64,000 nucleotides of DNA from NCBI GenBank assembly GCA_017519405.1, contig JAFWSH010000006.1, positions 73,284 through 137,283 of the forward strand, in the 5' to 3' direction. The notes under the pieces were generated by a model. It was not told the origin of the DNA. It saw only the letters and a program-made list of their open reading frames with translations, and ran no database searches. Position numbers and translations under genes: made by a program. Below, in pieces: positions 1-64,000 of this stretch. Each line of letters starts with the position of its first letter. The first letter of the stretch is position 1. Source of the stretch: Clostridia bacterium (GTDB taxonomy: Bacteria; Bacillota; Clostridia; Christensenellales; Aristaeellaceae).

Positions 1-749
1 TAGGCCTGCGCCACCTTTCCGCCGGGATCATGCCGGAAGATGCTGGTGCCTTCCGCGCTGATCTCCGCCACCCTGACAGACCGGGGAATCTCCGTGTCAA
101 AGATCCTGATCCTTGAACCGTAGGTCTCCCGGAGCAGCGCCGCGATCTCCCGGCTGTTGGTGGTCCTGCTGTCCACCATTGTCAGCAGAACGCCGTCAAT
201 CCGAAGGCGGCGGTTGATATTCTGCTTGACCCGGGCAACGGTGCCCAGCAGCTGCTCCACACCCTTGATGGACAGGTACTGCGCCTGAACCGGAATGATG
301 ATCCGATCCGCCGCTGCCAGCGCGTTGATGGTCAGCATGCCCAGCGAAGGACTGCAGTCCAGCAGGATCTGGTCGTAATCCCTGCCGTAGTTCGCCAGTA
401 CGCGCTTCAGCGTGGTCTCCCGGCTCATGGCGTTGACCAGAGAAACCTCTATGCCGGCCAGCGAGATGTTGGCAGGCAGAAGATCCACGCCTTCCTCATG
501 GTGCAAGATGCCGCCAGGGTCGATAGGCCTGTCAGCCAGCACCGCTGTCATTTGATCCGCCAGCGTGTTGGGAAGAGCGTCCGGCTGCGGATGCCCCAGG
601 CTGATGGTCAGGCTGCCCTGCGGATCGCAGTCCACCAGAAGAACCCTTTTCCCTTCATGCGCCAGATCGACACCCAGGTTGACGCAGGTGGTCGTTTTGC
701 CGGTACCGCCCTTCTGGTTGACTATACCGATTACGCTTGCCGCGCCCAT
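1..749 (-). CDS. parA: ParA/Soj-family partition ATPase (3' end outside window)
   Basis: The minus strand reads from ATG at 749 straight through to the window edge, so the C-terminus is missing. The N-terminus carries the deviant Walker A motif KGGTGKTT, followed by a DCDPQG switch and a later LLDCSP Walker B, the classic ParA order. Such ATPases segregate plasmids and stabilise integrative elements. The start has a good site (GGAGG, about 8 bases upstream). It lies downstream of the small gene at 803-1267 and of a repeat array at 1483-1544 that could be its centromere or operator. No ParB is visible; it would lie to the left if present. Confidence 0.9.
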   Translation of the reverse strand, partial: MGAASVIGIVNQKGGTGKTTTCVNLGVDLAHEGKRVLLVDCDPQGSLTISLGHPQPDALPNTLADQMTAVLADRPIDPGGILHHEEGVDLLPANISLAGIEVSLVNAMSRETTLKRVLANYGRDYDQILLDCSPSLGMLTINALAAADRIIIPVQAQYLSIKGVEQLLGTVARVKQNINRRLRIDGVLLTMVDSRTTNSREIAALLRETYGSRIRIFDTEIPRSVRVAEISAEGTSIFRHDPGGKVAQA

Positions 750-802
750 TATCAATCCTCCTTCGCATTGGTCCAGGCAGCAGCCCATGCGAGTGCAGCG
801 GT

Positions 803-1267
803 TTACCTGTCCATGCCATAGCTGCGGTGCGGCTTCGGCTTGCCAGGAGTAACAGCATCCTGCTTAACAGCACCGGGCGCATCGATCACATGGCCCCGGT
901 CCTGGGTCTTATAGGATTCGACCATTGCCTTGAGCTCGATATTCGTCACGCTGCGCCTCTGCTTTTCATAGATGCCCTTTCCGCTTTCATCGTATCCGGT
1001 ACGGACGTCCCTGCTGACAGTAGTGCTGCCGTGAAGGGGAAGCTTGATCCACAGGCCTTTTCCGAACTGGTTTTCGTGAACGGATTTCGCGGGCACGACG
1101 AAGTACTGCCAGGGCGACTTGTCTTTGGGATCCTGGTTGGGGATCTGAATCCGCATATACTGCGTTCCGTCCTTGCCGGTGAAGGCCTGCGCCAGCCCTT
1201 TGCCGAATTTGATCGCAATCTCGCTTCCCGGACTGTCTTGATTTGGGGTGTTCTTCATTTCAGTCAT
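803..1267 (-). CDS. Conserved-looking mobile-element protein of unknown function
   Basis: 154 residues, hydrophilic, with no membrane segment or catalytic motif I recognise. The middle (about residues 20-75) is predicted beta-rich, with a conserved-looking run of aromatic and basic residues, so a DNA-binding or OB-like fold is possible but unproven. The C-terminal 40 residues look disordered. It starts with GGAACG upstream of ATG at 1267 and ends 53 bases before the parA start. It is probably co-transcribed with parA and may help partition or replication; that is inference from position only. Confidence 0.7.
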   Translation of the reverse strand: MTEMKNTPNQDSPGSEIAIKFGKGLAQAFTGKDGTQYMRIQIPNQDPKDKSPWQYFVVPAKSVHENQFGKGLWIKLPLHGSTTVSRDVRTGYDESGKGIYEKQRRSVTNIELKAMVESYKTQDRGHVIDAPGAVKQDAVTPGKPKPHRSYGMDR

Positions 1268-1482
1268 GATTCGTTCCTTTCTGCGATGTACGCGCCGCGT
1301 TGTGAATGACAGACGTCAGATGAAAACCGATACGCCCATGATCAATCCTCCATTCTGTGGGGCCAGTCTGGCAGAACTCTTATGAGCTTCTGCGGCCTGT
1401 CGGGGAAGAAAAAGGAGAGTACCAGCGCTGTGCTGATGCTCTCCCGACCTTCTTTGACAGGATACAGTATAGCAGGTCAATA

Positions 1483-1544
1483 GGGCGACATGAAGACGAC
1501 ATTAGGGCGACAAAGGGCGACATCAGGGCGACATGGGGCGACAT
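1483..1544. repeat. Iteron-like array, six GGGCGACAT repeats
   Basis: Six copies of a nine-base unit start at 1483, 1494, 1505, 1515, 1526 and 1536. Four are exact GGGCGACAT, one ends in AA and one begins AGA. The start-to-start steps are 11, 11, 10, 11 and 10 bases, so every copy faces the same side of the helix. This is the geometry of iterons, centromeres and cooperative operators. The array lies in the gene-free stretch 1268-1725 upstream of the parA transcription unit. Apart from this array and the palindrome at 1569-1590 I see nothing else in that stretch. Confidence 0.75.
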
Positions 1545-1568
1545 CTTTCAGACTCAGCAGAGAGACGA

Positions 1569-1590
1569 CTACTTGACATTTATCAAGTAG
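1569..1590. promoter_or_regulatory. Perfect 8-base inverted repeat beside the iteron array
   Basis: CTACTTGA and TCAAGTAG flank a six-base spacer. It sits 24 bases from the last repeat of the array. Likely a dimeric protein site; there is no T-run after it, so it does not look like a terminator. Confidence 0.5.
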
Positions 1591-1725
1591 GATGCCAAGC
1601 AAAACAGCATAAACGATTCTGTAGGAAAATGCTTTCCTTCATGGCTCCATCAGGAGAACATACAACAAAGCGGCAGACAGAGACGTTCTGGATTTCTCTG
1701 CCTGCCGTTTTTGTGATGAGGCGCC

Positions 1726-2151
1726 TTACTCTGCTTCTGACTCGTTCAGGACACGCTGATAGGCAGCCACCGCGTCCTTCAACCTGCGCTGAGCCTGACG
1801 TTCTGTCACGAACAGAATCTTTCCAATCTCCGGGAATGTCTTTGCCTCAAAGAAGCGTTCAATCAGAATCGCGCTGTACTCCGGGGCAATCAGATTCATG
1901 AGACTGAGGGCTCTGTTCTTCACCAAAATGAACGCTTTGGTCTCCTGATCGATCTCTTTTTCCATGTCCAGAATCAGAGCAATGGAATCAGCCATCGCAC
2001 TGACATTTCTGGTGTGAGAGACAAGCTCCTGATCCATAGCCGGGGTGATGCAGCCGAGCCGGTCTTTCAGCGTCTGGAGCTGCTGCCGCCTCATCTGGAG
2101 CCTGAGTTCGGCTTTGCGGATGGATTCCAGGTATTCCTTCGCGTCAATCAT
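1726..2151 (-). CDS. Sigma-70 region-4-like / ArpU-type phage regulator
   Basis: About 141 residues from ATG at 2151, chosen because GGAGGTG lies seven bases upstream; a longer reading frame to 2199 has no such site. The first half is a helical, charged region. The last 45 residues form a helix-turn-helix around FPEIGKILFVTERQAQRRLK, typical of sigma-70 region 4 and of small phage late-gene regulators. It probably activates genes of this element. It starts inside the end of the upstream gene, which suggests translational coupling. Confidence 0.65.
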   Translation of the reverse strand: MIDAKEYLESIRKAELRLQMRRQQLQTLKDRLGCITPAMDQELVSHTRNVSAMADSIALILDMEKEIDQETKAFILVKNRALSLMNLIAPEYSAILIERFFEAKTFPEIGKILFVTERQAQRRLKDAVAAYQRVLNESEAE

Positions 2152-2416
2152 CGCCAAACACCTCCTTGTCCAGCCTTTCGAGTATAGCCGCTCCGTCATC
2201 GCTTCCGCTGAGAAGACAGAACCAGTTGCTGAGAAAGAAACGGGAGATGGATTTCATTTCACCTTCCATCCGCTTTCGTTCCAGATCGCTGCCGGAAGCT
2301 TCGATCCTCCTGCCCAGGGAGCGGTAATCATCCGCCGCCTGCCGGATCACAGCCAGAGCCAGCTCCTGATACGGTCCAGGTGCCTGTCTGTTCTGTTCTG
2401 TGTGAATCAGTATCAT
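2144..2416 (-). CDS. Small hypothetical protein of the replication operon
   Basis: 90 residues, predicted mostly helical and acidic at the C-terminus. GGAGGG lies six bases before ATG at 2416, and that ATG overlaps the stop of the preceding gene by four bases. I recognise no domain. Its place between the helicase operon and the sigma-like gene suggests an accessory replication or regulatory role. Confidence 0.6.
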   Translation of the reverse strand: MILIHTEQNRQAPGPYQELALAVIRQAADDYRSLGRRIEASGSDLERKRMEGEMKSISRFFLSNWFCLLSGSDDGAAILERLDKEVFGDD

Positions 2417-2688
2417 CGGCTGCCCTCCTTGTGCGGTGTGACCGTCTCCGTTTTCTCTTTGGGCCAGGCCTTAATCCACGTGGTATGTGCGTCACGCCAT
2501 TCGCGTTCACGCTTTTGCGCCTCCCGACGCTCCTGCTGCTTCTGGTTGCGGATGGCAGCCTTTTTCGCTTCCTCCGCTCGCTTCTTTTCCTCGGCCGCTT
2601 TCCGTCTGGCCATTCTTTCCTCATGGGCAATATGGGCAAGAGCGGCTCCGGCTGTGGGATCCGCGTAATGTTCAGCATTCCGGTACAA
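2413..2688 (-). CDS. Small basic, lysine/arginine-rich helical hypothetical protein
   Basis: About 91 residues. I place the start at TTG 2688 because AGGAGG sits nine bases upstream; an ATG at 2739 gives a longer form but has no ribosome site and overlaps the previous gene by 68 bases. Residues 30-75 are a very charged K/E/R/A helix, probably coiled coil or nucleic-acid binding. Unknown function. It overlaps its neighbours at both ends, as is common in compact element operons. Confidence 0.5.
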   Translation of the reverse strand: MYRNAEHYADPTAGAALAHIAHEERMARRKAAEEKKRAEEAKKAAIRNQKQQERREAQKREREWRDAHTTWIKAWPKEKTETVTPHKEGSR

Positions 2689-2935
2689 ACTCGGCCACCT
2701 CCTCGGTTTTCTCTTTGGCTTTGTATTCCAGATACTCATAGATCGCCAGCAGGAAGCCGCGCATCAGCGGATAGTCCTTCCACTTCTGATCCAGTGCGCA
2801 CACGTCCGCGGCGGCTGCTGTCCACCAGGCAACGGCATCTTCATCCTGATTGGCCGGCGGGCTGCAGTGAGAGGCAAAGTACTGGTATGCCTCGCTGAAG
2901 ATTGCTCTTTCCTCATTGGTGATATCTCTGTTCAT
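2672..2935 (-). CDS. Small acidic hypothetical protein
   Basis: 87 residues from ATG 2935, which follows the helicase stop by a few bases and uses GGAG overlapping that stop. Aromatic-rich and helical, with no known motif. It overlaps the next small gene by 17 bases. Probably made together with the primase-helicase. Confidence 0.6.
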   Translation of the reverse strand: MNRDITNEERAIFSEAYQYFASHCSPPANQDEDAVAWWTAAAADVCALDQKWKDYPLMRGFLLAIYEYLEYKAKEKTEEVAEFVPEC

Positions 2936-2939
2936 ATGC

Positions 2940-4979
2940 TCATCTCCATTCCGGCGGCAGATCGGGGTCATCCACCTCTGTGAAGCCCTGCATCGTCATC
3001 TGCTCAATCTTTTCCGTCCAGGCATGCTGCGGCGGAAGACCCTTCACATCGGACAGGGTACGGCTGCGCCGGTCGAAATACAGCTTGATGATCTCATCCA
3101 CAATGCCCAGGTCCCGGTTCTTCATGATCTCGATCACGGTACTGACATCCGGCTCAATCACCAGCTTGGGGTAAACGGTTCTGTATCGCGCCATGAAGTC
3201 GGCGTTGACCCGGTGAACCATGAACACGTTATCCGCGACATTCGTCAGGTCCGCCGTGCCTGAAATGTCTCCCTTCCGGAGGAAAGCTTCGGTCTTGCGG
3301 GGATGACAGATGAAGTGAATGTGAATGTTCAGCTCCCTGGCCATGGCCGAGAAACGCTTGGCGACCCTGGACTGCATGTCATACTTGTCCGCTGCGCCGG
3401 TGGGGAGATCCAGCGCCATCAGGTTGTCGATGATCACCACGGACGCGCCGTTTCTCCTGACCCAGTCGTAGATCGTGTTCGTGACAAGCTCCCAGTCTGT
3501 GCCGAAGTCGTTGTCATAGATGGATAGCTTTCCCGTCAGCATGGCGTCGAGCTTCGCCTCAATGCCCGGTTTCAGGCAGAAATGGCTGGGGCTGAGCCGG
3601 TCCTGCATGACGAAGTCCGGACCGGCCGCCTGAAGAAGCACCCATTCCCGGACACGGGAAGCGGTCATCTCACCGGAGAACATGGCGACCTTACATCCCT
3701 CCGTGACAGCTGCCAGTCCGATCTGGCTGACCAGGGTGGATTTGCCTGACGCGTTGCCGCCGCTCCAAACGGACATCTCGCCGCGATTGAATCCGCCAAT
3801 CCTGCTGTCCAGCGACTGAAACCGGGAACGTACCACGACGATCTTGCTGCGGTCATAGTTCGGGATCTCGGCGAAATCCAGCATTCTCGGTCCGGTCTTC
3901 ATCCTGGCTGCCGGCAGGGCCTGTGCCGAGGAAGAATCGCCCGGCATGGGCCGCTGGGGCGGCTGCGGGCCAGCGGAGGAACCAGTGCGTGGACTGTTGG
4001 CATAGGCTGCCGGATCAACCTTTTCCCGGAACTCATGCCAGTGGTAGCTGGCGCAGCTGTTGTGGAAGCAGTGGAATCCGAAGCTCCCGTTGGAGAAAGC
4101 GAAGACCGCGGCGTCACCATGCCTGTGCGATGGATCAAAGGGACATTCAGCCAGCTGGTATTTCACGCCGCTGCTGATCGGGATCTTCTGAATGACCTGA
4201 ACGCCGTGATCCGCCAGGAACTGATCCAGATCAAACGCCGTGCTGTTTCGGGAACGGGGGTTTTCAGACAGCGGAACCGCACGCTGACGTTCGGCGGCGA
4301 TATTTCTGACCAGGTCCATAGGTGTTTTCTGAAGCTGCGCCGGCTTGCGAATGATGCAGCTCTGTCTGTGAGGTCTTTCCAGCGTGCTTGCGCCTTTTCT
4401 GGCTAAGGTGCCGTACAGTTTCGTGATGCGCGCTGGATTGAACACTGCCGTATCGATCTTCACGGACTCCGTGCTGAACCACATGTCCAGTACGGAGAGA
4501 AAGTCAGCAATAACCTGGCGATCGTCCACGCCTGCATGGATCTTGAAGAGCAGATGGTAGCCGTTGCCGCTGTCTGCGACGATGGGCTCGCTGAATCCCA
4601 TGGCCATCAGCTTTTTCATCACCATGCCCGCCACCCTGCGCGCAGCTTCCTTCTCCTCCTTTGAGGCGCTGACACCGCTGGGACGGACAGGATCCGCGTC
4701 TACAAGGATCCACTGGTAACCGTTGATGTCACTGTCGGAAGTGGTCTCATGCGGGCGTTCCATAAGCCGCTCATGCTGTTCCCTGGCATAGCAGGCATTC
4801 TTCAGGCGGTTCATGGTCTGATAGAAAGTGCGATTCGGATAGCGGGCGATCTCCTGAGCGATGGCGGGACTGTCCGCCCTGAAATAGCCGCTGATGACCG
4901 GCTTGGGATCAATGCTCCTGATTTCGATGATCTCGTCCGGTTCGTGCAGCAGATCCAGGCCGCTCATTCTGATGTCCAT
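2940..4979 (-). CDS. Primase-like/DnaB-type replicative helicase fusion
   Basis: 679 residues. The first third resembles archaeo-eukaryotic-type primases of mobile elements: an acidic VDADPVR motif near residue 93 and SGNGYHLLFK near 140. A Cys/His cluster (about residues 290-330) may bind zinc. The last third is a RecA/DnaB-type ATPase with Walker A GGNASGKST and Walker B VVIIDN. It should prime and unwind DNA at the element's own origin. It overlaps the initiator gene upstream by 16 bases, so initiator and helicase are probably translated together. It might instead be a helicase with only a degenerate primase region, since I cannot verify all primase residues. Confidence 0.85.
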   Translation of the reverse strand: MDIRMSGLDLLHEPDEIIEIRSIDPKPVISGYFRADSPAIAQEIARYPNRTFYQTMNRLKNACYAREQHERLMERPHETTSDSDINGYQWILVDADPVRPSGVSASKEEKEAARRVAGMVMKKLMAMGFSEPIVADSGNGYHLLFKIHAGVDDRQVIADFLSVLDMWFSTESVKIDTAVFNPARITKLYGTLARKGASTLERPHRQSCIIRKPAQLQKTPMDLVRNIAAERQRAVPLSENPRSRNSTAFDLDQFLADHGVQVIQKIPISSGVKYQLAECPFDPSHRHGDAAVFAFSNGSFGFHCFHNSCASYHWHEFREKVDPAAYANSPRTGSSAGPQPPQRPMPGDSSSAQALPAARMKTGPRMLDFAEIPNYDRSKIVVVRSRFQSLDSRIGGFNRGEMSVWSGGNASGKSTLVSQIGLAAVTEGCKVAMFSGEMTASRVREWVLLQAAGPDFVMQDRLSPSHFCLKPGIEAKLDAMLTGKLSIYDNDFGTDWELVTNTIYDWVRRNGASVVIIDNLMALDLPTGAADKYDMQSRVAKRFSAMARELNIHIHFICHPRKTEAFLRKGDISGTADLTNVADNVFMVHRVNADFMARYRTVYPKLVIEPDVSTVIEIMKNRDLGIVDEIIKLYFDRRSRTLSDVKGLPPQHAWTEKIEQMTMQGFTEVDDPDLPPEWR

Positions 4980-5863
4980 GGCGGATCATCCTCCTCGTGT
5001 TTGTCCACAAAGCCGCGCCAGGCTTCTTTCTGAAGCCATTTCACAATGCCGGGTATGAACCGTCCGTTCTCCTGCTGCCAATCCTCAGAATTTTTGTCCG
5101 CCTCAAGAGCGGCCATCAGGGAATCGATGGTAGCTCCGTCCCTGTATGCCTGTCTTACCAGTGCCGCAGCTTCGGCACGCTGATTTCTCCTGTTCAAGGG
5201 GTAGGCGATCCAGAAACCCTGAAATCCTGCGGGTTCCATCTGACAGGTAACTGTAGAAGATGATGTATTATTAGATATATTGTTATCTTCTATAGGGTTA
5301 TGTCCCATTCTGGAACCACTCACGCTGGGATTGGCTCCGTTCTGGTGCCACTGTGGTTCCGTCTGTGGTTCCGTCTGTGGCTGTGGCTCCGTTTGTGGCT
5401 CCATCTGTGGCTCCATCTGTGGCTCCGCCTGTGGCTTCGTCTGTGGTTCCACCGGTGGCTCCATCTGTGGTTCCGTCTGTGGTTCCATTCTGGACATCTG
5501 ATTCCAGCTTTGTGTTCCATTCGGGAGCCGCTGATTTCCGGTGGTTCTGTCTTGTGGCCAGTCCGTTATGTGCAGGATGGTTCCCTTGCCGGGGATCACA
5601 GATAGGGATATCACTCCGGCTTCCTGCATCTCTTTCAGCTTGCGGAGCAGTTTGTTCCGTGACCAGGCGAGAGCTTCTGCCACATGCCGTTCCGAAAGCG
5701 GCATATCGCCAGGCTGAAGCTTCCTTCCTCGCCAGATATAGGTGTTGTGACTTGCCCGGGACAGGCAGTAGAGGTACAGCTTGAATAAGCTGTCATCTAG
5801 CCAGGCGGGGCTCTCCATGGCAAGGGGAACACCTTTCGCAAGGTTGATCAGATCAGAAGGCAT
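4964..5863 (-). CDS. Replication initiator-like protein with an internal EPQ-repeat linker
   Basis: 299 residues. Residues 1-105 look like a winged helix of the DnaD/phage initiator kind. Residues 120-170 are a low-complexity linker of E-P-Q-x units encoded by 12-base tandem repeats. The C-terminus (about 215-290) resembles the DnaD-like helicase-loader domain. It lies directly upstream of the helicase and overlaps it, so it probably recognises the origin and loads the helicase. As in lambdoid phages, the origin may lie inside this gene. The start at 5863 has GGAAAGGAGA upstream. Confidence 0.75.
   Translation of the reverse strand: MPSDLINLAKGVPLAMESPAWLDDSLFKLYLYCLSRASHNTYIWRGRKLQPGDMPLSERHVAEALAWSRNKLLRKLKEMQEAGVISLSVIPGKGTILHITDWPQDRTTGNQRLPNGTQSWNQMSRMEPQTEPQMEPPVEPQTKPQAEPQMEPQMEPQTEPQPQTEPQTEPQWHQNGANPSVSGSRMGHNPIEDNNISNNTSSSTVTCQMEPAGFQGFWIAYPLNRRNQRAEAAALVRQAYRDGATIDSLMAALEADKNSEDWQQENGRFIPGIVKWLQKEAWRGFVDKHEEDDPPWTSE
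5250..5302. other. AT-rich tract beside the initiator repeats (possible origin unwinding element)
   Basis: About 50 bases of strongly AT-rich sequence stand out in an otherwise GC-rich gene. The tract encodes an Asn/Ser/Thr/Ile stretch of the linker. It starts roughly 50 bases past the 12-base repeats, in the order iterons then AT-rich DNA known from the lambda origin. Origin function is inference. Confidence 0.45.
5351..5493. repeat. Twelve-base tandem repeats inside the initiator gene
   Basis: About eleven copies of a 12-base unit close to CTGTGGCTCCGT, plus one half unit, run without a break. The variable positions are mostly the seventh, eleventh and twelfth bases. Because 12 is a multiple of three the repeat stays in frame and encodes the E-P-Q linker. 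It may double as initiator-binding iterons. Confidence 0.8.
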
Positions 5864-5929
5864 GATGGCCTCTCCTTTCCGCCGTGCGCCGGGCGGGGAT
5901 CCCGCCCGGCATCGACGGCTGGATTTCTG

Positions 5930-6538
5930 TCAGGTTGTCGTGTCCTGCGACTGAATGGTCACGTGAAGGTCCGTCTGCATCCGCAGCTCTGCCTGGACCG
6001 AAAAGCCGCTGTCGCCGCGTTCTGCTGTGCCAGGGCCCGGACCCTCAGGCGGATTCGCGCCTCCGCACCCTGCGCACGCCTCTGCTGCTTCATCAGAATC
6101 AGATTCCGTTTCATAGCTGCCATCGCGTTCATCCTCCATGACTTCATTGATCACATGCTGGGCAATGCGGACGTAGATCTCCACGACCAGGTCTTCCGGA
6201 AGCCCGTACTTCGCAGCTTTCATCATCCATGATCCGAGAACCAGGAGGTCGATTATGCCGGCGGCAACCTTTTCCAGGTTTTCCACAAACTTGGAGGTAT
6301 TGTCATCTTCGGGGCTCTTGTCATCAGCCGCGGTGTCATCCTTCTCCGCATCGCCCATCAGGCGGCACAGCGGGCAGATGTAGGTTCCTTCTCCGATCTC
6401 ACGGAGATGGGTGATCAGCTCGTCCGGCGCGAGAGCGACTTCCTTGCCGCAGAGCAGGCACGTGGTGGTCGGGACATACAGGCAGGAGTTTTCCTCCTCA
6501 GGCGGTTTCTCACAGCAGCGGTTCTTGTTGGTGATCAT
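5930..6538 (-). CDS. Zinc-ribbon-containing hypothetical protein
   Basis: About 202 residues from ATG 6538 (GGAAG seven bases upstream). Two CxxC pairs, CLLC near residue 28 and CPLC near 57, suggest a zinc ribbon. A hydrophobic helical segment follows near residues 95-130 and the tail is acidic and Gly/Pro rich. No family recognised. It lies between the sigma-like gene and the initiator in the same direction and could be an accessory factor of the element. Confidence 0.6.
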   Translation of the reverse strand: MITNKNRCCEKPPEEENSCLYVPTTTCLLCGKEVALAPDELITHLREIGEGTYICPLCRLMGDAEKDDTAADDKSPEDDNTSKFVENLEKVAAGIIDLLVLGSWMMKAAKYGLPEDLVVEIYVRIAQHVINEVMEDERDGSYETESDSDEAAEACAGCGGANPPEGPGPGTAERGDSGFSVQAELRMQTDLHVTIQSQDTTT

Positions 6539-6611
6539 GTGAGCACTTCCTTTCCGACAGTTTTTTGCTGTCACCTCTCTATGTAAAAATCAGGGGCTTT
6601 TGCCTAAAACT

Positions 6612-7094
6612 TCAGAAATATTTTTTTGCGTTTTCCCGGAAGTACCGGATCAGCTTTTTCAGACGGTAATCAACCGTACCGTGACAGATGCCCAGCCGGT
6701 CAGCAATTTCACGGTTTGAAAAGTTCTCTTCAAACCGGAGGCGCAGGATCTGCCCGCCCTGGGGAACGACCGTGTCTGCGACCGCGTACACCTTTTCCAT
6801 CGTCAGCCGGGACAGTACTTCCGATTCCACATCCTGGGATGACACCAGCGTAATCGCACGATCTTCCACCATCAGGCTGATGGTTTCCATGCGGCCGTTT
6901 GTGTGCCAGCGGCAATTCTGACAGTCTCCCCAGCATTGCGCGTAGTTTTCCTGTGCGCAGCGGAATTCTGTGCGCGCCTGATAGTGGACGCTGTTGTTTT
7001 CCTGGCGGATCGTCCGATAAACCTCACGGGAAACCGCGACTTTCTCGCCATTTACTTTCAGGTACCAGATGCGGTTGTTCTCTCTGCTCTCCAT
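6612..7094 (-). CDS. Sigma-70 region-4-like helix-turn-helix regulator
   Basis: 160 residues from ATG 7094, set by AGGAGGGC seven bases upstream. A cluster of four cysteines (CAQENYAQCWGDCQNC, about residues 38-53) may bind metal. The C-terminal 60 residues are a sigma-70 region 4 type HTH, including FSNREIADRLGICHGTVDYR. Similar proteins regulate Tn916-like and other integrative elements. The leader can sequester its ribosome site (see 7095-7251), so expression is probably controlled at translation. Confidence 0.75.
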   Translation of the reverse strand: MESRENNRIWYLKVNGEKVAVSREVYRTIRQENNSVHYQARTEFRCAQENYAQCWGDCQNCRWHTNGRMETISLMVEDRAITLVSSQDVESEVLSRLTMEKVYAVADTVVPQGGQILRLRFEENFSNREIADRLGICHGTVDYRLKKLIRYFRENAKKYF

Positions 7095-7251
7095 ATGGAA
7101 AGCCCTCCTTTCGGTCGTTGCCGAATGGAGGGCCAGAGAGATAAGCTGCCAGCACAAAGCTATACAGCCGATGGATTCTGTGTCTCCATTCGGCTGCAGC
7201 TGCACTTCCGATGCTGGCTGCGTCGTATTCAGTTCAGGCACGCTTTGTGCG
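7095..7251 (-). promoter_or_regulatory. Attenuator-like leader with a sequestered ribosome binding site
   Basis: Read on the minus strand, four segments can pair in two exclusive ways. Segment 1 (7196-7185) pairs with segment 2 (7175-7165) as an 11-bp hairpin with one bulge, leaving segment 3 (7133-7121) to pair with segment 4 (7114-7102), which contains the ribosome site GGAGGGC. Alternatively segment 1 pairs perfectly for 11 bases with segment 3 (7130-7120), freeing the site. A further 9-base pair, GCACAAAGC with GCTTTGTGC (7243-7251 and 7151-7159), encloses segments 1 and 2. This is the logic of erm/cat-type attenuation. No ligand or stalling peptide is identified. Confidence 0.65.
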
Positions 7252-7341
7252 GAAGAGGCTCTGATCAGGAGCCATCACTCTGCGTTCCTCCGGCCTTATT
7301 TCCTGGCCGTGGTGTAAGCATATCAGATGACTTCTCAAATC

Positions 7342-7470
7342 GATTTCACGTTTTGAAATCTCCGGAAAGCGTTGAAATATAAGGATTTCCGATGTTTGAC
7401 CTCCGCCGCAGGAACAGAAAAACCGCCTTTTCAGCGGCTTTTCACAGCGGAAAATTTCACGAAATGAAAT
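7342..7470. promoter_or_regulatory. Two matching palindromic operators, TTTCACGNNNTGAAA type
   Basis: GATTTCA-5-TGAAATC lies at 7342-7360 and ATTTCA-5-TGAAAT at 7454-7470. Both have CG at the start of the spacer. Their centres are 111 bases apart. They lie in the gene-free stretch between the sigma-like gene and the metallopeptidase, and probably bind one dimeric repressor. Nothing else is evident in 7252-7550 apart from a weak hairpin at 7412-7436. Confidence 0.5.
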
Positions 7471-7554
7471 TCTTTTTTTTCACACCCTCCAAAGCGTTCA
7501 GCGGCACGACAAAAGGAGCTCTTTGGGCGAACGTGATCCCGTAGTGACATCAGA

Positions 7555-7595
7555 GCAAAAAGAAAAAGCCTGGCCACGTTTTGCGCAGCCAGGCA
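7555..7595 (-). terminator. Rho-independent terminator after the metallopeptidase gene
   Basis: On the minus strand GCCTGGC and GCCAGGC form a seven-bp stem around a 13-base loop, followed by T5-C-T5. Confidence 0.8.
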
Positions 7596-7618
7596 TCTGT
7601 ATTATGAGAATGGGAGTA

Positions 7619-9487
7619 TCACGCGGATTGGGATTCATTGAACAGGTTCTTGTGGGTGTCCACGACAGTCTCAATATCCTCCATGAAGAGACAGTCAATG
7701 ATACACTGATACTGGTAATGGCTGACCATCATGGCACGGGTGAACCCTGTCATTTCCAGGAAGAGCGCTGATAGCAGCGGAGGAAGCTCCAGGCCGATCA
7801 CGATCCGGGTAACATCCTGGATAGAATAACGATAGGTGTCATCATTGCACATGTGGCTGATCTTGGATTCGCTGAGACCTGAAGCAGCCGCGAGCGCTTT
7901 CTGTGTTTTGACCCTGTCCTTGATCAGTTTCGTCAGTGCCTTCGACGGTCGGCGCGGCAGCTTATCCAGATAATCCGCGTTCCGCTCCATCAGCTCGTCC
8001 ATGTTCATCCCCGCGATGTCGAAAGAGTGGATCATCAGGTAGCATGCGTTATAGTCCTCATCCGAGTGAAGCTCACCGACAGCGAACCCTTTCGTATAGA
8101 AATGATAGACGCGCAAGAATTTCATGCAGCACTCGTTCGCGTGAGCGAGGCCGTCTTCCGTGAGGCGGAACCCCTTGTCGGTCCTTCTCACATACCGGGT
8201 CTGGTTGACGCAGACATGCCCGTCCGCGTAGACAAAGCAGTGGCTGTTGATCAGCTCCCGGAAATCAGGGTCTTCTTCATACATCTCCGTAAACTGAGAC
8301 CGGCTGATAATAAAGGTCTCACTGGAAGTCAGGCTGTCCGGATCAAAGGCGAAGTCGGCGATGTAAACCCCGTCAACCCAGTTGTCTGCGCCTTTGGCTG
8401 CCACAGATCCCAGCTGGATCATCCGCGTTTTGACACAGGATCTTGGTTTCTGCGTCTCATTAGCGATCCGGCCAATCACCAGCGAAATCTTATGTCCAAG
8501 ATTCGCTCTCTCATTCATGACTTCCTTCCAGAACCTCTGGGTAAGAGGCGTGAATACCGGACGAGGGAACATGGCCGCCAGGCTGACAAAGTTTGCCTGA
8601 CGCTCAATCATGCGGATATCCTTTTCAGCGGGCTTGGAAGCCTCGTCCGCTTCCTGGTAATCCAGCAGCCTCAGATCTGATGCGTGCGTCTCCTGCAGCT
8701 CATAAAACATGGAGTGCCACTCGTAGTGGCCGCATTCGTGGTAAATCGCCTTATCCAGATCGCTGGTACGCTCCCGGTTGTCATTGATCAGAATCGTCCG
8801 TGCCGGAATAACAATGTCATCATATGGCTCATCATCGCTGCCGGAGCCAGTCGCGCCGGAGGCAACAACACGAACCGTTCTGTCCTTCAGATAGAGAATG
8901 GACGCTGTATGATGATTCCGGTAAAGCGAGGCGTGCCTTATGGTCAGTCCCATGGCCCTGGCCAGTTCCTCGCCGCCGGTTGTCCTGTCTTTGAGCGCGT
9001 TTTTCCCAAGATAATGCTGGAGCATCTCCAGCACCAGAACCTCCATTTCATCGTTGTTCAGAACGGGTACCATGTATTTGGTCAGGGCAGGAAGCTCCCT
9101 CTCCGCCAGCGTCGAGGTCGTCATATCATGGATGCCCTGTTCCAGTGTAATGCCGCCGTCCAGTACCACGTTGGCGATGAAGTTGATGTACCGGATGACA
9201 TAACGGGGAATCCTTCCTTCCCTGGAAATACCGAACTTGATCCGCATCTTGCAGACAGCCTGGGCGTGCGTCCGATCCACCCGGTACATGTCCGCTCGCA
9301 AAAGATCGGTCTTGTCCTGAGCCACAATGATCTCGCCCTGGGAACAGTCCATATCCAGGCCCGTCACTTCACCGAGCTTCATGCCGGCGGTGATCTCCTG
9401 GAGCAGTTCGTCCATATAGTGATTGGCCAGATAATCCTTGATTGTCTGGAGTACCGGGGCCAGCTCGGCACGTTTCTTCTTTGCCAT
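7619..9487 (-). CDS. ImmA/IrrE-like zinc metallopeptidase with C-terminal HTH
   Basis: 622 residues. The zinc motif HECGH is at residues 250-254 and an E-R-Q-A-N helix near 300 fits the third-ligand region of the ImmA/IrrE family. Residues about 520-575 form an XRE-type helix-turn-helix. ImmA peptidases cleave repressors to induce integrative elements. Here the gene is next to a Y-family polymerase and a divergent LexA/CI-type repressor, which makes that repressor the natural substrate candidate. The protein is much longer than ImmA itself. The start at 9487 has GGAAG upstream. Induction of the element is inference. Confidence 0.8.
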   Translation of the reverse strand: MAKKKRAELAPVLQTIKDYLANHYMDELLQEITAGMKLGEVTGLDMDCSQGEIIVAQDKTDLLRADMYRVDRTHAQAVCKMRIKFGISREGRIPRYVIRYINFIANVVLDGGITLEQGIHDMTTSTLAERELPALTKYMVPVLNNDEMEVLVLEMLQHYLGKNALKDRTTGGEELARAMGLTIRHASLYRNHHTASILYLKDRTVRVVASGATGSGSDDEPYDDIVIPARTILINDNRERTSDLDKAIYHECGHYEWHSMFYELQETHASDLRLLDYQEADEASKPAEKDIRMIERQANFVSLAAMFPRPVFTPLTQRFWKEVMNERANLGHKISLVIGRIANETQKPRSCVKTRMIQLGSVAAKGADNWVDGVYIADFAFDPDSLTSSETFIISRSQFTEMYEEDPDFRELINSHCFVYADGHVCVNQTRYVRRTDKGFRLTEDGLAHANECCMKFLRVYHFYTKGFAVGELHSDEDYNACYLMIHSFDIAGMNMDELMERNADYLDKLPRRPSKALTKLIKDRVKTQKALAAASGLSESKISHMCNDDTYRYSIQDVTRIVIGLELPPLLSALFLEMTGFTRAMMVSHYQYQCIIDCLFMEDIETVVDTHKNLFNESQSA

Positions 9488-9499
9488 AATCTTCCTCCA

Positions 9500-10723
9500 T
9501 CAGTGGTACATGGGGCCAGGCATTTTCACGGTCTCACACTTGTCAGTCGCCAGCAGCGTGGGACGTTTACAGTGACATGCGGTATGGATGATGTCCCTGC
9601 CAAATCTGGTGCGCAGTTCATCAATCGCCCGATCCAGCTGGTTTCTCCTGTCAGACCACTCGAAGTCGCCGAACAGATCCAATTGAACAGGCGTTTCCCA
9701 TCGCTCAAGCTTTGTCGCGGTGATTGTCAGCGCTCTGACCGGCTTTGCCCATCCGTAGTCTGAAAGGAAATGCTCATACGCCGCCTGGGCAATGACCGCG
9801 GCACTCTGGGTGGGATAGTGAATCGGGGCGATATACTCGTGGTAGCAGAAGGTGTTGTCTTTCACATAGAGATGAACGACCCTTGTTTTGCATTCGTTGG
9901 AGATCAACCGGTGGCTGACGTCCTGGGCCAGCTCGTCCAGCGCCAGCCATACGGAATAGTTGTCTTCCAGATCCCTGGTGCAGGTTGCCCCATGGCCAAT
10001 GGACTGCGGAGGCGGACTGTATCCGACAGGAGCCACTGCCGAGCAGTCAGTTCCGTTGGCAAACGCCTGGACCATGAGGCCGTTCTTGCCGAACTTCCTG
10101 GCGATCACATCGCTGGGCATCTCCGCCAGCTGGCCTATGGTGGTCACACCCAGACCCAGCAGCTTTTTCGTGGTTCGCGGCCCAACATACAGGAGATCAG
10201 AAACAGGCAGACCCCAGCATTTCTCCCTGAAATCCTTTCTTCCCAGAACGGTCATGGCATCCGGTTTCTTCATGTCGCTGCCAAGCTTCGCCAGCGCCTT
10301 GCTGAAGGATACGCCGATAGACACGGTCAGACCGGTCTCTTCTCTCACAGACTGCCGAATCTCCTCCGCGATACAGATGGCGTCCTCCTCGTCGTAGGGA
10401 AGGCCGATCCAGCACTCATCCATGCCGAAGGGCTCCACCTGGTTGCTGTAGCGCCGGTAGATCCGCTGCAGCAGCCTTGAATACTTGAGATACAGATCAT
10501 AGTGCGGATGAACCACAACCAGATCCGGGCATGCCTGCAATGCCTCCCAGTTGGCCATGCCAGTCTTCACACCCCTGCGCTTGGCAGGGTAGTTGGCGGT
10601 CAGTACGATCCCGTGCCGCTGCTCCGGATCGCCGCATACAGCGACACGCTGATCCCGCAGATCCGGATTCTCAACCATTTCGACCGACGCGTAGAAGCAG
10701 TTAGCGTCCGAATGGAGAATCAT
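9500..10723 (-). CDS. Y-family translesion DNA polymerase (DinB/UmuC type)
   Basis: About 407 residues from ATG 10723 (AAGGAAG upstream). It begins with the catalytic aspartate motif HSDANCFYASVE and has the second acidic pair in MDECW. SIGVSFSKALAKLGSDMKKP, characteristic of UmuC/DinB, follows. A little-finger domain lies at the C-terminus. It copies damaged DNA, probably as part of an SOS-like response of this element. Its promoter overlaps an operator shared with the divergent repressor gene. The metallopeptidase gene follows 12 bases after its stop. Confidence 0.9.
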   Translation of the reverse strand: MILHSDANCFYASVEMVENPDLRDQRVAVCGDPEQRHGIVLTANYPAKRRGVKTGMANWEALQACPDLVVVHPHYDLYLKYSRLLQRIYRRYSNQVEPFGMDECWIGLPYDEEDAICIAEEIRQSVREETGLTVSIGVSFSKALAKLGSDMKKPDAMTVLGRKDFREKCWGLPVSDLLYVGPRTTKKLLGLGVTTIGQLAEMPSDVIARKFGKNGLMVQAFANGTDCSAVAPVGYSPPPQSIGHGATCTRDLEDNYSVWLALDELAQDVSHRLISNECKTRVVHLYVKDNTFCYHEYIAPIHYPTQSAAVIAQAAYEHFLSDYGWAKPVRALTITATKLERWETPVQLDLFGDFEWSDRRNQLDRAIDELRTRFGRDIIHTACHCKRPTLLATDKCETVKMPGPMYH

Positions 10724-10762
10724 AAGGGTGTCACTTCCTTCCGGTGTCCACATCGACGGCAA

Positions 10763-10786
10763 TATTATAGGCAAAGTTATTATCCC
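10763..10786. promoter_or_regulatory. Operator A over the polymerase promoter
   Basis: A 24-base sequence that matches operator B (10869-10892) at 20 positions. Both contain TATTATAG and AGTTATTATC. It covers the -10 box and most of the spacer of the polymerase promoter, so a bound protein would block it. Confidence 0.7.
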
Positions 10787-10793
10787 TTTGCAA
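10764..10793 (-). promoter_or_regulatory. Promoter of the Y-family polymerase gene
   Basis: On the minus strand TTGCAA (10793-10788), an 18-base spacer, then TATAAT (10769-10764), about 40 bases before the ATG. Confidence 0.75.
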
Positions 10794-10842
10794 GAGTACA
10801 AAACCGCATTGGCAGTTTTTCCTGCCAATTACTTATTTTCGC

Positions 10843-10871
10843 TTGACAAACGTTTCTGACAGCTATAGTAT
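10843..10871 (+). promoter_or_regulatory. Promoter of the LexA/CI-type repressor gene
   Basis: TTGACA at 10843-10848, 17-base spacer, TAGTAT at 10866-10871. The -10 box overlaps operator B, implying autoregulation. Confidence 0.85.
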
Positions 10872-10892
10872 TATAGACGCAGTTATTATCAC
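10869..10892. promoter_or_regulatory. Operator B over the repressor promoter
   Basis: Second copy of the 24-base operator (20 of 24 matches to 10763-10786), starting inside the -10 box of the repressor promoter and ending just before its ribosome site. Confidence 0.7.
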
Positions 10893-10906
10893 TGGAGGGA
10901 TGAAGG

Positions 10907-11758
10907 ATGGCACGACGCAAGTTTGACACTCTGCAGGATGACCATAGCGCGATTCTTCCCATCGAGCTCCGGAACGCCGGCGTGTATCATCACAAGCTTT
11001 ATTTCGCGACCCGTATCAAAGAGCTTCGTCAGGCGGCACACATGACACAGGCGGAACTGAGCAGTGCCCTGGGTATCTCCTTATCTGCCGTAAAAGGTTG
11101 GGAGGCTGGACGCTCACGCCCTGATATCGCCAATATTCCCATGCTTTGCCGGGCCCTCAATGTACGGGTATCTGAGTTCTATGCTCCCGACGATCAGGAA
11201 GAGAACCGGGACAGGGAGGAACAGGAGCTCATCGCCAGCTACCGGGCCATGAGCGATCCGCATCGGCATATTCTGGTGGGACTGGCTCACGACTTTGAAA
11301 CGATGGATCGGGCGCTGGTCAGGACCATAGCTCCTGTTTATCGCCTTCGCGGGCTGCCTTACGCGGACGACTCCCTTGCCGCCGGTGTCGGCACCGCCGG
11401 GTTTGAGGCGAATTGCACGCTGCGCTATGTTCATGACGTTCCCAGCCTGCGGGATGCGGACATTCTCTTCCGGGTCAACGGCGACAGCATGGAGCCTGAT
11501 TATCCCAATGGCTGCACGGTCATGGTGAAAAAAGAGCCGAACCTGGCGTTCGGCGAAGTAGGCGTATTCGATGTGGACGGTGTGCTGTACATCAAGGTAG
11601 TCCAGGAAGACGGCCTGCACTCCCTGAATCCCGCCTACCAGCCCATGCTGGCTGAAAGATACGGAGAGATCCGCTGTATCGGGCGCGTACTGGGCATTAT
11701 GGATGAACAGGATTTTGCAAGCGAGGAAGAGGTTGCTGAGTTCAAAGCACAGAAGTGA
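10907..11758 (+). CDS. LexA/CI-type repressor: XRE HTH plus S24 self-cleaving domain
   Basis: 283 residues. An XRE helix-turn-helix spans about residues 35-92. The S24 peptidase fold follows, with catalytic Ser194 in NGDSMEP and Lys230 in VLYIKVV. Candidate Ala-Gly cleavage bonds lie at 159-160 and 164-165. RecA-stimulated self-cleavage of such proteins relieves repression after DNA damage; the neighbouring metallopeptidase could be a second route. Twin operators suggest it represses itself and the polymerase. GGAGG lies about nine bases before ATG 10907. Confidence 0.9.
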   Translation: MARRKFDTLQDDHSAILPIELRNAGVYHHKLYFATRIKELRQAAHMTQAELSSALGISLSAVKGWEAGRSRPDIANIPMLCRALNVRVSEFYAPDDQEENRDREEQELIASYRAMSDPHRHILVGLAHDFETMDRALVRTIAPVYRLRGLPYADDSLAAGVGTAGFEANCTLRYVHDVPSLRDADILFRVNGDSMEPDYPNGCTVMVKKEPNLAFGEVGVFDVDGVLYIKVVQEDGLHSLNPAYQPMLAERYGEIRCIGRVLGIMDEQDFASEEEVAEFKAQK

Positions 11759-11767
11759 GGGATCGGA

Positions 11768-12040
11768 ATGAAGTACCGGAAGCAGTACATCGATGTCGAT
11801 GTGGCCATCAGCGCTTCTGGGCAGATGATGCCTCGGATCATCCACTGGATCGACGGCCGCACTTACGAGATCGATCGCGTGAAGGCCATCACTCCGGCAC
11901 CGGCGCTGAAAGCGGGCGGACAGGGTGATCGGTACACAGTAGTTCTGGAAAACCGGGAGCGCTATCTCTTCTTCGAGAGGCCCACGGACGCGGAAGACAG
12001 CTTTGTAGTTGGACGATGGTTTGTGGAAGCCCCGGTCTGA
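11768..12040 (+). CDS. Small beta-rich hypothetical protein downstream of the repressor
   Basis: 90 residues. The pattern P-x-I-x-W-x-D-G-R-x-Y-x-I near residues 22-35, then R-Y-T-V-V-L and R-Y-L-F-F, suggests a small beta barrel. It broadly recalls short proteins found beside Y-family polymerases, but I cannot assign a family. Nine bases separate it from the repressor gene, so the two form one transcription unit. A role as a polymerase accessory is only a guess from context. Confidence 0.65.
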   Translation: MKYRKQYIDVDVAISASGQMMPRIIHWIDGRTYEIDRVKAITPAPALKAGGQGDRYTVVLENRERYLFFERPTDAEDSFVVGRWFVEAPV

Positions 12041-12083
12041 ACGGACTGTACCAAAGCATATGACAGGAAAGGTTGTGACCAGA

Positions 12084-13070
12084 ATGCCAGCGGAACGCAG
12101 CAAGGGTAAAGACAGGCTGCTCTTTATTCTTCAGCATCTGATCCATAACACGGACGATGAGCACAGGATCTCCCAGCAGGACCTGGCTCAACTCTGCGCG
12201 GCTTCCGGGCATGGAAGCGACCGCCATCTGATCAGCCGGGATATCGATACGCTGTGCGAATACGGCTTTGACGTGATCCGCACAAAGGACGGAAGGAAAA
12301 ACTTCTACCATTACGGCTGCCGTGAGCTGGATATCGCCGAGCTGCGCACACTGATCGACGCCGTGGAATCGTCGGTCTTCATCAGCCCGCGGAAGACAGA
12401 GTGCCTGATCGGGAAGATCGCGGGCTTGTCCAGCCGCCATGACGCCGAAAAGCTTCGCGCTTCCGTCTATACCGGCAAGGTGGTCAAGTCAGAAAACCAT
12501 CAGGTTTTCCTGACAATTGACGTCATCAACCAGGCGATCAACGAGGGAAAGAAGATTGCCTTCCAGCATTATCTCTTCGACGGAGACCGGAACAAGGTCA
12601 TGCGGAACAACGGGGAGGTCTATACGGTCTCGCCTTACCTGACCATCTGGAAGGATGACCGGTATTACCTTGTGGGCTGGGCTGACAACCGGGATGGCAT
12701 CCGCACGTTCCGGATCGACCGCATGGCGATTCCGAAGCTTCTGGATGAGCCCGCAGTGCCCAAACCGGCAGACTTCGATCCCGAGCATTATTACTGCACC
12801 CTGACGAAGATGTACGGGTCTGGGCCTGAGATGGACATCGTTCTGGTCTGCGACGATACCCTGATGAACAATATGATCGACCGTTTTGGAGAGGATTTCC
12901 CCTTCGAGCGGGTGGATGATGGGCATTTCCGGGCAACGGTGCACGTCAACGCCAGCGGCACCTTCTGGGGCTGGGTGTTTGAATATGTTGGCCGAATGCG
13001 CGTGGAAGGCCCGGAGGAGGCCCGGAAGGCATACCGGGAGCGTCTGGCCTTCGCGTTGGACGAGTTATGA
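12084..13070 (+). CDS. WYL-domain transcriptional regulator
   Basis: 328 residues from ATG 12084 (AAAGG eleven bases upstream; GTG 12075 is an alternative). A DeoR-like winged helix covers residues about 10-75. The WYL domain follows around 150-235, with YLTIWKDDRYYLVGWADN and FRIDRM, and then a WCX-type C-terminal extension. WYL proteins sense nucleic acids or nucleotides and often control defence or DNA-damage genes. It follows the repressor unit and could control it or the defence operon; no binding site is identified. Confidence 0.85.
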   Translation: MPAERSKGKDRLLFILQHLIHNTDDEHRISQQDLAQLCAASGHGSDRHLISRDIDTLCEYGFDVIRTKDGRKNFYHYGCRELDIAELRTLIDAVESSVFISPRKTECLIGKIAGLSSRHDAEKLRASVYTGKVVKSENHQVFLTIDVINQAINEGKKIAFQHYLFDGDRNKVMRNNGEVYTVSPYLTIWKDDRYYLVGWADNRDGIRTFRIDRMAIPKLLDEPAVPKPADFDPEHYYCTLTKMYGSGPEMDIVLVCDDTLMNNMIDRFGEDFPFERVDDGHFRATVHVNASGTFWGWVFEYVGRMRVEGPEEARKAYRERLAFALDEL

Positions 13071-13089
13071 GGAGTGGGATCAATTCAGT

Positions 13090-13326
13090 ATGGAACGTGA
13101 TGCTTCGCGGCGCGAGCGGCCGGAACATGATCAGATCGCCGGAATACTCCGGGAAGAAGAGCAGTTCTTCCGGGACTGCCACCACCGGGAACCGGTGGGC
13201 AGGGAACATGAGGACGTAGTGGATAATGCCTGGTCCCGGATCATGCTCAGGCATGGCAACAGCCTTTCCTATACCGATGTTGCTGGAATTTACAGTGAGA
13301 TGAGGTGCGATCATGCCGGATATTGA
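13090..13326 (+). CDS. Small hypothetical protein (78 residues)
   Basis: A charged, helical protein read from ATG 13090. It overlaps the start of the HD hydrolase gene by 14 bases, so translation is probably coupled. A GAGGAGTGGG stretch lies somewhat far upstream, so the start is uncertain. No domain recognised. Confidence 0.5.
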   Translation: MERDASRRERPEHDQIAGILREEEQFFRDCHHREPVGREHEDVVDNAWSRIMLRHGNSLSYTDVAGIYSEMRCDHAGY

Positions 13327-13882
13327 AAAGCAGAAACAGGAATTCCTTACGCTGTGCAGGGAAAACATCCACCGGGAGGGCCTGGAAGACCTTCTGACCT
13401 GGCTTCAGAAGTCCGATTTTTTCACCGCCCCTGCCAGCACGCGCTACCATGGCGCTTATGAGGGCGGCCTGTGTGAGCACTCCCTGGATGTGTACCGCAT
13501 GGCGAAGAAGGCCATCGCCGGTTATGAGCTGCAGCTGGCGGAAGAGAGCGTCGTGATCGCAGCCCTGTTCCATGATCTGTGCAAGGTCAACTTCTACCGG
13601 AAAGATATGCGCAACCAGAAGATCAATGGGGAATGGCAGGAAGTGCCCTGCTACACCGTTGAGGAGAAGTTCTGCTTCGGCGGGCATGGCTCCAAATCTG
13701 TCTTCCTGGTCCAGCAGTTCATGAAGCTGAAGACGGACGAGGGTGCGGCGATCAACTGCCATATGGGCTCAACGCCCGGCGGGGATGCCGTCCGTGACAG
13801 TGGAAACGCCTTCATGGCTTTTCCGCTGGCGTGGGTCATTCACGTGGCCGATGAAGCCGCGACTTATCTTCTGAAACGATAA
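13313..13882 (+). CDS. HD-domain phosphohydrolase
   Basis: 189 residues. His at the start of GLCEHSLDVYRMA, the HD pair in ALFHDLCK (about residues 82-89), a further His in GGHGSKS, and Asp in HVADEA give the usual HD metal-binding order H...HD...D. Such proteins hydrolyse nucleotides or phosphoesters and are common passengers of clostridial integrative elements. The substrate cannot be told from sequence. A terminator follows 23 bases after the stop. Confidence 0.85.
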   Translation: MPDIEKQKQEFLTLCRENIHREGLEDLLTWLQKSDFFTAPASTRYHGAYEGGLCEHSLDVYRMAKKAIAGYELQLAEESVVIAALFHDLCKVNFYRKDMRNQKINGEWQEVPCYTVEEKFCFGGHGSKSVFLVQQFMKLKTDEGAAINCHMGSTPGGDAVRDSGNAFMAFPLAWVIHVADEAATYLLKR

Positions 13883-13905
13883 GCCCGACCCTGGTGTTCT
13901 CACAG

Positions 13906-13944
13906 ATCCTCCGCAGGTTTCGGAGGATTTTTAATTTTTTTTAG
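13906..13944 (+). terminator. Rho-independent terminator after the HD hydrolase
   Basis: ATCCTCCG and CGGAGGAT form a perfect eight-bp stem with a seven-base loop, followed by a long T-rich tail. Confidence 0.9.
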
Positions 13945-13973
13945 GCAGTTGGCCCGATTTTTTACATAGATAG

Positions 13974-13995
13974 TTGTGAGGATGTTCCTCAACAA
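13974..13995. promoter_or_regulatory. Near-perfect palindrome before the excisionase gene
   Basis: TTGTGAGGA and TCCTCAACAA flank a three-base centre, with one unpaired base. It lies 20 bases before the excisionase-like start, in the place of an operator. Confidence 0.45.
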
Positions 13996-14015
13996 AAATC
14001 GCAAGGAGAATCAGC

Positions 14016-14234
14016 ATGCAGATGAATCAGAGCCAGCAGTCAATGAACACCCGGGAAGGCGAAAGCCGCGAACGGCTTTGCTACACCGTGGAAGAGCTGA
14101 TGGAGATCCTGGGCGTGGGCCGCAAGGCTGTGTACTCCCTGATCCGCAAGAAGGCTTTCCCCGCCATCCGTATCAGCAGCATCGGGTACCGGATCCCGAA
14201 GGAGAGCTTTCACGCCTGGATGTACCGGCAGTAA
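14016..14234 (+). CDS. Excisionase-like small HTH protein
   Basis: 72 residues. YTVEELMEILGVGRKAVYSL followed by IRKKAFPAIRI and an R-I-P-K turn is the MerR-type winged helix of excisionases (HTH_17). Such proteins bend attachment-site DNA and steer the integrase towards excision. The gene lies upstream of a multi-HTH protein and the integrase in the same direction. AAGGAG precedes ATG 14016. Confidence 0.85.
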   Translation: MQMNQSQQSMNTREGESRERLCYTVEELMEILGVGRKAVYSLIRKKAFPAIRISSIGYRIPKESFHAWMYRQ

Positions 14235-14270
14235 GACTTTGCGGCAAATAGACCGGCGACAGACTAAAAC

Positions 14271-14303
14271 TTTGGCGGGCGTTGGACTACAATCTTTGTT
14301 AGC
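14271..14303. promoter_or_regulatory. GGCGGGCGT...GTTAGC motif upstream of the multi-HTH gene
   Basis: TTTGGCGGGCGT (14271-14282) followed by TTGTTAGC ending near 14303. The identical 12-mer recurs at 42767-42778 beside the tRNA attachment repeat, and GTTAGC is the main motif of that region. Probably a binding site shared by the integration module and the attachment region. Confidence 0.5.
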
Positions 14304-14326
14304 AAACGGAAGGGGGTGATCCGGGC

Positions 14327-15115
14327 ATGGCTGCCAGAGAGGCAACCACGATGACTGTCATGGAGATGGGCAGGCTGCTGGGGCTCAAGAAAACAGACAG
14401 CTACTATCTTCTTCACAAGAACTGCTTTGAGACGGTTCAGGTGGCCGGCAAGACACGCGTCGTGAAGGCCAGCTTTGAGGCGTGGTATGAAACGCAGGAC
14501 TGGTACCGGAAGGTGAACGGTCCGGCTCCGGGAGAAAAGCTCCGGGAGCAGATGTACTCCATTCAGGATATCGCCGACATGCTGTCCCTGTCCAAGGACA
14601 GCGCCCGTGAGCTGATCCACCGCGAAGGATTCCTGATCCTGAACGTTGGCGGCAAATTCCGGGTGCCGAGAATGCTGTTCGACGCATGGTATGCCAGCCA
14701 GGGAAGGTATCGGACAGCGGATGATCGGGAACGGGATCGGGCATTGCTGGCCATGTCCATGACAGTGCCGGACATGGGCCGCCTGATGGGGCTTGACCGG
14801 CGAAGCGCATGGAAACTGTACCATGATGCGAAAGACACGCTGGATCTCATCCGGGTTGCGGAGAGGCCGCGAATCACCATGGCCAGCTTCCGATACTGGT
14901 ATGCGCAGCAGGATCGATACAGGCTGCTCCCGCTGGAAAGCAGGCCCGACTGCACACCCTGGAACCAGTACATCACACCGGCGGAAGCCGCATCCCGGCT
15001 TCAGGTGGACGTGCAGCGTGTCTACAGACTGAGAGACGATCCGGAGCTGCACTGGCTGAAGACTGGAAACGCCTGGTTCATCTGTTACTACGAAGCCCTG
15101 TACAGGCTGCTGTGA
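14327..15115 (+). CDS. Protein with four tandem excisionase-like HTH repeats
   Basis: 262 residues. Four units follow each other, each like a MerR/excisionase winged helix and each ending in an aromatic-rich strap: about residues 8-62 (to FEAWYETQDWY), 75-130 (to FDAWYASQGRY), 143-200 (to FRYWYAQQDRY) and 218-262. The repeated strap shows internal duplication. It lies 13 bases upstream of the integrase start and ends in the same operon. It could bind a row of sites such as those at the attachment region. No enzymatic domain is present. Confidence 0.75.
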   Translation: MAAREATTMTVMEMGRLLGLKKTDSYYLLHKNCFETVQVAGKTRVVKASFEAWYETQDWYRKVNGPAPGEKLREQMYSIQDIADMLSLSKDSARELIHREGFLILNVGGKFRVPRMLFDAWYASQGRYRTADDRERDRALLAMSMTVPDMGRLMGLDRRSAWKLYHDAKDTLDLIRVAERPRITMASFRYWYAQQDRYRLLPLESRPDCTPWNQYITPAEAASRLQVDVQRVYRLRDDPELHWLKTGNAWFICYYEALYRLL

Positions 15116-15128
15116 GGAGGAAACGGTT

Positions 15129-16550
15129 ATGGCATCAATTGTCAAACGCAACGGAAGATTCTGCGTCGTCTACGCGGTAGAAAACAGCGACGGCAAGCGG
15201 AAGCAGAAGTGGGAGACCTTCGAAAAGCTGGATGAAGCAAAAGCCCGCAAGTCGGAGATCGAGTACACCCAGAGCATCGGCGAATTCAGGATTCCGGTCT
15301 GCGGCACACTGTCGGAACTTCTGAGTGAGTATGTCAATCTGTACGGAAAAACGAAATGGTCGCTCTCCGTCTATCAGTCCAACACGGCCATGATCCGGCA
15401 TTACATCGTGCCGTTCCTCGGAAAGATGAAGCTCAGTGAGATCACATCGCGAACGCTGGAGAAGTATTATCAGAAACTGCTGGAGACGCCCGCCGTCGCG
15501 CAGATGTGCCAGAAGAAGTATACCCAGGAAGTGCGCATGGTGACGCCGGCGACGGTTCGCAAGATTCACAATCTCCTGCGCAGCGCGTTCTCACAGGCCG
15601 AAAAATGGGATCTGATCGAGAAGAATCCCGCCCGGTACGCAACCCTTCCGAAGCACGAAGCCAGGAAGCGTGAAATCTGGGACGCGCCGACCCTCTTCAG
15701 GGCGATTGAGTGCTGCCGTGACGAGCGGCTGAAGCTGTGCCTGAATCTGGCCTTCGCCTGCTCGCTGCGGATGGGCGAGCTGCTGGGACTGACCTGGGAC
15801 TGCGTGGACATTACCGAAGAGAGTATCCTCTCGGGGGAAGCGTCCATTTCCATCACGAAGGAGCTCCAGCGGGTCAATAAGAAGGTGCTCGAAACGCTGG
15901 ACTCGAAGGATGTCATCACGGTGTTCCCGGAGCAGGGGATCCGGAACAAAACTGTGCTGGTGCTGAAGAAGCCCAAGACCCTGTCCAGCGTCCGTAAGGT
16001 TTTCCTGCCGAAGACCGTCGCACAGATGCTGGTGAGCTGGAAGGAGCAACAGGAAGAGATCAGGAGCCAGATTGGCGGCGAGTACAGGGATTATCTGCTG
16101 GTGATTGCTACGCCGATGGGCTTTCCCACTGAAGCCTCGCAGATCCGGAAGGCCCTGGACGATCTGATTAAGGAGAACGACCTTCCGCCGGTTGTCTTCC
16201 ACAGCCTGCGCCATTCCAGTGTCACCTATAAGCTGAAGCTGACCGGCGGCGATATCAAGGCTGTTCAGGGCGATTCCGGCCACGCTCAGGCGCAGATGGT
16301 CACCGATCAGTACTCTCACATCCTGGACGAAAGCCGACGGACGAACGCGCAGCTGATGGAGAGAGCATTCTACACGGGGAAAGGCGCGGAACCCCTTGAG
16401 GGTGGGAGAACCCAGCATGAAGCCAATCTGGAGAAGGTTGCCGCTGCAGGCATTGATCCGGCACAGCTGGCACTGGTGCTGGGGAACCCGGAGCTGATGA
16501 AGATGCTGCAGATGCTGGCCCAGGCCCAGACCCAGGCGAAGGGGTTATAA
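15129..16550 (+). CDS. int: Tyrosine recombinase integrase
   Basis: 473 residues: arm-binding N-terminus (1-60), core-binding helices (60-170) and a catalytic domain with Arg214, His358-x-x-Arg361, His385 and the nucleophile Tyr395 (DQYSHI). Full Tn916/phage-integrase layout, plus a 75-residue tail. It integrates and, with the excisionase, excises the island. GAGGAAACGGTT precedes ATG 15129. A bidirectional terminator follows. Its likely target is the tRNA-Arg region at 42.5 kb, inferred from shared motifs. Confidence 0.93.
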   Translation: MASIVKRNGRFCVVYAVENSDGKRKQKWETFEKLDEAKARKSEIEYTQSIGEFRIPVCGTLSELLSEYVNLYGKTKWSLSVYQSNTAMIRHYIVPFLGKMKLSEITSRTLEKYYQKLLETPAVAQMCQKKYTQEVRMVTPATVRKIHNLLRSAFSQAEKWDLIEKNPARYATLPKHEARKREIWDAPTLFRAIECCRDERLKLCLNLAFACSLRMGELLGLTWDCVDITEESILSGEASISITKELQRVNKKVLETLDSKDVITVFPEQGIRNKTVLVLKKPKTLSSVRKVFLPKTVAQMLVSWKEQQEEIRSQIGGEYRDYLLVIATPMGFPTEASQIRKALDDLIKENDLPPVVFHSLRHSSVTYKLKLTGGDIKAVQGDSGHAQAQMVTDQYSHILDESRRTNAQLMERAFYTGKGAEPLEGGRTQHEANLEKVAAAGIDPAQLALVLGNPELMKMLQMLAQAQTQAKGL

Positions 16551-16551
16551 G

Positions 16552-16589
16552 AAAAGAGCATGGCTGCTGAAGGTGGCCATGCTCTTTTT
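16552..16589. terminator. Bidirectional terminator between integrase and defence operon
   Basis: AAAAGAGCATGGC and GCCATGCTCTTTTT form a 13-bp stem with A- and T-runs on opposite sides. It ends the integrase transcript and, on the other strand, the long defence transcript. Confidence 0.9.
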
Positions 16590-16660
16590 CGAAATGATGA
16601 TAATAAAACACGCTGTGTAGAAATCTGTTTCGCATTCACGCGAGCATTATACTGAATCTG

Positions 16661-17974
16661 CTATCGGGAACCTGCGATCTTACTCTCTATGAGTTCTTTT
16701 GATAAGACTTCATCATAGTTTACGCATATAAGCGTTATTCCCTGCTCAAGACATAATTCCTTTTTTCTTTTGTCATGCGCCTGCTGTTTTTCAAGTTGCT
16801 CGTGGCCACCCCAATGCTCCACTGCAACAAAATGTTGCATTCCTTGATATTCAAAGCCTATCAAATCGTCAGGAACGTAAACATCAAGCTCTAATCCACA
16901 CAGCCATTTGGGCCTGTAATGACGTAATATCTGTTTGCCAGGATAGATTGTTTCAACTATGTGGAACATCATGGTTTCACTGACCCATGCTTCACCAACT
17001 TTTCGATAACCTAATTGCTCTCGAACTGAATTCTCTATTATTCGTGAGATTGAATTATCTCCAAGTCCAGACTGTGATATTCTTATGATGCTGTCATACA
17101 GTTCTGGCGTACATTCATCCGGGAGTACATTGGCTTTATATATCTGATACGGATCAATCCCAAGTCGAAAATACTCTTGTTTTATATACCATCCAAAGTG
17201 CTGCTTAAACTGTCCACCATACATGGGATGGCAAAACTTTAATTTGGGAATAGCCTTATTGCATCGAAAACACAGATTGCTTTCAAAGCGGAATTGCATT
17301 AATGGATTACCATGAAACTCATTTGACATATTTGCTACTATAGGGGGAAAGAAATCTCCCCCTAACGGATATATCTTGTCACCAGTATAATTGGTCAGTG
17401 GCATTTGATAACGAAGACGAACATAATTCTCTATTGCTTTACGTTCACATTCGCAAAAGCAAATTGGACTACCAATGTCATCAGAAAACGCAAAGAAAGC
17501 ACCATAATGATTGGGATAGTAAACAATGGGTTTTGGTAAATGTTCGTATGTTATATGTCCTAAGGCAACGTCAGCTCCATGGGAATGTAGCATGACAGAA
17601 TATTTTCCTGCACTGATTCTAAGCTTATCGTAAAAATCATAGAGATCAAAACTGCTTCGATATTCCTTCTCAAAGAGCATGATCTTTGAATTCTTCCATT
17701 TGGTAACGATTTGGATTAATTCAATGATTTCTGACTGGCATTTGATAAAATCAAACACAGTATCAACTGTGCAGATAATGTGATCGCTCTCGGTACTATA
17801 CATCGATAGCAATGCAGATATTGTGATTGCCCGATCGTATTTCTTCGATCTTGACTTATAAAACTCTATCCAAATGATATGACTCATCTTCCCACAGCTC
17901 TTTTCTGGCAAGGTAACGCTATTATGGGTTCTGAGAAAAGCCAAGTATTCCAGATCACGGGAATGGTTTCTCAT
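16661..17974 (-). CDS. Zinc-finger protein with C-terminal PD-(D/E)XK-like nuclease domain
   Basis: 437 residues, visibly AT-richer than its neighbours. Cysteine pairs in CFCEC (about residue 172) and CFRC (about 234) suggest metal binding. The C-terminal 90 residues read LELDVYVP...GFEYQGMQH...HDKRKKELC...ITLICVNY, the Asp, Glu-x-Gln and helix pattern of Vsr/DUF559-like nucleases. It is the last gene of the defence operon, 36 bases after the helicase-nuclease. I cannot name a family. It may be the DNA-cutting effector. GAGG precedes ATG 17974. Confidence 0.65.
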   Translation of the reverse strand: MRNHSRDLEYLAFLRTHNSVTLPEKSCGKMSHIIWIEFYKSRSKKYDRAITISALLSMYSTESDHIICTVDTVFDFIKCQSEIIELIQIVTKWKNSKIMLFEKEYRSSFDLYDFYDKLRISAGKYSVMLHSHGADVALGHITYEHLPKPIVYYPNHYGAFFAFSDDIGSPICFCECERKAIENYVRLRYQMPLTNYTGDKIYPLGGDFFPPIVANMSNEFHGNPLMQFRFESNLCFRCNKAIPKLKFCHPMYGGQFKQHFGWYIKQEYFRLGIDPYQIYKANVLPDECTPELYDSIIRISQSGLGDNSISRIIENSVREQLGYRKVGEAWVSETMMFHIVETIYPGKQILRHYRPKWLCGLELDVYVPDDLIGFEYQGMQHFVAVEHWGGHEQLEKQQAHDKRKKELCLEQGITLICVNYDEVLSKELIESKIAGSR

Positions 17975-18010
17975 GAAATAAACCTCTTCCTGCCCACGAG
18001 AAATGGCTGT

Positions 18011-20260
18011 TTACTCGCAAAAATACCTTTCAATTCCTTTATGGCACCAGGCTTTCACATTTTCCAGATCTTCCGGTGTAAGCTGCTTCATGAGCTGCTT
18101 ATAAAACTGCAAAGTTCCAAGCTGCTTTGCGTGGTGCATCACATGCATGTCCTCAAAACGTTTGAAAGGCATGCTCAGGATCAGCCGCTCCACATCACGC
18201 TGGGTATAGCCGCCCCGAGTGAAGATACAGGCTTTCTTTTCAACCTGCAGGCCGTTTGCCCGGCGCGTCTCATAGAACTGAGCGAAATCGCGGGCGACAT
18301 CCTCAAGCCGTGCACTGCCGGTCTCATCCATGTTGTTGATGAACGCGAGCAGGAAGACCGGCTTATAGGAGTAGCTCATGGTCATCGTTTCCGCCATTTG
18401 CAGGAAGATCGCCTTCATATTCTCACGGGTGATGATAGTCCATCCGAATTCCTTTGCATAACGTTGGACGGTTGCTTTCTCGAAGAATTTGAAGCTTCTG
18501 TGTTCGCTGACCGGAACCTCCATGTCCGGTATGATCTTTCCTTCACGGATATAGCGCTCAATGGTTTCGGATTGGACGTTGACCATCTGCGTGAAGGCAA
18601 TCTGAGAGATCATATCCTTGGCCTTGTCCTGCCAGTTGAAGAGGTCAATGGTTTCAAAACCGGTCATATGGACGGGATAGTCAACAAGGACTTCTGGCTT
18701 CTTTCCCTGGCGGAACATATCCTGATCAAACTGAATTCCGTGCTTCGTCCCCAGGACCAATCCACCGGCGGTGTATTCCGATATGCCCAGCATCCGGTGC
18801 ATAGAGTATGGCATATTGAAGAGGTTGGCGTTGTCAACGAAGTCAAAGACCATCAGGAACTCTTTTCCGGGTGATTTGCGCATGCCGCGACCGAGCTGCT
18901 GCATGTATATTGTCTTCGACATAGTAGGCCGTGCCATGAAGAGAACCTGGGTATGCGGAGAATCCCAGCCTTCATTCAGCAGATCACAAGCGCATAGAAC
19001 AGGAATCCTGCCGGCTTCATAATCCGCGAGAATCCGTTTGCGTTCAGATGCTTTTGTGCTTCCGGATACGCAGGCAGCATCCACACCGCTGGCCCGGAAG
19101 CGCTCGGCAATCTCCTCGGCATGATGAACTGACGCACAAAAAACTACCGTTGGCTTGCCTTTTACATATTCGCAGTAGGTGTCGACGAGTAGCTGGTTGC
19201 GCTCCGGTACGCGGATTGTGGATTCCAGATCCTGAGTGTTGTACTTGAAACCACTGATCCGCACATCCCGCATGTCAATGTTTGTCTTGATCCGGATACA
19301 GCGGACAGGGACAAGAGTATCCAGTTCAACAGCCGTTTTCAGGTCGAGCTTATGAGCGATATTCTGGAATACCTCAAGCAGATCTTCGCCATCAGCGCGC
19401 TCCGGGGTTGCTGTGAGCCCCAGCGTAAACTCCGGCTGGAAATAGGACATGACCTTCCGGTATGTCTCCGCAGTGCCGTGATGGCATTCGTCAATCACAA
19501 GATAGCCAAAGTCGTGTGGATCAAAGGCTTCAAGGTTCTGAACAAGGCTCTGGATTGTTGCGCATACGACATAGGTCCTGGTGTCATGAATGCTTCCTTC
19601 ATAGCGGCCCACGGTCACTTCCGGCCAGATCCGGTGAAAGGCGTTCACAGCCTGATCCACCAATTCATGCCGGTGTACCAGGAACAGTGTCCGTTTTCCG
19701 AATGCTTTGGCATCCGATACCGCTGTGACAGTCTTGCCGGTACCGGTTGCGTGGAACAGGAGCGCAATAGTCTTATGCTCCCGGCGCATTTGTGCGAGGT
19801 TTTCCAATGCTTCCTCCTGATGATCCATGAGTTCCAGTGCCTGGCCTTGCTGCGGCGGGAGCGTATCTTCGATATACTGGAACATCGGAGACTGGCCAAG
19901 GAAAGTGACGAGTTCATCCTTGACCCGTTCAGGAGACCGGTCAATCTGGGCAGAAGTCCAGCGGTAAACACGCCAGCCTTCAAAAACCATGCTGTTTTGT
20001 TTCAGAAGGTCGTCGTGGTATTTGTCCTCTGACACTCTGCCCGGCTGATGCCAGGTATTGCCGTCAACCTCTATGGCGACACGGCCATCCGGGAGCCTGA
20101 CTGCAAAGTCAATCGTGCGATGACCACCATAGATATCCACCATCGGATACTGAAGGTAGACAAACTGACCTTTGTCCGCTCCAAATGCGTCGCAGAACAG
20201 TTCAATAAAGCGGTCTTCCGCACCGCTGTTTCCACCTGCGGTTCTGATAACAGTTGTCAT
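18011..20260 (-). CDS. SF2 helicase with N-terminal Vsr-like nuclease domain
   Basis: 749 residues. Residues 10-125 resemble a PD-(D/E)XK fold of the Vsr/DUF559 kind, with Asp51 in TIDFAV and Glu64-x-Asp66 in IEVDGNTWH. A DEAD/H helicase follows: Walker A GTGKT at 173-177, DECH at 257-260, LTATPER, then a C-terminal helicase domain with QLGRGMR. Proteins of this shape occur in restriction and DISARM-like loci. It ends 36 bases before the zinc/nuclease gene and starts nine bases after the MazG-like gene. GAGGTG precedes ATG 20260. Confidence 0.85.
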   Translation of the reverse strand: MTTVIRTAGGNSGAEDRFIELFCDAFGADKGQFVYLQYPMVDIYGGHRTIDFAVRLPDGRVAIEVDGNTWHQPGRVSEDKYHDDLLKQNSMVFEGWRVYRWTSAQIDRSPERVKDELVTFLGQSPMFQYIEDTLPPQQGQALELMDHQEEALENLAQMRREHKTIALLFHATGTGKTVTAVSDAKAFGKRTLFLVHRHELVDQAVNAFHRIWPEVTVGRYEGSIHDTRTYVVCATIQSLVQNLEAFDPHDFGYLVIDECHHGTAETYRKVMSYFQPEFTLGLTATPERADGEDLLEVFQNIAHKLDLKTAVELDTLVPVRCIRIKTNIDMRDVRISGFKYNTQDLESTIRVPERNQLLVDTYCEYVKGKPTVVFCASVHHAEEIAERFRASGVDAACVSGSTKASERKRILADYEAGRIPVLCACDLLNEGWDSPHTQVLFMARPTMSKTIYMQQLGRGMRKSPGKEFLMVFDFVDNANLFNMPYSMHRMLGISEYTAGGLVLGTKHGIQFDQDMFRQGKKPEVLVDYPVHMTGFETIDLFNWQDKAKDMISQIAFTQMVNVQSETIERYIREGKIIPDMEVPVSEHRSFKFFEKATVQRYAKEFGWTIITRENMKAIFLQMAETMTMSYSYKPVFLLAFINNMDETGSARLEDVARDFAQFYETRRANGLQVEKKACIFTRGGYTQRDVERLILSMPFKRFEDMHVMHHAKQLGTLQFYKQLMKQLTPEDLENVKAWCHKGIERYFCE

Positions 20261-20269
20261 GTCGACACC

Positions 20270-20590
20270 TCACGGTTCTCTGACTTCCAGGAGCCTGACA
20301 CCTTTCTCGAAACCGCCACGCTCGTCACGTTTGTGAATGCGTGCAGCCTCTACTTCGTCCCAGGAGATCCCTCTGTGATAAGCAATCCCATGCAGGACTT
20401 CCAGGATATCTGCCATTTCCTCAACGCTGGCGCTCTCCAGGTATTCCTGGACTTCTTCCTGAAGTTTCCGATCCAAAGCTGCTGCCATGGATTCATTTGA
20501 CAGGATATCAGTGACAGGTTCTTTCCCTGCCTGACGGATAACATCCGGGATCTTGTCCCTGACAAGCTTATTATATCGAAGATTGTTCAT
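20270..20590 (-). CDS. MazG-like NTP pyrophosphohydrolase
   Basis: 106 residues. It opens with YNKLVRDKIPDVI and has L-x-E-E-V-x-E-Y (about 42-50) and EEMADILEVLHGI (57-69), the acidic metal-binding helices of all-alpha NTP pyrophosphatases. It may hydrolyse nucleotides or modified dNTPs. Inside a defence operon it might deplete nucleotides or clear phage-modified ones; that is inference. It could also be a housekeeping passenger. Confidence 0.85.
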   Translation of the reverse strand: MNNLRYNKLVRDKIPDVIRQAGKEPVTDILSNESMAAALDRKLQEEVQEYLESASVEEMADILEVLHGIAYHRGISWDEVEAARIHKRDERGGFEKGVRLLEVREP

Positions 20591-20682
20591 ATCCAGTCTT
20601 TGTCTCCTTGCTTATCACTAAGTGATTCATATTGCATCTATCCTTGTCGAAACCAGCAATAGAAGCAACTGGATCAATCATT

Positions 20683-22473
20683 CTATGCGTTCCTAAAATA
20701 TCCGGTTGTTTGATCTTCTTCCCTTCCTATTAGGGCAGCTCGATCAAGCAACAGATTCCGCATCGTACACGAAGTTTCAGGAAGGAGTGCGCATTGATGA
20801 CATGCGGCATAGTTCAGCCCAAAGAGCCCTTGTGCATTAGTGCCCGTTGAAGTCATACACAATGGGTCGCCTGAGCACCATTCGGCTTCATCCAAGAGTG
20901 CATCAATGATTTCAGAAACATGCTCAGGGGCTGACTGTGCCACCAAGCCGCCGAGGCTACCTTCTGAATCAGAAGAGGATGTATAGATCAAAACACCCGC
21001 CATCGGCTTTCCGCCTTCATAGGTAGAGTATATACGCTCCTTAAGAGCTGACGTTTGGTATCCGCAACGTTTTGCCAGTGCCCGTATAAACAGATGTGAA
21101 AAAGTGTGCAGTAGGACATAGCGCGGTGACGCGTTTTCACAGTGTATATGGTTTTCTGCCACTCTCTCCATCATTGGCTGATAGATTCTGCTGTTCCTTT
21201 TCTCCCAGGATGCTATCGTGCTTTCGCTAAATCTGATAAAGATACCCTCTCCATGCATATCAACTGCGGGAAGCCAAATTGTTTGTTTGCGTGAGAAAAT
21301 CGGTGCTAAGCACGGGCTTTCCATATCCCCATCCCAGCCCTGTAGCCTTGTAAATCCGACCATAGCAACTATTTCGGTGAGACGATCTACAGCTGCAACG
21401 CCGCTGATTAAGTGCTGATACTTATGCGGGACATCCACACGACGTGAGCAGAAGTCTGCGTTCTCATCCTCTGCCTCCTCGCATAATGCAGAATACTCTT
21501 CTTCATAGAGCTCTCGGAGAGAATCAGGATGTTTTTGCTGTTGATCCGAAGTGAGAGTTTTGTACGTAGCGATGATTTGACTTATTGGGATATTTGGTAG
21601 AAGGGAACAGATTCTTCGCTGAATATACGACAGAAGTGCGTCATCGCTTTTCCCTTCCATTGCATCTAAATGGTTCAATAGTACCTTGCTGACATTTGTA
21701 CTCCATGGCGGGATATTTAGTGCTCCAATATTCACTGGCATATATACACCGGTTGATGCGCGCATTCGTACTACGGCTTTTTCTGTGCACGGCTGGAAAT
21801 CATCGTGATCCAACCATGGCTGGCTTCCTTTGCACTTATAGACAGCACCTAGAGCATCAGGCACGAATGCCTCTTGCATACTCCGAATCATTCCACAGTC
21901 TTCACATGAAACCATCAAGCTGCCCAAGCTTGTCCTGCCGTTAATGTTGAAAAGTTTCAGATGAGGAGTTGTCCCATTCGCAGCTTTTTCACATTCCTTT
22001 CCTCTGTGAACCCAAGCAGAGTATGGGAAATCGTCCAAATGTCCATGGCGGCAAAGAACAACAAAACGTGAAGGGACAAGGCGCTTTCGACAACTTGGAC
22101 AGCGTAGTTCGCCTTTCTGCAGCCCGGCTAATTCGTTTTCTGAGCAAAGACGCATACATGCAGGACAATACAACATGCGAGGAAATCGATATGCTGCTAT
22201 ATCATGACTGTACGACCGCTTATAGATTGCGCGCTGCTTTGTGTCACATCTCGGTTTCACAAAGAACTGTCTGTCAAGGATTTTTTCAAGATTGTGACAA
22301 TGAATGATTCGGCTTTCATCTTCGCCAGTCGGACGGTACCAATCATCCGCACCAGCTAATACAGCCGTTTCATCGCGAAAGTCAACCATAGCTCCGACGC
22401 CCATCGACGTTATAAGTTGTGACGTGCGCAATTCTCCGAGCTCTTTTACCTCACGCCTGATCATCTTTCGCAT
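20683..22473 (-). CDS. drmB: DrmB, DUF1998-domain DISARM subunit
   Basis: About 596 residues from ATG 22473 (AGGAG nine bases upstream). It begins with the DrmB-type ELRTSQLITSMGVGAMVDF. Zinc-type pairs follow (CPAC, CPSC and CEDC). The C-terminal DUF1998 core has LLHTFSHLFIRAL, ERIYS, VLIYTSS and GSLGGLV. In DISARM, DrmB acts with the DrmA helicase to block incoming phage DNA. It follows drmA directly, start and stop overlapping within a few bases. Confidence 0.88.
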   Translation of the reverse strand: MRKMIRREVKELGELRTSQLITSMGVGAMVDFRDETAVLAGADDWYRPTGEDESRIIHCHNLEKILDRQFFVKPRCDTKQRAIYKRSYSHDIAAYRFPRMLYCPACMRLCSENELAGLQKGELRCPSCRKRLVPSRFVVLCRHGHLDDFPYSAWVHRGKECEKAANGTTPHLKLFNINGRTSLGSLMVSCEDCGMIRSMQEAFVPDALGAVYKCKGSQPWLDHDDFQPCTEKAVVRMRASTGVYMPVNIGALNIPPWSTNVSKVLLNHLDAMEGKSDDALLSYIQRRICSLLPNIPISQIIATYKTLTSDQQQKHPDSLRELYEEEYSALCEEAEDENADFCSRRVDVPHKYQHLISGVAAVDRLTEIVAMVGFTRLQGWDGDMESPCLAPIFSRKQTIWLPAVDMHGEGIFIRFSESTIASWEKRNSRIYQPMMERVAENHIHCENASPRYVLLHTFSHLFIRALAKRCGYQTSALKERIYSTYEGGKPMAGVLIYTSSSDSEGSLGGLVAQSAPEHVSEIIDALLDEAEWCSGDPLCMTSTGTNAQGLFGLNYAACHQCALLPETSCTMRNLLLDRAALIGREEDQTTGYFRNA

Positions 22474-22475
22474 GG

Positions 22476-25400
22476 TCACATTCTCCTCTTCAGATAAACA
22501 CCAGATTGTGTATCTACATTTCGCATTGAGTTCATGGTCGGGGGGAAAGCGGCGTCATCGCTTCGCTCTGCCGGTATCAGGAGTGCGTCTGTATCATTTT
22601 CTGATCGATTAAGCAACTGGTATTGAAAATGAGAACCACGCAATGCTGCTGCTCTATCCCACATATATATGAACTCGTCCAGAATCTCTTCGGCATAATC
22701 TGCGGTTTCAGATGAACGCAGGCGTATCAAGGCAATCAGATCATCTCGGATACTCCGAACAGCTTGACTACTTTCCCGGAACTTCGATGCGTCTTGATTC
22801 TTGGAGAGATCAGGGCATAAATGTCGAATCATGGTCACAAATACAGCATGAAGTGCCTTGTCGAGCGTACGACAAGCATAAGGGGTCGCACTTGTGGGTT
22901 CAACCATCTTGTTCAATGCCTGATGATAAGATTGGAACTGCTCAAAATGGCTTTTGTCACGCGTACGCAACATATGAAGAAGCACTATCACAAGCCCCGG
23001 GTTAGACCGGCCAACACGGCTCGTTGCCTGAATGTACTCAGATGTTGATTTTGGCTGTCCATATACTGTCATCAATCCTAGTCGATTAATGTCGATACCT
23101 ACTGAGAGCATATTACTGGATAGCACATAGTTAAGAGCAGCCGGGCTTGGATAATGCTCCTTATCCAATTGATTCCTTACTTCCAGGATCTCACGCGCGT
23201 TTTTCCTGCTCGTCAGTTCGCCATACTCATACTCGGTGGATATTGGTGTCATGTCAACCCTTGCTGCATCATCCGCGAATTTGTGACGCCGTAACGATTC
23301 TGCGTAAGCGCATACTCGGTCGATAATCAATGTGTCTGCAGACCCCAAATCTTTCAGTGCATTGAAATAGCCGACGTTTGTCCAGAACTGATCAATAATA
23401 CTGTCGTCTATACCAAGGCATTCAAGATACTGCAGCGCAAACTTCACTGTTCCGAATGTTCTGACAATTGCATCAGACAAACTGCCGCCAGTTTCACAGT
23501 ATCCAAGATACATACGTTGTGGACGCTCATCAGGGCTGGCAGATCGAGCAAAGAAAGAATCATCTGCATCAAACCCGGACGGTGGAAACTGAAATGCCTT
23601 CTTTCCGTATAGCGCTTGAATCTGACCGCTGGCATTGCAAAGTGTCGCAGTCGAAGCCAGTATCTTGGGCCTGACACCATGCTGGGCAATCAATTTTTCA
23701 ATAGCGATCTCATATAAACCGCTAATCGACCCAAGCGGGCCAGAAATCAGGTGAAGTTCATCCTGAATCAACAGTTCCGGGGGTAATCCTATGCCGTCTT
23801 CAGCAAATAGTGACTTCGTTTTTTCTTCCCAAGCAAGTCGAGCGAATTTATCAATGGTCCCTATAAGCAATGTAGGCTTCCGATCGTAGATATCGTCGTC
23901 CACCGTGACGACTGGCAAATCATCATGAAAAGGGCAAGCCGTACTAGGACAGCGCGCTTTGAAGTGCCGCTGAACCACGCTGAATGCTGTTTGTGGATCC
24001 AATCTGGTTCCACAGTATGGGCAGTCTGATAGTTGAACAGGGGATGTCTTCACCTCATCTATTAATCCAGATTTTAGCTTTTCCAATACGGTTTCAGCTG
24101 ACTCTGAATCAGGATTATCAGAAACCGCATGGTTAGGCGTTACTTCACTTCCAACCCAAAGACCTATCGATATTTCACCTCCAGGCAAATGCTCCTCGCG
24201 CCGAATCAGATCACATTCACAGATTAACGCTGCAGCACGCTCGAATTGTTGCGAAGTAAGCATACGAAGAGTATAGCGCATTAGCACGGTAATGCCCCGT
24301 CCAATTTCGCCTTTTGTAAGTCTGCGATAGAAAATCGTGAAAGTTGCCACGCCCAGATAGGCTTCCGTTTTTCCTCCACCCGTCGGGAACCAAAGCAAGT
24401 CGACGCTGTCACGCCACGGGGATTGAATGTCGACAATGTCTGGTATACACATTAGAACATAGCACAATTGAAATGGATACCAGGAAACTTCTGATTCTGG
24501 TTGATGCCGTCTCTTTGCTGACTGCCTCATCATTGCTCTGTTTGTTAGGCAAAAAGCTGTCCAGGCAGTATCACTGGTATGAAGAGTTTCAACACCTGCT
24601 TTTAGTCTGGTTATACATACTCCAATCTTGGCTAGGATATCTTCTGCAGTCAGCCGATAACTTTTTGGTATGTGGGGAAGCTGCTCGCGAAGGGTGTCCG
24701 CCCAGAGAGCATATCTTTGAATATATGCTGACAGTTCTGCCAATCCGGTGTCTCGAAAAGAGTCCTTCCAAGGTTCCATTTTGAAACACGAGGACTCTGT
24801 ATCCGTAACTGCTATCATTTGAAAGACTATTGCCTTGGGAAGGAATGTGCTGCTGATCTCAACTACCTGTTCAGCATCAGTGTCCCAAGCTGCAGAACAC
24901 CCGTGGCCAGCACCATACCGATGGGTATTGCGATAAAGAAAGTCCATCTTTGCACGATCTTCATCGCCGGAAGTCCTAGTAGAATCATCTATGGGGACAA
25001 AAGTGCCTCTGACAATCAGCGAACACTGGAATAGTGCAGATGTATTCTGGTCAATCTCGTTTTGAGAGGCGTTTTGCGTGTTTTCAATTGATATGGTCCA
25101 AAGTGAGTGGTGGTTTGGCAACTGATGCCGACGAACGATTTGCATGCCAACAAGATCACCGAACAGCTTCTTCTTCATACGCCGGGGAGGAAGGTCAATC
25201 GACATAATCCCGGAATCAAGTGCAACTCGGCTGTAGTCGTGAAGTGTATACTTCTTCTCCGGGACAGGCCTGTCAATGTTCTCGTACCTTGCGCATGTAA
25301 AGGAAACATCGATTGTTCTTTCGCTGTCAGGGAGCGCAAAAGACAGCGCCATAACAGAAGGACGAAACTGGTTTGCCTCACGGATGACGTCATCAACCTC

Positions 25401-25643
25401 ATCTTCGAGATCAGTCCCGGAGTCACTATCTGCTGACTGCTCTTCACCGGCTTCCGCGGGTGTGTTAGGTGGTGTGCAAACCATACCAGTCGGTGTTTTC
25501 TTTGGCCAAAGAATGCCACATACATAGGTATCCAGAGGTGGTTCCTGCAGGGTTTCGTCCTTGCAAATAGGACCAAAGGCATCCCGAACAACAAAATCGA
25601 GGATGATGTCGCGTGCTGCATAGTACGCATTATAACGCATCAT
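22476..25643 (-). CDS. drmA: DrmA, large SF2 helicase of DISARM type
   Basis: About 1055 residues (ATG 25643; GGAG six bases upstream). A long N-terminal region includes HRYGAGHGCSAAW (about 241-253). The helicase core has Walker A PTGGGKTEAYLG (420-431), a zinc-type CPYC...C/H insertion, IQDELHLI as motif II, ASTATL as motif III and TSRVGRSNPG as motif VI. GGGKTEAYLG followed by an insertion is typical of DrmA and its relatives. It is the motor subunit that DISARM uses with DrmB. It follows the UvrD-like gene by about 12 bases. Confidence 0.88.
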   Translation of the reverse strand: MMRYNAYYAARDIILDFVVRDAFGPICKDETLQEPPLDTYVCGILWPKKTPTGMVCTPPNTPAEAGEEQSADSDSGTDLEDEVDDVIREANQFRPSVMALSFALPDSERTIDVSFTCARYENIDRPVPEKKYTLHDYSRVALDSGIMSIDLPPRRMKKKLFGDLVGMQIVRRHQLPNHHSLWTISIENTQNASQNEIDQNTSALFQCSLIVRGTFVPIDDSTRTSGDEDRAKMDFLYRNTHRYGAGHGCSAAWDTDAEQVVEISSTFLPKAIVFQMIAVTDTESSCFKMEPWKDSFRDTGLAELSAYIQRYALWADTLREQLPHIPKSYRLTAEDILAKIGVCITRLKAGVETLHTSDTAWTAFCLTNRAMMRQSAKRRHQPESEVSWYPFQLCYVLMCIPDIVDIQSPWRDSVDLLWFPTGGGKTEAYLGVATFTIFYRRLTKGEIGRGITVLMRYTLRMLTSQQFERAAALICECDLIRREEHLPGGEISIGLWVGSEVTPNHAVSDNPDSESAETVLEKLKSGLIDEVKTSPVQLSDCPYCGTRLDPQTAFSVVQRHFKARCPSTACPFHDDLPVVTVDDDIYDRKPTLLIGTIDKFARLAWEEKTKSLFAEDGIGLPPELLIQDELHLISGPLGSISGLYEIAIEKLIAQHGVRPKILASTATLCNASGQIQALYGKKAFQFPPSGFDADDSFFARSASPDERPQRMYLGYCETGGSLSDAIVRTFGTVKFALQYLECLGIDDSIIDQFWTNVGYFNALKDLGSADTLIIDRVCAYAESLRRHKFADDAARVDMTPISTEYEYGELTSRKNAREILEVRNQLDKEHYPSPAALNYVLSSNMLSVGIDINRLGLMTVYGQPKSTSEYIQATSRVGRSNPGLVIVLLHMLRTRDKSHFEQFQSYHQALNKMVEPTSATPYACRTLDKALHAVFVTMIRHLCPDLSKNQDASKFRESSQAVRSIRDDLIALIRLRSSETADYAEEILDEFIYMWDRAAALRGSHFQYQLLNRSENDTDALLIPAERSDDAAFPPTMNSMRNVDTQSGVYLKRRM

Positions 25644-25655
25644 AATCATCTCCTA

Positions 25656-28139
25656 TTAGTTATACCAGCTTATTGTTGGGAAACCTCCAAGTTCAACGCC
25701 AAGCCAACATCCTGAGATACCATAGCTCTGTTCAACGCGTGGGTTGTCCGGTGCTACCACTGTCGTGACACCTGAGATGTATACATCAGGAATGTAAGCC
25801 GGCCAGTTTTTGTTATGATTTGTTGCTTCGAAACCAGCAAATAGTGCCATGGTGAACTCAATTGACGTTGACCCAATCTGCTGACCTTCAAAGTATATGT
25901 CGAATATCCCAGCATCCTCATTCGGATACAATGTAACCGGCATCCCCGGTTCAAGGCAGGAAAGAATGGTTTGGAATGCTTCAGCATTCCCGCGTTTAAC
26001 AAATGATGTCACGTCAACATCTTCAGGCAATAATGCGATCCCCTTACAGTAAGGCCTCTTGCTAGCTCCCCAGCCGATCTGAATCCATCTTGTATCGCTG
26101 ATGGTTCTCATGTACACACGTTTTTCCTGAGCGAGCATGTGTATGTCAGTCTTTGCACGTGTCGCCGCCACGTATGCTGCTCTAATCGAATCTGCCAGCG
26201 TTCCCTCCTGTTCCCCCTGACCATCGAATACCAACGGTGAATCAAGCCAGTAGACATGTTCCGCTTCGCTTCCCTTTGCTCTGTGCACAGTTGAAACAAT
26301 CACATCATTTTGATGCTGATTCAGACAGATTTCAGGCAGACTGTCTTTTCTGGTTAATGCGGCGAGTACTTCTTTTATATGAAGAACGGGTGCATGCGGA
26401 TGGCCGTCGATTAGTTTTAATGCACTCCACTTTTTATCCGGATCAGCAACACCAAACTGTTCAGCATTTTTCATGAAGTCAGCTCTCGACATAAAGCATC
26501 CATCATTGCCATACAGCAGTTTTGCGATCCAAGGAGCAAGCGACCTATGTCTCGAAGACTGTTTCATTACATGCCCGACCTGGGTTACTGTCTCAAACAT
26601 ACACTGACTGACAAACGCGGCTTCACCGTTGGTCTTGCACAAAATCAAGTCGCTATCGCTGCTCACAACCTGAGGAAGCGCCTTTATGGTATACGGGCGC
26701 CATTTTTTCCGAACCCACTCTTTGAACCCATTCACCGAATGCTCTTGTTCTTCTTCACTGCCGGTCAGCAATGTCTCGCGAAGCCGTAATGCCATTTGCG
26801 CTAGTTCTCCGCTCTGGCGCCTATTCTCGGAGAGTTCAAATCGTTTGAACATTCGCTTTGCGAGGTTGCTTGCAAGAAGGCTGAACGGCATATCATTAGT
26901 ATCGCGAATGGTCCAGTCAAAGATTGCCTGGCAGCTGTCCCCAAGAAGCAAAACGCCACACTTCAGTTCATCCAAGAGAGCCAGAAGCATCCGGGCTCGT
27001 ACACCAACAGTATCCTGAATCTCATCAACGATCAGGTAGCCCAGCATTTCATTCAGGCTTCCCTCATGCGCTTTAATCATGTGGATGAACGCATCGATTC
27101 GCTGATTGTAATCCCATGCCGGATTCAGTTCGTCTTCAAGCATATACGTGGCAAATGAGTCAAATGTTCGGATGACAAGTTGACCATCTTCAATGAGAGC
27201 CGTTGCAGTATGCCCCATCGCATGATCAAGACGGTCACGTATCACTTGGACAGCATTGCGTGAGAAACACAGTACAAGAATAGTGCCGTTGATACCTTCG
27301 TGCAACAGCTTCTTCAAGCGCTCAATAACAACAAATGTCTTTCCTGTACCAGGCCCTGCGTTAACCCAAATTCTATCAGCTGTATCAGCTTCAATAATAT
27401 CTTTCTGGCTGACTCTCTGTGTTACGGACCCGGTGGGTTCCACAACAGGAATCTGAACCTCTGTGACGGGATTTGTTGTTATGGTTTCCGGTATTCTGGC
27501 GTGTGCAGTCAATTCCGCAGACGCTATTTCTATAAGCGGCTCCACTTCTTTTCCCACGGGTAAACCAGGCTCAACAGAAACAAAAGAAGATGCTTCATCT
27601 AAAAGATCTCGACTTGCCGATTGCACTTCAGGCTGCTTGATGCCCGACACGTCTGCTTGCTCTGCAACTCTCGAATGGACAACAGCATCAGCATCTTGTT
27701 TCCCTATATCCGGATCTCTTTGGTCTCCACTCAAAAGCAGATCCGGATACAAAGGTAGTGGGCTCACAATTCGTGCAGACACTGTACCTTGCGGAGTGTC
27801 AGCTTTCTCTCGCTGAACATCCTGGAAATTTGCGTATTTTGAACATAGTGAAAACCGTGGGCAATCACGTTGTTCACAACGGCAAACCATGTGTCTGCCT
27901 CCCATAGGGATGCCCCAGGACATGGTGCCCTTTTCAAGTGAACAATTTGGCTGTCCTTGTCGAAGTATTTCCAATTGGCCGCTCGTCATCAGATGTGTAA
28001 AGGGGCTGAATTCATAGGGGTTTCCACGTAGCCTCTTCAGAATTCTGTAGTCAGTAATGTGCTGAACAAATCCCTTATCATCACTGCGTGCGGTAAGGTT
28101 GATATATACGTTGCTACGGAGCGTAACATTGCTGCTCAT
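25656..28139 (-). CDS. UvrD/PcrA-like SF1 helicase with N-terminal cysteine cluster
   Basis: About 827 residues from ATG 28139. Cysteines 86, 88, 93 and 99 (VCRCEQRDCPRFSLC) could hold zinc or an iron-sulfur centre. A long linker rich in P, V, E and D (105-240) leads to the SF1 core: Walker A AGPGTGKT (261-268), motif II VDEIQD, motif IV-like ENRR, and late motifs STVHRAKGSEAEHV and YVAATRAK. It should translocate on single-stranded DNA. It lies between the Hsp70 gene (13-base gap) and drmA. SF1 helicases are known companions in several antiphage loci, but this domain order is unfamiliar to me. Confidence 0.85.
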   Translation of the reverse strand: MSSNVTLRSNVYINLTARSDDKGFVQHITDYRILKRLRGNPYEFSPFTHLMTSGQLEILRQGQPNCSLEKGTMSWGIPMGGRHMVCRCEQRDCPRFSLCSKYANFQDVQREKADTPQGTVSARIVSPLPLYPDLLLSGDQRDPDIGKQDADAVVHSRVAEQADVSGIKQPEVQSASRDLLDEASSFVSVEPGLPVGKEVEPLIEIASAELTAHARIPETITTNPVTEVQIPVVEPTGSVTQRVSQKDIIEADTADRIWVNAGPGTGKTFVVIERLKKLLHEGINGTILVLCFSRNAVQVIRDRLDHAMGHTATALIEDGQLVIRTFDSFATYMLEDELNPAWDYNQRIDAFIHMIKAHEGSLNEMLGYLIVDEIQDTVGVRARMLLALLDELKCGVLLLGDSCQAIFDWTIRDTNDMPFSLLASNLAKRMFKRFELSENRRQSGELAQMALRLRETLLTGSEEEQEHSVNGFKEWVRKKWRPYTIKALPQVVSSDSDLILCKTNGEAAFVSQCMFETVTQVGHVMKQSSRHRSLAPWIAKLLYGNDGCFMSRADFMKNAEQFGVADPDKKWSALKLIDGHPHAPVLHIKEVLAALTRKDSLPEICLNQHQNDVIVSTVHRAKGSEAEHVYWLDSPLVFDGQGEQEGTLADSIRAAYVAATRAKTDIHMLAQEKRVYMRTISDTRWIQIGWGASKRPYCKGIALLPEDVDVTSFVKRGNAEAFQTILSCLEPGMPVTLYPNEDAGIFDIYFEGQQIGSTSIEFTMALFAGFEATNHNKNWPAYIPDVYISGVTTVVAPDNPRVEQSYGISGCWLGVELGGFPTISWYN

Positions 28140-28152
28140 ATCCTCACCGCCT

Positions 28153-29568
28153 TCATTGGATTTGATAAGTAAACCCAAGTTGATTCAACTCATCCGTAAC
28201 CGCCATTCTTTCTGCATAATCACTGAAGATTCTCAGGTGAACGATCATATCTCCGTCAATCTCGCATTGCAAATGTATGCCTTCAGCGGTAAAGCCCTTA
28301 ATAGGAACACTCCTCCGTTTAAGAACAACTTTGGATTCATCTGCGAAGACAAACACGGCGCTGGTTGTGTCTTCCACAACGCCGAAACGCAATTCCTGTG
28401 CTTTGCACGGGACGACTTGGCCTGCTTCGAAAACAGGATAGAACGAATCATCCGATAACAGAACACCGAATGCCTTCTGTAACTTGTATGCTGGTTGTTG
28501 TTCACTCAGAACTGCCGCTCCGCCTGCAACTGCCCACTGTATACCGTCTGGGCGGTATATACTGAGATGATACTCCTCGCTAATCCTCTCTAACCGTTGA
28601 AAAATCGGCTGCATCTCACAACTGCCGCCTACCATAAGAATAGCATCCATTTGTCCGATACCGACACCGGCCTTTTCAGCAGCGGCATGGAGAAGGCTTT
28701 CTGCGTCGTCAATTCTGGAGGCGATCAGCTTTGAAAACTCATCCAGCGTGACAATATCCCGGATCATAACCTTTCCGGCATACCGCATCAGTCTTATTGG
28801 CGCGGTATCGTCAGTGGAAAGGCGCTTCTTGGCTTCCTCAGCACGTTCGAGGATCTGATCTCTTTCGGCAGGAGTCAGATCATCAAAGGTTCTGGGATCT
28901 CCTTCTTGGCGAGATATTTTTGCATGAAGATGCCTTGCAAGCATTTGGTCAATATCATTACCACCTAGCCGTTGGCCAGTAACGGCAAGTTCAGAGACTT
29001 CATGCTTGTCGATGGAAATCAGGCTTATATCAAGGGTGCCGCCACCCCAGTCGAACACAGCGACATTACTGGCACCAGCAAGATCCTGACGACAATTCAC
29101 ATATGCTGCTGTCGGTTCACTTACGAAGGATTTGATCTTTATCCCTGCTTTTTCAGCTGCGGTTCGTAGACTGCGTCGTTGTTCAGGTTTGAAGTCGACT
29201 GGAATAGCCATGACAGTCTCTTCCAGTTTTCTCCCTGCCATGCCCTCAACACGATGTTTAACATAAGAAAGGAACAGCGCTGTCACATCAACCGGACTGT
29301 ATTCTTTCTTGCCGACTACCACTCTTTGATCGCTGCCGAGTATGCTTTTGAAAGAGGCAACAACGTGATAACCTTCGGCAATCAGCTGGCTGCGCCGTTT
29401 CTTCACCTCCCACCCAAAGACAGGTTGCTTGTCTGGATGCAGTGCAACAAGCGATGGAAACGGCTGATTGTTCTCTCCATAGGGAGTTTTTGTCATGCCA
29501 TGTTCTGTAATCAGACACTCTACAACAGATGTGTTTGTGGTGCCAAAGTCAATGCCAAAGGAAGCCAT
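28153..29568 (-). CDS. Hsp70-family (DnaK-like) ATPase with a shortened substrate domain
   Basis: About 471 residues from ATG 29568 (GGAG eight bases upstream). The nucleotide-binding domain is complete: DFGTTNTS (7-14), VAIPVDF, VSEPTAAY, FDWGGGTLD and VGGSCEMQP. Only about 100 residues remain for a beta substrate domain and there is no helical lid, against roughly 600 residues in DnaK. Its start overlaps the end of the coiled-coil gene. It is therefore a dedicated chaperone of this island, not the housekeeping DnaK. It might assemble the helicase/nuclease complex or sense phage proteins. Confidence 0.88.
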   Translation of the reverse strand: MASFGIDFGTTNTSVVECLITEHGMTKTPYGENNQPFPSLVALHPDKQPVFGWEVKKRRSQLIAEGYHVVASFKSILGSDQRVVVGKKEYSPVDVTALFLSYVKHRVEGMAGRKLEETVMAIPVDFKPEQRRSLRTAAEKAGIKIKSFVSEPTAAYVNCRQDLAGASNVAVFDWGGGTLDISLISIDKHEVSELAVTGQRLGGNDIDQMLARHLHAKISRQEGDPRTFDDLTPAERDQILERAEEAKKRLSTDDTAPIRLMRYAGKVMIRDIVTLDEFSKLIASRIDDAESLLHAAAEKAGVGIGQMDAILMVGGSCEMQPIFQRLERISEEYHLSIYRPDGIQWAVAGGAAVLSEQQPAYKLQKAFGVLLSDDSFYPVFEAGQVVPCKAQELRFGVVEDTTSAVFVFADESKVVLKRRSVPIKGFTAEGIHLQCEIDGDMIVHLRIFSDYAERMAVTDELNQLGFTYQIQ

Positions 29569-29570
29569 GC

Positions 29571-30830
29571 TCAAGTCTCCTCTATCGCAATGCCATTGTG
29601 CCTGAGCGTATCAAGCACTTCTTCCATCAACGCGTGGTATACTTCTGCTTTCTCCGCATCTGTGAAGTCTGAAACGTCACCGGAAAAATCCTTGAACGTG
29701 GATGAGAGTTCTGCAGCAAGGGAATGTTTGAACCCCTCAAGCTCTTGGCGAACAGAGTTATCGGTCATTGCTTGTACACGGCCAATTGTGTCTTGTGCTG
29801 CTGCTTTCTCCTTATCCAGTAAGGTGATACGCTCTTGAGCTTCTTGAAGCCGTGCCAATAGATCTGCTTCTTTCTGTCTGAGCTTTTCAATGATCTGCTC
29901 CAGTTCATCGATCCTTGTTTGATGCGTTTCTATCAATGAGTTCGCATGCTGAAGTGCAGACGAAGTATCGGCAAGCCGGGTGGAGAGGGTCATAGCGCGA
30001 TCTGTTTGCTCGTGTACCCAACGCAGCATTGCCTCTGCTAGAGCTACCCCTCCTGCCGGTATAGCTGTCTTTGGCTCTGAAACATCTCTTTCATTTACTG
30101 GTTGTATCGGCTGAGTTACGGAACCTTGTGCCTGCTTTTGTGATTCCGCAGCTGAGGAGGGGCCTTCCATCGCGACGGCTGCCTCAACAGCAACGGGTTT
30201 CACTGAGCTCTCAGATGGAGACTGAGGTTTTGATTCCGGTACTTCGTCAACATATCTCAACTCGTTGCGGGTAAGGAAGCCCTGGTATGATGCCTTGGTT
30301 TCAGGATCGGTTGCATCAGCAAAGAGAATGCCAAAAAGCTTTGCTATCTGTTGCTTTCCGGCTTTCCATTCACTCATGTCCAGTGCAAGCAGTTTGCGCA
30401 AATTTGACGATTTGCTTTTTTCCTTCACGCTCCGAATTGCTGGAATAGTACGATCATCCTCATGTAGAGAGAGCCATCGTAATTCTGGTAGTACATCAGT
30501 GACCGCTTCTGCACGCCACAGTTTTTCCTGGAGAATCAGAGCAATTCTGATTGTGGCTGGTACAGACGGCTTCTTGTCGTCAGCCCAACTAAGCATTGCA
30601 TCATCCCACTTGGCTCTGTCAGGCAGATGATCCCAGTAGTGAAAACGGTAAAACGGTTCAATGACTTTTGCATCAAACCTGCACAGCGTGGTAACACACT
30701 CGTCATAAGTGTTAGTTCCCTCCTTTAACGCTGTGATGACTCGTTGAAACAGCTCTTCTTGCAACTGCTTGTTCGGCTTGTTGCGCGCGTATCTGTCAAA
30801 CGAAGCTGCCCATTCGATGATGCTTTCCAT
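29571..30830 (-). CDS. Coiled-coil partner protein of the Hsp70 (unknown function)
   Basis: About 419 residues from ATG 30830 (GGAGAG nine bases upstream). Residues 1-190 are helical and rich in Trp/Phe; 190-265 is a Ser/Pro/Glu linker; 275-360 is a heptad-rich coiled coil; the last 60 residues are helical and amphipathic. A long coiled coil before a small helical domain recalls GrpE in outline, but I see no GrpE signature. Its stop overlaps the Hsp70 start, so the two are probably made together in fixed ratio. Confidence 0.65.
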   Translation of the reverse strand: MESIIEWAASFDRYARNKPNKQLQEELFQRVITALKEGTNTYDECVTTLCRFDAKVIEPFYRFHYWDHLPDRAKWDDAMLSWADDKKPSVPATIRIALILQEKLWRAEAVTDVLPELRWLSLHEDDRTIPAIRSVKEKSKSSNLRKLLALDMSEWKAGKQQIAKLFGILFADATDPETKASYQGFLTRNELRYVDEVPESKPQSPSESSVKPVAVEAAVAMEGPSSAAESQKQAQGSVTQPIQPVNERDVSEPKTAIPAGGVALAEAMLRWVHEQTDRAMTLSTRLADTSSALQHANSLIETHQTRIDELEQIIEKLRQKEADLLARLQEAQERITLLDKEKAAAQDTIGRVQAMTDNSVRQELEGFKHSLAAELSSTFKDFSGDVSDFTDAEKAEVYHALMEEVLDTLRHNGIAIEET

Positions 30831-30876
30831 AAGCTGTCTCTCCTTTTTGTTATGCATGTTGTGAGGCTACCATTGA

Positions 30877-33789
30877 TCAATAATACTGTTCTACATACCC
30901 ATAAGCTTTACTGAGTACTTCTCTGTCACGGATCTTATACTTAACGCCAATGATCTCTTTAATGGTCTTGGAGATCAACTGCCTGCCAGTACTGGTGTTC
31001 TGCCAGCCAGGGAAGCGGACGATCTTCACCACGCCGTCGATATCGTTCACAAGGCGTTCAACAATAACAGGTGTGCTTTCCGTCCGGACACTTTCAAACA
31101 GTTTTGTGAGAGCAGCTTTTCCTTTCTCTTCGGATTCCACAGGTTCCGCTGCTCGCTCCATCTGTGCAGCTTCCTTGGCCAGATCTAGCAGTGATTTCAC
31201 AAACTCGATACTGGTCAGCAATCCTGACTCAACCTTCATGCGCAGCTCTTCCACGCGTTTCCCGAGGGCAATATAGCGCTCATCGTCCTCATGCCGGTGG
31301 ATGAGTGAGACAAGGCTGATTTCAAGCTTCTTAGCCTTCTTTCCAGGATCACCGCCGCCGTTCATCAGCTGTTCGATCATCTGTGCTTCAAGGGCAATTG
31401 TTTCTTCTGGCTCGGGATCTTCTTCAACACTAATATTCTCATGGACAAGCTGTAGCGTCTTGCTTCCAAGGGCTGCCCAGATCAGCTTGCCAGAATCATC
31501 ACCGGGGCGTATGGAATCATACACCTTGGACAACCACCTGTAGTCTGTCTTATAACGCGTCAGGCAATCGTCCGGTGACAATGCGTTCCATACTCGGTTA
31601 AGAACCCGGTAATCTGCTCCAAACGCATCCCGTTGCTCGTCCGTTGGGAGACATGACTGAGCTTCCAGCAAGCCCTCCCAATCTGTTCTGGTCCGGTCAA
31701 CGCCTGGGAAATAACCAATGCACTTCTCAACAAACTCACCAATGCGGCTTCGGAGTTCCTCGATATTGGTGATGATTTTTCTTGCGGCTTCATCATCGAA
31801 GTCGAGAGCTCTTGCGACATCATCAAAAATACCGACATAATCCACAATCAGGCCGTAACTCTTGTCATGACCGTAAACTCGGTTGGTCCGGCAAATCGCT
31901 TGCAAGAGCGTATGATCCTTCATTGGCTTGTCAAGATACATCACCTGAAGGATTGGCGCGTCGAAGCCGGTCAGAAGCTTACTGGTCACAATGACAAGCT
32001 GCAGCGGATTGTTGGGATCGCGGAAGTCATCCAGTACCCGAGCTTCTTCATCACGATCGCGCCGCCATTGCCGATAGCGATCTTCTTTGTCATTATTGGT
32101 ATCCATGACAATGGTGCTTGTCTGTTCACCGAGAAGCTTATCCAATTCTCGCTTATACAGCACGCAGCATTCACGGTCATAGCAGACAATCTGCCCCTTG
32201 AAGCCATTGGGATTGATTTTCTCCATGAAGTGCTGTGCAATATGCTCACAAACTGCGTGGATGCGGGCAGGATCCTTCATGATCGCTTCCACTCGGACAC
32301 GTCTGGCCAGCTTGGACCTTTGCTCATCTGTCAGGCCCGCTTCCTGGGTCAGCCGCTGGAACTCCTCATCAATCACGTCCTGCCGGACATGAAGCTTTAC
32401 CGGCACCGGCTCGAAGTGCAGCGGAAGCGTTGCGCCGTCCTTCACCGAGTCCGCGAAAGAATATCGGGACATATAGCCAGTGCGGTCTTCCATTGCGCCG
32501 AAAGTACGGAAAGTGTTATGATCCAAACGGTTTATGGGCGTACCGGTCAAGCCAAAGAAGAAAGCATTGGGAAGTGCGGTTCGCATTTTCACTCCCAGAT
32601 CGCCTTCCTGCGTTCGGTGGGCCTCATCCACCATCAGGATGATATTGTCGCGGTAATTCAGGGCGTGCGTCACCTTTTCAAACTTGAAGATCGTTGTGAT
32701 CAGGACCTTGCGCACATCGGCTTTCAGTTTTTTCTCGAGTTCGTCACAGGAGGAAACGCCCTCCAAGTTAGGCACATCGGCCATGGTAAAGGTGCCGGCG
32801 ATCTGTCCTTCAAGATCAATACGGTCGTTGACGATGATGACGGTCGGGGACTCAAGCTCCTTCATCATGCGCAGCTTCATGGCCGCAAAGACCATGAGAA
32901 GCGACTTGCCGCTGCCCTGGAAGTGCCAGATAAGGCCCTTCTTGGGATAGCCGGCCTTGACGCGCTCCACGATCATGTTCGCGCCTTCATACTGCTGATA
33001 ACGGCAAACCACTTTGATCTTCCGGTTGCGCTTATCTGTGGAAAAGAGGGTGAAGTACCGGAACAGGTCCAGCACGGTTTCGGGTTTCATGATGGATGTG
33101 ACAGAATTGGCCACATCTGCAAAGGTGCCTTCCTGATGCTCAATTCCCGCAAACCAGGGCCCCCACACCGTAACCGGTGCGCCAACAGAACCATAGCGGA
33201 AGCACTTGCCTTCTGAAGCAAAGTTGAAGATGTTTGTCACGAACATCTGCGGAATGGATTTTTCGTATTTGCCAATATCCATGGCGCCGTCCACCCAGCT
33301 GATACTGGGCCGCGTCGGAGATTTCATCTCGCCGATGATGACCGGAAAACCATTGATCAGCAGGACTATGTCAAGCCGCTTGCCGCCATTAACATACGGG
33401 TAAACCCACTGATTGGTGACCACGAACTCGTTCTGCGAAAGATCGTCATAGTCAAAGAACCGGATGCTGATAGAACGCCCATCCGGCGCAAAGGGGAACG
33501 AGTTCTCCTCGAAGACAAGTTTTTTGAAGCGTTCGTTCTGCGTGACCAAATCGTGGGGCTGCACGGTGCTGATCAGCGAGCGGAGCTTGTATATGACGGT
33601 ATCGGCATGAGCCGGATGCTCGGCAATGCAGGGATTCAGGCGAATGAGGGCAGATTTCACCATCTGGTCCACAAGCACATCCCCGTAGTCCCTCGGCAGC
33701 TCCTCGGCAGGAACATACTTCCATCCGGCGGTCTGGCATGCGTTCAGCACCATCTGTTCCGCATGGGATTCATTGAAAGACTCTGGCAT
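30877..33789 (-). CDS. hsdR: Type I restriction enzyme R subunit
   Basis: About 970 residues from ATG 33789 (GAGGAGGAG upstream). PD-(D/E)XK nuclease residues Asp140, Glu154 and Lys156 lie in RLDIV...GEMKSP. The translocase has Walker A QGSGKS (291-296), DEAH (388-391), GLTGTP as motif III and AICRTNR in the second RecA domain. A C-terminal helical domain should bind the methylase. It cuts unmodified DNA after translocation. It lies after the specificity cassette and before the coiled-coil/Hsp70 genes, with only 46 bases to the next start, so both systems probably share one transcript. Confidence 0.93.
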   Translation of the reverse strand: MPESFNESHAEQMVLNACQTAGWKYVPAEELPRDYGDVLVDQMVKSALIRLNPCIAEHPAHADTVIYKLRSLISTVQPHDLVTQNERFKKLVFEENSFPFAPDGRSISIRFFDYDDLSQNEFVVTNQWVYPYVNGGKRLDIVLLINGFPVIIGEMKSPTRPSISWVDGAMDIGKYEKSIPQMFVTNIFNFASEGKCFRYGSVGAPVTVWGPWFAGIEHQEGTFADVANSVTSIMKPETVLDLFRYFTLFSTDKRNRKIKVVCRYQQYEGANMIVERVKAGYPKKGLIWHFQGSGKSLLMVFAAMKLRMMKELESPTVIIVNDRIDLEGQIAGTFTMADVPNLEGVSSCDELEKKLKADVRKVLITTIFKFEKVTHALNYRDNIILMVDEAHRTQEGDLGVKMRTALPNAFFFGLTGTPINRLDHNTFRTFGAMEDRTGYMSRYSFADSVKDGATLPLHFEPVPVKLHVRQDVIDEEFQRLTQEAGLTDEQRSKLARRVRVEAIMKDPARIHAVCEHIAQHFMEKINPNGFKGQIVCYDRECCVLYKRELDKLLGEQTSTIVMDTNNDKEDRYRQWRRDRDEEARVLDDFRDPNNPLQLVIVTSKLLTGFDAPILQVMYLDKPMKDHTLLQAICRTNRVYGHDKSYGLIVDYVGIFDDVARALDFDDEAARKIITNIEELRSRIGEFVEKCIGYFPGVDRTRTDWEGLLEAQSCLPTDEQRDAFGADYRVLNRVWNALSPDDCLTRYKTDYRWLSKVYDSIRPGDDSGKLIWAALGSKTLQLVHENISVEEDPEPEETIALEAQMIEQLMNGGGDPGKKAKKLEISLVSLIHRHEDDERYIALGKRVEELRMKVESGLLTSIEFVKSLLDLAKEAAQMERAAEPVESEEKGKAALTKLFESVRTESTPVIVERLVNDIDGVVKIVRFPGWQNTSTGRQLISKTIKEIIGVKYKIRDREVLSKAYGYVEQYY

Positions 33790-33882
33790 TTTCGCTCCTC
33801 CTCGTTTGGTTGCTAGCCTTATTGTATCATATTTTTTGTTGTGAATGGTCACTTGGCGGGCGACTTTTATGAAAGTGTCTTG

Positions 33883-34464
33883 CTAACCACAGCGATATTT
33901 TGATTTGTCGGCTTGATGGACAAAGGCAGAAAATTCCTTTTGTACCCTTTGACTTGGTACGACGATAGTGTACTTTCTTTGCGTTGTTATTGGAACCTGT
34001 TTTCGAGTTGACTGTTGCATCTCTCCTTCGTATTGCCTAACAAAATACGAATTTTCAAGATATGCTTTCAAGTATTCAGGAGTGAAATGCTCCTCGTTAC
34101 ACCTAAATGCGGTTAGTGAAGTGCCAAGAATAACAATTGGTGCGTCTGTTCTTAGTATAGCAACAGGGCCAACCGTTGCATTATGAGCAAACAACACATC
34201 ATTATTCCTTGCTATTCCTTTGCGGAATCTTTTTGAGCGCTCAACAGTGACATATTTAGCATTTTGAAAGCAGATGATGCCATCCGAAATGCAATTTGCA
34301 CTGATATACGGGACACCTGAGTCAACAAATTCATCTGCTCTCGGGTATTCTCCTCCATGATTTCCATCAAGGTGATAAGTTATCCATCCCATGTCGATGA
34401 GCTTCTGAAGACTGTATTCAGGCCAGGTTATTATTCCAGGTCTATAGTCTCCGAACATCTCCAC
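33883..34464 (-). pseudogene. Promoterless spare HsdS specificity cassette (second TRD only)
   Basis: 193 residues open from MEMFGDYRP to DKSKYRCG. It corresponds to the second half of an HsdS: the conserved central SQFVEMFG, one target-recognition domain, then ADKSK. The frame extends upstream to S-Q-F-V-E-M but meets a stop (TAA) in the recombinase's tail, so it has no first TRD or credible start. Its ends coincide with repeats shared with the first HsdS gene (34448-34475 and 33894-33911). It is best read as a storage cassette for recombination. Confidence 0.75.
33894..33911. repeat. 18-base repeat at the outer end of the spare TRD cassette
   Basis: Identical to 36724-36741 in the first hsdS gene, same orientation. 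It encodes the start of the D-K-S-K-Y segment that follows the second TRD. Confidence 0.8.
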
Positions 34465-34475
34465 AAATTGCGATT
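34448..34475. repeat. 28-base repeat at the inner end of the spare TRD cassette
   Basis: Identical to 37203-37230 in the centre of the first hsdS gene, same orientation. A diverged copy lies near 36120-36142 in the second hsdS. It ends six bases from the recombinase stop codon, a likely recombination site. Confidence 0.85.
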
Positions 34476-34480
34476 GGCAA

Positions 34481-35473
34481 TCAGCTTAGGAACTTCCGGT
34501 GGCTAAGCTTCACATTGCTCTGATCCACCATAGCGTACTCCATTGTCGTCTCAATCTTGGAGTGGCCTAAGAGGCGCTGCACCTGTTCCACAGGCATCCC
34601 TTTGTCTATCGCACGGGTAGCCAAGGTGCGCCGGAACTTATGCGGATGTACCCGACCAACCTCCAATCTCCGACCAAGTTGCCTTACCCTGATTTCGACA
34701 CCGCTGATCTCAAGACGCCTATGTGGATTTTGTAATGATACGAACAGTGCGGGGTTGTCATCTGAGCGGCTTTCCAGATAGTTCCGCAGATGAACCTTAG
34801 TCCGTGCATCGAAGTATACAGGCCGTTCTTTGCTTCCTTTGCCAAAGACAACGCACTCCCTTCCTTCAAAATCGATATCTGCCCGGTTCAGCCGTACCAG
34901 TTCGCTGACGCGAATACCGGTGGAAGCCAACAGATCGATCATGGCCAAATCCCGCAGGCAGGTACACCCATCGCGCAATGCTTCCAAAGTCTCGTCGGTG
35001 TAGGTTTCCTTGACTTGCTTCTCCGATTTCACCTTGTGAATCCTGCGCACAGGGCTTTTCAAAATGTAGTCCTCATCCTCCAGCCAGGAAAAGAAGCTGG
35101 AAAAGATTCTCCTTAAGTTGTCAATGTTCGCTTTGCTGCAGTCGGTGCGCTGACGATAATCTGAGAGATAGGTACGCAGATCTTCCGTTTTCACCTGAGT
35201 CATCGGCATATTGAGACCGGCGAAGAGCTTTCTCAGCGTGGTTTCATAATACCGAACGGTCTTTCCACTGCAGCCTTCCACCCGTTTCGCATCAAGAAAC
35301 GCAGTCAGAAGTTGTTCGTTACTCGGCTCTGATGTGGCAGCTTTTCCCTCGGAAGGTGTGATGACGACTCTAGCAAGGCTTTCCTGAAGAACAGACTGCA
35401 GCTGCAAAAGCTGGGCGTTGTTGAGGGCGCTTTGCATTCCACGGAGGATGTTACTGATGAGCTGATCTTTCAT
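34481..35473 (-). CDS. XerC/D-like tyrosine recombinase within the type I locus
   Basis: 330 residues. Catalytic residues Arg188 (GIRVSEL), His278-x-x-Arg281 (HPHKFRR), His304 (LLGHS) and Tyr313 (MEYAMV) are all present, with an N-terminal core-binding domain. Recombinases of this type next to hsdS genes shuffle target-recognition domains. Its 3' end abuts the 28-base repeat shared by the cassette and the first hsdS. AGAGGTG precedes ATG 35473. Unlike the usual invertible layout, the repeats here are direct. Confidence 0.9.
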   Translation of the reverse strand: MKDQLISNILRGMQSALNNAQLLQLQSVLQESLARVVITPSEGKAATSEPSNEQLLTAFLDAKRVEGCSGKTVRYYETTLRKLFAGLNMPMTQVKTEDLRTYLSDYRQRTDCSKANIDNLRRIFSSFFSWLEDEDYILKSPVRRIHKVKSEKQVKETYTDETLEALRDGCTCLRDLAMIDLLASTGIRVSELVRLNRADIDFEGRECVVFGKGSKERPVYFDARTKVHLRNYLESRSDDNPALFVSLQNPHRRLEISGVEIRVRQLGRRLEVGRVHPHKFRRTLATRAIDKGMPVEQVQRLLGHSKIETTMEYAMVDQSNVKLSHRKFLS

Positions 35474-35522
35474 GTTGATACACCTCTTTCATTGATGTAC
35501 CAACATCCTGCACCAGCTGTAA

Positions 35523-36668
35523 TCAGCCAAAGATTCTGTTCATGATTGCTGTTCGGCTCTTTTCGAGGGATTCGAGGGCTTGTCGGATTGCCAATTTTGA
35601 TTTGTCAGTCTGTCTGTAGAACTCGACCAGATACTTCTGCCCCTCTTGAGGAAGATCTGGAACTGGGAATAAACGTATATCTTTCAAATTCAATCCGACT
35701 TGCGCAACACCCAGTACACTTTTCTGCATAACCTCCTGCATAATAGGGCTTTCCAATACACCCTTAACAAATAATGGGTCATACTTTTGCTTCAAAGAAA
35801 TACGGGCTGTATGTTGTGTGATATTTGCGCCTTCAAGTTCCTTTGGGACAATAGCGACACGACCAATCGTTCCACCGATGGATAAGAGCACATCACCCTT
35901 AAGAAGTGTAGACCGCAGATACTTAGAATTTAATTCCGGGCTTGTGTGAAGCATGTCATCAGTGTGAATTGTTCCATCAGTATAATCTTTCACGCGTACT
36001 ACCGGAACACCACCTTCGTAGTTAGTACCGGGCTTAACTATGCCATAAGTAACTGGACGATCGGCTGCAACCATATCCTGAATCAATACTACTTTTCCAC
36101 TTTCAGCATAAGGTTTAAGCATCTCTACAAATTGCGATTTCACAAGATCATCTGTGGCGACAATTAAGCTGAGATAATGACGTCTCAAGCGTTCATATGC
36201 CCAAAGCAAATCAGTAATATAATGTAATTGATCACCTTCTGGCAATTTGAATTCATATCCTTCAAAGTCTTTCCAGTTCAAAAAGTAATTTGTTGAACCA
36301 TGTCTGTGGGCTGTTGCATAACTCCAAAAAGCTTCGGTCTGAAAGATAAATGGTATAAGTCGCTGTGGCAGTATGCTCTCATCGCGTGTCCGGCACACAT
36401 AACTAACATCTGAACAAATGCCATCAAAGTTGACAACCCCTGCTTTGCGAAGATGAGGATTTCTGGACATCAACAGTACATCACCCGGACGAAAACGCAT
36501 ATGGAAAGCAGGGCCGATTGTACTACCTTGAAGAATGCCACGTTTGGTAATCTGTACCTCGCCACAATCAAAGTGCTCTCCACCAACATAGTATTCAAGC
36601 TCAGTGTCATCTTTATCAACTATTTCTTTGACGCGACATATGACATCTCGAAAAGCTACTTTCCTCAC
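35523..36668 (-). CDS. hsdS: Type I specificity subunit HsdS, second copy
   Basis: 381 residues from GTG 36668, which overlaps the stop of the first hsdS (GTGA); GGAGGG lies six bases upstream. Two target-recognition domains (about 1-150 and 190-340) are separated by the conserved helical region containing DDLVKSQFVEM and followed by a second conserved helix ending in the usual KSRTAIMNRIFG. It looks complete. With one of the two HsdM proteins it should define a methylation and restriction sequence different from the first HsdS. Confidence 0.9.
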   Translation of the reverse strand: MRKVAFRDVICRVKEIVDKDDTELEYYVGGEHFDCGEVQITKRGILQGSTIGPAFHMRFRPGDVLLMSRNPHLRKAGVVNFDGICSDVSYVCRTRDESILPQRLIPFIFQTEAFWSYATAHRHGSTNYFLNWKDFEGYEFKLPEGDQLHYITDLLWAYERLRRHYLSLIVATDDLVKSQFVEMLKPYAESGKVVLIQDMVAADRPVTYGIVKPGTNYEGGVPVVRVKDYTDGTIHTDDMLHTSPELNSKYLRSTLLKGDVLLSIGGTIGRVAIVPKELEGANITQHTARISLKQKYDPLFVKGVLESPIMQEVMQKSVLGVAQVGLNLKDIRLFPVPDLPQEGQKYLVEFYRQTDKSKLAIRQALESLEKSRTAIMNRIFG

Positions 36669-37744
36669 GCAACATCCCTCCTTTCACGGCGTTTGGGGCT
36701 TGTCTTGCCATCAATGAGATCCAGATATTTTGATTTGTCGGTCCGAATAATAAGGCTTTCGTATGCTGTTTGCAGCTCTATAGGCGGGAGCATGACCGGG
36801 ATGGTGTCCATGTTCTCACGATTAAGCTTTTTTTGATCGATGCCTGTAACCCAGTGACTTATATCCATGTATTTTATGTAATATTGTAGGAATACCATGT
36901 TCAGTTCTGGCTTGCATTGCAAAACATGCGCATGATTATTGACCCAAATCTTCCCGGTAACAATAAACGCAATATCATAGTTCCGAAACTCCAGAGCTTT
37001 CCCATCTTCAGATATAAGGAGATAAGTGCCATCCAAGCGAAAATCATTGACATGATCCACTATGCCTGTGGCTCCATAATATGGATAAGGGCCCTGCATG
37101 GCTTTTCTATCGCCCTCCTTAACCGGCTTTCGTTTGCTATCAAAGCAAACGGTCAGTTCCCCCAAGGGTACGGTTGCAAATCGTGCGGATTCTTTATTTG
37201 GTTCTCCGAACATCTCCACAAATTGCGATTTCACGAGATCATCCATCTGTGACAAAAGCCGCTTATACGCTTGACGAGTGCGTTCAAATCCCCATAACAG
37301 ACGAGCCAGTTCTCTCTGTTTATCAATTGGAGGAAGGCTGAATTCAAGCTCCTTTAGCGTTGACCAGTTGACAGTTGGAGATAAGGATCCCACGGAAATA
37401 CGAATGGCTGCATCCATGAAATAATCCGAGGCTATAAAGAATGGGAAGAAGGAAGGATCAACGACTTCCGTCTTTGGATGAAGAATCATACCATGTGCCG
37501 AGAACAATCCGTCATGCGGAGCGATTGCTGCACGCCTCAGATATGTATTCCTTCTGCCGAACAGCAAATCTCCCTTATGCATGACCAGCTTTTGACCAGT
37601 GATGTCAACATCGCTTCCCCAACGATGGACTGTTAAGTCACCTGTATCAAGGTGCTCTAGCCCAATATAAGTTGCTTTATCATCAGGTGTAGGGATGCGC
37701 TTTTCCTTGCTGTTTTCAGCTATCTGGCAAAACTTATATCGCAT
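36665..37744 (-). CDS. hsdS: Type I specificity subunit HsdS, first copy, atypical tail
   Basis: About 359 residues from ATG 37744, which overlaps the hsdM end (AGGGGG eight bases upstream). Two TRDs flank the central DDLVKSQFVEMFGE helix. After IIRTDKSKY the expected long C-terminal helix is replaced by about 20 basic residues (SPKRRERRDVA), so the tail looks cut or replaced, perhaps by past recombination at 36724-36741. The 28-base repeat at its centre matches the spare cassette. Confidence 0.88.
   Translation of the reverse strand: MRYKFCQIAENSKEKRIPTPDDKATYIGLEHLDTGDLTVHRWGSDVDITGQKLVMHKGDLLFGRRNTYLRRAAIAPHDGLFSAHGMILHPKTEVVDPSFFPFFIASDYFMDAAIRISVGSLSPTVNWSTLKELEFSLPPIDKQRELARLLWGFERTRQAYKRLLSQMDDLVKSQFVEMFGEPNKESARFATVPLGELTVCFDSKRKPVKEGDRKAMQGPYPYYGATGIVDHVNDFRLDGTYLLISEDGKALEFRNYDIAFIVTGKIWVNNHAHVLQCKPELNMVFLQYYIKYMDISHWVTGIDQKKLNRENMDTIPVMLPPIELQTAYESLIIRTDKSKYLDLIDGKTSPKRRERRDVA
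36724..36741. repeat. 18-base repeat after the second TRD of the first hsdS
   Basis: Identical to 33894-33911 at the end of the spare cassette, same orientation. Confidence 0.8.
37203..37230. repeat. 28-base repeat at the centre of the first hsdS
   Basis: Identical to 34448-34475, same orientation. It encodes S-Q-F-V-E-M-F-G between the two TRDs. Recombination between the two copies would delete about 2.76 kb and join the first TRD of this gene to the spare TRD in frame. Confidence 0.85.
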
Positions 37745-39221
37745 CAGTATTGCCCCCTTCAATCAAGTCCACTACAGACTGGCATTCTTCTGAACAAACA
37801 GCAGCTACTTCCATCCATTCTGCAATAGCATCTTCAACGGCGACAGTATCATCTGCTTCAGTAAAGCTCTGAACATATAATGGAATGCTGAGCTTCGAAT
37901 CATTTGCCAGTATTTCTTCAATGGTGGCTATCGAGGAGAACCTCTCTTCCTCCTGGTAGTTGAGGTAAGCATCTGCTACACGTTGAATCTGTTCTTCTGT
38001 CATGTAGCTTTCAGCGTTCTTTCTGGTAACTTCCAGCCTTGCATCAATAAACTGGACTTTGTGCCTGCGTTCTATTGGCTTGTTTGTTCTGCAGATGACG
38101 ATGCAGGCTTCCATGGGCGAATTATAGAAAAGATTCTTGCCGAGCCCAATGACACACTCAACAAGATCGCTCTCTACCAGTTTCCTGCGCATATCTTTTT
38201 CTTCTTCACGGAAAAGCACGCCGTGAGGGAACAGGATCGCGCATCGACCAGTATCTGGTTTAAGACTCTTCAGAATATGCTGAAAGAAAGCATAGTCAGC
38301 ACGGCCCTGTGGTGGTGTACCGAGGAAATTTCGACCATACTTATCGCTTTCAAACGCAGTGCGATCCCACTGTTTGATAGAGTATGGCGGATTAGCCAGC
38401 ACCAGATCAAACTGCTGAATCTGTCCGCCCACCACGAAAGCCGGATTGCGTAAGGTGTCTCCGGTGACAATGTGAAAGTCCGAAACTCCGTGAAGAAACA
38501 GGTTCATTCGACCGATAGCGCTGGTCAGGTCATTGATTTCCTGGCCATAGATTCTGACATTCCGATATTCCTGCCCATGTTCCCGGATCCAGGCGATAGA
38601 GGAAATCAGCATGCCTGCGCTGCCGCAGGTTGGATCATAGATGCTTTCCTGGCTCTGGGGCCGGAGCATCTCCGTCATCAGGTGAACCACGGTGCGGTTG
38701 GTATAGAACTCCTGCGCCGTGTGACCGCTGTCATCCGCAAACTTTTTGATCAGGTATTCATAGCCTTGGCCAAGTTCATCCTCGGGACAGTTCGCGATGG
38801 AGAGTGTAAGCCGGGAGAAATGCTCAAGCAGATCCTTCAGGAGGCGATCCGGTAGACGACTCTTGTTCGTCCACGCACCGTCGCCAAAGATGCCGGTGAG
38901 TTTCTCCCCATTGGCCTTTTCGATGGCCCGGAAGGCGTTCACTATTGCCTGACCGACATCTTCAGTCACCATACGAACATCTCTCCAATGGTGCCCCTTC
39001 GGGATGATGAACGTATGCTCATCGGCAAACAGGTCAGCGTCTTCGCCATACTGCGCTTCAAAAGCCGCGGTCTCTTCATCATAAACATCGCACAGCCGTT
39101 TGAAGAAGAGCAGCGGAAATATGTATTGCTTGTAGCTGCCGGCATCAATATTTGTGCGCAGCAATACGGCAGAACCCCACAGATAGGATTCTAGTTCCGA
39201 CATCGGGATGCGATCAGCCAT
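37734..39221 (-). CDS. hsdM: Type I N6-adenine methyltransferase subunit HsdM
   Basis: 495 residues. The N-terminal helical HsdM domain (1-140) is followed by the methyltransferase core with motif I DPTCGSAG (196-203) and catalytic NPPY (277-280). It should methylate adenine at the site chosen by HsdS. The start overlaps the end of the fusion gene by eight bases and AGGAGG lies upstream. It is the second HsdM of the locus, similar to but clearly diverged from the HsdM part of the fusion. Confidence 0.93.
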   Translation of the reverse strand: MADRIPMSELESYLWGSAVLLRTNIDAGSYKQYIFPLLFFKRLCDVYDEETAAFEAQYGEDADLFADEHTFIIPKGHHWRDVRMVTEDVGQAIVNAFRAIEKANGEKLTGIFGDGAWTNKSRLPDRLLKDLLEHFSRLTLSIANCPEDELGQGYEYLIKKFADDSGHTAQEFYTNRTVVHLMTEMLRPQSQESIYDPTCGSAGMLISSIAWIREHGQEYRNVRIYGQEINDLTSAIGRMNLFLHGVSDFHIVTGDTLRNPAFVVGGQIQQFDLVLANPPYSIKQWDRTAFESDKYGRNFLGTPPQGRADYAFFQHILKSLKPDTGRCAILFPHGVLFREEEKDMRRKLVESDLVECVIGLGKNLFYNSPMEACIVICRTNKPIERRHKVQFIDARLEVTRKNAESYMTEEQIQRVADAYLNYQEEERFSSIATIEEILANDSKLSIPLYVQSFTEADDTVAVEDAIAEWMEVAAVCSEECQSVVDLIEGGNTDAI

Positions 39222-41652
39222 TGATGTAGCCTCCTTCCTGTAGGAGCCTTGTCAGTTCGGCTTCAGCGGCTTTCACTTCCTCCAGTGCAGCCATGAAACG
39301 CTGCCGGACTTCAGCAGGAGAAATCGTTGGGGCCTGCGTCTTTTCAATGTAGGTGTTGACAGATAGTGTATAGCCCTTTTCGCGGATCGTGTCCAGATCC
39401 ACTACAGCGCACAGATCGATGACATCCTCATAGCGCTGCCACAACTGGTACACCCTCGCGATGTCCTCTTCTGTCATGATATTCTGCGCACGCTTCGGCG
39501 TAAAAATCGTACTAGCATCGATCATGCAGACTCTGCCGCGATGGGAAGCAGGCTTGTTGTTGTTCAGGAACAGGATGCAGGCGGAGACGCCAGCCCCGTA
39601 GAATACTCCGCCCACCAGCGTGATCACGGCTTCCAGCTTGTCAGACTCGATCAGTTGTTTCCGGATTTCACCTTCTTTGCCGCCATGGAACAATACGCCT
39701 TGCGGCATAACCACGGCGCAGCGGCCAGTGTCACGCTTCATGGAGCAAACCATATGCTGGAGCCAGGCGAAATCTGCATTGGAGTCCGGCGGGCAGCCCC
39801 AGATATTCCTGCCAAACTGATCCTGAGAGAAAGCTTCTGCGCCCCAGCCTTTGAGGCCGAAAGGCGGATTGGCTAATACGCAGTCAAAGCGCCGGATGGA
39901 CCCGCCGGAGAGAAACTGCGGATGCGTCAGCGTATCCTCCCGCAGGATACTGAACTCCTTTGCACCATGCAGGAACAGATTCATCCGGGCGATGGCAGAA
40001 GTCGAAAGGTTCTTCTCCTGTCCGAAGATATGTCCATAGGCCGCCTGCTCATTGCCCATCTGACGGATTGCTTCGATGAGCATGCCGCCGGTTCCGCAGG
40101 CCGGGTCATACACAGTATCACCGGGCTTTGGGGCCAGCAGCTGCACCATCAGCTTCACAATGGAACGGGGAGTATAGAACTCGCCTGCATTCTTTTTGCT
40201 CAAGTCGGCGAACTTCTTGATCAAGAATTCATAGGCATCGCCCATGATATCCGCCGAATAATTCTGATTTCCCTTTTTGACGGAGCTCATGTGCTCAATC
40301 AGATCTTTCAGGTCTGCATCTGTCAGTTTACCCTTGTCAGTCCAGCTCGCGTCATCAAAGGCAGAATACAGACCGGCCAGCGTGTCGGGATTGGCGTGCT
40401 CAATCCCCATCATGGCATTGACAATGGCTTGGCCTACGTCCTCGGTTGTTTGCCGCAGATCATTCCAATGGCATCCCGGCGGAATGATGAAGGTATGGAT
40501 CTCGGATTCCTCGAAGATTTCACTGTAATCGTCTCCGTACTGTGCGATGGCTGCCTGGGTCTCTTCATCGTAGCAGTCCGATATGCGCTGCAGAAACAGC
40601 AGCGGAATGATGTATTCCTTGAAATTCTCATGGCTGATATGGCCATGGAGTACATTGCAAGCCTGGTACAGGTGGCTGAAAAGCCTGCTTGCTGTTGTCT
40701 CCCGACTTTCGATTTCTGTTGAAGCTTCCGCCTGTTCCGTTATGCCGATGGCGTCCAGCATGGAAAGCTGGCGTGTTTCCTCCTGTGCCGGAGCAGGGTC
40801 TGCGGCAGCTTTCCCGGGCGTGAAGGACACCGGACGAGTCATGTCGATGCCTACCTTCTTCTCCAGCGCAATCCCATACGTGCCTTCGAAAGCATTCAGA
40901 ATACCAAGCTGTGTTTCGTCCAGAAAGGTCAACACATGATTCCGAATCTCCGCCGGAATCCCATAATACGCTTCTGCAATGCTGCCGGCCATCGCAGCGA
41001 TGGTATCGCTGTCACCGCCGATGGATATGGCATTTCGGATCGCATCCTCGAAGCTTGTAGACTCGAGGAAGGCTTCAATTGCCTGCGGGACACTGCCCTG
41101 ACAGGAAACATCAAATTCATAGGTGGGTCGGATCTGATCAAGCGTGAAATCGAGTGGATAGTACTCCTTATGGATGTGATCCCGGATTTCTAGCATGCTG
41201 GCACCTTGACGCGCCATAAAGATGGCAGCTGTGATTGCACGGGCGCCTTTCATACCTTCCGGGTGGTTATGAGTGACTCCTGTTACGACGTCTGATAAAC
41301 GCAGTGCCTCTTCCATGGAAGCCGCTGCCCACGCGCAGGGAGAGACACGCATCGCTGAGCCATTTCCCCAGCTGCCATAGGGAAGAGGTTTGTCTGATTG
41401 GAGCCATTGCCGAAAACGGCTACCATAACCGTGAGGGTATTTCTGACCCAGCTTGCGCATCGAGTTGGTTGTTAGCTCTGACAGTTTGTTCCAATCACCA
41501 TGGCAGTCCAAAATGGCTTGCGCTATCGCCAGTGTCATATTACTGTCATCTGTTGGATGGCATCGATAAGTCAGAAGCTCAAAATCCTTGGATTTGTGGT
41601 TATTCCACTCATAGCGTGAACCAGAGATGTCACCAATGATCGCACCGAGCAT
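39214..41652 (-). CDS. hsdM: ADP-ribosylglycohydrolase-HsdM fusion
   Basis: 812 residues. Residues 1-265 are an ADP-ribosylglycohydrolase (DraG/ARH type): GDISGSRYEW (7-16), metal ligands TDDS (34-37) and GGDSDTIAA (212-220). After a linker (about 270-318) comes a full HsdM: helical domain 320-460, motif I DPACGTGG (516-523) and NPPF (595-598). Both halves keep their key residues. The glycohydrolase would remove ADP-ribose from protein or nucleic acid, perhaps reversing attack by phage ADP-ribosyltransferases. The frame is continuous with no internal start evident, so it is a real fusion. GGAGG precedes ATG 41652. Confidence 0.92.
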   Translation of the reverse strand: MLGAIIGDISGSRYEWNNHKSKDFELLTYRCHPTDDSNMTLAIAQAILDCHGDWNKLSELTTNSMRKLGQKYPHGYGSRFRQWLQSDKPLPYGSWGNGSAMRVSPCAWAAASMEEALRLSDVVTGVTHNHPEGMKGARAITAAIFMARQGASMLEIRDHIHKEYYPLDFTLDQIRPTYEFDVSCQGSVPQAIEAFLESTSFEDAIRNAISIGGDSDTIAAMAGSIAEAYYGIPAEIRNHVLTFLDETQLGILNAFEGTYGIALEKKVGIDMTRPVSFTPGKAAADPAPAQEETRQLSMLDAIGITEQAEASTEIESRETTASRLFSHLYQACNVLHGHISHENFKEYIIPLLFLQRISDCYDEETQAAIAQYGDDYSEIFEESEIHTFIIPPGCHWNDLRQTTEDVGQAIVNAMMGIEHANPDTLAGLYSAFDDASWTDKGKLTDADLKDLIEHMSSVKKGNQNYSADIMGDAYEFLIKKFADLSKKNAGEFYTPRSIVKLMVQLLAPKPGDTVYDPACGTGGMLIEAIRQMGNEQAAYGHIFGQEKNLSTSAIARMNLFLHGAKEFSILREDTLTHPQFLSGGSIRRFDCVLANPPFGLKGWGAEAFSQDQFGRNIWGCPPDSNADFAWLQHMVCSMKRDTGRCAVVMPQGVLFHGGKEGEIRKQLIESDKLEAVITLVGGVFYGAGVSACILFLNNNKPASHRGRVCMIDASTIFTPKRAQNIMTEEDIARVYQLWQRYEDVIDLCAVVDLDTIREKGYTLSVNTYIEKTQAPTISPAEVRQRFMAALEEVKAAEAELTRLLQEGGYING

Positions 41653-41669
41653 TGTTTTGCCTCCAAACT

Positions 41670-41891
41670 TCAGGTTTCAGCCTTAACGGGATCTCGGACT
41701 ACTTCAACAATATCGCCAATATCGCAGTTGAGAGCTTCACATATGCGTAGCAGAACATCAGTAGTAAGGTTATCTCCACGTCCCAGCTTCGCAATACAGT
41801 TTGGGCTGATCCCTGTCATTTGCTGTAGTTTACGTTTGTTGAGGTTCTTGTCGATCAAAAGCTTCCATAGCTTATTATAACTGAGTCGCAT
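41670..41891 (-). CDS. XRE-family regulator at the head of the defence operon
   Basis: 73 residues from ATG 41891 (GGAGG five bases upstream). A Cro/CI-type helix-turn-helix, NKRKLQQMTGISPNCIAKLG, fills the protein, as in small single-domain regulators. First gene of the operon, 17 bases before the fusion gene, so it probably controls the whole run, typically as an autorepressor. Confidence 0.85.
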   Translation of the reverse strand: MRLSYNKLWKLLIDKNLNKRKLQQMTGISPNCIAKLGRGDNLTTDVLLRICEALNCDIGDIVEVVRDPVKAET

Positions 41892-41936
41892 GCTTACCTC
41901 CTCAATGATGCTGTGGACTGCACAATAATCCATATT

Positions 41937-41965
41937 ATTTTACCAGATTGTATCTCAATCCTCAA
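41937..41965 (-). promoter_or_regulatory. Promoter of the defence operon
   Basis: On the minus strand TTGAGG (41965-41960), 17 bases, TAAAAT (41942-41937), about 46 bases before the XRE start. I see no other clear promoter until the end of the operon. Confidence 0.65.
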
Positions 41966-42450
41966 GATGTAATTCACGATTGGTTACAAAAGCTTCCACG
42001 TCATGTAGTTGATGATCTGTTCTGATCGTCTGCTAATTCTGGCGGCCGTCATTAGAAATCTCACTTTCTCGTTAGCAGTCAGCTAATCAGCCTTCAAATC
42101 TGTTAGCTGTCAAGTTTGCTCACATAGGGAAGAACAGGCTGTAGCGTCTTTGTATGATAATCGCATAAAGACCGCCAAAGTGCATAAGCAGACCGCCTTT
42201 CTGTCGAATAATCCGCCACGCGTTAGCTGAGACTTTGGTGACGCAGAGATTTGTTAGCAGAATAATCCGCCAAAATTAGCTGGAAACAAGCCCGGTACCA
42301 AAATCTCGCGTTAGAAACCGAGGCATTCCGTTAGCAATCTGCTAACAGCCAGTTGAATTCTGTTAGCTGGAAGAACCCTGAAAAAGAAAAACGCCCGCTT
42401 TTGTTAGCAGGCTGCTGTTAGCAGCTTTTGCTTCCAAAATCAGGCAATTT

Positions 42451-42527
42451 TGGTGATCCCGGCGGGATTCGAACCCACGGCCTGTCGCTTAGGAGGCGAC
42501 CGCTCTATCCTGCTGAGCTACGGGACC
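42451..42527 (-). tRNA. tRNA-Arg (anticodon CCT), intact
   Basis: 77 bases including an encoded CCA. The acceptor stem GGTCCCG pairs with CGGGATC (one G-T pair), the anticodon loop is CTCCTAA, and the T-loop is TTCGAAT with a full stem. It decodes AGG. Its 5' half is duplicated at 42788-42826. The nearest promoter I can see is the one at 42896-42924, beyond that duplicate. Confidence 0.95.
42489..42527. repeat. attachment-site repeat, copy 1 (in intact tRNA-Arg)
   Basis: 39 bases covering the tRNA from its 5' end to the anticodon loop, identical to 42788-42826. Identity stops in the anticodon loop, a usual crossover place for tyrosine integrases. Confidence 0.85.
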
Positions 42528-42787
42528 ATGTGCCCGGAAAGCCTTATTTTTCAAGGATTTCCGAAGCTTGAAGAATTCTGTCTCTTGGTATATACTGGCA
42601 ATATCCGTTAGCAGATCGGGTGACCTGTTAGCTGGAATCTTGCCTTGGTCGGGTATTAACACCTCATTTTTGACTGAACGCCCGCCTTCTGTTAGCAGTT
42701 TGGCGGCCGTCCAGATCGCTTTGGAAGTGCAGATTTGCCCTGTCAGGGGAATCCCGTCACTCATTTTTGGCGGGCGTCAACCGCTTT

Positions 42788-42826
42788 ATTAGGAGGCGAC
42801 CGCTCTATCCTGCTGAGCTACGGGAC
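42788..42826 (-). pseudogene. 5' half of tRNA-Arg, attachment-site repeat copy 2
   Basis: Identical for 39 bases to the 5' half of the intact tRNA, then unrelated sequence. It keeps the original upstream promoter, so it is the chromosomal half left at the island edge. Confidence 0.9.
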
Positions 42827-42895
42827 CGTATCCCGGAAGGGCTTCCTTGTGGCGATCGGTGGCCGATGGCCGGCGAAGCTTCCGCGACGCTGCCC

Positions 42896-42924
42896 ATTAT
42901 AGCACAGGGCAGGCCATTTCGCAA
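42896..42924 (-). promoter_or_regulatory. Original tRNA-Arg promoter
   Basis: On the minus strand TTGCGA (42924-42919), 17 bases, TATAAT (42901-42896), 70 bases before the half tRNA. A transcript would pass through the half copy and then the intact tRNA. Confidence 0.75.
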
Positions 42925-43009
42925 GGCAGGAATTTGGGTGTGGCTGAGGGGAACGGAGATTCCAATCAGTCACCGGGAAGAGGGGAAACCGAAAACCTGG
43001 CCCGAAAAC

Positions 43010-43038
43010 TTGTTGAATCGATGCCCTGGTGGTATAAT
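43010..43038 (+). promoter_or_regulatory. Promoter of the LytTR regulator gene
   Basis: TTGTTG at 43010-43015, 17 bases, TATAAT at 43033-43038, about 97 bases before the start codon. Confidence 0.65.
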
Positions 43039-43135
43039 GGCGGAAGACATGAGAACAGCATCGCCAACAGGCAGGGTTGACCGATGACCATGGCCATCCG
43101 GCAGCCGGATCACAAACTGAAAGGGGGAGGAGCGA

Positions 43136-43849
43136 ATGCCGATCCGCGTGGCGATTGTGGAGGACGACCGGAGTGCCTCCGACCGGCTTCAGGAATGCCT
43201 GCAGCGCTATGCCGGGGAGAATATGCTGCAGCTGCGCATCAGTGTCTTCGAGCATCCGCTGCTCTTTCTGGAGCCCTACAGGGCGGACTATGACCTTGTG
43301 TTCATGGACATCCAGATGCCGCTGATGAACGGCATGGACGCCTCCCACAAGCTCCGGGAGGTGGACCCGAAGGTGGCCCTGGTGTTCGTCACCAGCCTGA
43401 CCCAGTTCGCGGTGGAGGGCTATGACGTGGGCGCCCTGGCCTACATCGTCAAGCCGTTCAACTACTACGACCTGTCCATCAAGCTGACCCGCATCCTGGA
43501 GCGGCTCCCGGCCCACGAGGGGGAGGACATCCTGGTGCCCACGGAGGTGGGGCAGGTGCGGCTGAGCTTCGACAGCATCCGCTATGTGGAAGTGCAGGGC
43601 CACCACCTGATCTACCACACCAGCCGCGGGGAATACACCCAATACAGCACCATGTCCAAAGCGGCAGAGAAGCTGGAGCCCTACGGCTTCGCCCGCTGCA
43701 ACAGCTGCTATCTGGTGAACCTGCACTGCGTGGAGGGGGTCCGGGGCTACACGGTGACAGTGGCGGGGGAGGAGCTGCGAATCAGCCAGCCCCGCAAGAA
43801 AGCGTTCATGCAGGCGCTGGGCGGGATGATCGGCCAGACGCGCTCCTGA
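43136..43849 (+). CDS. LytTR-family response regulator
   Basis: 237 residues. Receiver domain 1-120 with acidic pocket EDD (9-11), phosphorylation Asp in VFMDIQMP (about 58) and the late Lys in IVKPF. A LytTR DNA-binding domain covers 135-235. Family members such as AgrA bind direct repeats upstream of exported-protein genes. Its likely kinase is the GHKL protein at 45658-47025. GGGGGAGGAG precedes ATG 43136. A terminator follows directly. Confidence 0.92.
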   Translation: MPIRVAIVEDDRSASDRLQECLQRYAGENMLQLRISVFEHPLLFLEPYRADYDLVFMDIQMPLMNGMDASHKLREVDPKVALVFVTSLTQFAVEGYDVGALAYIVKPFNYYDLSIKLTRILERLPAHEGEDILVPTEVGQVRLSFDSIRYVEVQGHHLIYHTSRGEYTQYSTMSKAAEKLEPYGFARCNSCYLVNLHCVEGVRGYTVTVAGEELRISQPRKKAFMQALGGMIGQTRS

Positions 43850-43852
43850 TCC

Positions 43853-43876
43853 CAAGGCGGCCTTCGGGCCGCTTTT
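43853..43876 (+). terminator. Terminator after the LytTR gene
   Basis: GCGGCC-TTCG-GGCCGC hairpin followed by T4. Confidence 0.7.
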
Positions 43877-44016
43877 CATAATGTGTGCTGTTTTTTCAGG
43901 AGTTTGCGACGTGCTGCTGTCCTCTGCCGGCTGGTGGTGCTATGCTGCAAACAGACGCCTGCGGTTCTGCCGCCAGTCGAAAAACGTACTGTCCAGAGGA
44001 AACGAGGTTGCCGAAG

Positions 44017-44847
44017 ATGAGAAGAATCCTGATCGCACTGCTCGCCCTGATTGCCCTGCTGCTCCCCCTCGCCGCAGAATGCGAAGAGGGGTATGAGGAA
44101 CATCCGATGGTCAGCGAAGGCCTGAAGGTATACGGCCGCTTCTATACGCCGGAGGGAACGGAGGGTCCCTGGCCGACGGTCATCCTGAGCCACGGATTCG
44201 GCGGCACATGGGAGGAGAGCAAGCTGTACATCCCTCTGTTTCTGGAGCGGGGTGTGGCCTGCTATGTGTTCGATTTCCCCGGCGGTGCGCCCAAGAACCA
44301 GAGCGAGGGCAGCTTCCTGGAGATGTCTGTGCTGACGGAGAAGCAGCATCTGCTGAACATCATCGACGAGGTCTGCGCGATGCCGCAGGTGGACAAGGTG
44401 ATGCTGCTTGGTTTCAGCCAGGGCGGCGTGGTCACCGGGCTGGCGGCCGTGGAGCGTGCTGAGCAGATCGTGGGGGAGGTTCTCTTCTATCCTGCCTTGT
44501 GCATCAGCGACGACGGACATGCCGCCTACGGCGAAAAAGAAAACATCCCGGATGACCCCAAAGCCTTCTGGCAGACCGTCGGCAGGGTGTACTTCGAGGA
44601 TGTGTGGGATCTGGACCTGACCGGGATGGTCACGGCCTATGACGGGCCTGTGCTCATGTTCCACGGCACCAACGATCCGGCGGTCAATCACAGTTACTCC
44701 GTCCGCGCGGTGGAATTGTTCCACCACGGGGAACTGGTGCTGCTCAGCCGGATCGGACACGGCTTTGCCCAGCAGACCGTCAATCGGGTCTTTCCGGAAA
44801 TCGTTCGCTTCATGGATGCCGTTGGCCTGACCGGCGCGGAAGAATGA
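44017..44847 (+). CDS. Secreted alpha/beta-hydrolase (esterase-like)
   Basis: 276 residues from ATG 44017 (GAGG nine bases upstream). Signal peptide about 1-21. The alpha/beta-hydrolase core has oxyanion-side HGFGG, nucleophile Ser in GFSQGG, Asp in FHGTNDP and His in IGHGF near the end, so the catalytic triad is complete. Substrate unknown; an acyl or acetyl ester of plant polysaccharide is possible given the nearby glycosidase. It is followed after 18 bases by a second secreted esterase. Confidence 0.88.
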   Translation: MRRILIALLALIALLLPLAAECEEGYEEHPMVSEGLKVYGRFYTPEGTEGPWPTVILSHGFGGTWEESKLYIPLFLERGVACYVFDFPGGAPKNQSEGSFLEMSVLTEKQHLLNIIDEVCAMPQVDKVMLLGFSQGGVVTGLAAVERAEQIVGEVLFYPALCISDDGHAAYGEKENIPDDPKAFWQTVGRVYFEDVWDLDLTGMVTAYDGPVLMFHGTNDPAVNHSYSVRAVELFHHGELVLLSRIGHGFAQQTVNRVFPEIVRFMDAVGLTGAEE

Positions 44848-44865
44848 GAAGAGGAGGAAATTGTC

Positions 44866-45576
44866 ATGAAAAGAACGCTGTTGATTCTGTTGACACTGCT
44901 GTTGGCGCTCTCCTGTTCCGCTGTCTGCGCGGCCGCGGCTGAAGCCCCCGTGACCACCGTGGTCTGCGTAGGCGACAGCATCACCTTCGGCGCGGGCGTG
45001 ACCGGGCGGGAGAATACTTATCCCGCCATGCTGCAGACCATGCTGGGGGAAGGCTTTGTCGTCAAGAACTGCGGCGAAAACGGCAGAACGCTGCAGCGCG
45101 AGGGCATGCTGAACCCGCCGGATGCCAGCTTCAATTTCCCGATGACCTTCTGGGACAGCCGGGTGATGAACGCTGCGGTGGAAGCTGCCCCGGACATCGT
45201 GATCATCATGCTGGGCACCAACGATGCGAAGGCCTGGAACTGGAACGCGGAGAATTATACCGGCCAGTACGTCGAACTGATCCGGTTTTTCCGGTCGCTG
45301 CCGGGCGAGCCGCAGGTGTTTGCGGTGATTCCGCCACCCGGCTTCGACGCGCACGAAGGCGTGAATGCGGCGGATCCCATCGACAGGGAAATTCTGGCTG
45401 CGCTTGGAGACTGTATCCGTGAAGCGGCGCAGGCCTGCGGCTGCCCGGTGATTGATCTCTACAGCGCCTTTGAGGGACGCGGAGACCTGTTCCCGGACGG
45501 GATTCACCCCAACGCAGAGGGCAACCGCATCCTCGCCCGACAGATCTATGAAGCGCTGACCGCAGAAGCGGAATGA
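44866..45576 (+). CDS. Secreted SGNH/GDSL hydrolase
   Basis: 236 residues with a signal peptide (1-25). All four SGNH blocks are present: GDSIT near residue 37, Gly in block II (NCGENGRT), GTND near 118 and DGIHPN near 208. The family includes acetylxylan esterases, lipases and peptidoglycan deacetylases. It shares a transcript with the preceding esterase; GAGGAGG precedes ATG 44866. A bidirectional terminator follows. Confidence 0.92.
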   Translation: MKRTLLILLTLLLALSCSAVCAAAAEAPVTTVVCVGDSITFGAGVTGRENTYPAMLQTMLGEGFVVKNCGENGRTLQREGMLNPPDASFNFPMTFWDSRVMNAAVEAAPDIVIIMLGTNDAKAWNWNAENYTGQYVELIRFFRSLPGEPQVFAVIPPPGFDAHEGVNAADPIDREILAALGDCIREAAQACGCPVIDLYSAFEGRGDLFPDGIHPNAEGNRILARQIYEALTAEAE

Positions 45577-45590
45577 GTCATCTTCATCTG

Positions 45591-45634
45591 AAAAACCGCA
45601 GCTCTGGCATGCAATCAGATGCTGCGGTTTTTTT
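45591..45634. terminator. Bidirectional terminator between SGNH hydrolase and kinase
   Basis: AAAAACCGCAGC and GCTGCGGTTTTTTT form the stem; A- and T-runs serve both converging genes. Confidence 0.9.
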
Positions 45635-45657
45635 GCCGGCGGTGTGCACGGGTTCTG

Positions 45658-47025
45658 TCACTGGAGGCCGGCCGGCTTTCCGTCGTCGGCTGCAGGCTTC
45701 CGCAGGGTGATATAGAGCCGGAAGATCCCGCTGCGCGCTTCCATGGCCATATGGCCGTGGTACTGCTCGGCGATGTAGCGCATGCTCATGGTGCCGAAGC
45801 CGTGGCGGTTCACGTCCTGCTTGCCGGTAAATGCCACGCCGCCGCGGATGTCGGGCTCCTCGGCGTAGTAATTGGTGACGGTGACGGCGACCTCTTCCCC
45901 CAGGTCCTCCACATTCATGCTGATGATCCGCTGCTGGGGGTCCTCCACCTTCCGCACTGCCTCCATGGCGTTGCGCAGGGCGTTGGAGAAGAGGGCGTAG
46001 ATGTGCCGGGTGCGCATGAAGGACAGGGCCCTGCCGTCCGCCAGGCAGGAGAGTTGGATCTGATCCCGCCGACAGGCCAGCTGGTTCTCGTAGAGCACCA
46101 CGTCCAGTACCTCGCTGCCGGTTTTGATGGTGCTGTCGTAGATGTTCATGGCCTCCTGCAGCGAGCGGACCTCCTCGTCCGTCAGCCGCCCGGCCAGGTT
46201 GGCCAGCTGGTGCTTGAGATCGTGGCAGCGCATGTTGATGAGGGCAATGTTCTCCCGGTTCTGCTCATACTGCTTGCGCTCCTCGGCCATGACACGCTCC
46301 ATCACCGCCAGCTCCGTGCGGGCTTGGCCCTGGGAGACAATGCCGGAGCGGATCAGCAGGATCAGCAGGGCGAAGGCCAGCCCATAGACGCGGGAAATGA
46401 TGAACAGCGGCTGGCTCTCCCCGCGGTGCTCCAGCGTGAAGGTGGCAAACAGGGTCACCAGCACGAGGATCGCCATGCTCAGCACCGCCAGCTGCCGCAG
46501 GCTCCGCACGTCGTCGGAGTGCAGCCTCCGCCGGCCGAAAAGGAGATACACCGACAGGGTGAGCAGGAAGCGGATCAGGAGATAGACCAGCAGATCCCAG
46601 CCCATGTCCCCGGTGGTGAAAAAGAGCAGAGCCGCGGAGGTGTCGACGCCAAAGGGAATCATGAGCAGATCGTAAACCGTCGCCACGATCTCCTCCGCCG
46701 CCACCGCCGCGCACCAGGTGCTCAACACCGAAAAGGGGTGATCGTCCAGGATCAGGAAGAGCACCGGCAGGGTGAAGCCGACGTTGATGAGCATCACCGG
46801 CAGCCTGGTGGCCGCGTCCGGCCAGTGGGTTCGCATCCAGACCGCCGGCACCAGCAGTGCCAGCCAGATCCCGATCGATACCAGGATTCGCGGCCAGAGG
46901 GGCCGGCGCTTTTTGATGGGGATGGCGAATAGCAGGGCGGCCATCCAGAACTGCAGCTGGGTCATGCCCACAGTAAACAACTGCCGGGTGTAAATCCCCG
47001 CCAGATTCGCAATCAGGCTGTACAG
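45658..47025 (-). CDS. GHKL-family sensor histidine kinase (AgrC/CitA-like)
   Basis: About 455 residues. Six or seven membrane helices fill 1-235, a helical linker carries the phospho-acceptor His in RCHDLKHQLANL, and the GHKL ATPase has NALRNAMEA and GFGTMSMRYI. It probably phosphorylates the LytTR regulator at 43136. The start is uncertain: in-frame ATGs at 47094 and 47082 lie upstream of the promoter's transcription start, so initiation at CTG 47025, eight bases after GGGAGGAGG, fits best. Confidence 0.88.
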   Translation of the reverse strand: MYSLIANLAGIYTRQLFTVGMTQLQFWMAALLFAIPIKKRRPLWPRILVSIGIWLALLVPAVWMRTHWPDAATRLPVMLINVGFTLPVLFLILDDHPFSVLSTWCAAVAAEEIVATVYDLLMIPFGVDTSAALLFFTTGDMGWDLLVYLLIRFLLTLSVYLLFGRRRLHSDDVRSLRQLAVLSMAILVLVTLFATFTLEHRGESQPLFIISRVYGLAFALLILLIRSGIVSQGQARTELAVMERVMAEERKQYEQNRENIALINMRCHDLKHQLANLAGRLTDEEVRSLQEAMNIYDSTIKTGSEVLDVVLYENQLACRRDQIQLSCLADGRALSFMRTRHIYALFSNALRNAMEAVRKVEDPQQRIISMNVEDLGEEVAVTVTNYYAEEPDIRGGVAFTGKQDVNRHGFGTMSMRYIAEQYHGHMAMEARSGIFRLYITLRKPAADDGKPAGLQ

Positions 47026-47065
47026 AACGCATCCCTCCTCCCGCTGCCTGTATTTCAGTAACAAG

Positions 47066-47094
47066 AGTATATCCCCGCCCATCGTCCGGGTCAA
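47066..47094 (-). promoter_or_regulatory. Promoter of the GHKL kinase gene
   Basis: On the minus strand TTGACC (47094-47089), 17 bases, TATACT (47071-47066). Confidence 0.75.
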
Positions 47095-47153
47095 GACCGG
47101 GTTTCACGCGGTTTTTAGTTTGTGCCGAAAACTTGCAGCTTATGCTGTTCCGG

Positions 47154-47182
47154 TTGCGGCCCTCCCGCGTCAAGGGTATAGT
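47154..47182 (+). promoter_or_regulatory. Promoter of the secreted protein gene at 47230
   Basis: TTGCGG at 47154-47159, 17 bases, TATAGT at 47177-47182, about 40 bases before the GGAGG site. Confidence 0.65.
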
Positions 47183-47229
47183 GAAGCCATCAACCGGACA
47201 CACCGGACCGAATGAAGGAGGAAATCCCG

Positions 47230-47757
47230 ATGAAAAAGCTGATCGCCCTGCTGCTCACCCTGTGCATGATGCTCTCCGCCGCCTCCGTGATGGCCGAGGA
47301 CTGGACCGCCCACGAAGGCTGGCTCCAGGAGGACTGGGACGCCAAGACCGTGAAGTATCAGTTCACCGGCGAGTGGGAGCTGGCCGAGTACAACATCCAC
47401 TTCATGTTCCTGATCAACCTCTACGAGGACGGCTCCGCCCTGGTCGATCAGCGGAGCATCGCCTCCGCCTCCTCCTACTGCCAGTTCGGCTACTGGTCCG
47501 AGGAGCAGACCGAGGACGGCAACGAGATTGCCTTCGACACCCTGTACTGCACCTCCGTGGATGGCTCCGAGCTGGTGGCCCACGAGTACAGCTTCGAGCT
47601 GTATGAGGAGGAGGACGGCAACTACTCCTTCGGGTACACCTTCGGCATCGCTCCCGGCCAGTACTTCCGCGACGTGGACATGACCGGCGGCGCCGAGATC
47701 GCCTATGCCACCCTGGCGGCCTTCCACGAGGCGGTGGACGTGCCGGCTGCCGAGTAA
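47230..47757 (+). CDS. Secreted hypothetical protein
   Basis: 175 residues from ATG 47230 (GGAGG eight bases upstream). Signal peptide MKKLIALLLTLCMML...ASVMA; the mature part is acidic, aromatic-rich and probably beta-sandwich, with two cysteines. No family recognised. It is followed by the membrane-anchored GH3 glycosidase, and divergent from the kinase gene, so it may be a surface protein under LytTR control. That link is inference. Confidence 0.8.
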   Translation: MKKLIALLLTLCMMLSAASVMAEDWTAHEGWLQEDWDAKTVKYQFTGEWELAEYNIHFMFLINLYEDGSALVDQRSIASASSYCQFGYWSEEQTEDGNEIAFDTLYCTSVDGSELVAHEYSFELYEEEDGNYSFGYTFGIAPGQYFRDVDMTGGAEIAYATLAAFHEAVDVPAAE

Positions 47758-47824
47758 CCGGAAACAACAGCAGCGGGAGGTTCGGCACAGCCGGATCTCC
47801 CGATTTTGAACGGAGGGAAGCGCA

Positions 47825-50800
47825 ATGAGCGAGAAACAGAAGAACCGCCGCAGCCTGTGGCTGGGCCTGTGGTGCCTGGTGCTGGTGCTGGTCATCCTGA
47901 TCAACTGCTGGGTCACCTCCTACGCCGTCAGCTGGGACAGCGTGCTCACGGGCTATTTCGGCATCATCGAGGACAAGCAGCCGGAGACCGATGCATCCCA
48001 GGAGAAGCCCCAGCGCTTCGTCGACCTGGACGCCCTGCGGGAAGCCGAGCGGGCCGCGGAGCTGGAGATCGTGGACGAGGGCGTGGTGCTGCTGCAGAAC
48101 AACGATAACGCCCTGCCCTTGGCCAAGGGGAGCAAGGTCAGCGTCTTCGGCCAGACTGCCCAGATGTGGATGACCAAGGAGAAGCTCACCAACACCAAGG
48201 ACACGGTGTTCCTGGAGTCCCTGGAGGCGGCGGGCCTCACCGTCAACGGCTCCCTGCGCAAGATGTACAAGCAGAGCAAGCACACCAAGTGGGGCAATGG
48301 CGCCAACCTGGGCAACGGCGGCATCGCCGGCACCTGGGCGGTGGACGAGGTGCCTGCCTCCGAGTATAAGGACTCCGTGAAGGAGAGTTTTGCCGAGTAC
48401 CATGACGCGGCCATCGTGGTCATCACCCGGGGCGGCAGCGAGGGCGGCGACCTGCCCCGCTACATGGGCCGCTACAATGGCAGCGACGAGGACGACTACC
48501 TCTCCCTGAGCCCTGAGGAGAAGGACGTGCTGGCCATGGTGGGCGCCTCCTTCGACCGGGTGATCGTGGTGCTGCACACCACCAACGCCATGTCCATGGC
48601 GGAGATCCTGGACCCTCAGTACGGCGTGGACGCGGTTCTGTGGGTCTCCGGCACCGGCGAGGACGGCGTGCAGGAGATGGGAAAGATTCTGGTGGGAGAC
48701 GTCAACCCCTCCGGCCGGAACATCGACACTTATGTCTATGACAACTTCTCCGCCCCGGCCATGCAGAACTTCGGCGACTTCCGCTTCACCTCCGGCGGCA
48801 AGCTGATCGACGCCACCACCACCACCGTGGGGGGCACCTACTCCTATCAGCACTACGCCGAGGGCATCTACATCGGCTACAAGTATTACGAGACCCGCTA
48901 CGAGGACAAGGTGCTGGGCGCGGCGAACGTGGGGGATTACGACTACGCTGCCACGGTGGCCTACCCCTTCGGCTGGGGCTTGAGTTACACCACCTTCGAC
49001 TGGTCCGGCTTCCAGGCCGCAGGTCCCGACAAGGACGGCAATTTCACCCTGTCTGTGACGGTGACCAACAGCGGCGCCGCCACTGGCAAGGACGTGGTGC
49101 AGCTGTATTACCAGGCGCCCTACACCGACTATGACCGGCAGAATGGCGTGGAGAAGGCGGCTGTGAATCTGCTGGACTTCGGCAAGACGAAGCTCCTCCA
49201 GCCCGGTGAGTCCGAGACCCTGACCATCACCGCCCGGCTGGAGGACATGAAGTCCTACGACAGCAAGGGTCACAAGACCTACATCCTGGAGGAGGGCGAC
49301 TACTGGCTGACCCTGGCCCGGGACGCCCACGAGGCCATCAATAATATCCTGGCCGCCAAGGGCTTCTCCGCCGCCAACGGCATGACGGCAGCGGGCGACA
49401 GCTCCCGCGTTTACCGCCACGCCCAGGGCGGGATGAAGCTCCTGGACAAGGCTGTGACGGGCGGCACCATCTCCAACCAGTTTGACGACTGCGTCCTGGA
49501 GGACGCAGTGTACCTCTCCCGCAGCAACTGGGCTGCCATGGACAGCGACGGCCTGCGCTACGCCGACGGCAGGGTGGAGGGCGTGTCCGAGACCATGGAC
49601 AGCACGAAGTTCGCTTATACCCACGAGGCCGCGGAGTGGATCGTGAAGGCGCTGACCAGCGAGGGCTGGGATGTGGCCGGCAATCCCCTGGCCATGGACG
49701 ACACCGCCTGGCCCGAGGTGAAATACGGCCAGGCCGGCAGCCTCAAGCTGGAGGACATGGTGGGCAAGCCCCTGACGGATCCCGACTGGGAGCGCCTCAT
49801 CTCCCAGCTCACCCAGGCCGAGCAGCTGGAGATCATCGGCAAGGCCATGTACGTCACCCCCGCCATGGACAAGATCGGCAAGCCGGTGGCCAACTCCCTG
49901 GACGGCCCCCAGGGCATGATCGACTACGTCTCCGGCGGCACCGGCTACCAGTTCACCGATGAAAACATGCTGGGCGCCACCTGGAACAAGGAACTGGTGG
50001 AGAAGATGGCGGACCTGACCAGCATGGAGTTCACCATGAAGGGCGTCACCGCCTGGTGGGCGCCGGCAGTGAACATCCACCGCACCGCCTTCTCCGGCCG
50101 GAACTTCGAGTACTATTCCGAGGACGGCACCTTCACCGGCATCATGGCCACGGTGGCGGTGAAGGCCGCGAAGGCCAACGGCGTCAACTGCCAGGTGAAG
50201 CACTTCTTCCTCAACGACCAGGAGTTCAACCGGGGCGCCAACGGCCGTCTCGCCCCCTTCTGCGGGGAACAGGCCATCCGCGAAATCTACATGAAGCCCT
50301 TCGAGATGGCCATCGTGGACGGCGGCGCGGCGGGCATCATGCTCTCCATGGCCCGCGTCGGCACCCGCATTGCCCCCGGCAGCTGGGCGGTGTGCACCGG
50401 CATCCTCCGCAACGAGTGGGGCATGACCGGCGCCATCATCACCGACGCCCAGTCCCTGACCCCCAGGGAGGCCGAGCAGGCCCTGGCCGCGGGCTGCGAC
50501 CTGGTCTGCACCACCCGCATGACCGAGTACCTGGACAGCACCCTGGCCTCCCGGGGCGGCCAATACAGTCTGCAGAACGCGGTGAAGCACACCCTGCACA
50601 TGCAGGCCAACAGCGCCTCCTTCGACGTGAAAGTGGCCACCGGCTACCCCATCTACAAGCTCCTCCTCATCGCCTACAACGTGCTGACCTTCATCTACAT
50701 GGCCTGGGCGACGCTGGAGATTGTCCACAAGCTGTACCCCGAGAAGAAGCTGCTGAGCAGAAAGGGTTTCCTCATCCTCCGGATCGTCCTGGGGGCCATC

Positions 50801-50887
50801 GGCCTCATCATCCTGGGGGTGCTGCTGTACATGTTCTTCACCACCTGGCTTCCCGTGCTGCAGTTCGCCCTGCAGACGGCGGTGTAA
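47825..50887 (+). CDS. Membrane-anchored GH3-family glycosidase with swapped domains
   Basis: 1020 residues. One membrane helix lies near 12-34 and two near 915-1000. The GH3 C-terminal alpha/beta sandwich comes first (about 75-380), then a fibronectin-III-like domain (385-500), then the TIM barrel (about 610-930) with WWAPAVNIHR and the likely nucleophile Asp in IITDAQS. Normal GH3 order is barrel first; the swapped order is known in some clostridial enzymes. It probably cleaves beta-glucosides or xylosides at the cell surface. GGAGGGAAG precedes ATG 47825. Confidence 0.88.
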   Translation: MSEKQKNRRSLWLGLWCLVLVLVILINCWVTSYAVSWDSVLTGYFGIIEDKQPETDASQEKPQRFVDLDALREAERAAELEIVDEGVVLLQNNDNALPLAKGSKVSVFGQTAQMWMTKEKLTNTKDTVFLESLEAAGLTVNGSLRKMYKQSKHTKWGNGANLGNGGIAGTWAVDEVPASEYKDSVKESFAEYHDAAIVVITRGGSEGGDLPRYMGRYNGSDEDDYLSLSPEEKDVLAMVGASFDRVIVVLHTTNAMSMAEILDPQYGVDAVLWVSGTGEDGVQEMGKILVGDVNPSGRNIDTYVYDNFSAPAMQNFGDFRFTSGGKLIDATTTTVGGTYSYQHYAEGIYIGYKYYETRYEDKVLGAANVGDYDYAATVAYPFGWGLSYTTFDWSGFQAAGPDKDGNFTLSVTVTNSGAATGKDVVQLYYQAPYTDYDRQNGVEKAAVNLLDFGKTKLLQPGESETLTITARLEDMKSYDSKGHKTYILEEGDYWLTLARDAHEAINNILAAKGFSAANGMTAAGDSSRVYRHAQGGMKLLDKAVTGGTISNQFDDCVLEDAVYLSRSNWAAMDSDGLRYADGRVEGVSETMDSTKFAYTHEAAEWIVKALTSEGWDVAGNPLAMDDTAWPEVKYGQAGSLKLEDMVGKPLTDPDWERLISQLTQAEQLEIIGKAMYVTPAMDKIGKPVANSLDGPQGMIDYVSGGTGYQFTDENMLGATWNKELVEKMADLTSMEFTMKGVTAWWAPAVNIHRTAFSGRNFEYYSEDGTFTGIMATVAVKAAKANGVNCQVKHFFLNDQEFNRGANGRLAPFCGEQAIREIYMKPFEMAIVDGGAAGIMLSMARVGTRIAPGSWAVCTGILRNEWGMTGAIITDAQSLTPREAEQALAAGCDLVCTTRMTEYLDSTLASRGGQYSLQNAVKHTLHMQANSASFDVKVATGYPIYKLLLIAYNVLTFIYMAWATLEIVHKLYPEKKLLSRKGFLILRIVLGAIGLIILGVLLYMFFTTWLPVLQFALQTAV

Positions 50888-50917
50888 TCCCGCAGTGCCT
50901 GACCCGATATGAGAAAA

Positions 50918-50962
50918 GAGCCTTCGAAGACCGGGAAACCGTGCCTTCGAAGGCTCTCTTTC
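50918..50962. terminator. Terminator between GH3 gene and the convergent secreted gene
   Basis: GAGCCTTCGAAG and CTTCGAAGGCTC form a perfect 12-bp stem, followed by TCTTT. Confidence 0.85.
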
Positions 50963-50992
50963 CATGTTTTGGACGGAGTGTGATAACTCCTG

Positions 50993-51937
50993 TTACTCAG
51001 CGAGGAAGACCGGATCCCATCCGTAGTCCCGGTAGGCCGCAATGGAGAGTCCGTTGGCCTGCACATAGCCGCGGATGAAGCGGCAGCGGGCTTCCTGCGT
51101 GATGGCGCTCCGGGCGTCCGAGGCGTCGCCGAATGCCGCCAGCAGGGCCTCGTCGTTCTCTGCAAGGGCCTGCAGGCTGCTGCTGTAGGCGTCTCCCTCC
51201 TCGGGCACCGCGAGGGAGACCACCTGCCAGCCATCCCCCTCCCGGACCAGGGTGGCGGCGCAGGGGGTCAGACCGCCGGCGATGCACAGCAGCGTGTCCT
51301 CCTGCCGGACGTAGATGTCGTCCCAGAGACAGGCCCAGACCTTCCTGTGGGTCTCATCGACGTCAGCCGTCTTCAGGACGATGACGGTGGGAATCCAGGT
51401 GTCGCCGGGTTTGCGCAGGTACATGCCGGCCTGGCCCTGCTCCACCATCCAGGACACCAGGGCTGCCTCCACGGGATCCTCGCCGGTGCAGGCGTAGGCG
51501 GGCAGGCCGGGGGCACGCTCGAACCAGGTCACCTCCGCGTCCTCCCCGCCATTGTGCCAGGCCAGCAGCGGCGCTTCTTCGCTGCCGCCCGGGACGAGGC
51601 TGCCCTCCAGATGCTCGGCGGCCGGGGGCACGATGAACCCGCCTTCGCTGTCCATGTCAAAGCGGGTGCCATCGGTGTAGACCAGGGCGTTCAGCGCCGC
51701 GTCGTAGCGGGCAGTGCAGGTGATGCGGTATGCGCCGTGGGTCATGGGGGAGGTGATGACCACCTTCCAGCCGTCGTCGGCGTCCCGGATGTCCAGGGTG
51801 GTGAATTGGGTATCCTTTTCCTGCCACTCGCCGTACACGAGGCTGTCCGGCGCCTCAGACGCCGTGTCGTCAGCGGCGGCGAGCCCCGCGAGGAGGGCCA
51901 GGACCAGTGCCAGGATGAGGGAAACAATGCGCTTCAT
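50993..51937 (-). CDS. Secreted hypothetical protein
   Basis: 314 residues with a clear signal peptide (MKRIVSLILALVLALLAG...AAA). The mature protein is Trp/Asp-rich, beta-predicted in its first half and helical in the last 60 residues. No catalytic motif seen. It is transcribed alone, convergent with the GH3 gene; only a TATAAT-like -10 box can be seen upstream, at 51991-51996. Unknown role at the cell surface. Confidence 0.75.
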   Translation of the reverse strand: MKRIVSLILALVLALLAGLAAADDTASEAPDSLVYGEWQEKDTQFTTLDIRDADDGWKVVITSPMTHGAYRITCTARYDAALNALVYTDGTRFDMDSEGGFIVPPAAEHLEGSLVPGGSEEAPLLAWHNGGEDAEVTWFERAPGLPAYACTGEDPVEAALVSWMVEQGQAGMYLRKPGDTWIPTVIVLKTADVDETHRKVWACLWDDIYVRQEDTLLCIAGGLTPCAATLVREGDGWQVVSLAVPEEGDAYSSSLQALAENDEALLAAFGDASDARSAITQEARCRFIRGYVQANGLSIAAYRDYGWDPVFLAE

Positions 51938-52083
51938 GATGAACTCTGTGCCTCTTTTCCTTGCTTTCGGGTGCTGTGCGCACCCGTCCCATTATACGCC
52001 TCAAAGGCCGGTTTCGTTCCCCGGCGCGTGAATTTCTTTTTTTGCCGGCGTGCCGGTGCCGGGTTCCTCCGCTGCGGCCTGCT

Positions 52084-52112
52084 TGCCATTCCGGCGGAAT
52101 TCTGGTATGATG
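52084..52112 (+). promoter_or_regulatory. Promoter of the serine dehydratase operon
   Basis: TTGCCA at 52084-52089, 17 bases, TATGAT at 52107-52112. Confidence 0.7.
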
Positions 52113-52167
52113 CCCTCAGCAGCAAGGCATTGTGATGTGTTCGGAAAACAAAAAAGGAGCATCGCCC

Positions 52168-52836
52168 ATGAATGTATTTGACATCATCGGCCCCGTGATG
52201 ATCGGCCCCTCCAGCTCCCACACGGCGGGTGCGGTCCGCCTGGGACGCGTGGCCAACAAGCTGATCAACGGCCGGGGGCTTACGAGGGTGGAGATCACCC
52301 TCTCCGGCTCCTTCGCCCGGACCTACCGGGGCCACGGGACGGACCGGGCTCTGCTGGCGGGGATCATGGGCTACCACAGCTATTCCCCGGAGATCCGGGA
52401 TGCGCTGGAGATCGCCCAAGCCCGGGGCATCGACTATGCGTTCCTGAAGCGGGACATCAAGGGGGCGCATCCCAATACGGCCCTGATCCACTACTGGACG
52501 GAGGACGGGGACGAGGGCACCGTCCAGGGCGCCAGCATCGGCGGCGGCAACATCCTGGTGAGCCGGATCAACGGGATGGACGTTCGCCTGAGCGGCGAGA
52601 ACAATACCATCATCGTGATGCACCGGGACAAGCCGGGGGTGATCGCCGCGGTGACCCAGGTCATGCACTGGCAGTATGCGGACCTGAACATCTCCAGCTT
52701 CTACCTCTCCCGGGAGTCCCGGGGCGGGAACTCCATCATGACCATGGAGGTGGACAGCCTGCCGCCGGAGGACCTGATGGCGAAGATCCGGGAGATTGAC
52801 CATGTGACCAACGCGATCCTGGTGCGGCGGCTGTGA
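52168..52836 (+). CDS. sdaAB: L-serine dehydratase beta subunit
   Basis: 222 residues from ATG 52168 (AAGGAG nine bases upstream). It begins with FDIIGPVMIGPSSSHTAGAV, the SdaAB hallmark, and ends with an ACT domain (about 150-220), which binds serine in this family. With SdaAA it converts L-serine to pyruvate and ammonia in the cytoplasm. The alpha subunit follows 17 bases later. Complete and of normal length. Confidence 0.95.
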   Translation: MNVFDIIGPVMIGPSSSHTAGAVRLGRVANKLINGRGLTRVEITLSGSFARTYRGHGTDRALLAGIMGYHSYSPEIRDALEIAQARGIDYAFLKRDIKGAHPNTALIHYWTEDGDEGTVQGASIGGGNILVSRINGMDVRLSGENNTIIVMHRDKPGVIAAVTQVMHWQYADLNISSFYLSRESRGGNSIMTMEVDSLPPEDLMAKIREIDHVTNAILVRRL

Positions 52837-52853
52837 CAGCGGGAGGGACAGGC

Positions 52854-53741
52854 ATGCTGAGGTATGAATCCGTCAGTGAGCTGGTGGCGGCCGCCCGGGA
52901 CCGGGGCGTCCGGATCAGCGATGTGGTGCTGGAGGACCAGGCGGCGGTGATGGAAAAGACGCCCCTGGAGCTGTTTGAGAAGATGGAGATCGACCTGCAG
53001 GTGATGCGCAGCGCCATCGCCGACGGGGAGCGGGAGGGCCAGCGGTCCATGTCCGGCCTCACCGGGGGCGAGGGCTTCCGGATGAACCGGTATGTGGCGG
53101 AGAAGGACGGCGGCCTGTGCGGGCCTTTCCTGGGCAGGGCCATGGCCCACGCCCTGGCGGTGGCGGGCTGCAACGCGTCCATGGGCAGGATTGTGGCGGC
53201 CCCCACGGCCGGCAGCTGCGGCATCCTGCCGGGGTGCCTGATCAGCCTGCTGGAGGAGGGGCGCATACAGGAGCGGGAGGCGGTGATGGCCATGTTCACC
53301 GCCGGCGGCTTCGGCATGGTGATCGCCGGCCGGGCCAGCATCGCCGGTGCCCAGGGCGGCTGCCAGGCGGAATGCGGAAGCGCGGCAGCCATGGCGGCTG
53401 CCGCGCTGGTGGAGCTGATGGGGGGAACGCCGGATCAGTGCGCCGATGCCTGCGCCATCGCCATTGCCAGCCAGATGGGGCTGGTGTGTGATCCCGTGGC
53501 GGGGCTGGTGGAGATTCCCTGCATCAAGCGGAACGTATCCGGCCTGATGATCGCCTTCTCCAGCGCGGACCTGGCGCTGGCGGGGGTGGAGGCCCGGATC
53601 CCGGCGGACGAGTGTCTGGACGCCATGCGGGAGGTGGGGGACGCGCTGCCGGCGTCCCTGAAGGAGACGGCGGGCGGCGGCCTGGCGGCCACTCCCACCG
53701 GGCGCAGGCTGCAGGAGCAGGTCTTCGGCGGGGAAAAGTGA
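52854..53741 (+). CDS. sdaAA: L-serine dehydratase alpha subunit, iron-sulfur
   Basis: 295 residues from ATG 52854 (GGAGGG upstream). Cysteines in AGSCGILPG, QAECGSA and LVCDPVAG are the conserved iron-sulfur ligands of this family. It carries the active site and the oxygen-sensitive 4Fe-4S cluster, in keeping with an anaerobe. Normal length; forms an operon with sdaAB. Confidence 0.95.
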   Translation: MLRYESVSELVAAARDRGVRISDVVLEDQAAVMEKTPLELFEKMEIDLQVMRSAIADGEREGQRSMSGLTGGEGFRMNRYVAEKDGGLCGPFLGRAMAHALAVAGCNASMGRIVAAPTAGSCGILPGCLISLLEEGRIQEREAVMAMFTAGGFGMVIAGRASIAGAQGGCQAECGSAAAMAAAALVELMGGTPDQCADACAIAIASQMGLVCDPVAGLVEIPCIKRNVSGLMIAFSSADLALAGVEARIPADECLDAMREVGDALPASLKETAGGGLAATPTGRRLQEQVFGGEK

Positions 53742-53770
53742 GAAAAAAGTGAGAAACCGGCGCCCGTGCC

Positions 53771-54793
53771 TCAGGGAATCCTCAGCAGCAGGGTGCCGGT
53801 GCCGTAGGTGGTGATCCGCCGGGCCAGCCGGATCCGGAAGCTCCGGTATTCCTTGGCGGCGCTCGCCCCGCTGCCGGCCTGCTCCCGGAGGGAGGCCAGC
53901 TGGGCCTGGTTCTCGGGCAGGGGCTCGCATTTCACCACGGTGGGGGAGAGATGCCAGGCGGCGTAGTTGGTCCGGAAGGCGGTCAGCTTGTTGTTCTCGG
54001 CAAAATAGTATTTCTTGGTGTATACCTCCGACAGCGCCTCGCCCCGGACGGCCCGGGGGTAGGAGTCCAGGATGTAGATGCTCCCGTAGTCCAGGAACTG
54101 GCCCACCTGGAGGGCCATGCTGATGTAATGCCCCTGGCTGCCCATGTTGAAGGGCGCGCCGGTGGAGGGGGTGCCGCCGGATAGGGTGGCGAAGGTGATG
54201 GTGGCCTCGTCCAGCCCCTGCTCATGGAGGTAGTCCACCAGGTCAATGATCTCGCCCCAGTTCTGGGAGGGGTTGATGCGCCCCATGATGACGGCGCTGC
54301 CATCCACTGCCTTCACGGCGCTGATGAGGCTCTTGGCGCTGCCGGCCTTCTTCAGCCAGACCACCTGCTTCACCGTGCCCTTCAGGCGGGTGAGGGTCTC
54401 GTACTGGTCACAGATGGGCTCCGTCAGCCGGGACATGCGCTTGTAGTTGACGCCGAACTGGGCAGGGTTCTGGAAGTCGGCAGTGATGGTCATGACCTCC
54501 AGCAGCAGGGCGTCGCTTACCTCCGGGTCGGTGACGCGGAAGGCCATGGCCAGGCCGTTGTGCAGCGTGGCGGGGCCGCAGCCGTTTACCACAAAGCGGT
54601 CGTTTTTGTATTGGAAGGTGGAGGTGTCAAAACGGGGGTCCAGCTGGGAGATGATCCGGTATCCGGCCAGCTCCCGGTCGAAGGCGGTCCAGACGTGTCC
54701 GCTCTCATCCGTCTCCTCTGCCATCCCTGCGGACGTCAAAAGCAGGGCCACCATGAGGATGACCGCACACAGACGGCGCAGGACAGTGCGCAT
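53771..54793 (-). CDS. Secreted C39-like cysteine peptidase domain protein
   Basis: 340 residues from ATG 54793 (GGAGG eight bases upstream). Signal peptide about 1-24. Cys in NGCGPATLHNG (about residue 70), His in GSQGHYISM (about 230) and Asp in YILDSYP (about 250) fit the C39-like papain fold. It may cleave peptides or peptidoglycan cross-links outside the cell; no partner gene is adjacent. It converges with sdaAA. The assignment rests on the motif order only. Confidence 0.65.
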   Translation of the reverse strand: MRTVLRRLCAVILMVALLLTSAGMAEETDESGHVWTAFDRELAGYRIISQLDPRFDTSTFQYKNDRFVVNGCGPATLHNGLAMAFRVTDPEVSDALLLEVMTITADFQNPAQFGVNYKRMSRLTEPICDQYETLTRLKGTVKQVVWLKKAGSAKSLISAVKAVDGSAVIMGRINPSQNWGEIIDLVDYLHEQGLDEATITFATLSGGTPSTGAPFNMGSQGHYISMALQVGQFLDYGSIYILDSYPRAVRGEALSEVYTKKYYFAENNKLTAFRTNYAAWHLSPTVVKCEPLPENQAQLASLREQAGSGASAAKEYRSFRIRLARRITTYGTGTLLLRIP

Positions 54794-54881
54794 GAGCAAG
54801 ACCTCCGAACCAGAATTCAGAGGGAAGTGTACCATATATAGGACCGGAAAGCAAGAAAAACACCAAAATCTGCTCACAAAT

Positions 54882-54910
54882 GAAAAGAGACGCGGCACGA
54901 AGACCGCGTC
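54882..54910 (-). terminator. Terminator of the tRNA-like transcription unit
   Basis: On the minus strand GACGCGG, eight-base loop, CCGCGTC, then TCTTTTC. Confidence 0.7.
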
Positions 54911-54921
54911 CTGTGAGAAGA

Positions 54922-54993
54922 GGCGCGTGGACGGATTCGAACCCTCAACTACCGGAGCCACAATCCGGTGCTCTGCCATTGAGCTGCACGCAA
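54922..54993 (-). tRNA. tRNA-His (anticodon GTG), atypical or degenerate
   Basis: The anticodon arm (CCGGA, TTGTGGC, TCCGG) and D arm are standard. Three departures stand out: position 8 is C in place of U, the first acceptor pair is T-C, and the T stem has a G-G mismatch. A G at -1 facing C73, the tRNA-His identity pair, is present. No CCA is encoded. It may be a decaying copy or a tolerant functional one. Confidence 0.65.
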
Positions 54994-55000
54994 CAGGAAG

Positions 55001-55060
55001 TGCACAGAGCGGGATTTGAACCCGCAAGCCCTGGGGGCGCCGGTGTCTGAGGCCGGCTTG
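55001..55060 (-). pseudogene. 3' half of a tRNA-Leu (CAG), remnant
   Basis: From the anticodon arm to the 3' end the sequence looks like tRNA-Leu: loop CTCAGAC, a GC-rich variable arm, and a perfect T arm GCGGG-TTCAAAT-CCCGC. The 5' half is not a proper D arm: the stretch before the anticodon stem is about ten bases too long and unpaired. It may be a scar of an integrated element. Confidence 0.55.
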
Positions 55061-55212
55061 TTCAGTCCCGTCAGGGTACGGCAAAGGCCAGTGCAGATCA
55101 TGGGGCAGACTGCACTGCAGGAATTCAGGCGCAAGGGTCCGGCAGATCGGGTAAACGGTGCGTACCATCTGAATTCCTCCTCTCCTGACGTTTGATTCTC
55201 CGGTACGCCGCC

Positions 55213-55240
55213 ATCATAGCACCCCGCGGGGAATAAGCAA
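55213..55240 (-). promoter_or_regulatory. Promoter of the tRNA-like unit
   Basis: On the minus strand TTGCTT (55240-55235), 16 bases, TATGAT (55218-55213). The gene-free stretch 55061-55478 holds this, the sugar-operon promoter and little else that I can see. Confidence 0.5.
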
Positions 55241-55337
55241 AGAAACCTGCGGTATAATTCCTGCCGCCGAAATTGCCGGATGGGCGGCCCGTGTGAAAAC
55301 AACTTGAAATGTGTGGCATATTTTTACTGGAAGATAG

Positions 55338-55366
55338 TGGACAAGCATGGAAAATTGTGCTATACT
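55338..55366 (+). promoter_or_regulatory. Promoter of the sugar ABC transporter operon
   Basis: TGGACA at 55338-55343, 17 bases, TATACT at 55361-55366. About 100 bases of leader follow. Confidence 0.7.
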
Positions 55367-55478
55367 GCAACCCAGAGACGGATCGCACGAAAGGACTGGG
55401 TTTTTCCGGCTTTGCGTATTCCGTCAAGCGTTCAGTGCACCCCGAAAAACGAAAGGAGACGATGCCCCATGAACAAAG

Positions 55479-56486
55479 GTGATCTCTGTCCTGCTGGCTG
55501 CCATGCTGCTCCTGAGCTGCCTCTCCTTCGCCGTCGCTGACGAGGTGAAGACCTACCGGGTGGGCGTATCCATCTATCAGTTCACCGACAACTTCATGAC
55601 CCTGTACCGCAACGAGATCGAGGCGTACTTCAAAAGCCTGGAGACCGACACCGTCCACTATGAGATCATCATGGCCGACGGCAAGAACGACATGGCAGAG
55701 CAGACCAACCAGGTCCGCAACTTCATCACCCAGGGCGTGGACGTGATCATCCTGAACCTGGTGCAGACCTCCTCCGCGGACGCTGTGATTGACGAGATCG
55801 TGGATGCCGGCATCCCGCTGGTGCTGATCAACCGTGAGCCCCTGGCTTATGACGCTGACGGCAACACCCTCGACGAGGCCTATGAGGGCATCCTGAACAA
55901 CCCCACTGTGTGCTATGTCGGCGCTGACGCCCGTCAGAGCGGCACCTTCCAGGGCGAGATGGTGGCTGAGCTGGCCAACCATGGCGACATTGACGGCGAC
56001 GGCAAGATTTCCTACATCATGATCGAGGGCGACCCGGAGAACATCGACGCCCAGTATCGGACCGAGTTCTCCATCAAGGCGCTGAAGGATGCCGGTTACG
56101 AAGTTGAGTGCCTGGACGACCAGGTGGGCAACTGGGATCAGACCAAGGGCCAGGAGCTGTGCGCAAATGCGCTGACCTCCTATGGCTACAAGGTTGAGGT
56201 CGTGTTCTGCAACAACGACGCCATGGCGCTGGGCGCTGCCACTGCCATCACCGCTGCGGGCCGCGTGGTGGGTGAGGACATCTACCTGCTGGGCGTGGAC
56301 GCGCTGGAGGAGGCCGTGGAGCTGGTGAAGACCGGTGAGATGACCGGCACCGTGCTGAATGACCACATTGGTCAGTCCCATAAGGCCGTGGATGTGGCCA
56401 TCAAGCTGCTCAACGGCGAGGAGATCGAGAACTACTACTGGGTTGACTATGTGAAGGTGAACAGCGAGTACGTGAACGCCCAGTAA
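55479..56486 (+). CDS. mglB: Periplasmic-binding-type sugar-binding lipoprotein/protein, start disrupted
   Basis: 335 residues of a sugar-binding protein of the galactose/glucose (MglB) type: TYRVGVSIYQFTDNFM, MADGKNDMAEQTNQV, GVDVIILNLV, CNNDAMALGAA and GVDALEEA. It feeds the MglA/MglC transporter next to it. The well-placed ATG at 55469 (AAGGAG upstream) is in the wrong frame and gives a 23-residue peptide; the receptor frame opens only at GTG 55479 with no good site. Two missing bases after AAA would restore a lysine-rich signal peptide. It is either a frameshift mutation, phase variation or a sequence error. Confidence 0.85.
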   Translation: MISVLLAAMLLLSCLSFAVADEVKTYRVGVSIYQFTDNFMTLYRNEIEAYFKSLETDTVHYEIIMADGKNDMAEQTNQVRNFITQGVDVIILNLVQTSSADAVIDEIVDAGIPLVLINREPLAYDADGNTLDEAYEGILNNPTVCYVGADARQSGTFQGEMVAELANHGDIDGDGKISYIMIEGDPENIDAQYRTEFSIKALKDAGYEVECLDDQVGNWDQTKGQELCANALTSYGYKVEVVFCNNDAMALGAATAITAAGRVVGEDIYLLGVDALEEAVELVKTGEMTGTVLNDHIGQSHKAVDVAIKLLNGEEIENYYWVDYVKVNSEYVNAQ

Positions 56487-56509
56487 AGCCGGCTTCTGTG
56501 CATGACCTC

Positions 56510-56546
56510 GGTGGGCGGGTCTCGTGTTGACTCGCCCACCCTTTTT
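56510..56546 (+). terminator. Hairpin between binding protein and ATPase genes
   Basis: GGTGGGCG and CGCCCACC, then CTTTTTG. It probably attenuates, giving more binding protein than ATPase and permease. Confidence 0.75.
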
Positions 56547-56578
56547 GTTCAGTATCTGTTGAGAGGGGGTATGCCGGA

Positions 56579-58090
56579 GTGTCCGAGTTTGTTCTTGAGA
56601 TGACGGACGTCTCAAAATCCTTCCCGGGAGTCAAGGCGCTGGATCATGCACAGCTGCGGCTCCGTCCCGGCAAGGTGCATGCGCTCATGGGGGAGAATGG
56701 CGCCGGCAAGTCCACGCTGATGAAGTGCATGTTCGGCATCTACAAGATGGACGAAGGGACCATTCTTGTGGACGGGAAGCCAGTAACCATCCACGATCCC
56801 ATGGAGGCCCTGAGAATGGGCATTGCCATGGTGCACCAGGAACTGCAGCCCATCCCGGCCCGCACGGTCGGAGAGAACATCTTTCTGGGAAGATATCCCA
56901 TGAAGAAAGTGCTGGGCTTCATTCCGGTGGTGGACCACAAAAAAATGTATGCGGACACTGCGGAACTGCTGCAGAAAGTTCGCATGACCTTTGATCCGAA
57001 GCAGAAGGTGGGCGAGCTCAGCGTTTCCCAGATGCAGTCCGTGGAGATTGCCAAGGCGGTCTCTGCCAATTGCCGGGTGCTGATCCTGGATGAGCCGACT
57101 TCCTCCCTGACGGCCAACGAGGTGGAGGCGCTCTTTCGGATCATCGAGGATCTCAAGGCGGAAAACGTGGCGATTGTCTACATCTCGCACAAGATGGACG
57201 AGATCCTGCGCATCTCCGACGAGGTCACCATCATGCGGGACGGCCACTACATCGGCACCTGGGAGGCAAGCGAGCTGACCACGGACAAGATCATCACCCA
57301 GATGGTGGGACGGGAGATGACCAACCTCTATCCCCACCGTGAAAACACGCCGGGTGAAGTGGTGTTTGAGGTGGAGGACTTTACCTCCATCAATCCGCGG
57401 TCCTTCCGCCATGTCTCGTTTTCCCTGCGCCGTGGAGAAATCCTGGGCGTGGGCGGCCTGGTCGGCGCTCAGCGCACCGAGCTGATGGAGGGACTCTTCG
57501 GCATTCGCTCCCATACCACGGGCGTCATCCGCTACATGGGGCGGGAGCTGAGGATCAGCCGGCCCAAGGATGCCATTGACCAGGGCATTGCCATGCTCAC
57601 GGAGGACCGGCGCGGCAGCGGCATCATGGGTGTTCTTTCCGTTGCGGACAACATATCTGTTGCTTCTTTGTCCAAATACCTGGACTTTGGCATTGCCATC
57701 AACACCCGCAAAGTGGAAGAGCTGGTGCAGGACAACGTAGAGAAGATGAACATCAGGACGCCCTCGTCCCGGACGCAGATCAAATCGCTGTCCGGCGGCA
57801 ATCAGCAGAAGGTGCTGGTCGGACGCTGGCTTGCCAACAATCCGGAGGTGCTGATCCTGGATGAGCCCACCCGGGGCATCGACGTGGGTGCCAAATACGA
57901 GATTTACTGCATCATCGCAGACCTGGCCAAGCAGGGCAAGAGCATCATCATGATCAGCTCCGAGATGAGCGAGCTCATCGGCATGTCGGACCGGATCATG
58001 GTGATGTGCGACGGCCGTGTCACCGGATTTGTGGAGGGCGATGAAGCCACCCAGGAGAATATCATGGCTTACGCCACGCAGTTTGAATAA
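56579..58090 (+). CDS. mglA: Sugar ABC transporter ATPase with two nucleotide-binding domains
   Basis: 503 residues from GTG 56579 (AGGGGGT eight bases upstream). Two ABC domains: the first with GENGAGKST (about 40-48) and ILDEPTSSL; the second with the usual degenerate Walker A region GLVGAQRTEL, signature LSGGNQQKV and ILDEPTRGID. This is the MglA/RbsA/XylG layout for monosaccharide import. The three genes follow each other in binding protein, ATPase, permease order. Confidence 0.95.
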   Translation: MSEFVLEMTDVSKSFPGVKALDHAQLRLRPGKVHALMGENGAGKSTLMKCMFGIYKMDEGTILVDGKPVTIHDPMEALRMGIAMVHQELQPIPARTVGENIFLGRYPMKKVLGFIPVVDHKKMYADTAELLQKVRMTFDPKQKVGELSVSQMQSVEIAKAVSANCRVLILDEPTSSLTANEVEALFRIIEDLKAENVAIVYISHKMDEILRISDEVTIMRDGHYIGTWEASELTTDKIITQMVGREMTNLYPHRENTPGEVVFEVEDFTSINPRSFRHVSFSLRRGEILGVGGLVGAQRTELMEGLFGIRSHTTGVIRYMGRELRISRPKDAIDQGIAMLTEDRRGSGIMGVLSVADNISVASLSKYLDFGIAINTRKVEELVQDNVEKMNIRTPSSRTQIKSLSGGNQQKVLVGRWLANNPEVLILDEPTRGIDVGAKYEIYCIIADLAKQGKSIIMISSEMSELIGMSDRIMVMCDGRVTGFVEGDEATQENIMAYATQFE

Positions 58091-58107
58091 GGCAGGAGGA
58101 CGACAGC

Positions 58108-59142
58108 ATGCAGACCATATCCAAAGAAAATGAAAAAGGCCGGACCCCCTTTATGCGCCGTGCGCTGAAGTTTGTGTCCGGCAACCCCATCGTGTTCCTG
58201 CTGCTGATTGCGGCAATCATCGTCGGCGCCTTGAAGGACAACTTCTTCTCCTGGGCCAACCTGTCCAACCTGGTCAGCAATACGGCAGTCCGGTTCCTGA
58301 TCGCACTGGGCGTCTCAGGCTGCCTGATCACCAAGGGCACGGATCTTTCCGCCGGACGCCAGGTGGGCTTTGCCGCCGTGGTGGCGGGCATCCTCTGCCA
58401 GCGCGGCGACTACACCGGGCGCCTGTGGAAGTGGGCGCCGGAGATGAGCATCTGGCTGGTGCTGCTCATTACCATCGCGCTTGGCCTGGTCTGGGGCCTG
58501 ATCAACGGCCTCATCGTCACCAAGCTGCACGTGCCCCCCTTCATCGCCACCCTGGGCACGCAGACCATCATCTACGGCATCTCCCTGGTGATCTCGGACG
58601 CGCAGCCCATCGGCGGCTTCCAGAAGATTTACACCACCCTCATCAACGGCCGTGTGGGCAATGTGCGTTCCTTCCACCTTCCCTATCTGCTGTTTGTGGC
58701 GCTGGTGTTCGGACTGCTGTTCTATTTCATCTACAACTACACCCGCCACGGCAAGTACATGTACGCCATCGGCGGCAATGAAACCGCTGCGGAAGTCTCC
58801 GGCGTCAACACCACCACCACCCTGATGCGCATCTATGCTACCGCCGGCGTCATGTACGCCATCGCGGGCTATCTGCTGGCGGCCAAGTCCGGCGGCGCTT
58901 CCACCTCCATGGGCCAGGGCTATGAGCTGGAGGCCATCGCAGGCTGCACCATCGGCGGCGTCTCCACCACCGGCGGCATCGGAACGGTGCCCGGCATCCT
59001 GGTGGGCGTGCTGGTGTTCGAACTGCTGAAGATCATCCTGCAGTTCCTCGGCGTCAACCCCTATTACAACTATGTGGTGCAGGGCCTGGTGATCGTGCTG
59101 GCCGTGTCCCTGGACATCCGCAAGTACATTGCAAAGAAGTAA
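58108..59142 (+). CDS. mglC: Sugar ABC transporter permease
   Basis: 344 residues with eight to ten membrane helices. GTDLSAGRQVG near residue 75 and AIGGNETAAEVSGVN near 220 are typical of the MglC/RbsC family. It forms the membrane channel with MglA. GGAGG precedes ATG 58108 and 17 bases separate it from mglA. Substrate is probably a hexose, pentose or deoxy sugar, given the isomerase downstream. Confidence 0.94.
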   Translation: MQTISKENEKGRTPFMRRALKFVSGNPIVFLLLIAAIIVGALKDNFFSWANLSNLVSNTAVRFLIALGVSGCLITKGTDLSAGRQVGFAAVVAGILCQRGDYTGRLWKWAPEMSIWLVLLITIALGLVWGLINGLIVTKLHVPPFIATLGTQTIIYGISLVISDAQPIGGFQKIYTTLINGRVGNVRSFHLPYLLFVALVFGLLFYFIYNYTRHGKYMYAIGGNETAAEVSGVNTTTTLMRIYATAGVMYAIAGYLLAAKSGGASTSMGQGYELEAIAGCTIGGVSTTGGIGTVPGILVGVLVFELLKIILQFLGVNPYYNYVVQGLVIVLAVSLDIRKYIAKK

Positions 59143-59146
59143 GGCC

Positions 59147-59398
59147 ATGGACGACAGGGAAGAGAAACTGGCAGCCAGGGAGGAAGCACTGGCCCGCAAG
59201 GAACGGGAACTGGAGGAGCGGGAGCGTTCCCTCTCTCCCCTCTCCCGGGCGGTAAAAGCCAGAAAAGAGCAGCTCTATGACAAGGTGAAGCTGACCACCG
59301 GCCAGCTGGACTGGATCATCCGGATCACCTGGGTGCTTCTGGGCATTGTGGCGGTGCTGATCATCCTGGAGGCTGCCGGGATCTTCAAGCTTGGCTGA
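59147..59398 (+). CDS. Small coiled-coil protein with C-terminal membrane anchor
   Basis: 83 residues from ATG 59147, four bases after the mglC stop (AAGG upstream). Residues 1-30 are an E/R/K/A-rich coiled coil, and one membrane helix lies at about 58-78. No family recognised. It could tether or regulate the transporter; this is only suggested by its position in the operon. Confidence 0.6.
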   Translation: MDDREEKLAAREEALARKERELEERERSLSPLSRAVKARKEQLYDKVKLTTGQLDWIIRITWVLLGIVAVLIILEAAGIFKLG

Positions 59399-59487
59399 GA
59401 GGACGGCGCCGGATGGCTCGCGAACCGGGAACGCCCCGCAATTCTTGCGCTTATTGATTCCGGACGGAAAAACCCGCCGGCAGGCAA

Positions 59488-59516
59488 TTGACGCCGGAAC
59501 AAAACCGTGGTAAACT
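59488..59516 (+). promoter_or_regulatory. Promoter of the sugar isomerase gene
   Basis: TTGACG at 59488-59493, 17 bases, TAAACT at 59511-59516. Confidence 0.7.
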
Positions 59517-59563
59517 CTCTGTCAGACAACTGGCCTACTCAAACAACAAGGAGGAGTTTTGCC

Positions 59564-61051
59564 ATGATGACCAACATCCCGGAAGTCAAGATCGGCCTTG
59601 TCGCCGTGTCCCGCGACTGTTTCCCGATCCAGCTCAGTGAGAAGCGCCGCGCTGCCATCGCCGCCAAGTGCGCCGAGCAGAAGCTGCCCGTGACCGAGAT
59701 CAAGGTGACTGTGGAAAACGAGCTGGATATGTGCAAGGCCGTGGAGGCCCTGAAGGCGGAGGGCTGCAACGCCGCCGTCGTATTCCTGGGCAATTTCGGC
59801 CCTGAGACCCCCGAGACCCTGATCGCCAAGTACTTCGACGGCCCCGTGATGTTCGCGGCGGCGGCCGAGGGCGACGGCGACATGATCAACGGCCGCGGCG
59901 ACGCCTACTGCGGCATGCTGAACTGCTCCTACAACCTGGGCATGCGCCACCTGAAGGGCTACATCCCGGAGTATCCCGTGGGCACCGCCTGCGACATCAC
60001 CAAGATGATCGCCGACTTCATCCCGATCGCCCGGGCCGTCATCGGCGTGCGCAACCTGAAGATCATCACCTTCGGGCCCCGGCCCCAGGACTTCTTCGCC
60101 TGCAACGCCCCCATCAAGGGCCTGTATGAGCTGGGCGTGGAGATCGAGGAGAACTCCGAGCTGGATCTGCTGGTGGCCTACAAGGAGCACGCCGACGATC
60201 CCCGGATCCCCGAGGTCTGCGCGGACATGCGCAAGGAGATGGGCGAGGGCCGCTACTACGAGGACATGCTGGTCCGCATGGCCCAGTTTGAGTTGACCCT
60301 GCTGGACTGGGCCGAGAAGCACAAGGGCGCCCGGCAGTATGTGGCCTTCGCCGACAAGTGCTGGCCCGCCTTCCCCTCCCAGTTCGGCTTTGAGCCCTGC
60401 TATGTGAACAGCCGCCTGGCCTCCCGGGGCATCCCGGTGTCCTGCGAGGTGGACATCTACGGCGCCCTGAGCGAGTACATCGGCGCCTGTGTGACCGGCG
60501 ACGCCGTCACCCTGCTGGACATCAACAACTCCGTGCCCCAGTACATCTATGACGAGGAGATCAAGGGCAAGTTCGACTATCGCCTGACCGATACTTTCAT
60601 GGGCTTCCACTGCGGCAACACCCCCGAGTGCAAGATGTGCGACACCCGTGCCATTAAGTACCAGCTGATCCAGCACCGCCTGCTGGAGCCCGCCGGCAGC
60701 GATCCGGACTTCACCCGCGGCACCCTGGAGGGCGACATCGCCCCCGGCGAAATCACCTTCTACCGCCTGCAGTGCGACTCCGAGGGCGTTGTGCGCGCCT
60801 ACATCGCGGAGGGCGAGGTGCTGCCTGTGGGCACCCGCTCCTTCGGCGGCATCGGCATCTTCGCCATCCCGGAGATGGGCCGCTTCTACCGCCATGTGCT
60901 GGTGCAGAAGCGCTATCCGCATCACGGTGCCGTGGCTTTCGCCCACTGCGCCAAGACCATGTTCGAGGTCTTCAAGTTCCTGGGCGTGCAGGACATTGGC
61001 TGGAACCAGCCCAAGTCCCTGCCCTATCCCACGGAGAATCCCTGGGCCTGA
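59564..61051 (+). CDS. L-fucose/L-arabinose isomerase-family protein
   Basis: 495 residues from ATG 59564 (AAGGAGGAG upstream). The N-terminal Rossmann-like half (VGLVAVSRDCF, AAVVFLGNFGPETPE) and the C-terminal barrel with D-I-N-N, FHCGNT and AFAHC fit the FucI/AraA-like superfamily. It may interconvert an imported aldose and ketose. Several members have other or unknown activity, so the substrate is open. It lies directly after the sugar transporter but has its own promoter. Confidence 0.85.
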   Translation: MMTNIPEVKIGLVAVSRDCFPIQLSEKRRAAIAAKCAEQKLPVTEIKVTVENELDMCKAVEALKAEGCNAAVVFLGNFGPETPETLIAKYFDGPVMFAAAAEGDGDMINGRGDAYCGMLNCSYNLGMRHLKGYIPEYPVGTACDITKMIADFIPIARAVIGVRNLKIITFGPRPQDFFACNAPIKGLYELGVEIEENSELDLLVAYKEHADDPRIPEVCADMRKEMGEGRYYEDMLVRMAQFELTLLDWAEKHKGARQYVAFADKCWPAFPSQFGFEPCYVNSRLASRGIPVSCEVDIYGALSEYIGACVTGDAVTLLDINNSVPQYIYDEEIKGKFDYRLTDTFMGFHCGNTPECKMCDTRAIKYQLIQHRLLEPAGSDPDFTRGTLEGDIAPGEITFYRLQCDSEGVVRAYIAEGEVLPVGTRSFGGIGIFAIPEMGRFYRHVLVQKRYPHHGAVAFAHCAKTMFEVFKFLGVQDIGWNQPKSLPYPTENPWA

Positions 61052-61063
61052 GAGGCGGACACC

Positions 61064-61100
61064 CGGGCGTCGCGCTGTTGACCGGCGCGGCGCCCTTTTT
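61064..61100 (+). terminator. Terminator after the isomerase gene
   Basis: GGGCGTCGCGC and GCGCGGCGCCC (one G-T pair) form an 11-bp stem, then T5. Confidence 0.9.
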
Positions 61101-61134
61101 ATCCAAAGATACAGAGAAAGTGGGACATTGATCC

Positions 61135-61917
61135 ATGACGGCGGAGGAGCAGCGGGTCTGCATGGAGCTTTTGCAGCTGGCGGGCCAGATCATCATGGTC
61201 AGCGGCGGCGAGACCTACCGGGTGGAGGAGACCATCACCCGGATGGGCGCGGCCCTGGGCCTGGGCGAGGTGGGATGCTTCGCGGTCCCCAGCGGCATCA
61301 TGATCAGCTTCCGCCTGGCCGACGGAACGGCGGAGGCGGTGGTGAAGCGGGTCCGGCCGGGGAGCACTGACCTGTCCCGGGTGGACCGGGTGAACGGGAT
61401 CTCCCGGCTGCTGGAGGCGGGGAAGATCACCATGCCGGAGGCCCTGGAACAGCTGCAGGCCATCCGGGACGAACCCTCCTCCGGCCGGTGGCTGCCCCTG
61501 GCGGCGGCTATCTGCGCCGGCGGCTTTGCGCTGATGTTCGGGGGCGGAATCCCCGACTTCCTGGTGGCCTTCGCGGTGGCGGGGCTGGCCCAGATGCTGC
61601 TGGGCCTGCTGACGGGCAGGATGCACATGCAGAGCCTGGCGGCGGCCTTCCTGGGGAGCATGGTGGAGACCCTGCTGCCCATGCTGACGGCCCTCCTCTG
61701 GCCGGTCATCCGCCCGGAGACGGTGATCGCCGGCGCCTTGATGCCCCTGCTGCCGGGCCTGGCCATGACCAAGGCGGTGCAGGACACCCTCCGGGGCGAC
61801 ATGCTCAGCGGCACCAGCCACGGAGTGCAGGCTCTGCTGACGGCGGCGCTGGTGGCGGGGGGCACCCTGGTGGCCTCGGCCATCTTCCGCCTGCTGACGG
61901 GAGGTGCTGCCGGATGA
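61135..61917 (+). CDS. Threonine/serine exporter subunit, ThrE N-domain type
   Basis: 260 residues. A cytoplasmic region (1-115) with VSGGETYRVEETI and FAVPSGIMIS is followed by five membrane helices. This matches the ThrE_1 (DUF1212) half of the split ThrE exporter. The other half follows, overlapping by four bases. Together they should export threonine or serine; serine catabolism by SdaA nearby may be a coincidence. Confidence 0.9.
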   Translation: MTAEEQRVCMELLQLAGQIIMVSGGETYRVEETITRMGAALGLGEVGCFAVPSGIMISFRLADGTAEAVVKRVRPGSTDLSRVDRVNGISRLLEAGKITMPEALEQLQAIRDEPSSGRWLPLAAAICAGGFALMFGGGIPDFLVAFAVAGLAQMLLGLLTGRMHMQSLAAAFLGSMVETLLPMLTALLWPVIRPETVIAGALMPLLPGLAMTKAVQDTLRGDMLSGTSHGVQALLTAALVAGGTLVASAIFRLLTGGAAG

Positions 61918-62384
61918 TGACGGAACTGCTGCGGGCGCTGGTCTCCTCCTTCCTGGGGGTGCTGGGCTTCGCGGTGCTGGTGAACGCCCCGAAACGCTCC
62001 ATGCTGCCTGCGGCCCTCATCGGCACGGGGGCCTATGTGGTCTACTGGGCGCTGCTGCAGCTGGGGGCCTCGGAGCCTGCCGCCGTGTTCGTAGGGGCCA
62101 TGACCGGCTCCATGGCGGGGCTGTGGTGCTCCGGGCGTATGCGGATGATCGGCACGGTGTTCCTGATGATGTCCATCGTCAGCTTTGTGCCGGGCCTGGG
62201 GCTGTACCGCTGCATGGAGTTCCTGGGCAACGGCCAGACGGGCCTGGGGGCGGAGCAGGGGGTGGCCGCCATGATTGACATCGCCATGATTGTGCTGGGA
62301 CAGGGCCTGGGCAGCTACCTGTTCCGGTCGCTGAAGCGGCTGCTGTCCGCAAAACAGGAAAGGAACCGGCAGAGGACGCCATGA
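61914..62384 (+). CDS. Threonine/serine exporter subunit, ThrE C-domain type
   Basis: 156 residues, ATG 61914 overlapping the previous stop, with GGGAGG about nine bases upstream. Four or five membrane helices, with FVGAMTGSMAGL and FVPGLGLYRCM typical of ThrE_2 (DUF3815). It completes the exporter. Its stop overlaps the rsmA start. Confidence 0.9.
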   Translation: MMTELLRALVSSFLGVLGFAVLVNAPKRSMLPAALIGTGAYVVYWALLQLGASEPAAVFVGAMTGSMAGLWCSGRMRMIGTVFLMMSIVSFVPGLGLYRCMEFLGNGQTGLGAEQGVAAMIDIAMIVLGQGLGSYLFRSLKRLLSAKQERNRQRTP

Positions 62385-63232
62385 GCAAGACAAAGGACAG
62401 AATCCGGGAGAGCCAGCTGCGCTACCGGCATGAGCTGGGGCAGAATTTTCTCTACGACGAGGCGCTCCTGGCGCGCCTGGCGGAGGCCGCCGGCGTGACC
62501 CGGGAGGAGGACGTGCTGGAGATCGGCCCCGGGGTGGGCAGCCTGACCCGTCACCTGTGCAGCCGCGCCCGCCGCGTGCTGTCCATTGAGCTGGACGAGC
62601 GCCTGGTGCCGCTGCTGCAGGCTTACATGACGGGACAGGACAACTTCAGCCTGGTGCAGGGGGACGTGATGAAGCTGAACCTGCCGGAGGTGACCCGGGA
62701 CCTGAAGGCCCCCTTCCACGTGGTGGCCAACATCCCCTACTACATCACCACCCCCCTGATCCAGCTCCTGCTCACCGCCGGGCTGCCCCTGAAGAGCATG
62801 GCGCTGATGGTGCAGCGGGAGGTGGCGGAGAAGCTGCTGGCCGGCCCGGGACAGGAGGGCTGGGGTCCGCTGGCGGTCCGCTGCCGCTATTTCACCGAGC
62901 CGCGCCTGGCGCTGGACGTGCCCGCCGCCTGCTTCACCCCGCCCCCCAAGGTGGACAGCGCCTTTGTGGTGATGCCCTTCCGGGCGGAGCCCGCTGTGCA
63001 TCCGGCGGATGAGGCGGACTTCTTCCGGGTGGTGGGGGCGGCCTTCTCCCTGCGCCGCAAGACCCTGGTGAACGCCCTGATGGCCACGCTGCGCCTGCCC
63101 CGGGAGGCGGCGGCAGCCCTGGTGACCGGGGCCGGGCTGGATCTGCGGGTCCGGGGAGAGCAGCTCTCCCTGTCGGAGTTCGCGGCGGTGTCGGACGCCT
63201 GGACCGCCTATCGAAAGGAGCAGGAGACATGA
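62381..63232 (+). CDS. rsmA: 16S rRNA dimethyladenosine transferase
   Basis: 283 residues. GQNFLYD opens the domain, SAM motif EIGPGVGSLT is near 47-56, and the catalytic NIPYY is near 115-119, with a C-terminal RNA-binding helical domain. It dimethylates the two adjacent adenines in the 3' hairpin of 16S rRNA. ATGA overlap with the exporter gene. Normal length and no oddities. Confidence 0.96.
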   Translation: MSKTKDRIRESQLRYRHELGQNFLYDEALLARLAEAAGVTREEDVLEIGPGVGSLTRHLCSRARRVLSIELDERLVPLLQAYMTGQDNFSLVQGDVMKLNLPEVTRDLKAPFHVVANIPYYITTPLIQLLLTAGLPLKSMALMVQREVAEKLLAGPGQEGWGPLAVRCRYFTEPRLALDVPAACFTPPPKVDSAFVVMPFRAEPAVHPADEADFFRVVGAAFSLRRKTLVNALMATLRLPREAAAALVTGAGLDLRVRGEQLSLSEFAAVSDAWTAYRKEQET

Positions 63233-63714
63233 ATGCCATCGCCCGATTTGCCCGGGTCTCCCCCGAACAGTACCGACGGGATGCCGCCGCCTTCCAGCAG
63301 GTGATGCCGGTGGAGGAGATCCCCCTGCCCAGGCGGGCCACCCGGGGCAGCGCCGGCTACGACTTCATCTGCCCGGTGGAGGCGGAGATCCTGCCCGACC
63401 AGACCGTCACCATCCCCACCGGCCTGCGGGCCTTCATCCAGCCGGGCTGGGTGCTGATCTGCTGCCCCCGCTCCTCCATGGGACGCAAATGGGGCATGCG
63501 CCTGGCCAACACCATCGGCGTGGTGGACAGCGACTATGTGAACGCGGACAACGAGGGCCACATGCTGCTGATGGTGGTCAACGGGGGAGACAAGCCCTTT
63601 GTCCTGCACCCGGGCGACCGCTTCTGCCAGGGGCTCTTCCTGCCCTTCGGCCTGGCCGAGGAGGAGGAAGTGACGGCGGAGCGGCACGGGGGCTATGGCT
63701 CCACCGGCCAATGA
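63229..63714 (+). CDS. dut: dUTP diphosphatase
   Basis: 161 residues. All five trimeric dUTPase motifs can be followed: SAGYDF, PRSSMG, NTIGVVDSDY, GDRFCQGLF and RHGGYGSTG. The last has H-G-G-Y in place of the common R-G-x-x-G-F form and the residue before SDY is D, so it is slightly divergent. It hydrolyses dUTP to dUMP. Overlaps rsmA by four bases. Confidence 0.9.
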   Translation: MNAIARFARVSPEQYRRDAAAFQQVMPVEEIPLPRRATRGSAGYDFICPVEAEILPDQTVTIPTGLRAFIQPGWVLICCPRSSMGRKWGMRLANTIGVVDSDYVNADNEGHMLLMVVNGGDKPFVLHPGDRFCQGLFLPFGLAEEEEVTAERHGGYGSTGQ

Positions 63715-63827
63715 GGCTGCGCCGGACCGGGAAAATATGACAAAACTGCGTCAACTCTTTACGAAATGGCAATAGTATGGTACAATCCCCCTGAAATCAC
63801 AGAAAAAACAAGCTGGAGGTGGGAACG

Positions 63828-64000
63828 GTGAGATCGTATTCCTCAAGAACCATGCTCTCGGTGGGAGATGGCAGGGGAGCGTCCCAGCGGGTCCTGGGGA
63901 TTGTGTGTCTGGTGCTGGCGGTGGCGCTGGCCGTTGCCCTGGCGGTGCTTCTGCCCCGCTCGGGCGATCGGGGCCGGGCCCATACATTCATTGTCAGCCA
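63828..64000 (+). CDS. Membrane-anchored protein, N-terminus only (runs off window)
   Basis: GTG 63828 follows GGAGGTGGGAACG. The first 24 residues are polar, then a strong membrane helix (about 25-45) is followed by RSGDRGRA, so the rest probably lies outside the membrane. A promoter (TTTACG, 17 bases, TACAAT ending at 63786) lies upstream. The family cannot be told from 57 residues. Confidence 0.6.
   Translation, partial: MRSYSSRTMLSVGDGRGASQRVLGIVCLVLAVALAVALAVLLPRSGDRGRAHTFIVS

Follow-up and report, generated by a model that had tools for sequence, protein, structure and literature searches.

A run of defence genes in the window (the whole 64,000-nucleotide stretch of Clostridia bacterium DNA analysed here) places a type I restriction-modification (RM) system, an Hsp70 family gene and the DISARM-type genes drmA and drmB one behind another, and raises the question of which of these genes belong together and what the resulting system might be. 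A sequence-only reading of the locus had proposed a single composite defence system. Annotation of the open reading frames with Pfam and PADLOC bears out the gene list and coordinates of that reading, and places all of the defence genes on the minus strand in a single operon with intergenic gaps of -29 to 92 bases. In the order of the operon the features are:

41670..41933, minus: HTH regulator, first operon gene (Pfam HTH_26)
39214..41652, minus: ADP-ribosylglycohydrolase–HsdM1 fusion (Pfam PF03747 over residues 1-232, and PF02384)
37734..39221, minus: HsdM2 (63% identity match in genome G117)
33883..37762, minus: HsdS cassette (HsdS 36665-37762, HsdS 35523-36668, half HsdS 33883-34464)
34481-35473, minus: tyrosine recombinase in the HsdS cassette, between HsdS 35523-36668 and the half HsdS
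30877..33852, minus: HsdR (Pfam HSDR_N, SWI2_SNF2; 62% homologue in G117)
29571..30857, minus: coiled-coil protein, 428 aa, core gene 1 (alignment of 10; profile)
28153..29574, minus: Hsp70 family protein, 473 aa, core gene 2 (Pfam PF00012, E 3e-39)
25656..28139, minus: UvrD-type SF1 helicase, 827 aa, core gene 3 (Pfam PF00580; Walker A and B)
22476..25649, minus: DrmA, YprA-type SF2 helicase, 1057 aa, core gene 4 (PADLOC DrmA, E 2e-204; PDB 7s9v, E 2e-123)
20683..22479, minus: DrmB, DUF1998/MZB protein, 598 aa, core gene 5 (Pfam MZB; NCBIfam DrmB_fam)
20270..20590, minus: MazG-like (PRA-PH) protein, 106 aa, accessory (Pfam, 22.0 bits; cut-off 21.3)
18011..20260, minus: 749-aa SF2 helicase carrying an MTES_1575 endonuclease-type domain at its N-terminus (Pfam, PADLOC)
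16661..17974, minus: 437-aa protein, last gene (C-terminus PD-(D/E)xK nuclease-like by eye)
16552..16590, no strand assigned: terminator-like hairpin (13-bp stem, 11-base loop, then T's; minus-strand fold -19.3 kcal/mol)

The genes had been read as lying between one promoter and one terminator. The sigma-70-like site at 41965-41937, with a TG ahead of its second hexamer, is a weak candidate because three sites are seen there against a mean of 1.4 in shuffled sequence; within the operon 14 promoter-like sites are listed, against 22.6 in shuffles. A scan accepting loops of up to 8 bases finds no terminator at the 3′ end, and it is the hairpin with the 11-base loop that could serve as one, in both directions. 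The island has a GC content of 48.2%, compared with 55.8% and 63.3% in its flanks, and we read the locus as a five-gene core within a foreign-looking island, next to a type I RM system to which it is apparently unrelated.

A five-gene core with its own DrmA clade

The order coiled coil, Hsp70, UvrD, DrmA, DrmB is found on one strand at 12 loci, counting the window (the others are L030-L033, L035-L039, L155 and L171), with a complete DrmB in 10 of them; the hosts are Bacillota, Synergistota and Melainabacteria, together with one viral contig. L035 and L168 are one contig and are counted once, and L071, whose Hsp70 match is weak and on the opposite strand, is not counted as a member. Of 590 confirmed genome loci the best 80 were used, which biases the set toward DrmAs resembling that of the window. 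The DrmAs of the core loci, together with those of L029 (whose contig begins within drmA) and L040, form a single clade (SH-aLRT 100, by a quick tree method) set apart from four canonical DISARM (drmD) loci; the rows termed class 2-like in this tree take that label from ORF length alone, and the tree omits L060 and L061, for which the ORF picker gave no DrmA frame, and L034, in which DrmA is in two frames. The order shared by 12 loci supports the earlier suggestion that the Hsp70, coiled-coil and UvrD genes belong with drmA and drmB, and we regard it as very probable that these five genes are a real and distinct unit.

The window DrmA is strongly matched by the PADLOC DrmA models and falls below the NCBIfam DISARM cut-offs (DrmAS, 838.2 bits versus 950; DrmAL, 602.2 versus 999); the DrmB_fam score of 448.9 bits is above its cut-off of 240. 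As in DISARM, drmA adjoins drmB, and the window DrmA aligns over most of its length with the solved DrmA 7s9v, which is presumably the Serratia protein. It has an acidic stretch at the position of the Serratia DrmA trigger loop, and this stretch shifts position across the core clade. The core departs from DISARM in that no DrmC, DrmD or dedicated DISARM-type methylase is recognised in it, and in having a UvrD with a cysteine-rich N-terminal domain, an Hsp70 and a coiled-coil protein instead. The absence of a PLD-type DrmC, already remarked on in the sequence-only reading, is confirmed in that no operon protein has a PLD domain by Pfam and DrmC is not among the PADLOC matches listed; the DrmD SNF2 helicase and DrmE are likewise not among the PADLOC and NCBIfam matches listed for the core genes (for UvrD, the best 25 of 43 PADLOC families). 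A statement in PMC9142583 indicates that DrmC is apparently non-essential for DISARM.

Across the 59 other genomes searched for relatives, DrmA has no match at E up to 1e-10, and the best Hsp70 match outside its own genome in a class sample of 291 (E 3e-45) is a 620-aa, DnaK-like frame. Scanning viral contigs with the DrmA sequence by itself yields no match; scanning them with the Hsp70 alignment yields 13 loci, with L155 alone falling in the core Hsp70 family. Plasmids contain no match to the coiled-coil proteins of the window or L039, and the plasmid and phage matches to Hsp70 that are listed reach at most 31.5% identity, several being annotated as DnaK.

Hsp70, coiled-coil protein and the cysteine-rich domain of UvrD

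The core Hsp70 has a nucleotide-binding domain and a substrate-binding beta domain, with the lid missing. The ATPase-site Lys, Glu, Asp and Thr are retained in the alignment of all 15 members, as in 11 DnaKs, and the protein is apparently ATPase-competent. Its structural model (pLDDT 88.8) finishes in strands, and matches both domains of DnaK with a TM of up to 0.81 (7krv_B) and lidless DnaK with a TM of 0.65-0.66 (5obu, 5obv). The DnaK D-x-LLLD linker is missing from the core Hsp70 alignment, and classical allostery may therefore not apply.

The coiled-coil protein has N-terminal helices, a linker, a coiled coil of about 120 residues and a short C-terminal helix, and its profile also matches in L155, L169, L170, L171 and L172. 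The AlphaFold model is weak (mean pLDDT 58.4, exceeding 85 only within a portion of the coiled coil), and gives no PDB match with an E below 0.001. A GrpE exchange factor was considered and rejected: profile comparison with 11 GrpEs of the class gives a probability of 1.2% over 38 columns of the coiled coil, and GrpE is not among the best 25 of 119 Pfam families (E up to 10).

The UvrD protein, whose start we set at the ATG at 28139, has an N-terminal domain with four invariant cysteines and a C-terminal extension (alignment of 12). A profile of the N-terminal domain matches immediately after the core-type Hsp70 in 17 of 17 loci, five of which were outside the building of the profile, and in six-frame translations of none of 50 UvrD loci without Hsp70, two of which (L034 and L077) are cut by contig ends too close to UvrD to be judged. 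The domain is kept in L169 and L172, where the helicase motifs are lost, and in L169 the Hsp70–Cys domain pair is accompanied by PLD, AddB-like, SspB-like and SspC-like genes. Among 398 genomes of one phylum, chosen without bias from DrmA, the UvrD alignment has full-length matches in G425 and G379 and partial ones elsewhere, and eight genomes have a core-type Hsp70, with DrmA adjacent in three, the contig end intervening in one, and DrmA not adjacent in four (G508, G454, G690 and G649). The link between Hsp70 and DrmAB is not obligatory, because the Hsp70–Cys domain pair is also found without DrmA.

We infer from these features that the core acts in defence and that its products form a complex; our favored prediction, which we consider a little better than evenly balanced, is a five-gene DISARM-related system with the chaperone as a sensor or licensing module. 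DrmA and DrmB would together act as a split YprA helicase loading onto DNA with single-stranded 5′ ends, as reported for Serratia DISARM, with UvrD as its partner helicase. Hsp70 and the coiled-coil protein may bind the cysteine-rich domain of UvrD, holding the complex inactive or unassembled until the beta domain of Hsp70 captures unfolded or assembling phage proteins, or until the Hsp70 ATP cycle triggers release. A nuclease from a neighboring gene would then cut the DNA, perhaps the helicase-nuclease or the 437-aa protein in the window and a NERD helicase elsewhere. The gating step is put forward tentatively, at somewhat less than an even chance, and what we read as gating could equally be assembly or stability.

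The strongest alternative is that Hsp70 and the coiled-coil protein serve only to fold or assemble the large UvrD and DrmA proteins, with no sensing. The peptide-binding beta domain would suit such a role, the complex would be large, and the gene order could mirror its assembly. However, other DrmA clades lack Hsp70 and the Hsp70–Cys domain pair exists without DrmA; furthermore, the slot before UvrD-DrmAB holds Zorya-like genes in L040, within the core DrmA clade where Hsp70 would be, and a Sacsin/TmtA-like protein in L042, single annotated cases that suggest a slot for sensors. We therefore think an assembly role unlikely. The sensor reading extends, more speculatively than the gating step itself, to the possibility that Hsp70, coiled coil and Cys-rich domain are an exchangeable sensor of protein damage or phage proteins placed on varied DNA-attacking cores (UvrD-DrmAB, or the L169 gene set), with the Zorya-like and TmtA/Sacsin-like genes occupying that slot in related UvrD-DrmAB cores.

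The RM block and the genes beyond DrmB

The block upstream of the core contains HsdM, HsdS and HsdR, as expected of a type I RM system, and its HsdS genes and recombinase are likely a specificity-switching cassette, with direct repeats in three copies at 34456, 36120 and 37211. HsdM, HsdS copies, a tyrosine recombinase and direct repeats also make up the pneumococcal tvr locus, an example of recombinase-switched type I RM. Such a block could in principle provide self-marking methylation for the DISARM-like genes, as the single-system idea supposes: all of the genes are on one strand, 19 bases separate hsdR from the coiled-coil gene, and some relatives have methylase or RM genes nearby, so that methylation from a neighbor may matter. 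The only methylases seen in the window operon are the HsdM proteins. Among the core relatives, several of which are on short contigs, methylases are seen near L039 alone, where the coiled-coil gene adjoins, by motif, a Vsr-like gene and a pair of C5 MTases, and frames of the N6_Mtase family lie about 8 kb upstream and about 17 kb downstream of Hsp70; L038 has an LlaJI endonuclease nearby, and the plasmid loci L022, L024 and L025, without Hsp70, have C5 MTases.

Against this, the core order recurs without HsdR and the RM block recurs without the core, and the single-system idea is thus unsupported. The reading that proposed it had named in advance an Hsp70 block lacking HsdRMS as the finding that would count against it, and the order coiled coil, Hsp70, UvrD, DrmA is present at the 11 other core loci. 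The window HsdR has no match in the surrounding DNA that was read at these loci, and the longer flanks taken for L030, L033, L035, L039 and L171 give none either. Conversely, G117 has the RM order M-M-S-recombinase-S-R of the window, including the HsdS/recombinase arrangement, and the 5.9 kb that follow HsdR there contain none of the window genes; the HsdM part of HsdM1 is 64% identical there, in a gene without the glycohydrolase part. A composite system therefore seems improbable, and the RM genes, on gene content and order, are a separate, ordinary system ahead of the five-gene unit and independent of it.

The MazG-like protein has no tblastn match (E up to 1e-4) across 87 loci, and Pfam, PADLOC and NCBIfam give no match to the 437-aa protein at the thresholds applied. 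The MTES_1575 domain of the helicase-nuclease scores 35.4 bits, under its cut-off of 38.2. This protein had been proposed to take the place of DrmC, but it is not a fixed replacement, because homologues (55–58%) are found in three other genomes with no further window gene within about 1.5 kb per side; at five of the other core loci a NERD-domain helicase follows DrmB instead. Weaker matches (23–29% identity) in 36 of the best 80 loci, mostly to the helicase part of a large ORF upstream of UvrD, are taken as reflecting a shared helicase fold. The helicase-nuclease is thus a candidate effector in the window and apparently an independent gene elsewhere. A defence island of piled-up independent systems in chance order would suit the RM block, this terminal gene and a GC content unlike both flanks, but is highly improbable for the core, since it accounts neither for one gene order shared by 12 loci across several phyla nor for the single DrmA clade.

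Relation to known systems, and implications

ARMADA type II, in the sections of PMC12458937 that describe it, likewise combines a YprA helicase with a UvrD/GajB-type helicase bearing an extra N-terminal domain; its BrxHII-like helicase, PglX-like methylase, one-piece YprA with a Vsr nuclease and RelE-like domain on UvrD are not found in the core, where DrmA and DrmB are separate genes and no BrxHII or PglX is among the matches listed. The words Hsp70, chaperone and DnaK are absent from the whole main text of that paper. CoCoNuT type III, in the sections of PMC11090510 concerned with it, likewise has a restriction operon with coiled coils and an Hsp70-like NBD/SBD protein; however, its CnuD is described as having degenerate motifs and accompanies McrB-type GTPases, whereas the window Hsp70 has intact ATPase residues and the operon has no McrB-type NxD GTPase or McrC homologue domain. 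A further resemblance is to UvrD-DrmA-DrmB loci without Hsp70, on plasmids and in other genomes, for which we found no published name. These have DrmA and DrmB in common with the core, and plasmid loci L022, L023 and L027 also the UvrD C-terminal extension (by alignment), with a NERD helicase in L022 and L027; they differ in lacking the coiled-coil gene and the Cys-rich UvrD domain. Hsp70 paired with a DISARM-type helicase was not found in the open-licence papers and gene libraries searched, and within that open-licence literature the terms Hsp70 and DISARM occur together in the two versions of the CoCoNuT paper alone. The core is thus a DISARM-related variant unseen in the literature searched, as the sequence-only reading had anticipated.

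A core-type Hsp70 followed by the Cys-rich domain offers a marker for more such systems, and the slot before UvrD-DrmAB can apparently be filled by different sensor-like genes. How DISARM-type helicases spare host DNA and detect phage is only partly understood, and an Hsp70 of its own, apparently competent as an ATPase and linked to such a helicase by a recognisable partner domain, would open the question to tests with single mutants. If the sensor reading is true, bacteria would license a DISARM-type helicase through a protein signal.

The operon and its restriction-modification genes

The operon consists of 16 consecutive ORFs with intergenic distances of -29 to 92 bases, and the ORFs, together with domain and family annotation, bear out the gene content first described from sequence. 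Evidence for its promoter in a promoter scan is weak, and the hairpin at its 3′ end is usable in both directions. The source genome, 80.3% complete, is available as a 37-contig draft of 2.27 Mb; GC content is 48.2% in the island versus 55.8% in the left and 63.3% in the right flank.

16661-41933, minus strand: operon
18011-20260, minus strand: terminal helicase-nuclease, an SF2 helicase with an N-terminal MTES_1575 endonuclease-type domain
33883-37762: HsdS cassette with three HsdS copies and a tyrosine recombinase; three direct repeats at 34456, 36120 and 37211

The sequence-only reading had joined the type I restriction-modification (RM) genes and the Hsp70-Drm genes into a single defence system. 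By the refuting condition that this reading itself set, the idea fails: the RM block and the terminal helicase-nuclease each occur elsewhere with no other window gene in the DNA read around them. The sampled genome G117 has HsdM1-HsdM2-HsdS-recombinase-HsdS-HsdS-HsdR in the same order as the window, with identities of 64% (HsdM1), 63% (HsdM2), 60% (recombinase) and 62% (HsdR), the HsdS genes being more diverged (best 39%). Its HsdR is followed by proteins of 286, 310 and 325 aa and then, by eye, an ABC-type ATPase; the 5.9 kb read downstream holds no match to any window protein. Of 245 genomes sampled from the class, 32, own genome counted, have an HsdR match at E up to 1e-60. None of the 11 other core loci described below has an HsdR match. 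Homologues of the terminal helicase-nuclease (55-58%) are present in G155, G094 (two copies) and G145, and no other window gene lies within the at most about 1.5 kb a side read around those of G155, G145 and one G094 copy (loci L238, L240 and L239). The HsdS/recombinase cassette likely switches specificity by recombination.

At 39214-41652 an ADP-ribosylglycohydrolase and HsdM1 are encoded as one in-frame fusion. Across the class sample the glycohydrolase mostly has a frame to itself, of about 265-300 aa (47-62% identical), and no second copy is found in the window's own genome (80% complete) at E up to 1e-60. Two core loci also have such genes nearby: L030, with one some 12 kb away from its core (L179:6979-7800, 51%), and L038 (L038:18330-19319). 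At 42030-42828 lies a tRNA-Arg(CCT) whose 5′ half recurs at a distance of 300 bases (37-base copies at 42491 and 42791), with numerous GTTAGCAG/GTTAGCTG-type words surrounding it, a possible integration scar.

A conserved five-gene core

A DrmA-guided scan provided 80 loci (the best 80 of 590 confirmed), to which, with seven plasmid loci, all window proteins were compared by tblastn. A window-type Hsp70 lies immediately 5′ of UvrD-DrmA in nine of the 80 (L030, L031, L032, L033, L035, L036, L037, L038 and L039), each with an ORF of 352-452 aa immediately 5′ of Hsp70. These ORFs align as one coiled-coil family, with strong mutual profile support and independent matches despite only 12-18% identity to the window protein. 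With L155, from a viral-contig scan with Hsp70 alignment, and L171, from the phylum sample, the order coiled coil-Hsp70-UvrD-DrmA is found in 12 loci, window included; a complete DrmB follows in ten, and L032 and L171 end at contig ends.

What lies 3′ of DrmB varies: a NERD-domain helicase in L035, L037, L038 and L039 (Pfam) and L155 (blastp), a reverse transcriptase gene (PF00078) in L036 (15020-17131), a DUF4357-like protein scoring below the family cut-off in L031, and an opposite-strand gene in L033; the L030 sequence ends after DrmB. A family of 640-1040 aa is encoded just 5′ of the coiled-coil gene in four loci (L035:1831-4881, L036:2880-4802, L170:5385-8006, with an intervening 141-aa ORF, and L171:6680-9802); there is no Pfam match for the L035 and L036 members and no PADLOC match for those of L036 and L171.

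In a tree of 91 DrmA sequences (a quick method with SH-aLRT and no bootstrap, many rows having uneven letter make-up), the 12 Hsp70-linked DrmAs form one clade with L029 and L040 (SH-aLRT 100). The reference was four plasmid loci annotated as DISARM, all with drmD and three with annotated drmC. L029 DrmA is 70% identical to that of the window over 986 columns, and the L029 sequence begins inside drmA. L040 has no Hsp70 at the locus; in its place (3622-9992) are ZorA1-like (E 6e-25), ZorB1-like (E 8e-75) and weakly ZorC-like (E 3e-4) genes, immediately 5′ of UvrD-DrmA-DrmB in a Zorya-DISARM hybrid. In the Dehalococcoidia locus L042 a large protein with a Sacsin/TmtA-like and a helicase part (2057-7564) lies just 5′ of UvrD-DrmA-DrmB; similar ORFs of ~1600 aa occur in Actinomycetota loci, the annotation being that of L042.

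Hsp70 and the cysteine-rich domain of UvrD

Fifteen members of the Hsp70 family keep the DnaK ATPase residues Lys70 and Glu171 (DnaK numbering) and the phosphate-2 loop Asp and Thr. They are 473-515 aa long (L037: 781) versus 603-631 for 11 DnaKs, and the D-x-LLLD linker of DnaK is not found in their alignment. The predicted structure of the window Hsp70 (pLDDT 88.8) matches both DnaK domains, with TM 0.62-0.81 among the matches listed and 0.65-0.66 for forms without the lid (5obu, 5obv). No PADLOC family matches it at E up to 0.001.

An N-terminal domain holding four invariant cysteines (67, 89, 94 and 100, alignment numbering) is common to the 12 UvrDs aligned. Run on 1,836 ORFs picked from loci L022 onward, some loci being present twice, its profile matches only ORFs directly 3′ of this Hsp70 family, in the window and 16 loci, among them L169, L170, L172, L173 and L174, which were outside its building set. 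A six-frame control gave 16 of 16 positive loci versus 0 of 50 UvrD loci without Hsp70, of which L034 and L077 begin too near UvrD for the domain to be judged. L169 and L172 have lost the Walker motifs and retain the N- and C-terminal parts of UvrD; a simple Walker A pattern also misses L031, where the loop differs. In L173 and L174 (genomes G690 and G649) the domain is a separate small protein of 233 and 224 aa; the Hsp70 there is more distant and lies beside genes that by eye resemble housekeeping genes. Of the evidence for joint action of Hsp70 and the UvrD N-domain, this linkage is the strongest.

This Hsp70 is found at E below 1e-90 in eight of 398 genomes (phylum sample, own genome counted), DnaK-like matches beginning at 1e-67, and the coiled-coil gene is present by profile in six of the eight. 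DrmA lies downstream in three (window, G425 and G379), the G422 sequence ends at a contig end, and four (G508, G454, G690 and G649) have no DrmA after Hsp70; the Hsp70-domain pair is therefore wider than its DrmAB link. After Hsp70, G454 has an other-strand gene up to the contig end. In G508 (L169) the chaperone module adjoins a phosphorothioate-type system: the coiled coil, Hsp70 and shortened UvrD are followed by PLD (DrmC-like), AddB-like (by eye), UvrD2, BrxP-like, SspB and SspC genes.

Relation to known systems

The core departs from DISARM on three counts: its DrmA scores below the NCBIfam DISARM DrmA cut-offs, no DrmC was recognised in the operon, and there is no DrmD among the matches listed for the core genes. 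Neither ARMADA nor CoCoNuT fits the core. The five-gene system should work like DISARM at the level of DrmAB. For Serratia DrmAB, binding of 5′-overhang DNA is reported to follow displacement of a trigger loop (residues 176-232; PMC9142583). Loop autoinhibition may persist in the window DrmA, since the part of it that aligns to Serratia DrmA includes an acidic stretch, shorter than that loop, near residues 52-91; the most acidic stretch is elsewhere in other members of the clade. Hsp70 and the coiled-coil protein would be a second lock, a putative gate responding to a protein signal. The bacterial immune protein bNACHT25 is reported to need the host chaperone DnaJ for phage sensing (PMC12169576). 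No publication pairing Hsp70 with DrmAB was found in the open-licence literature searched, and a chaperone link to DISARM-related genes is both unusual and testable.
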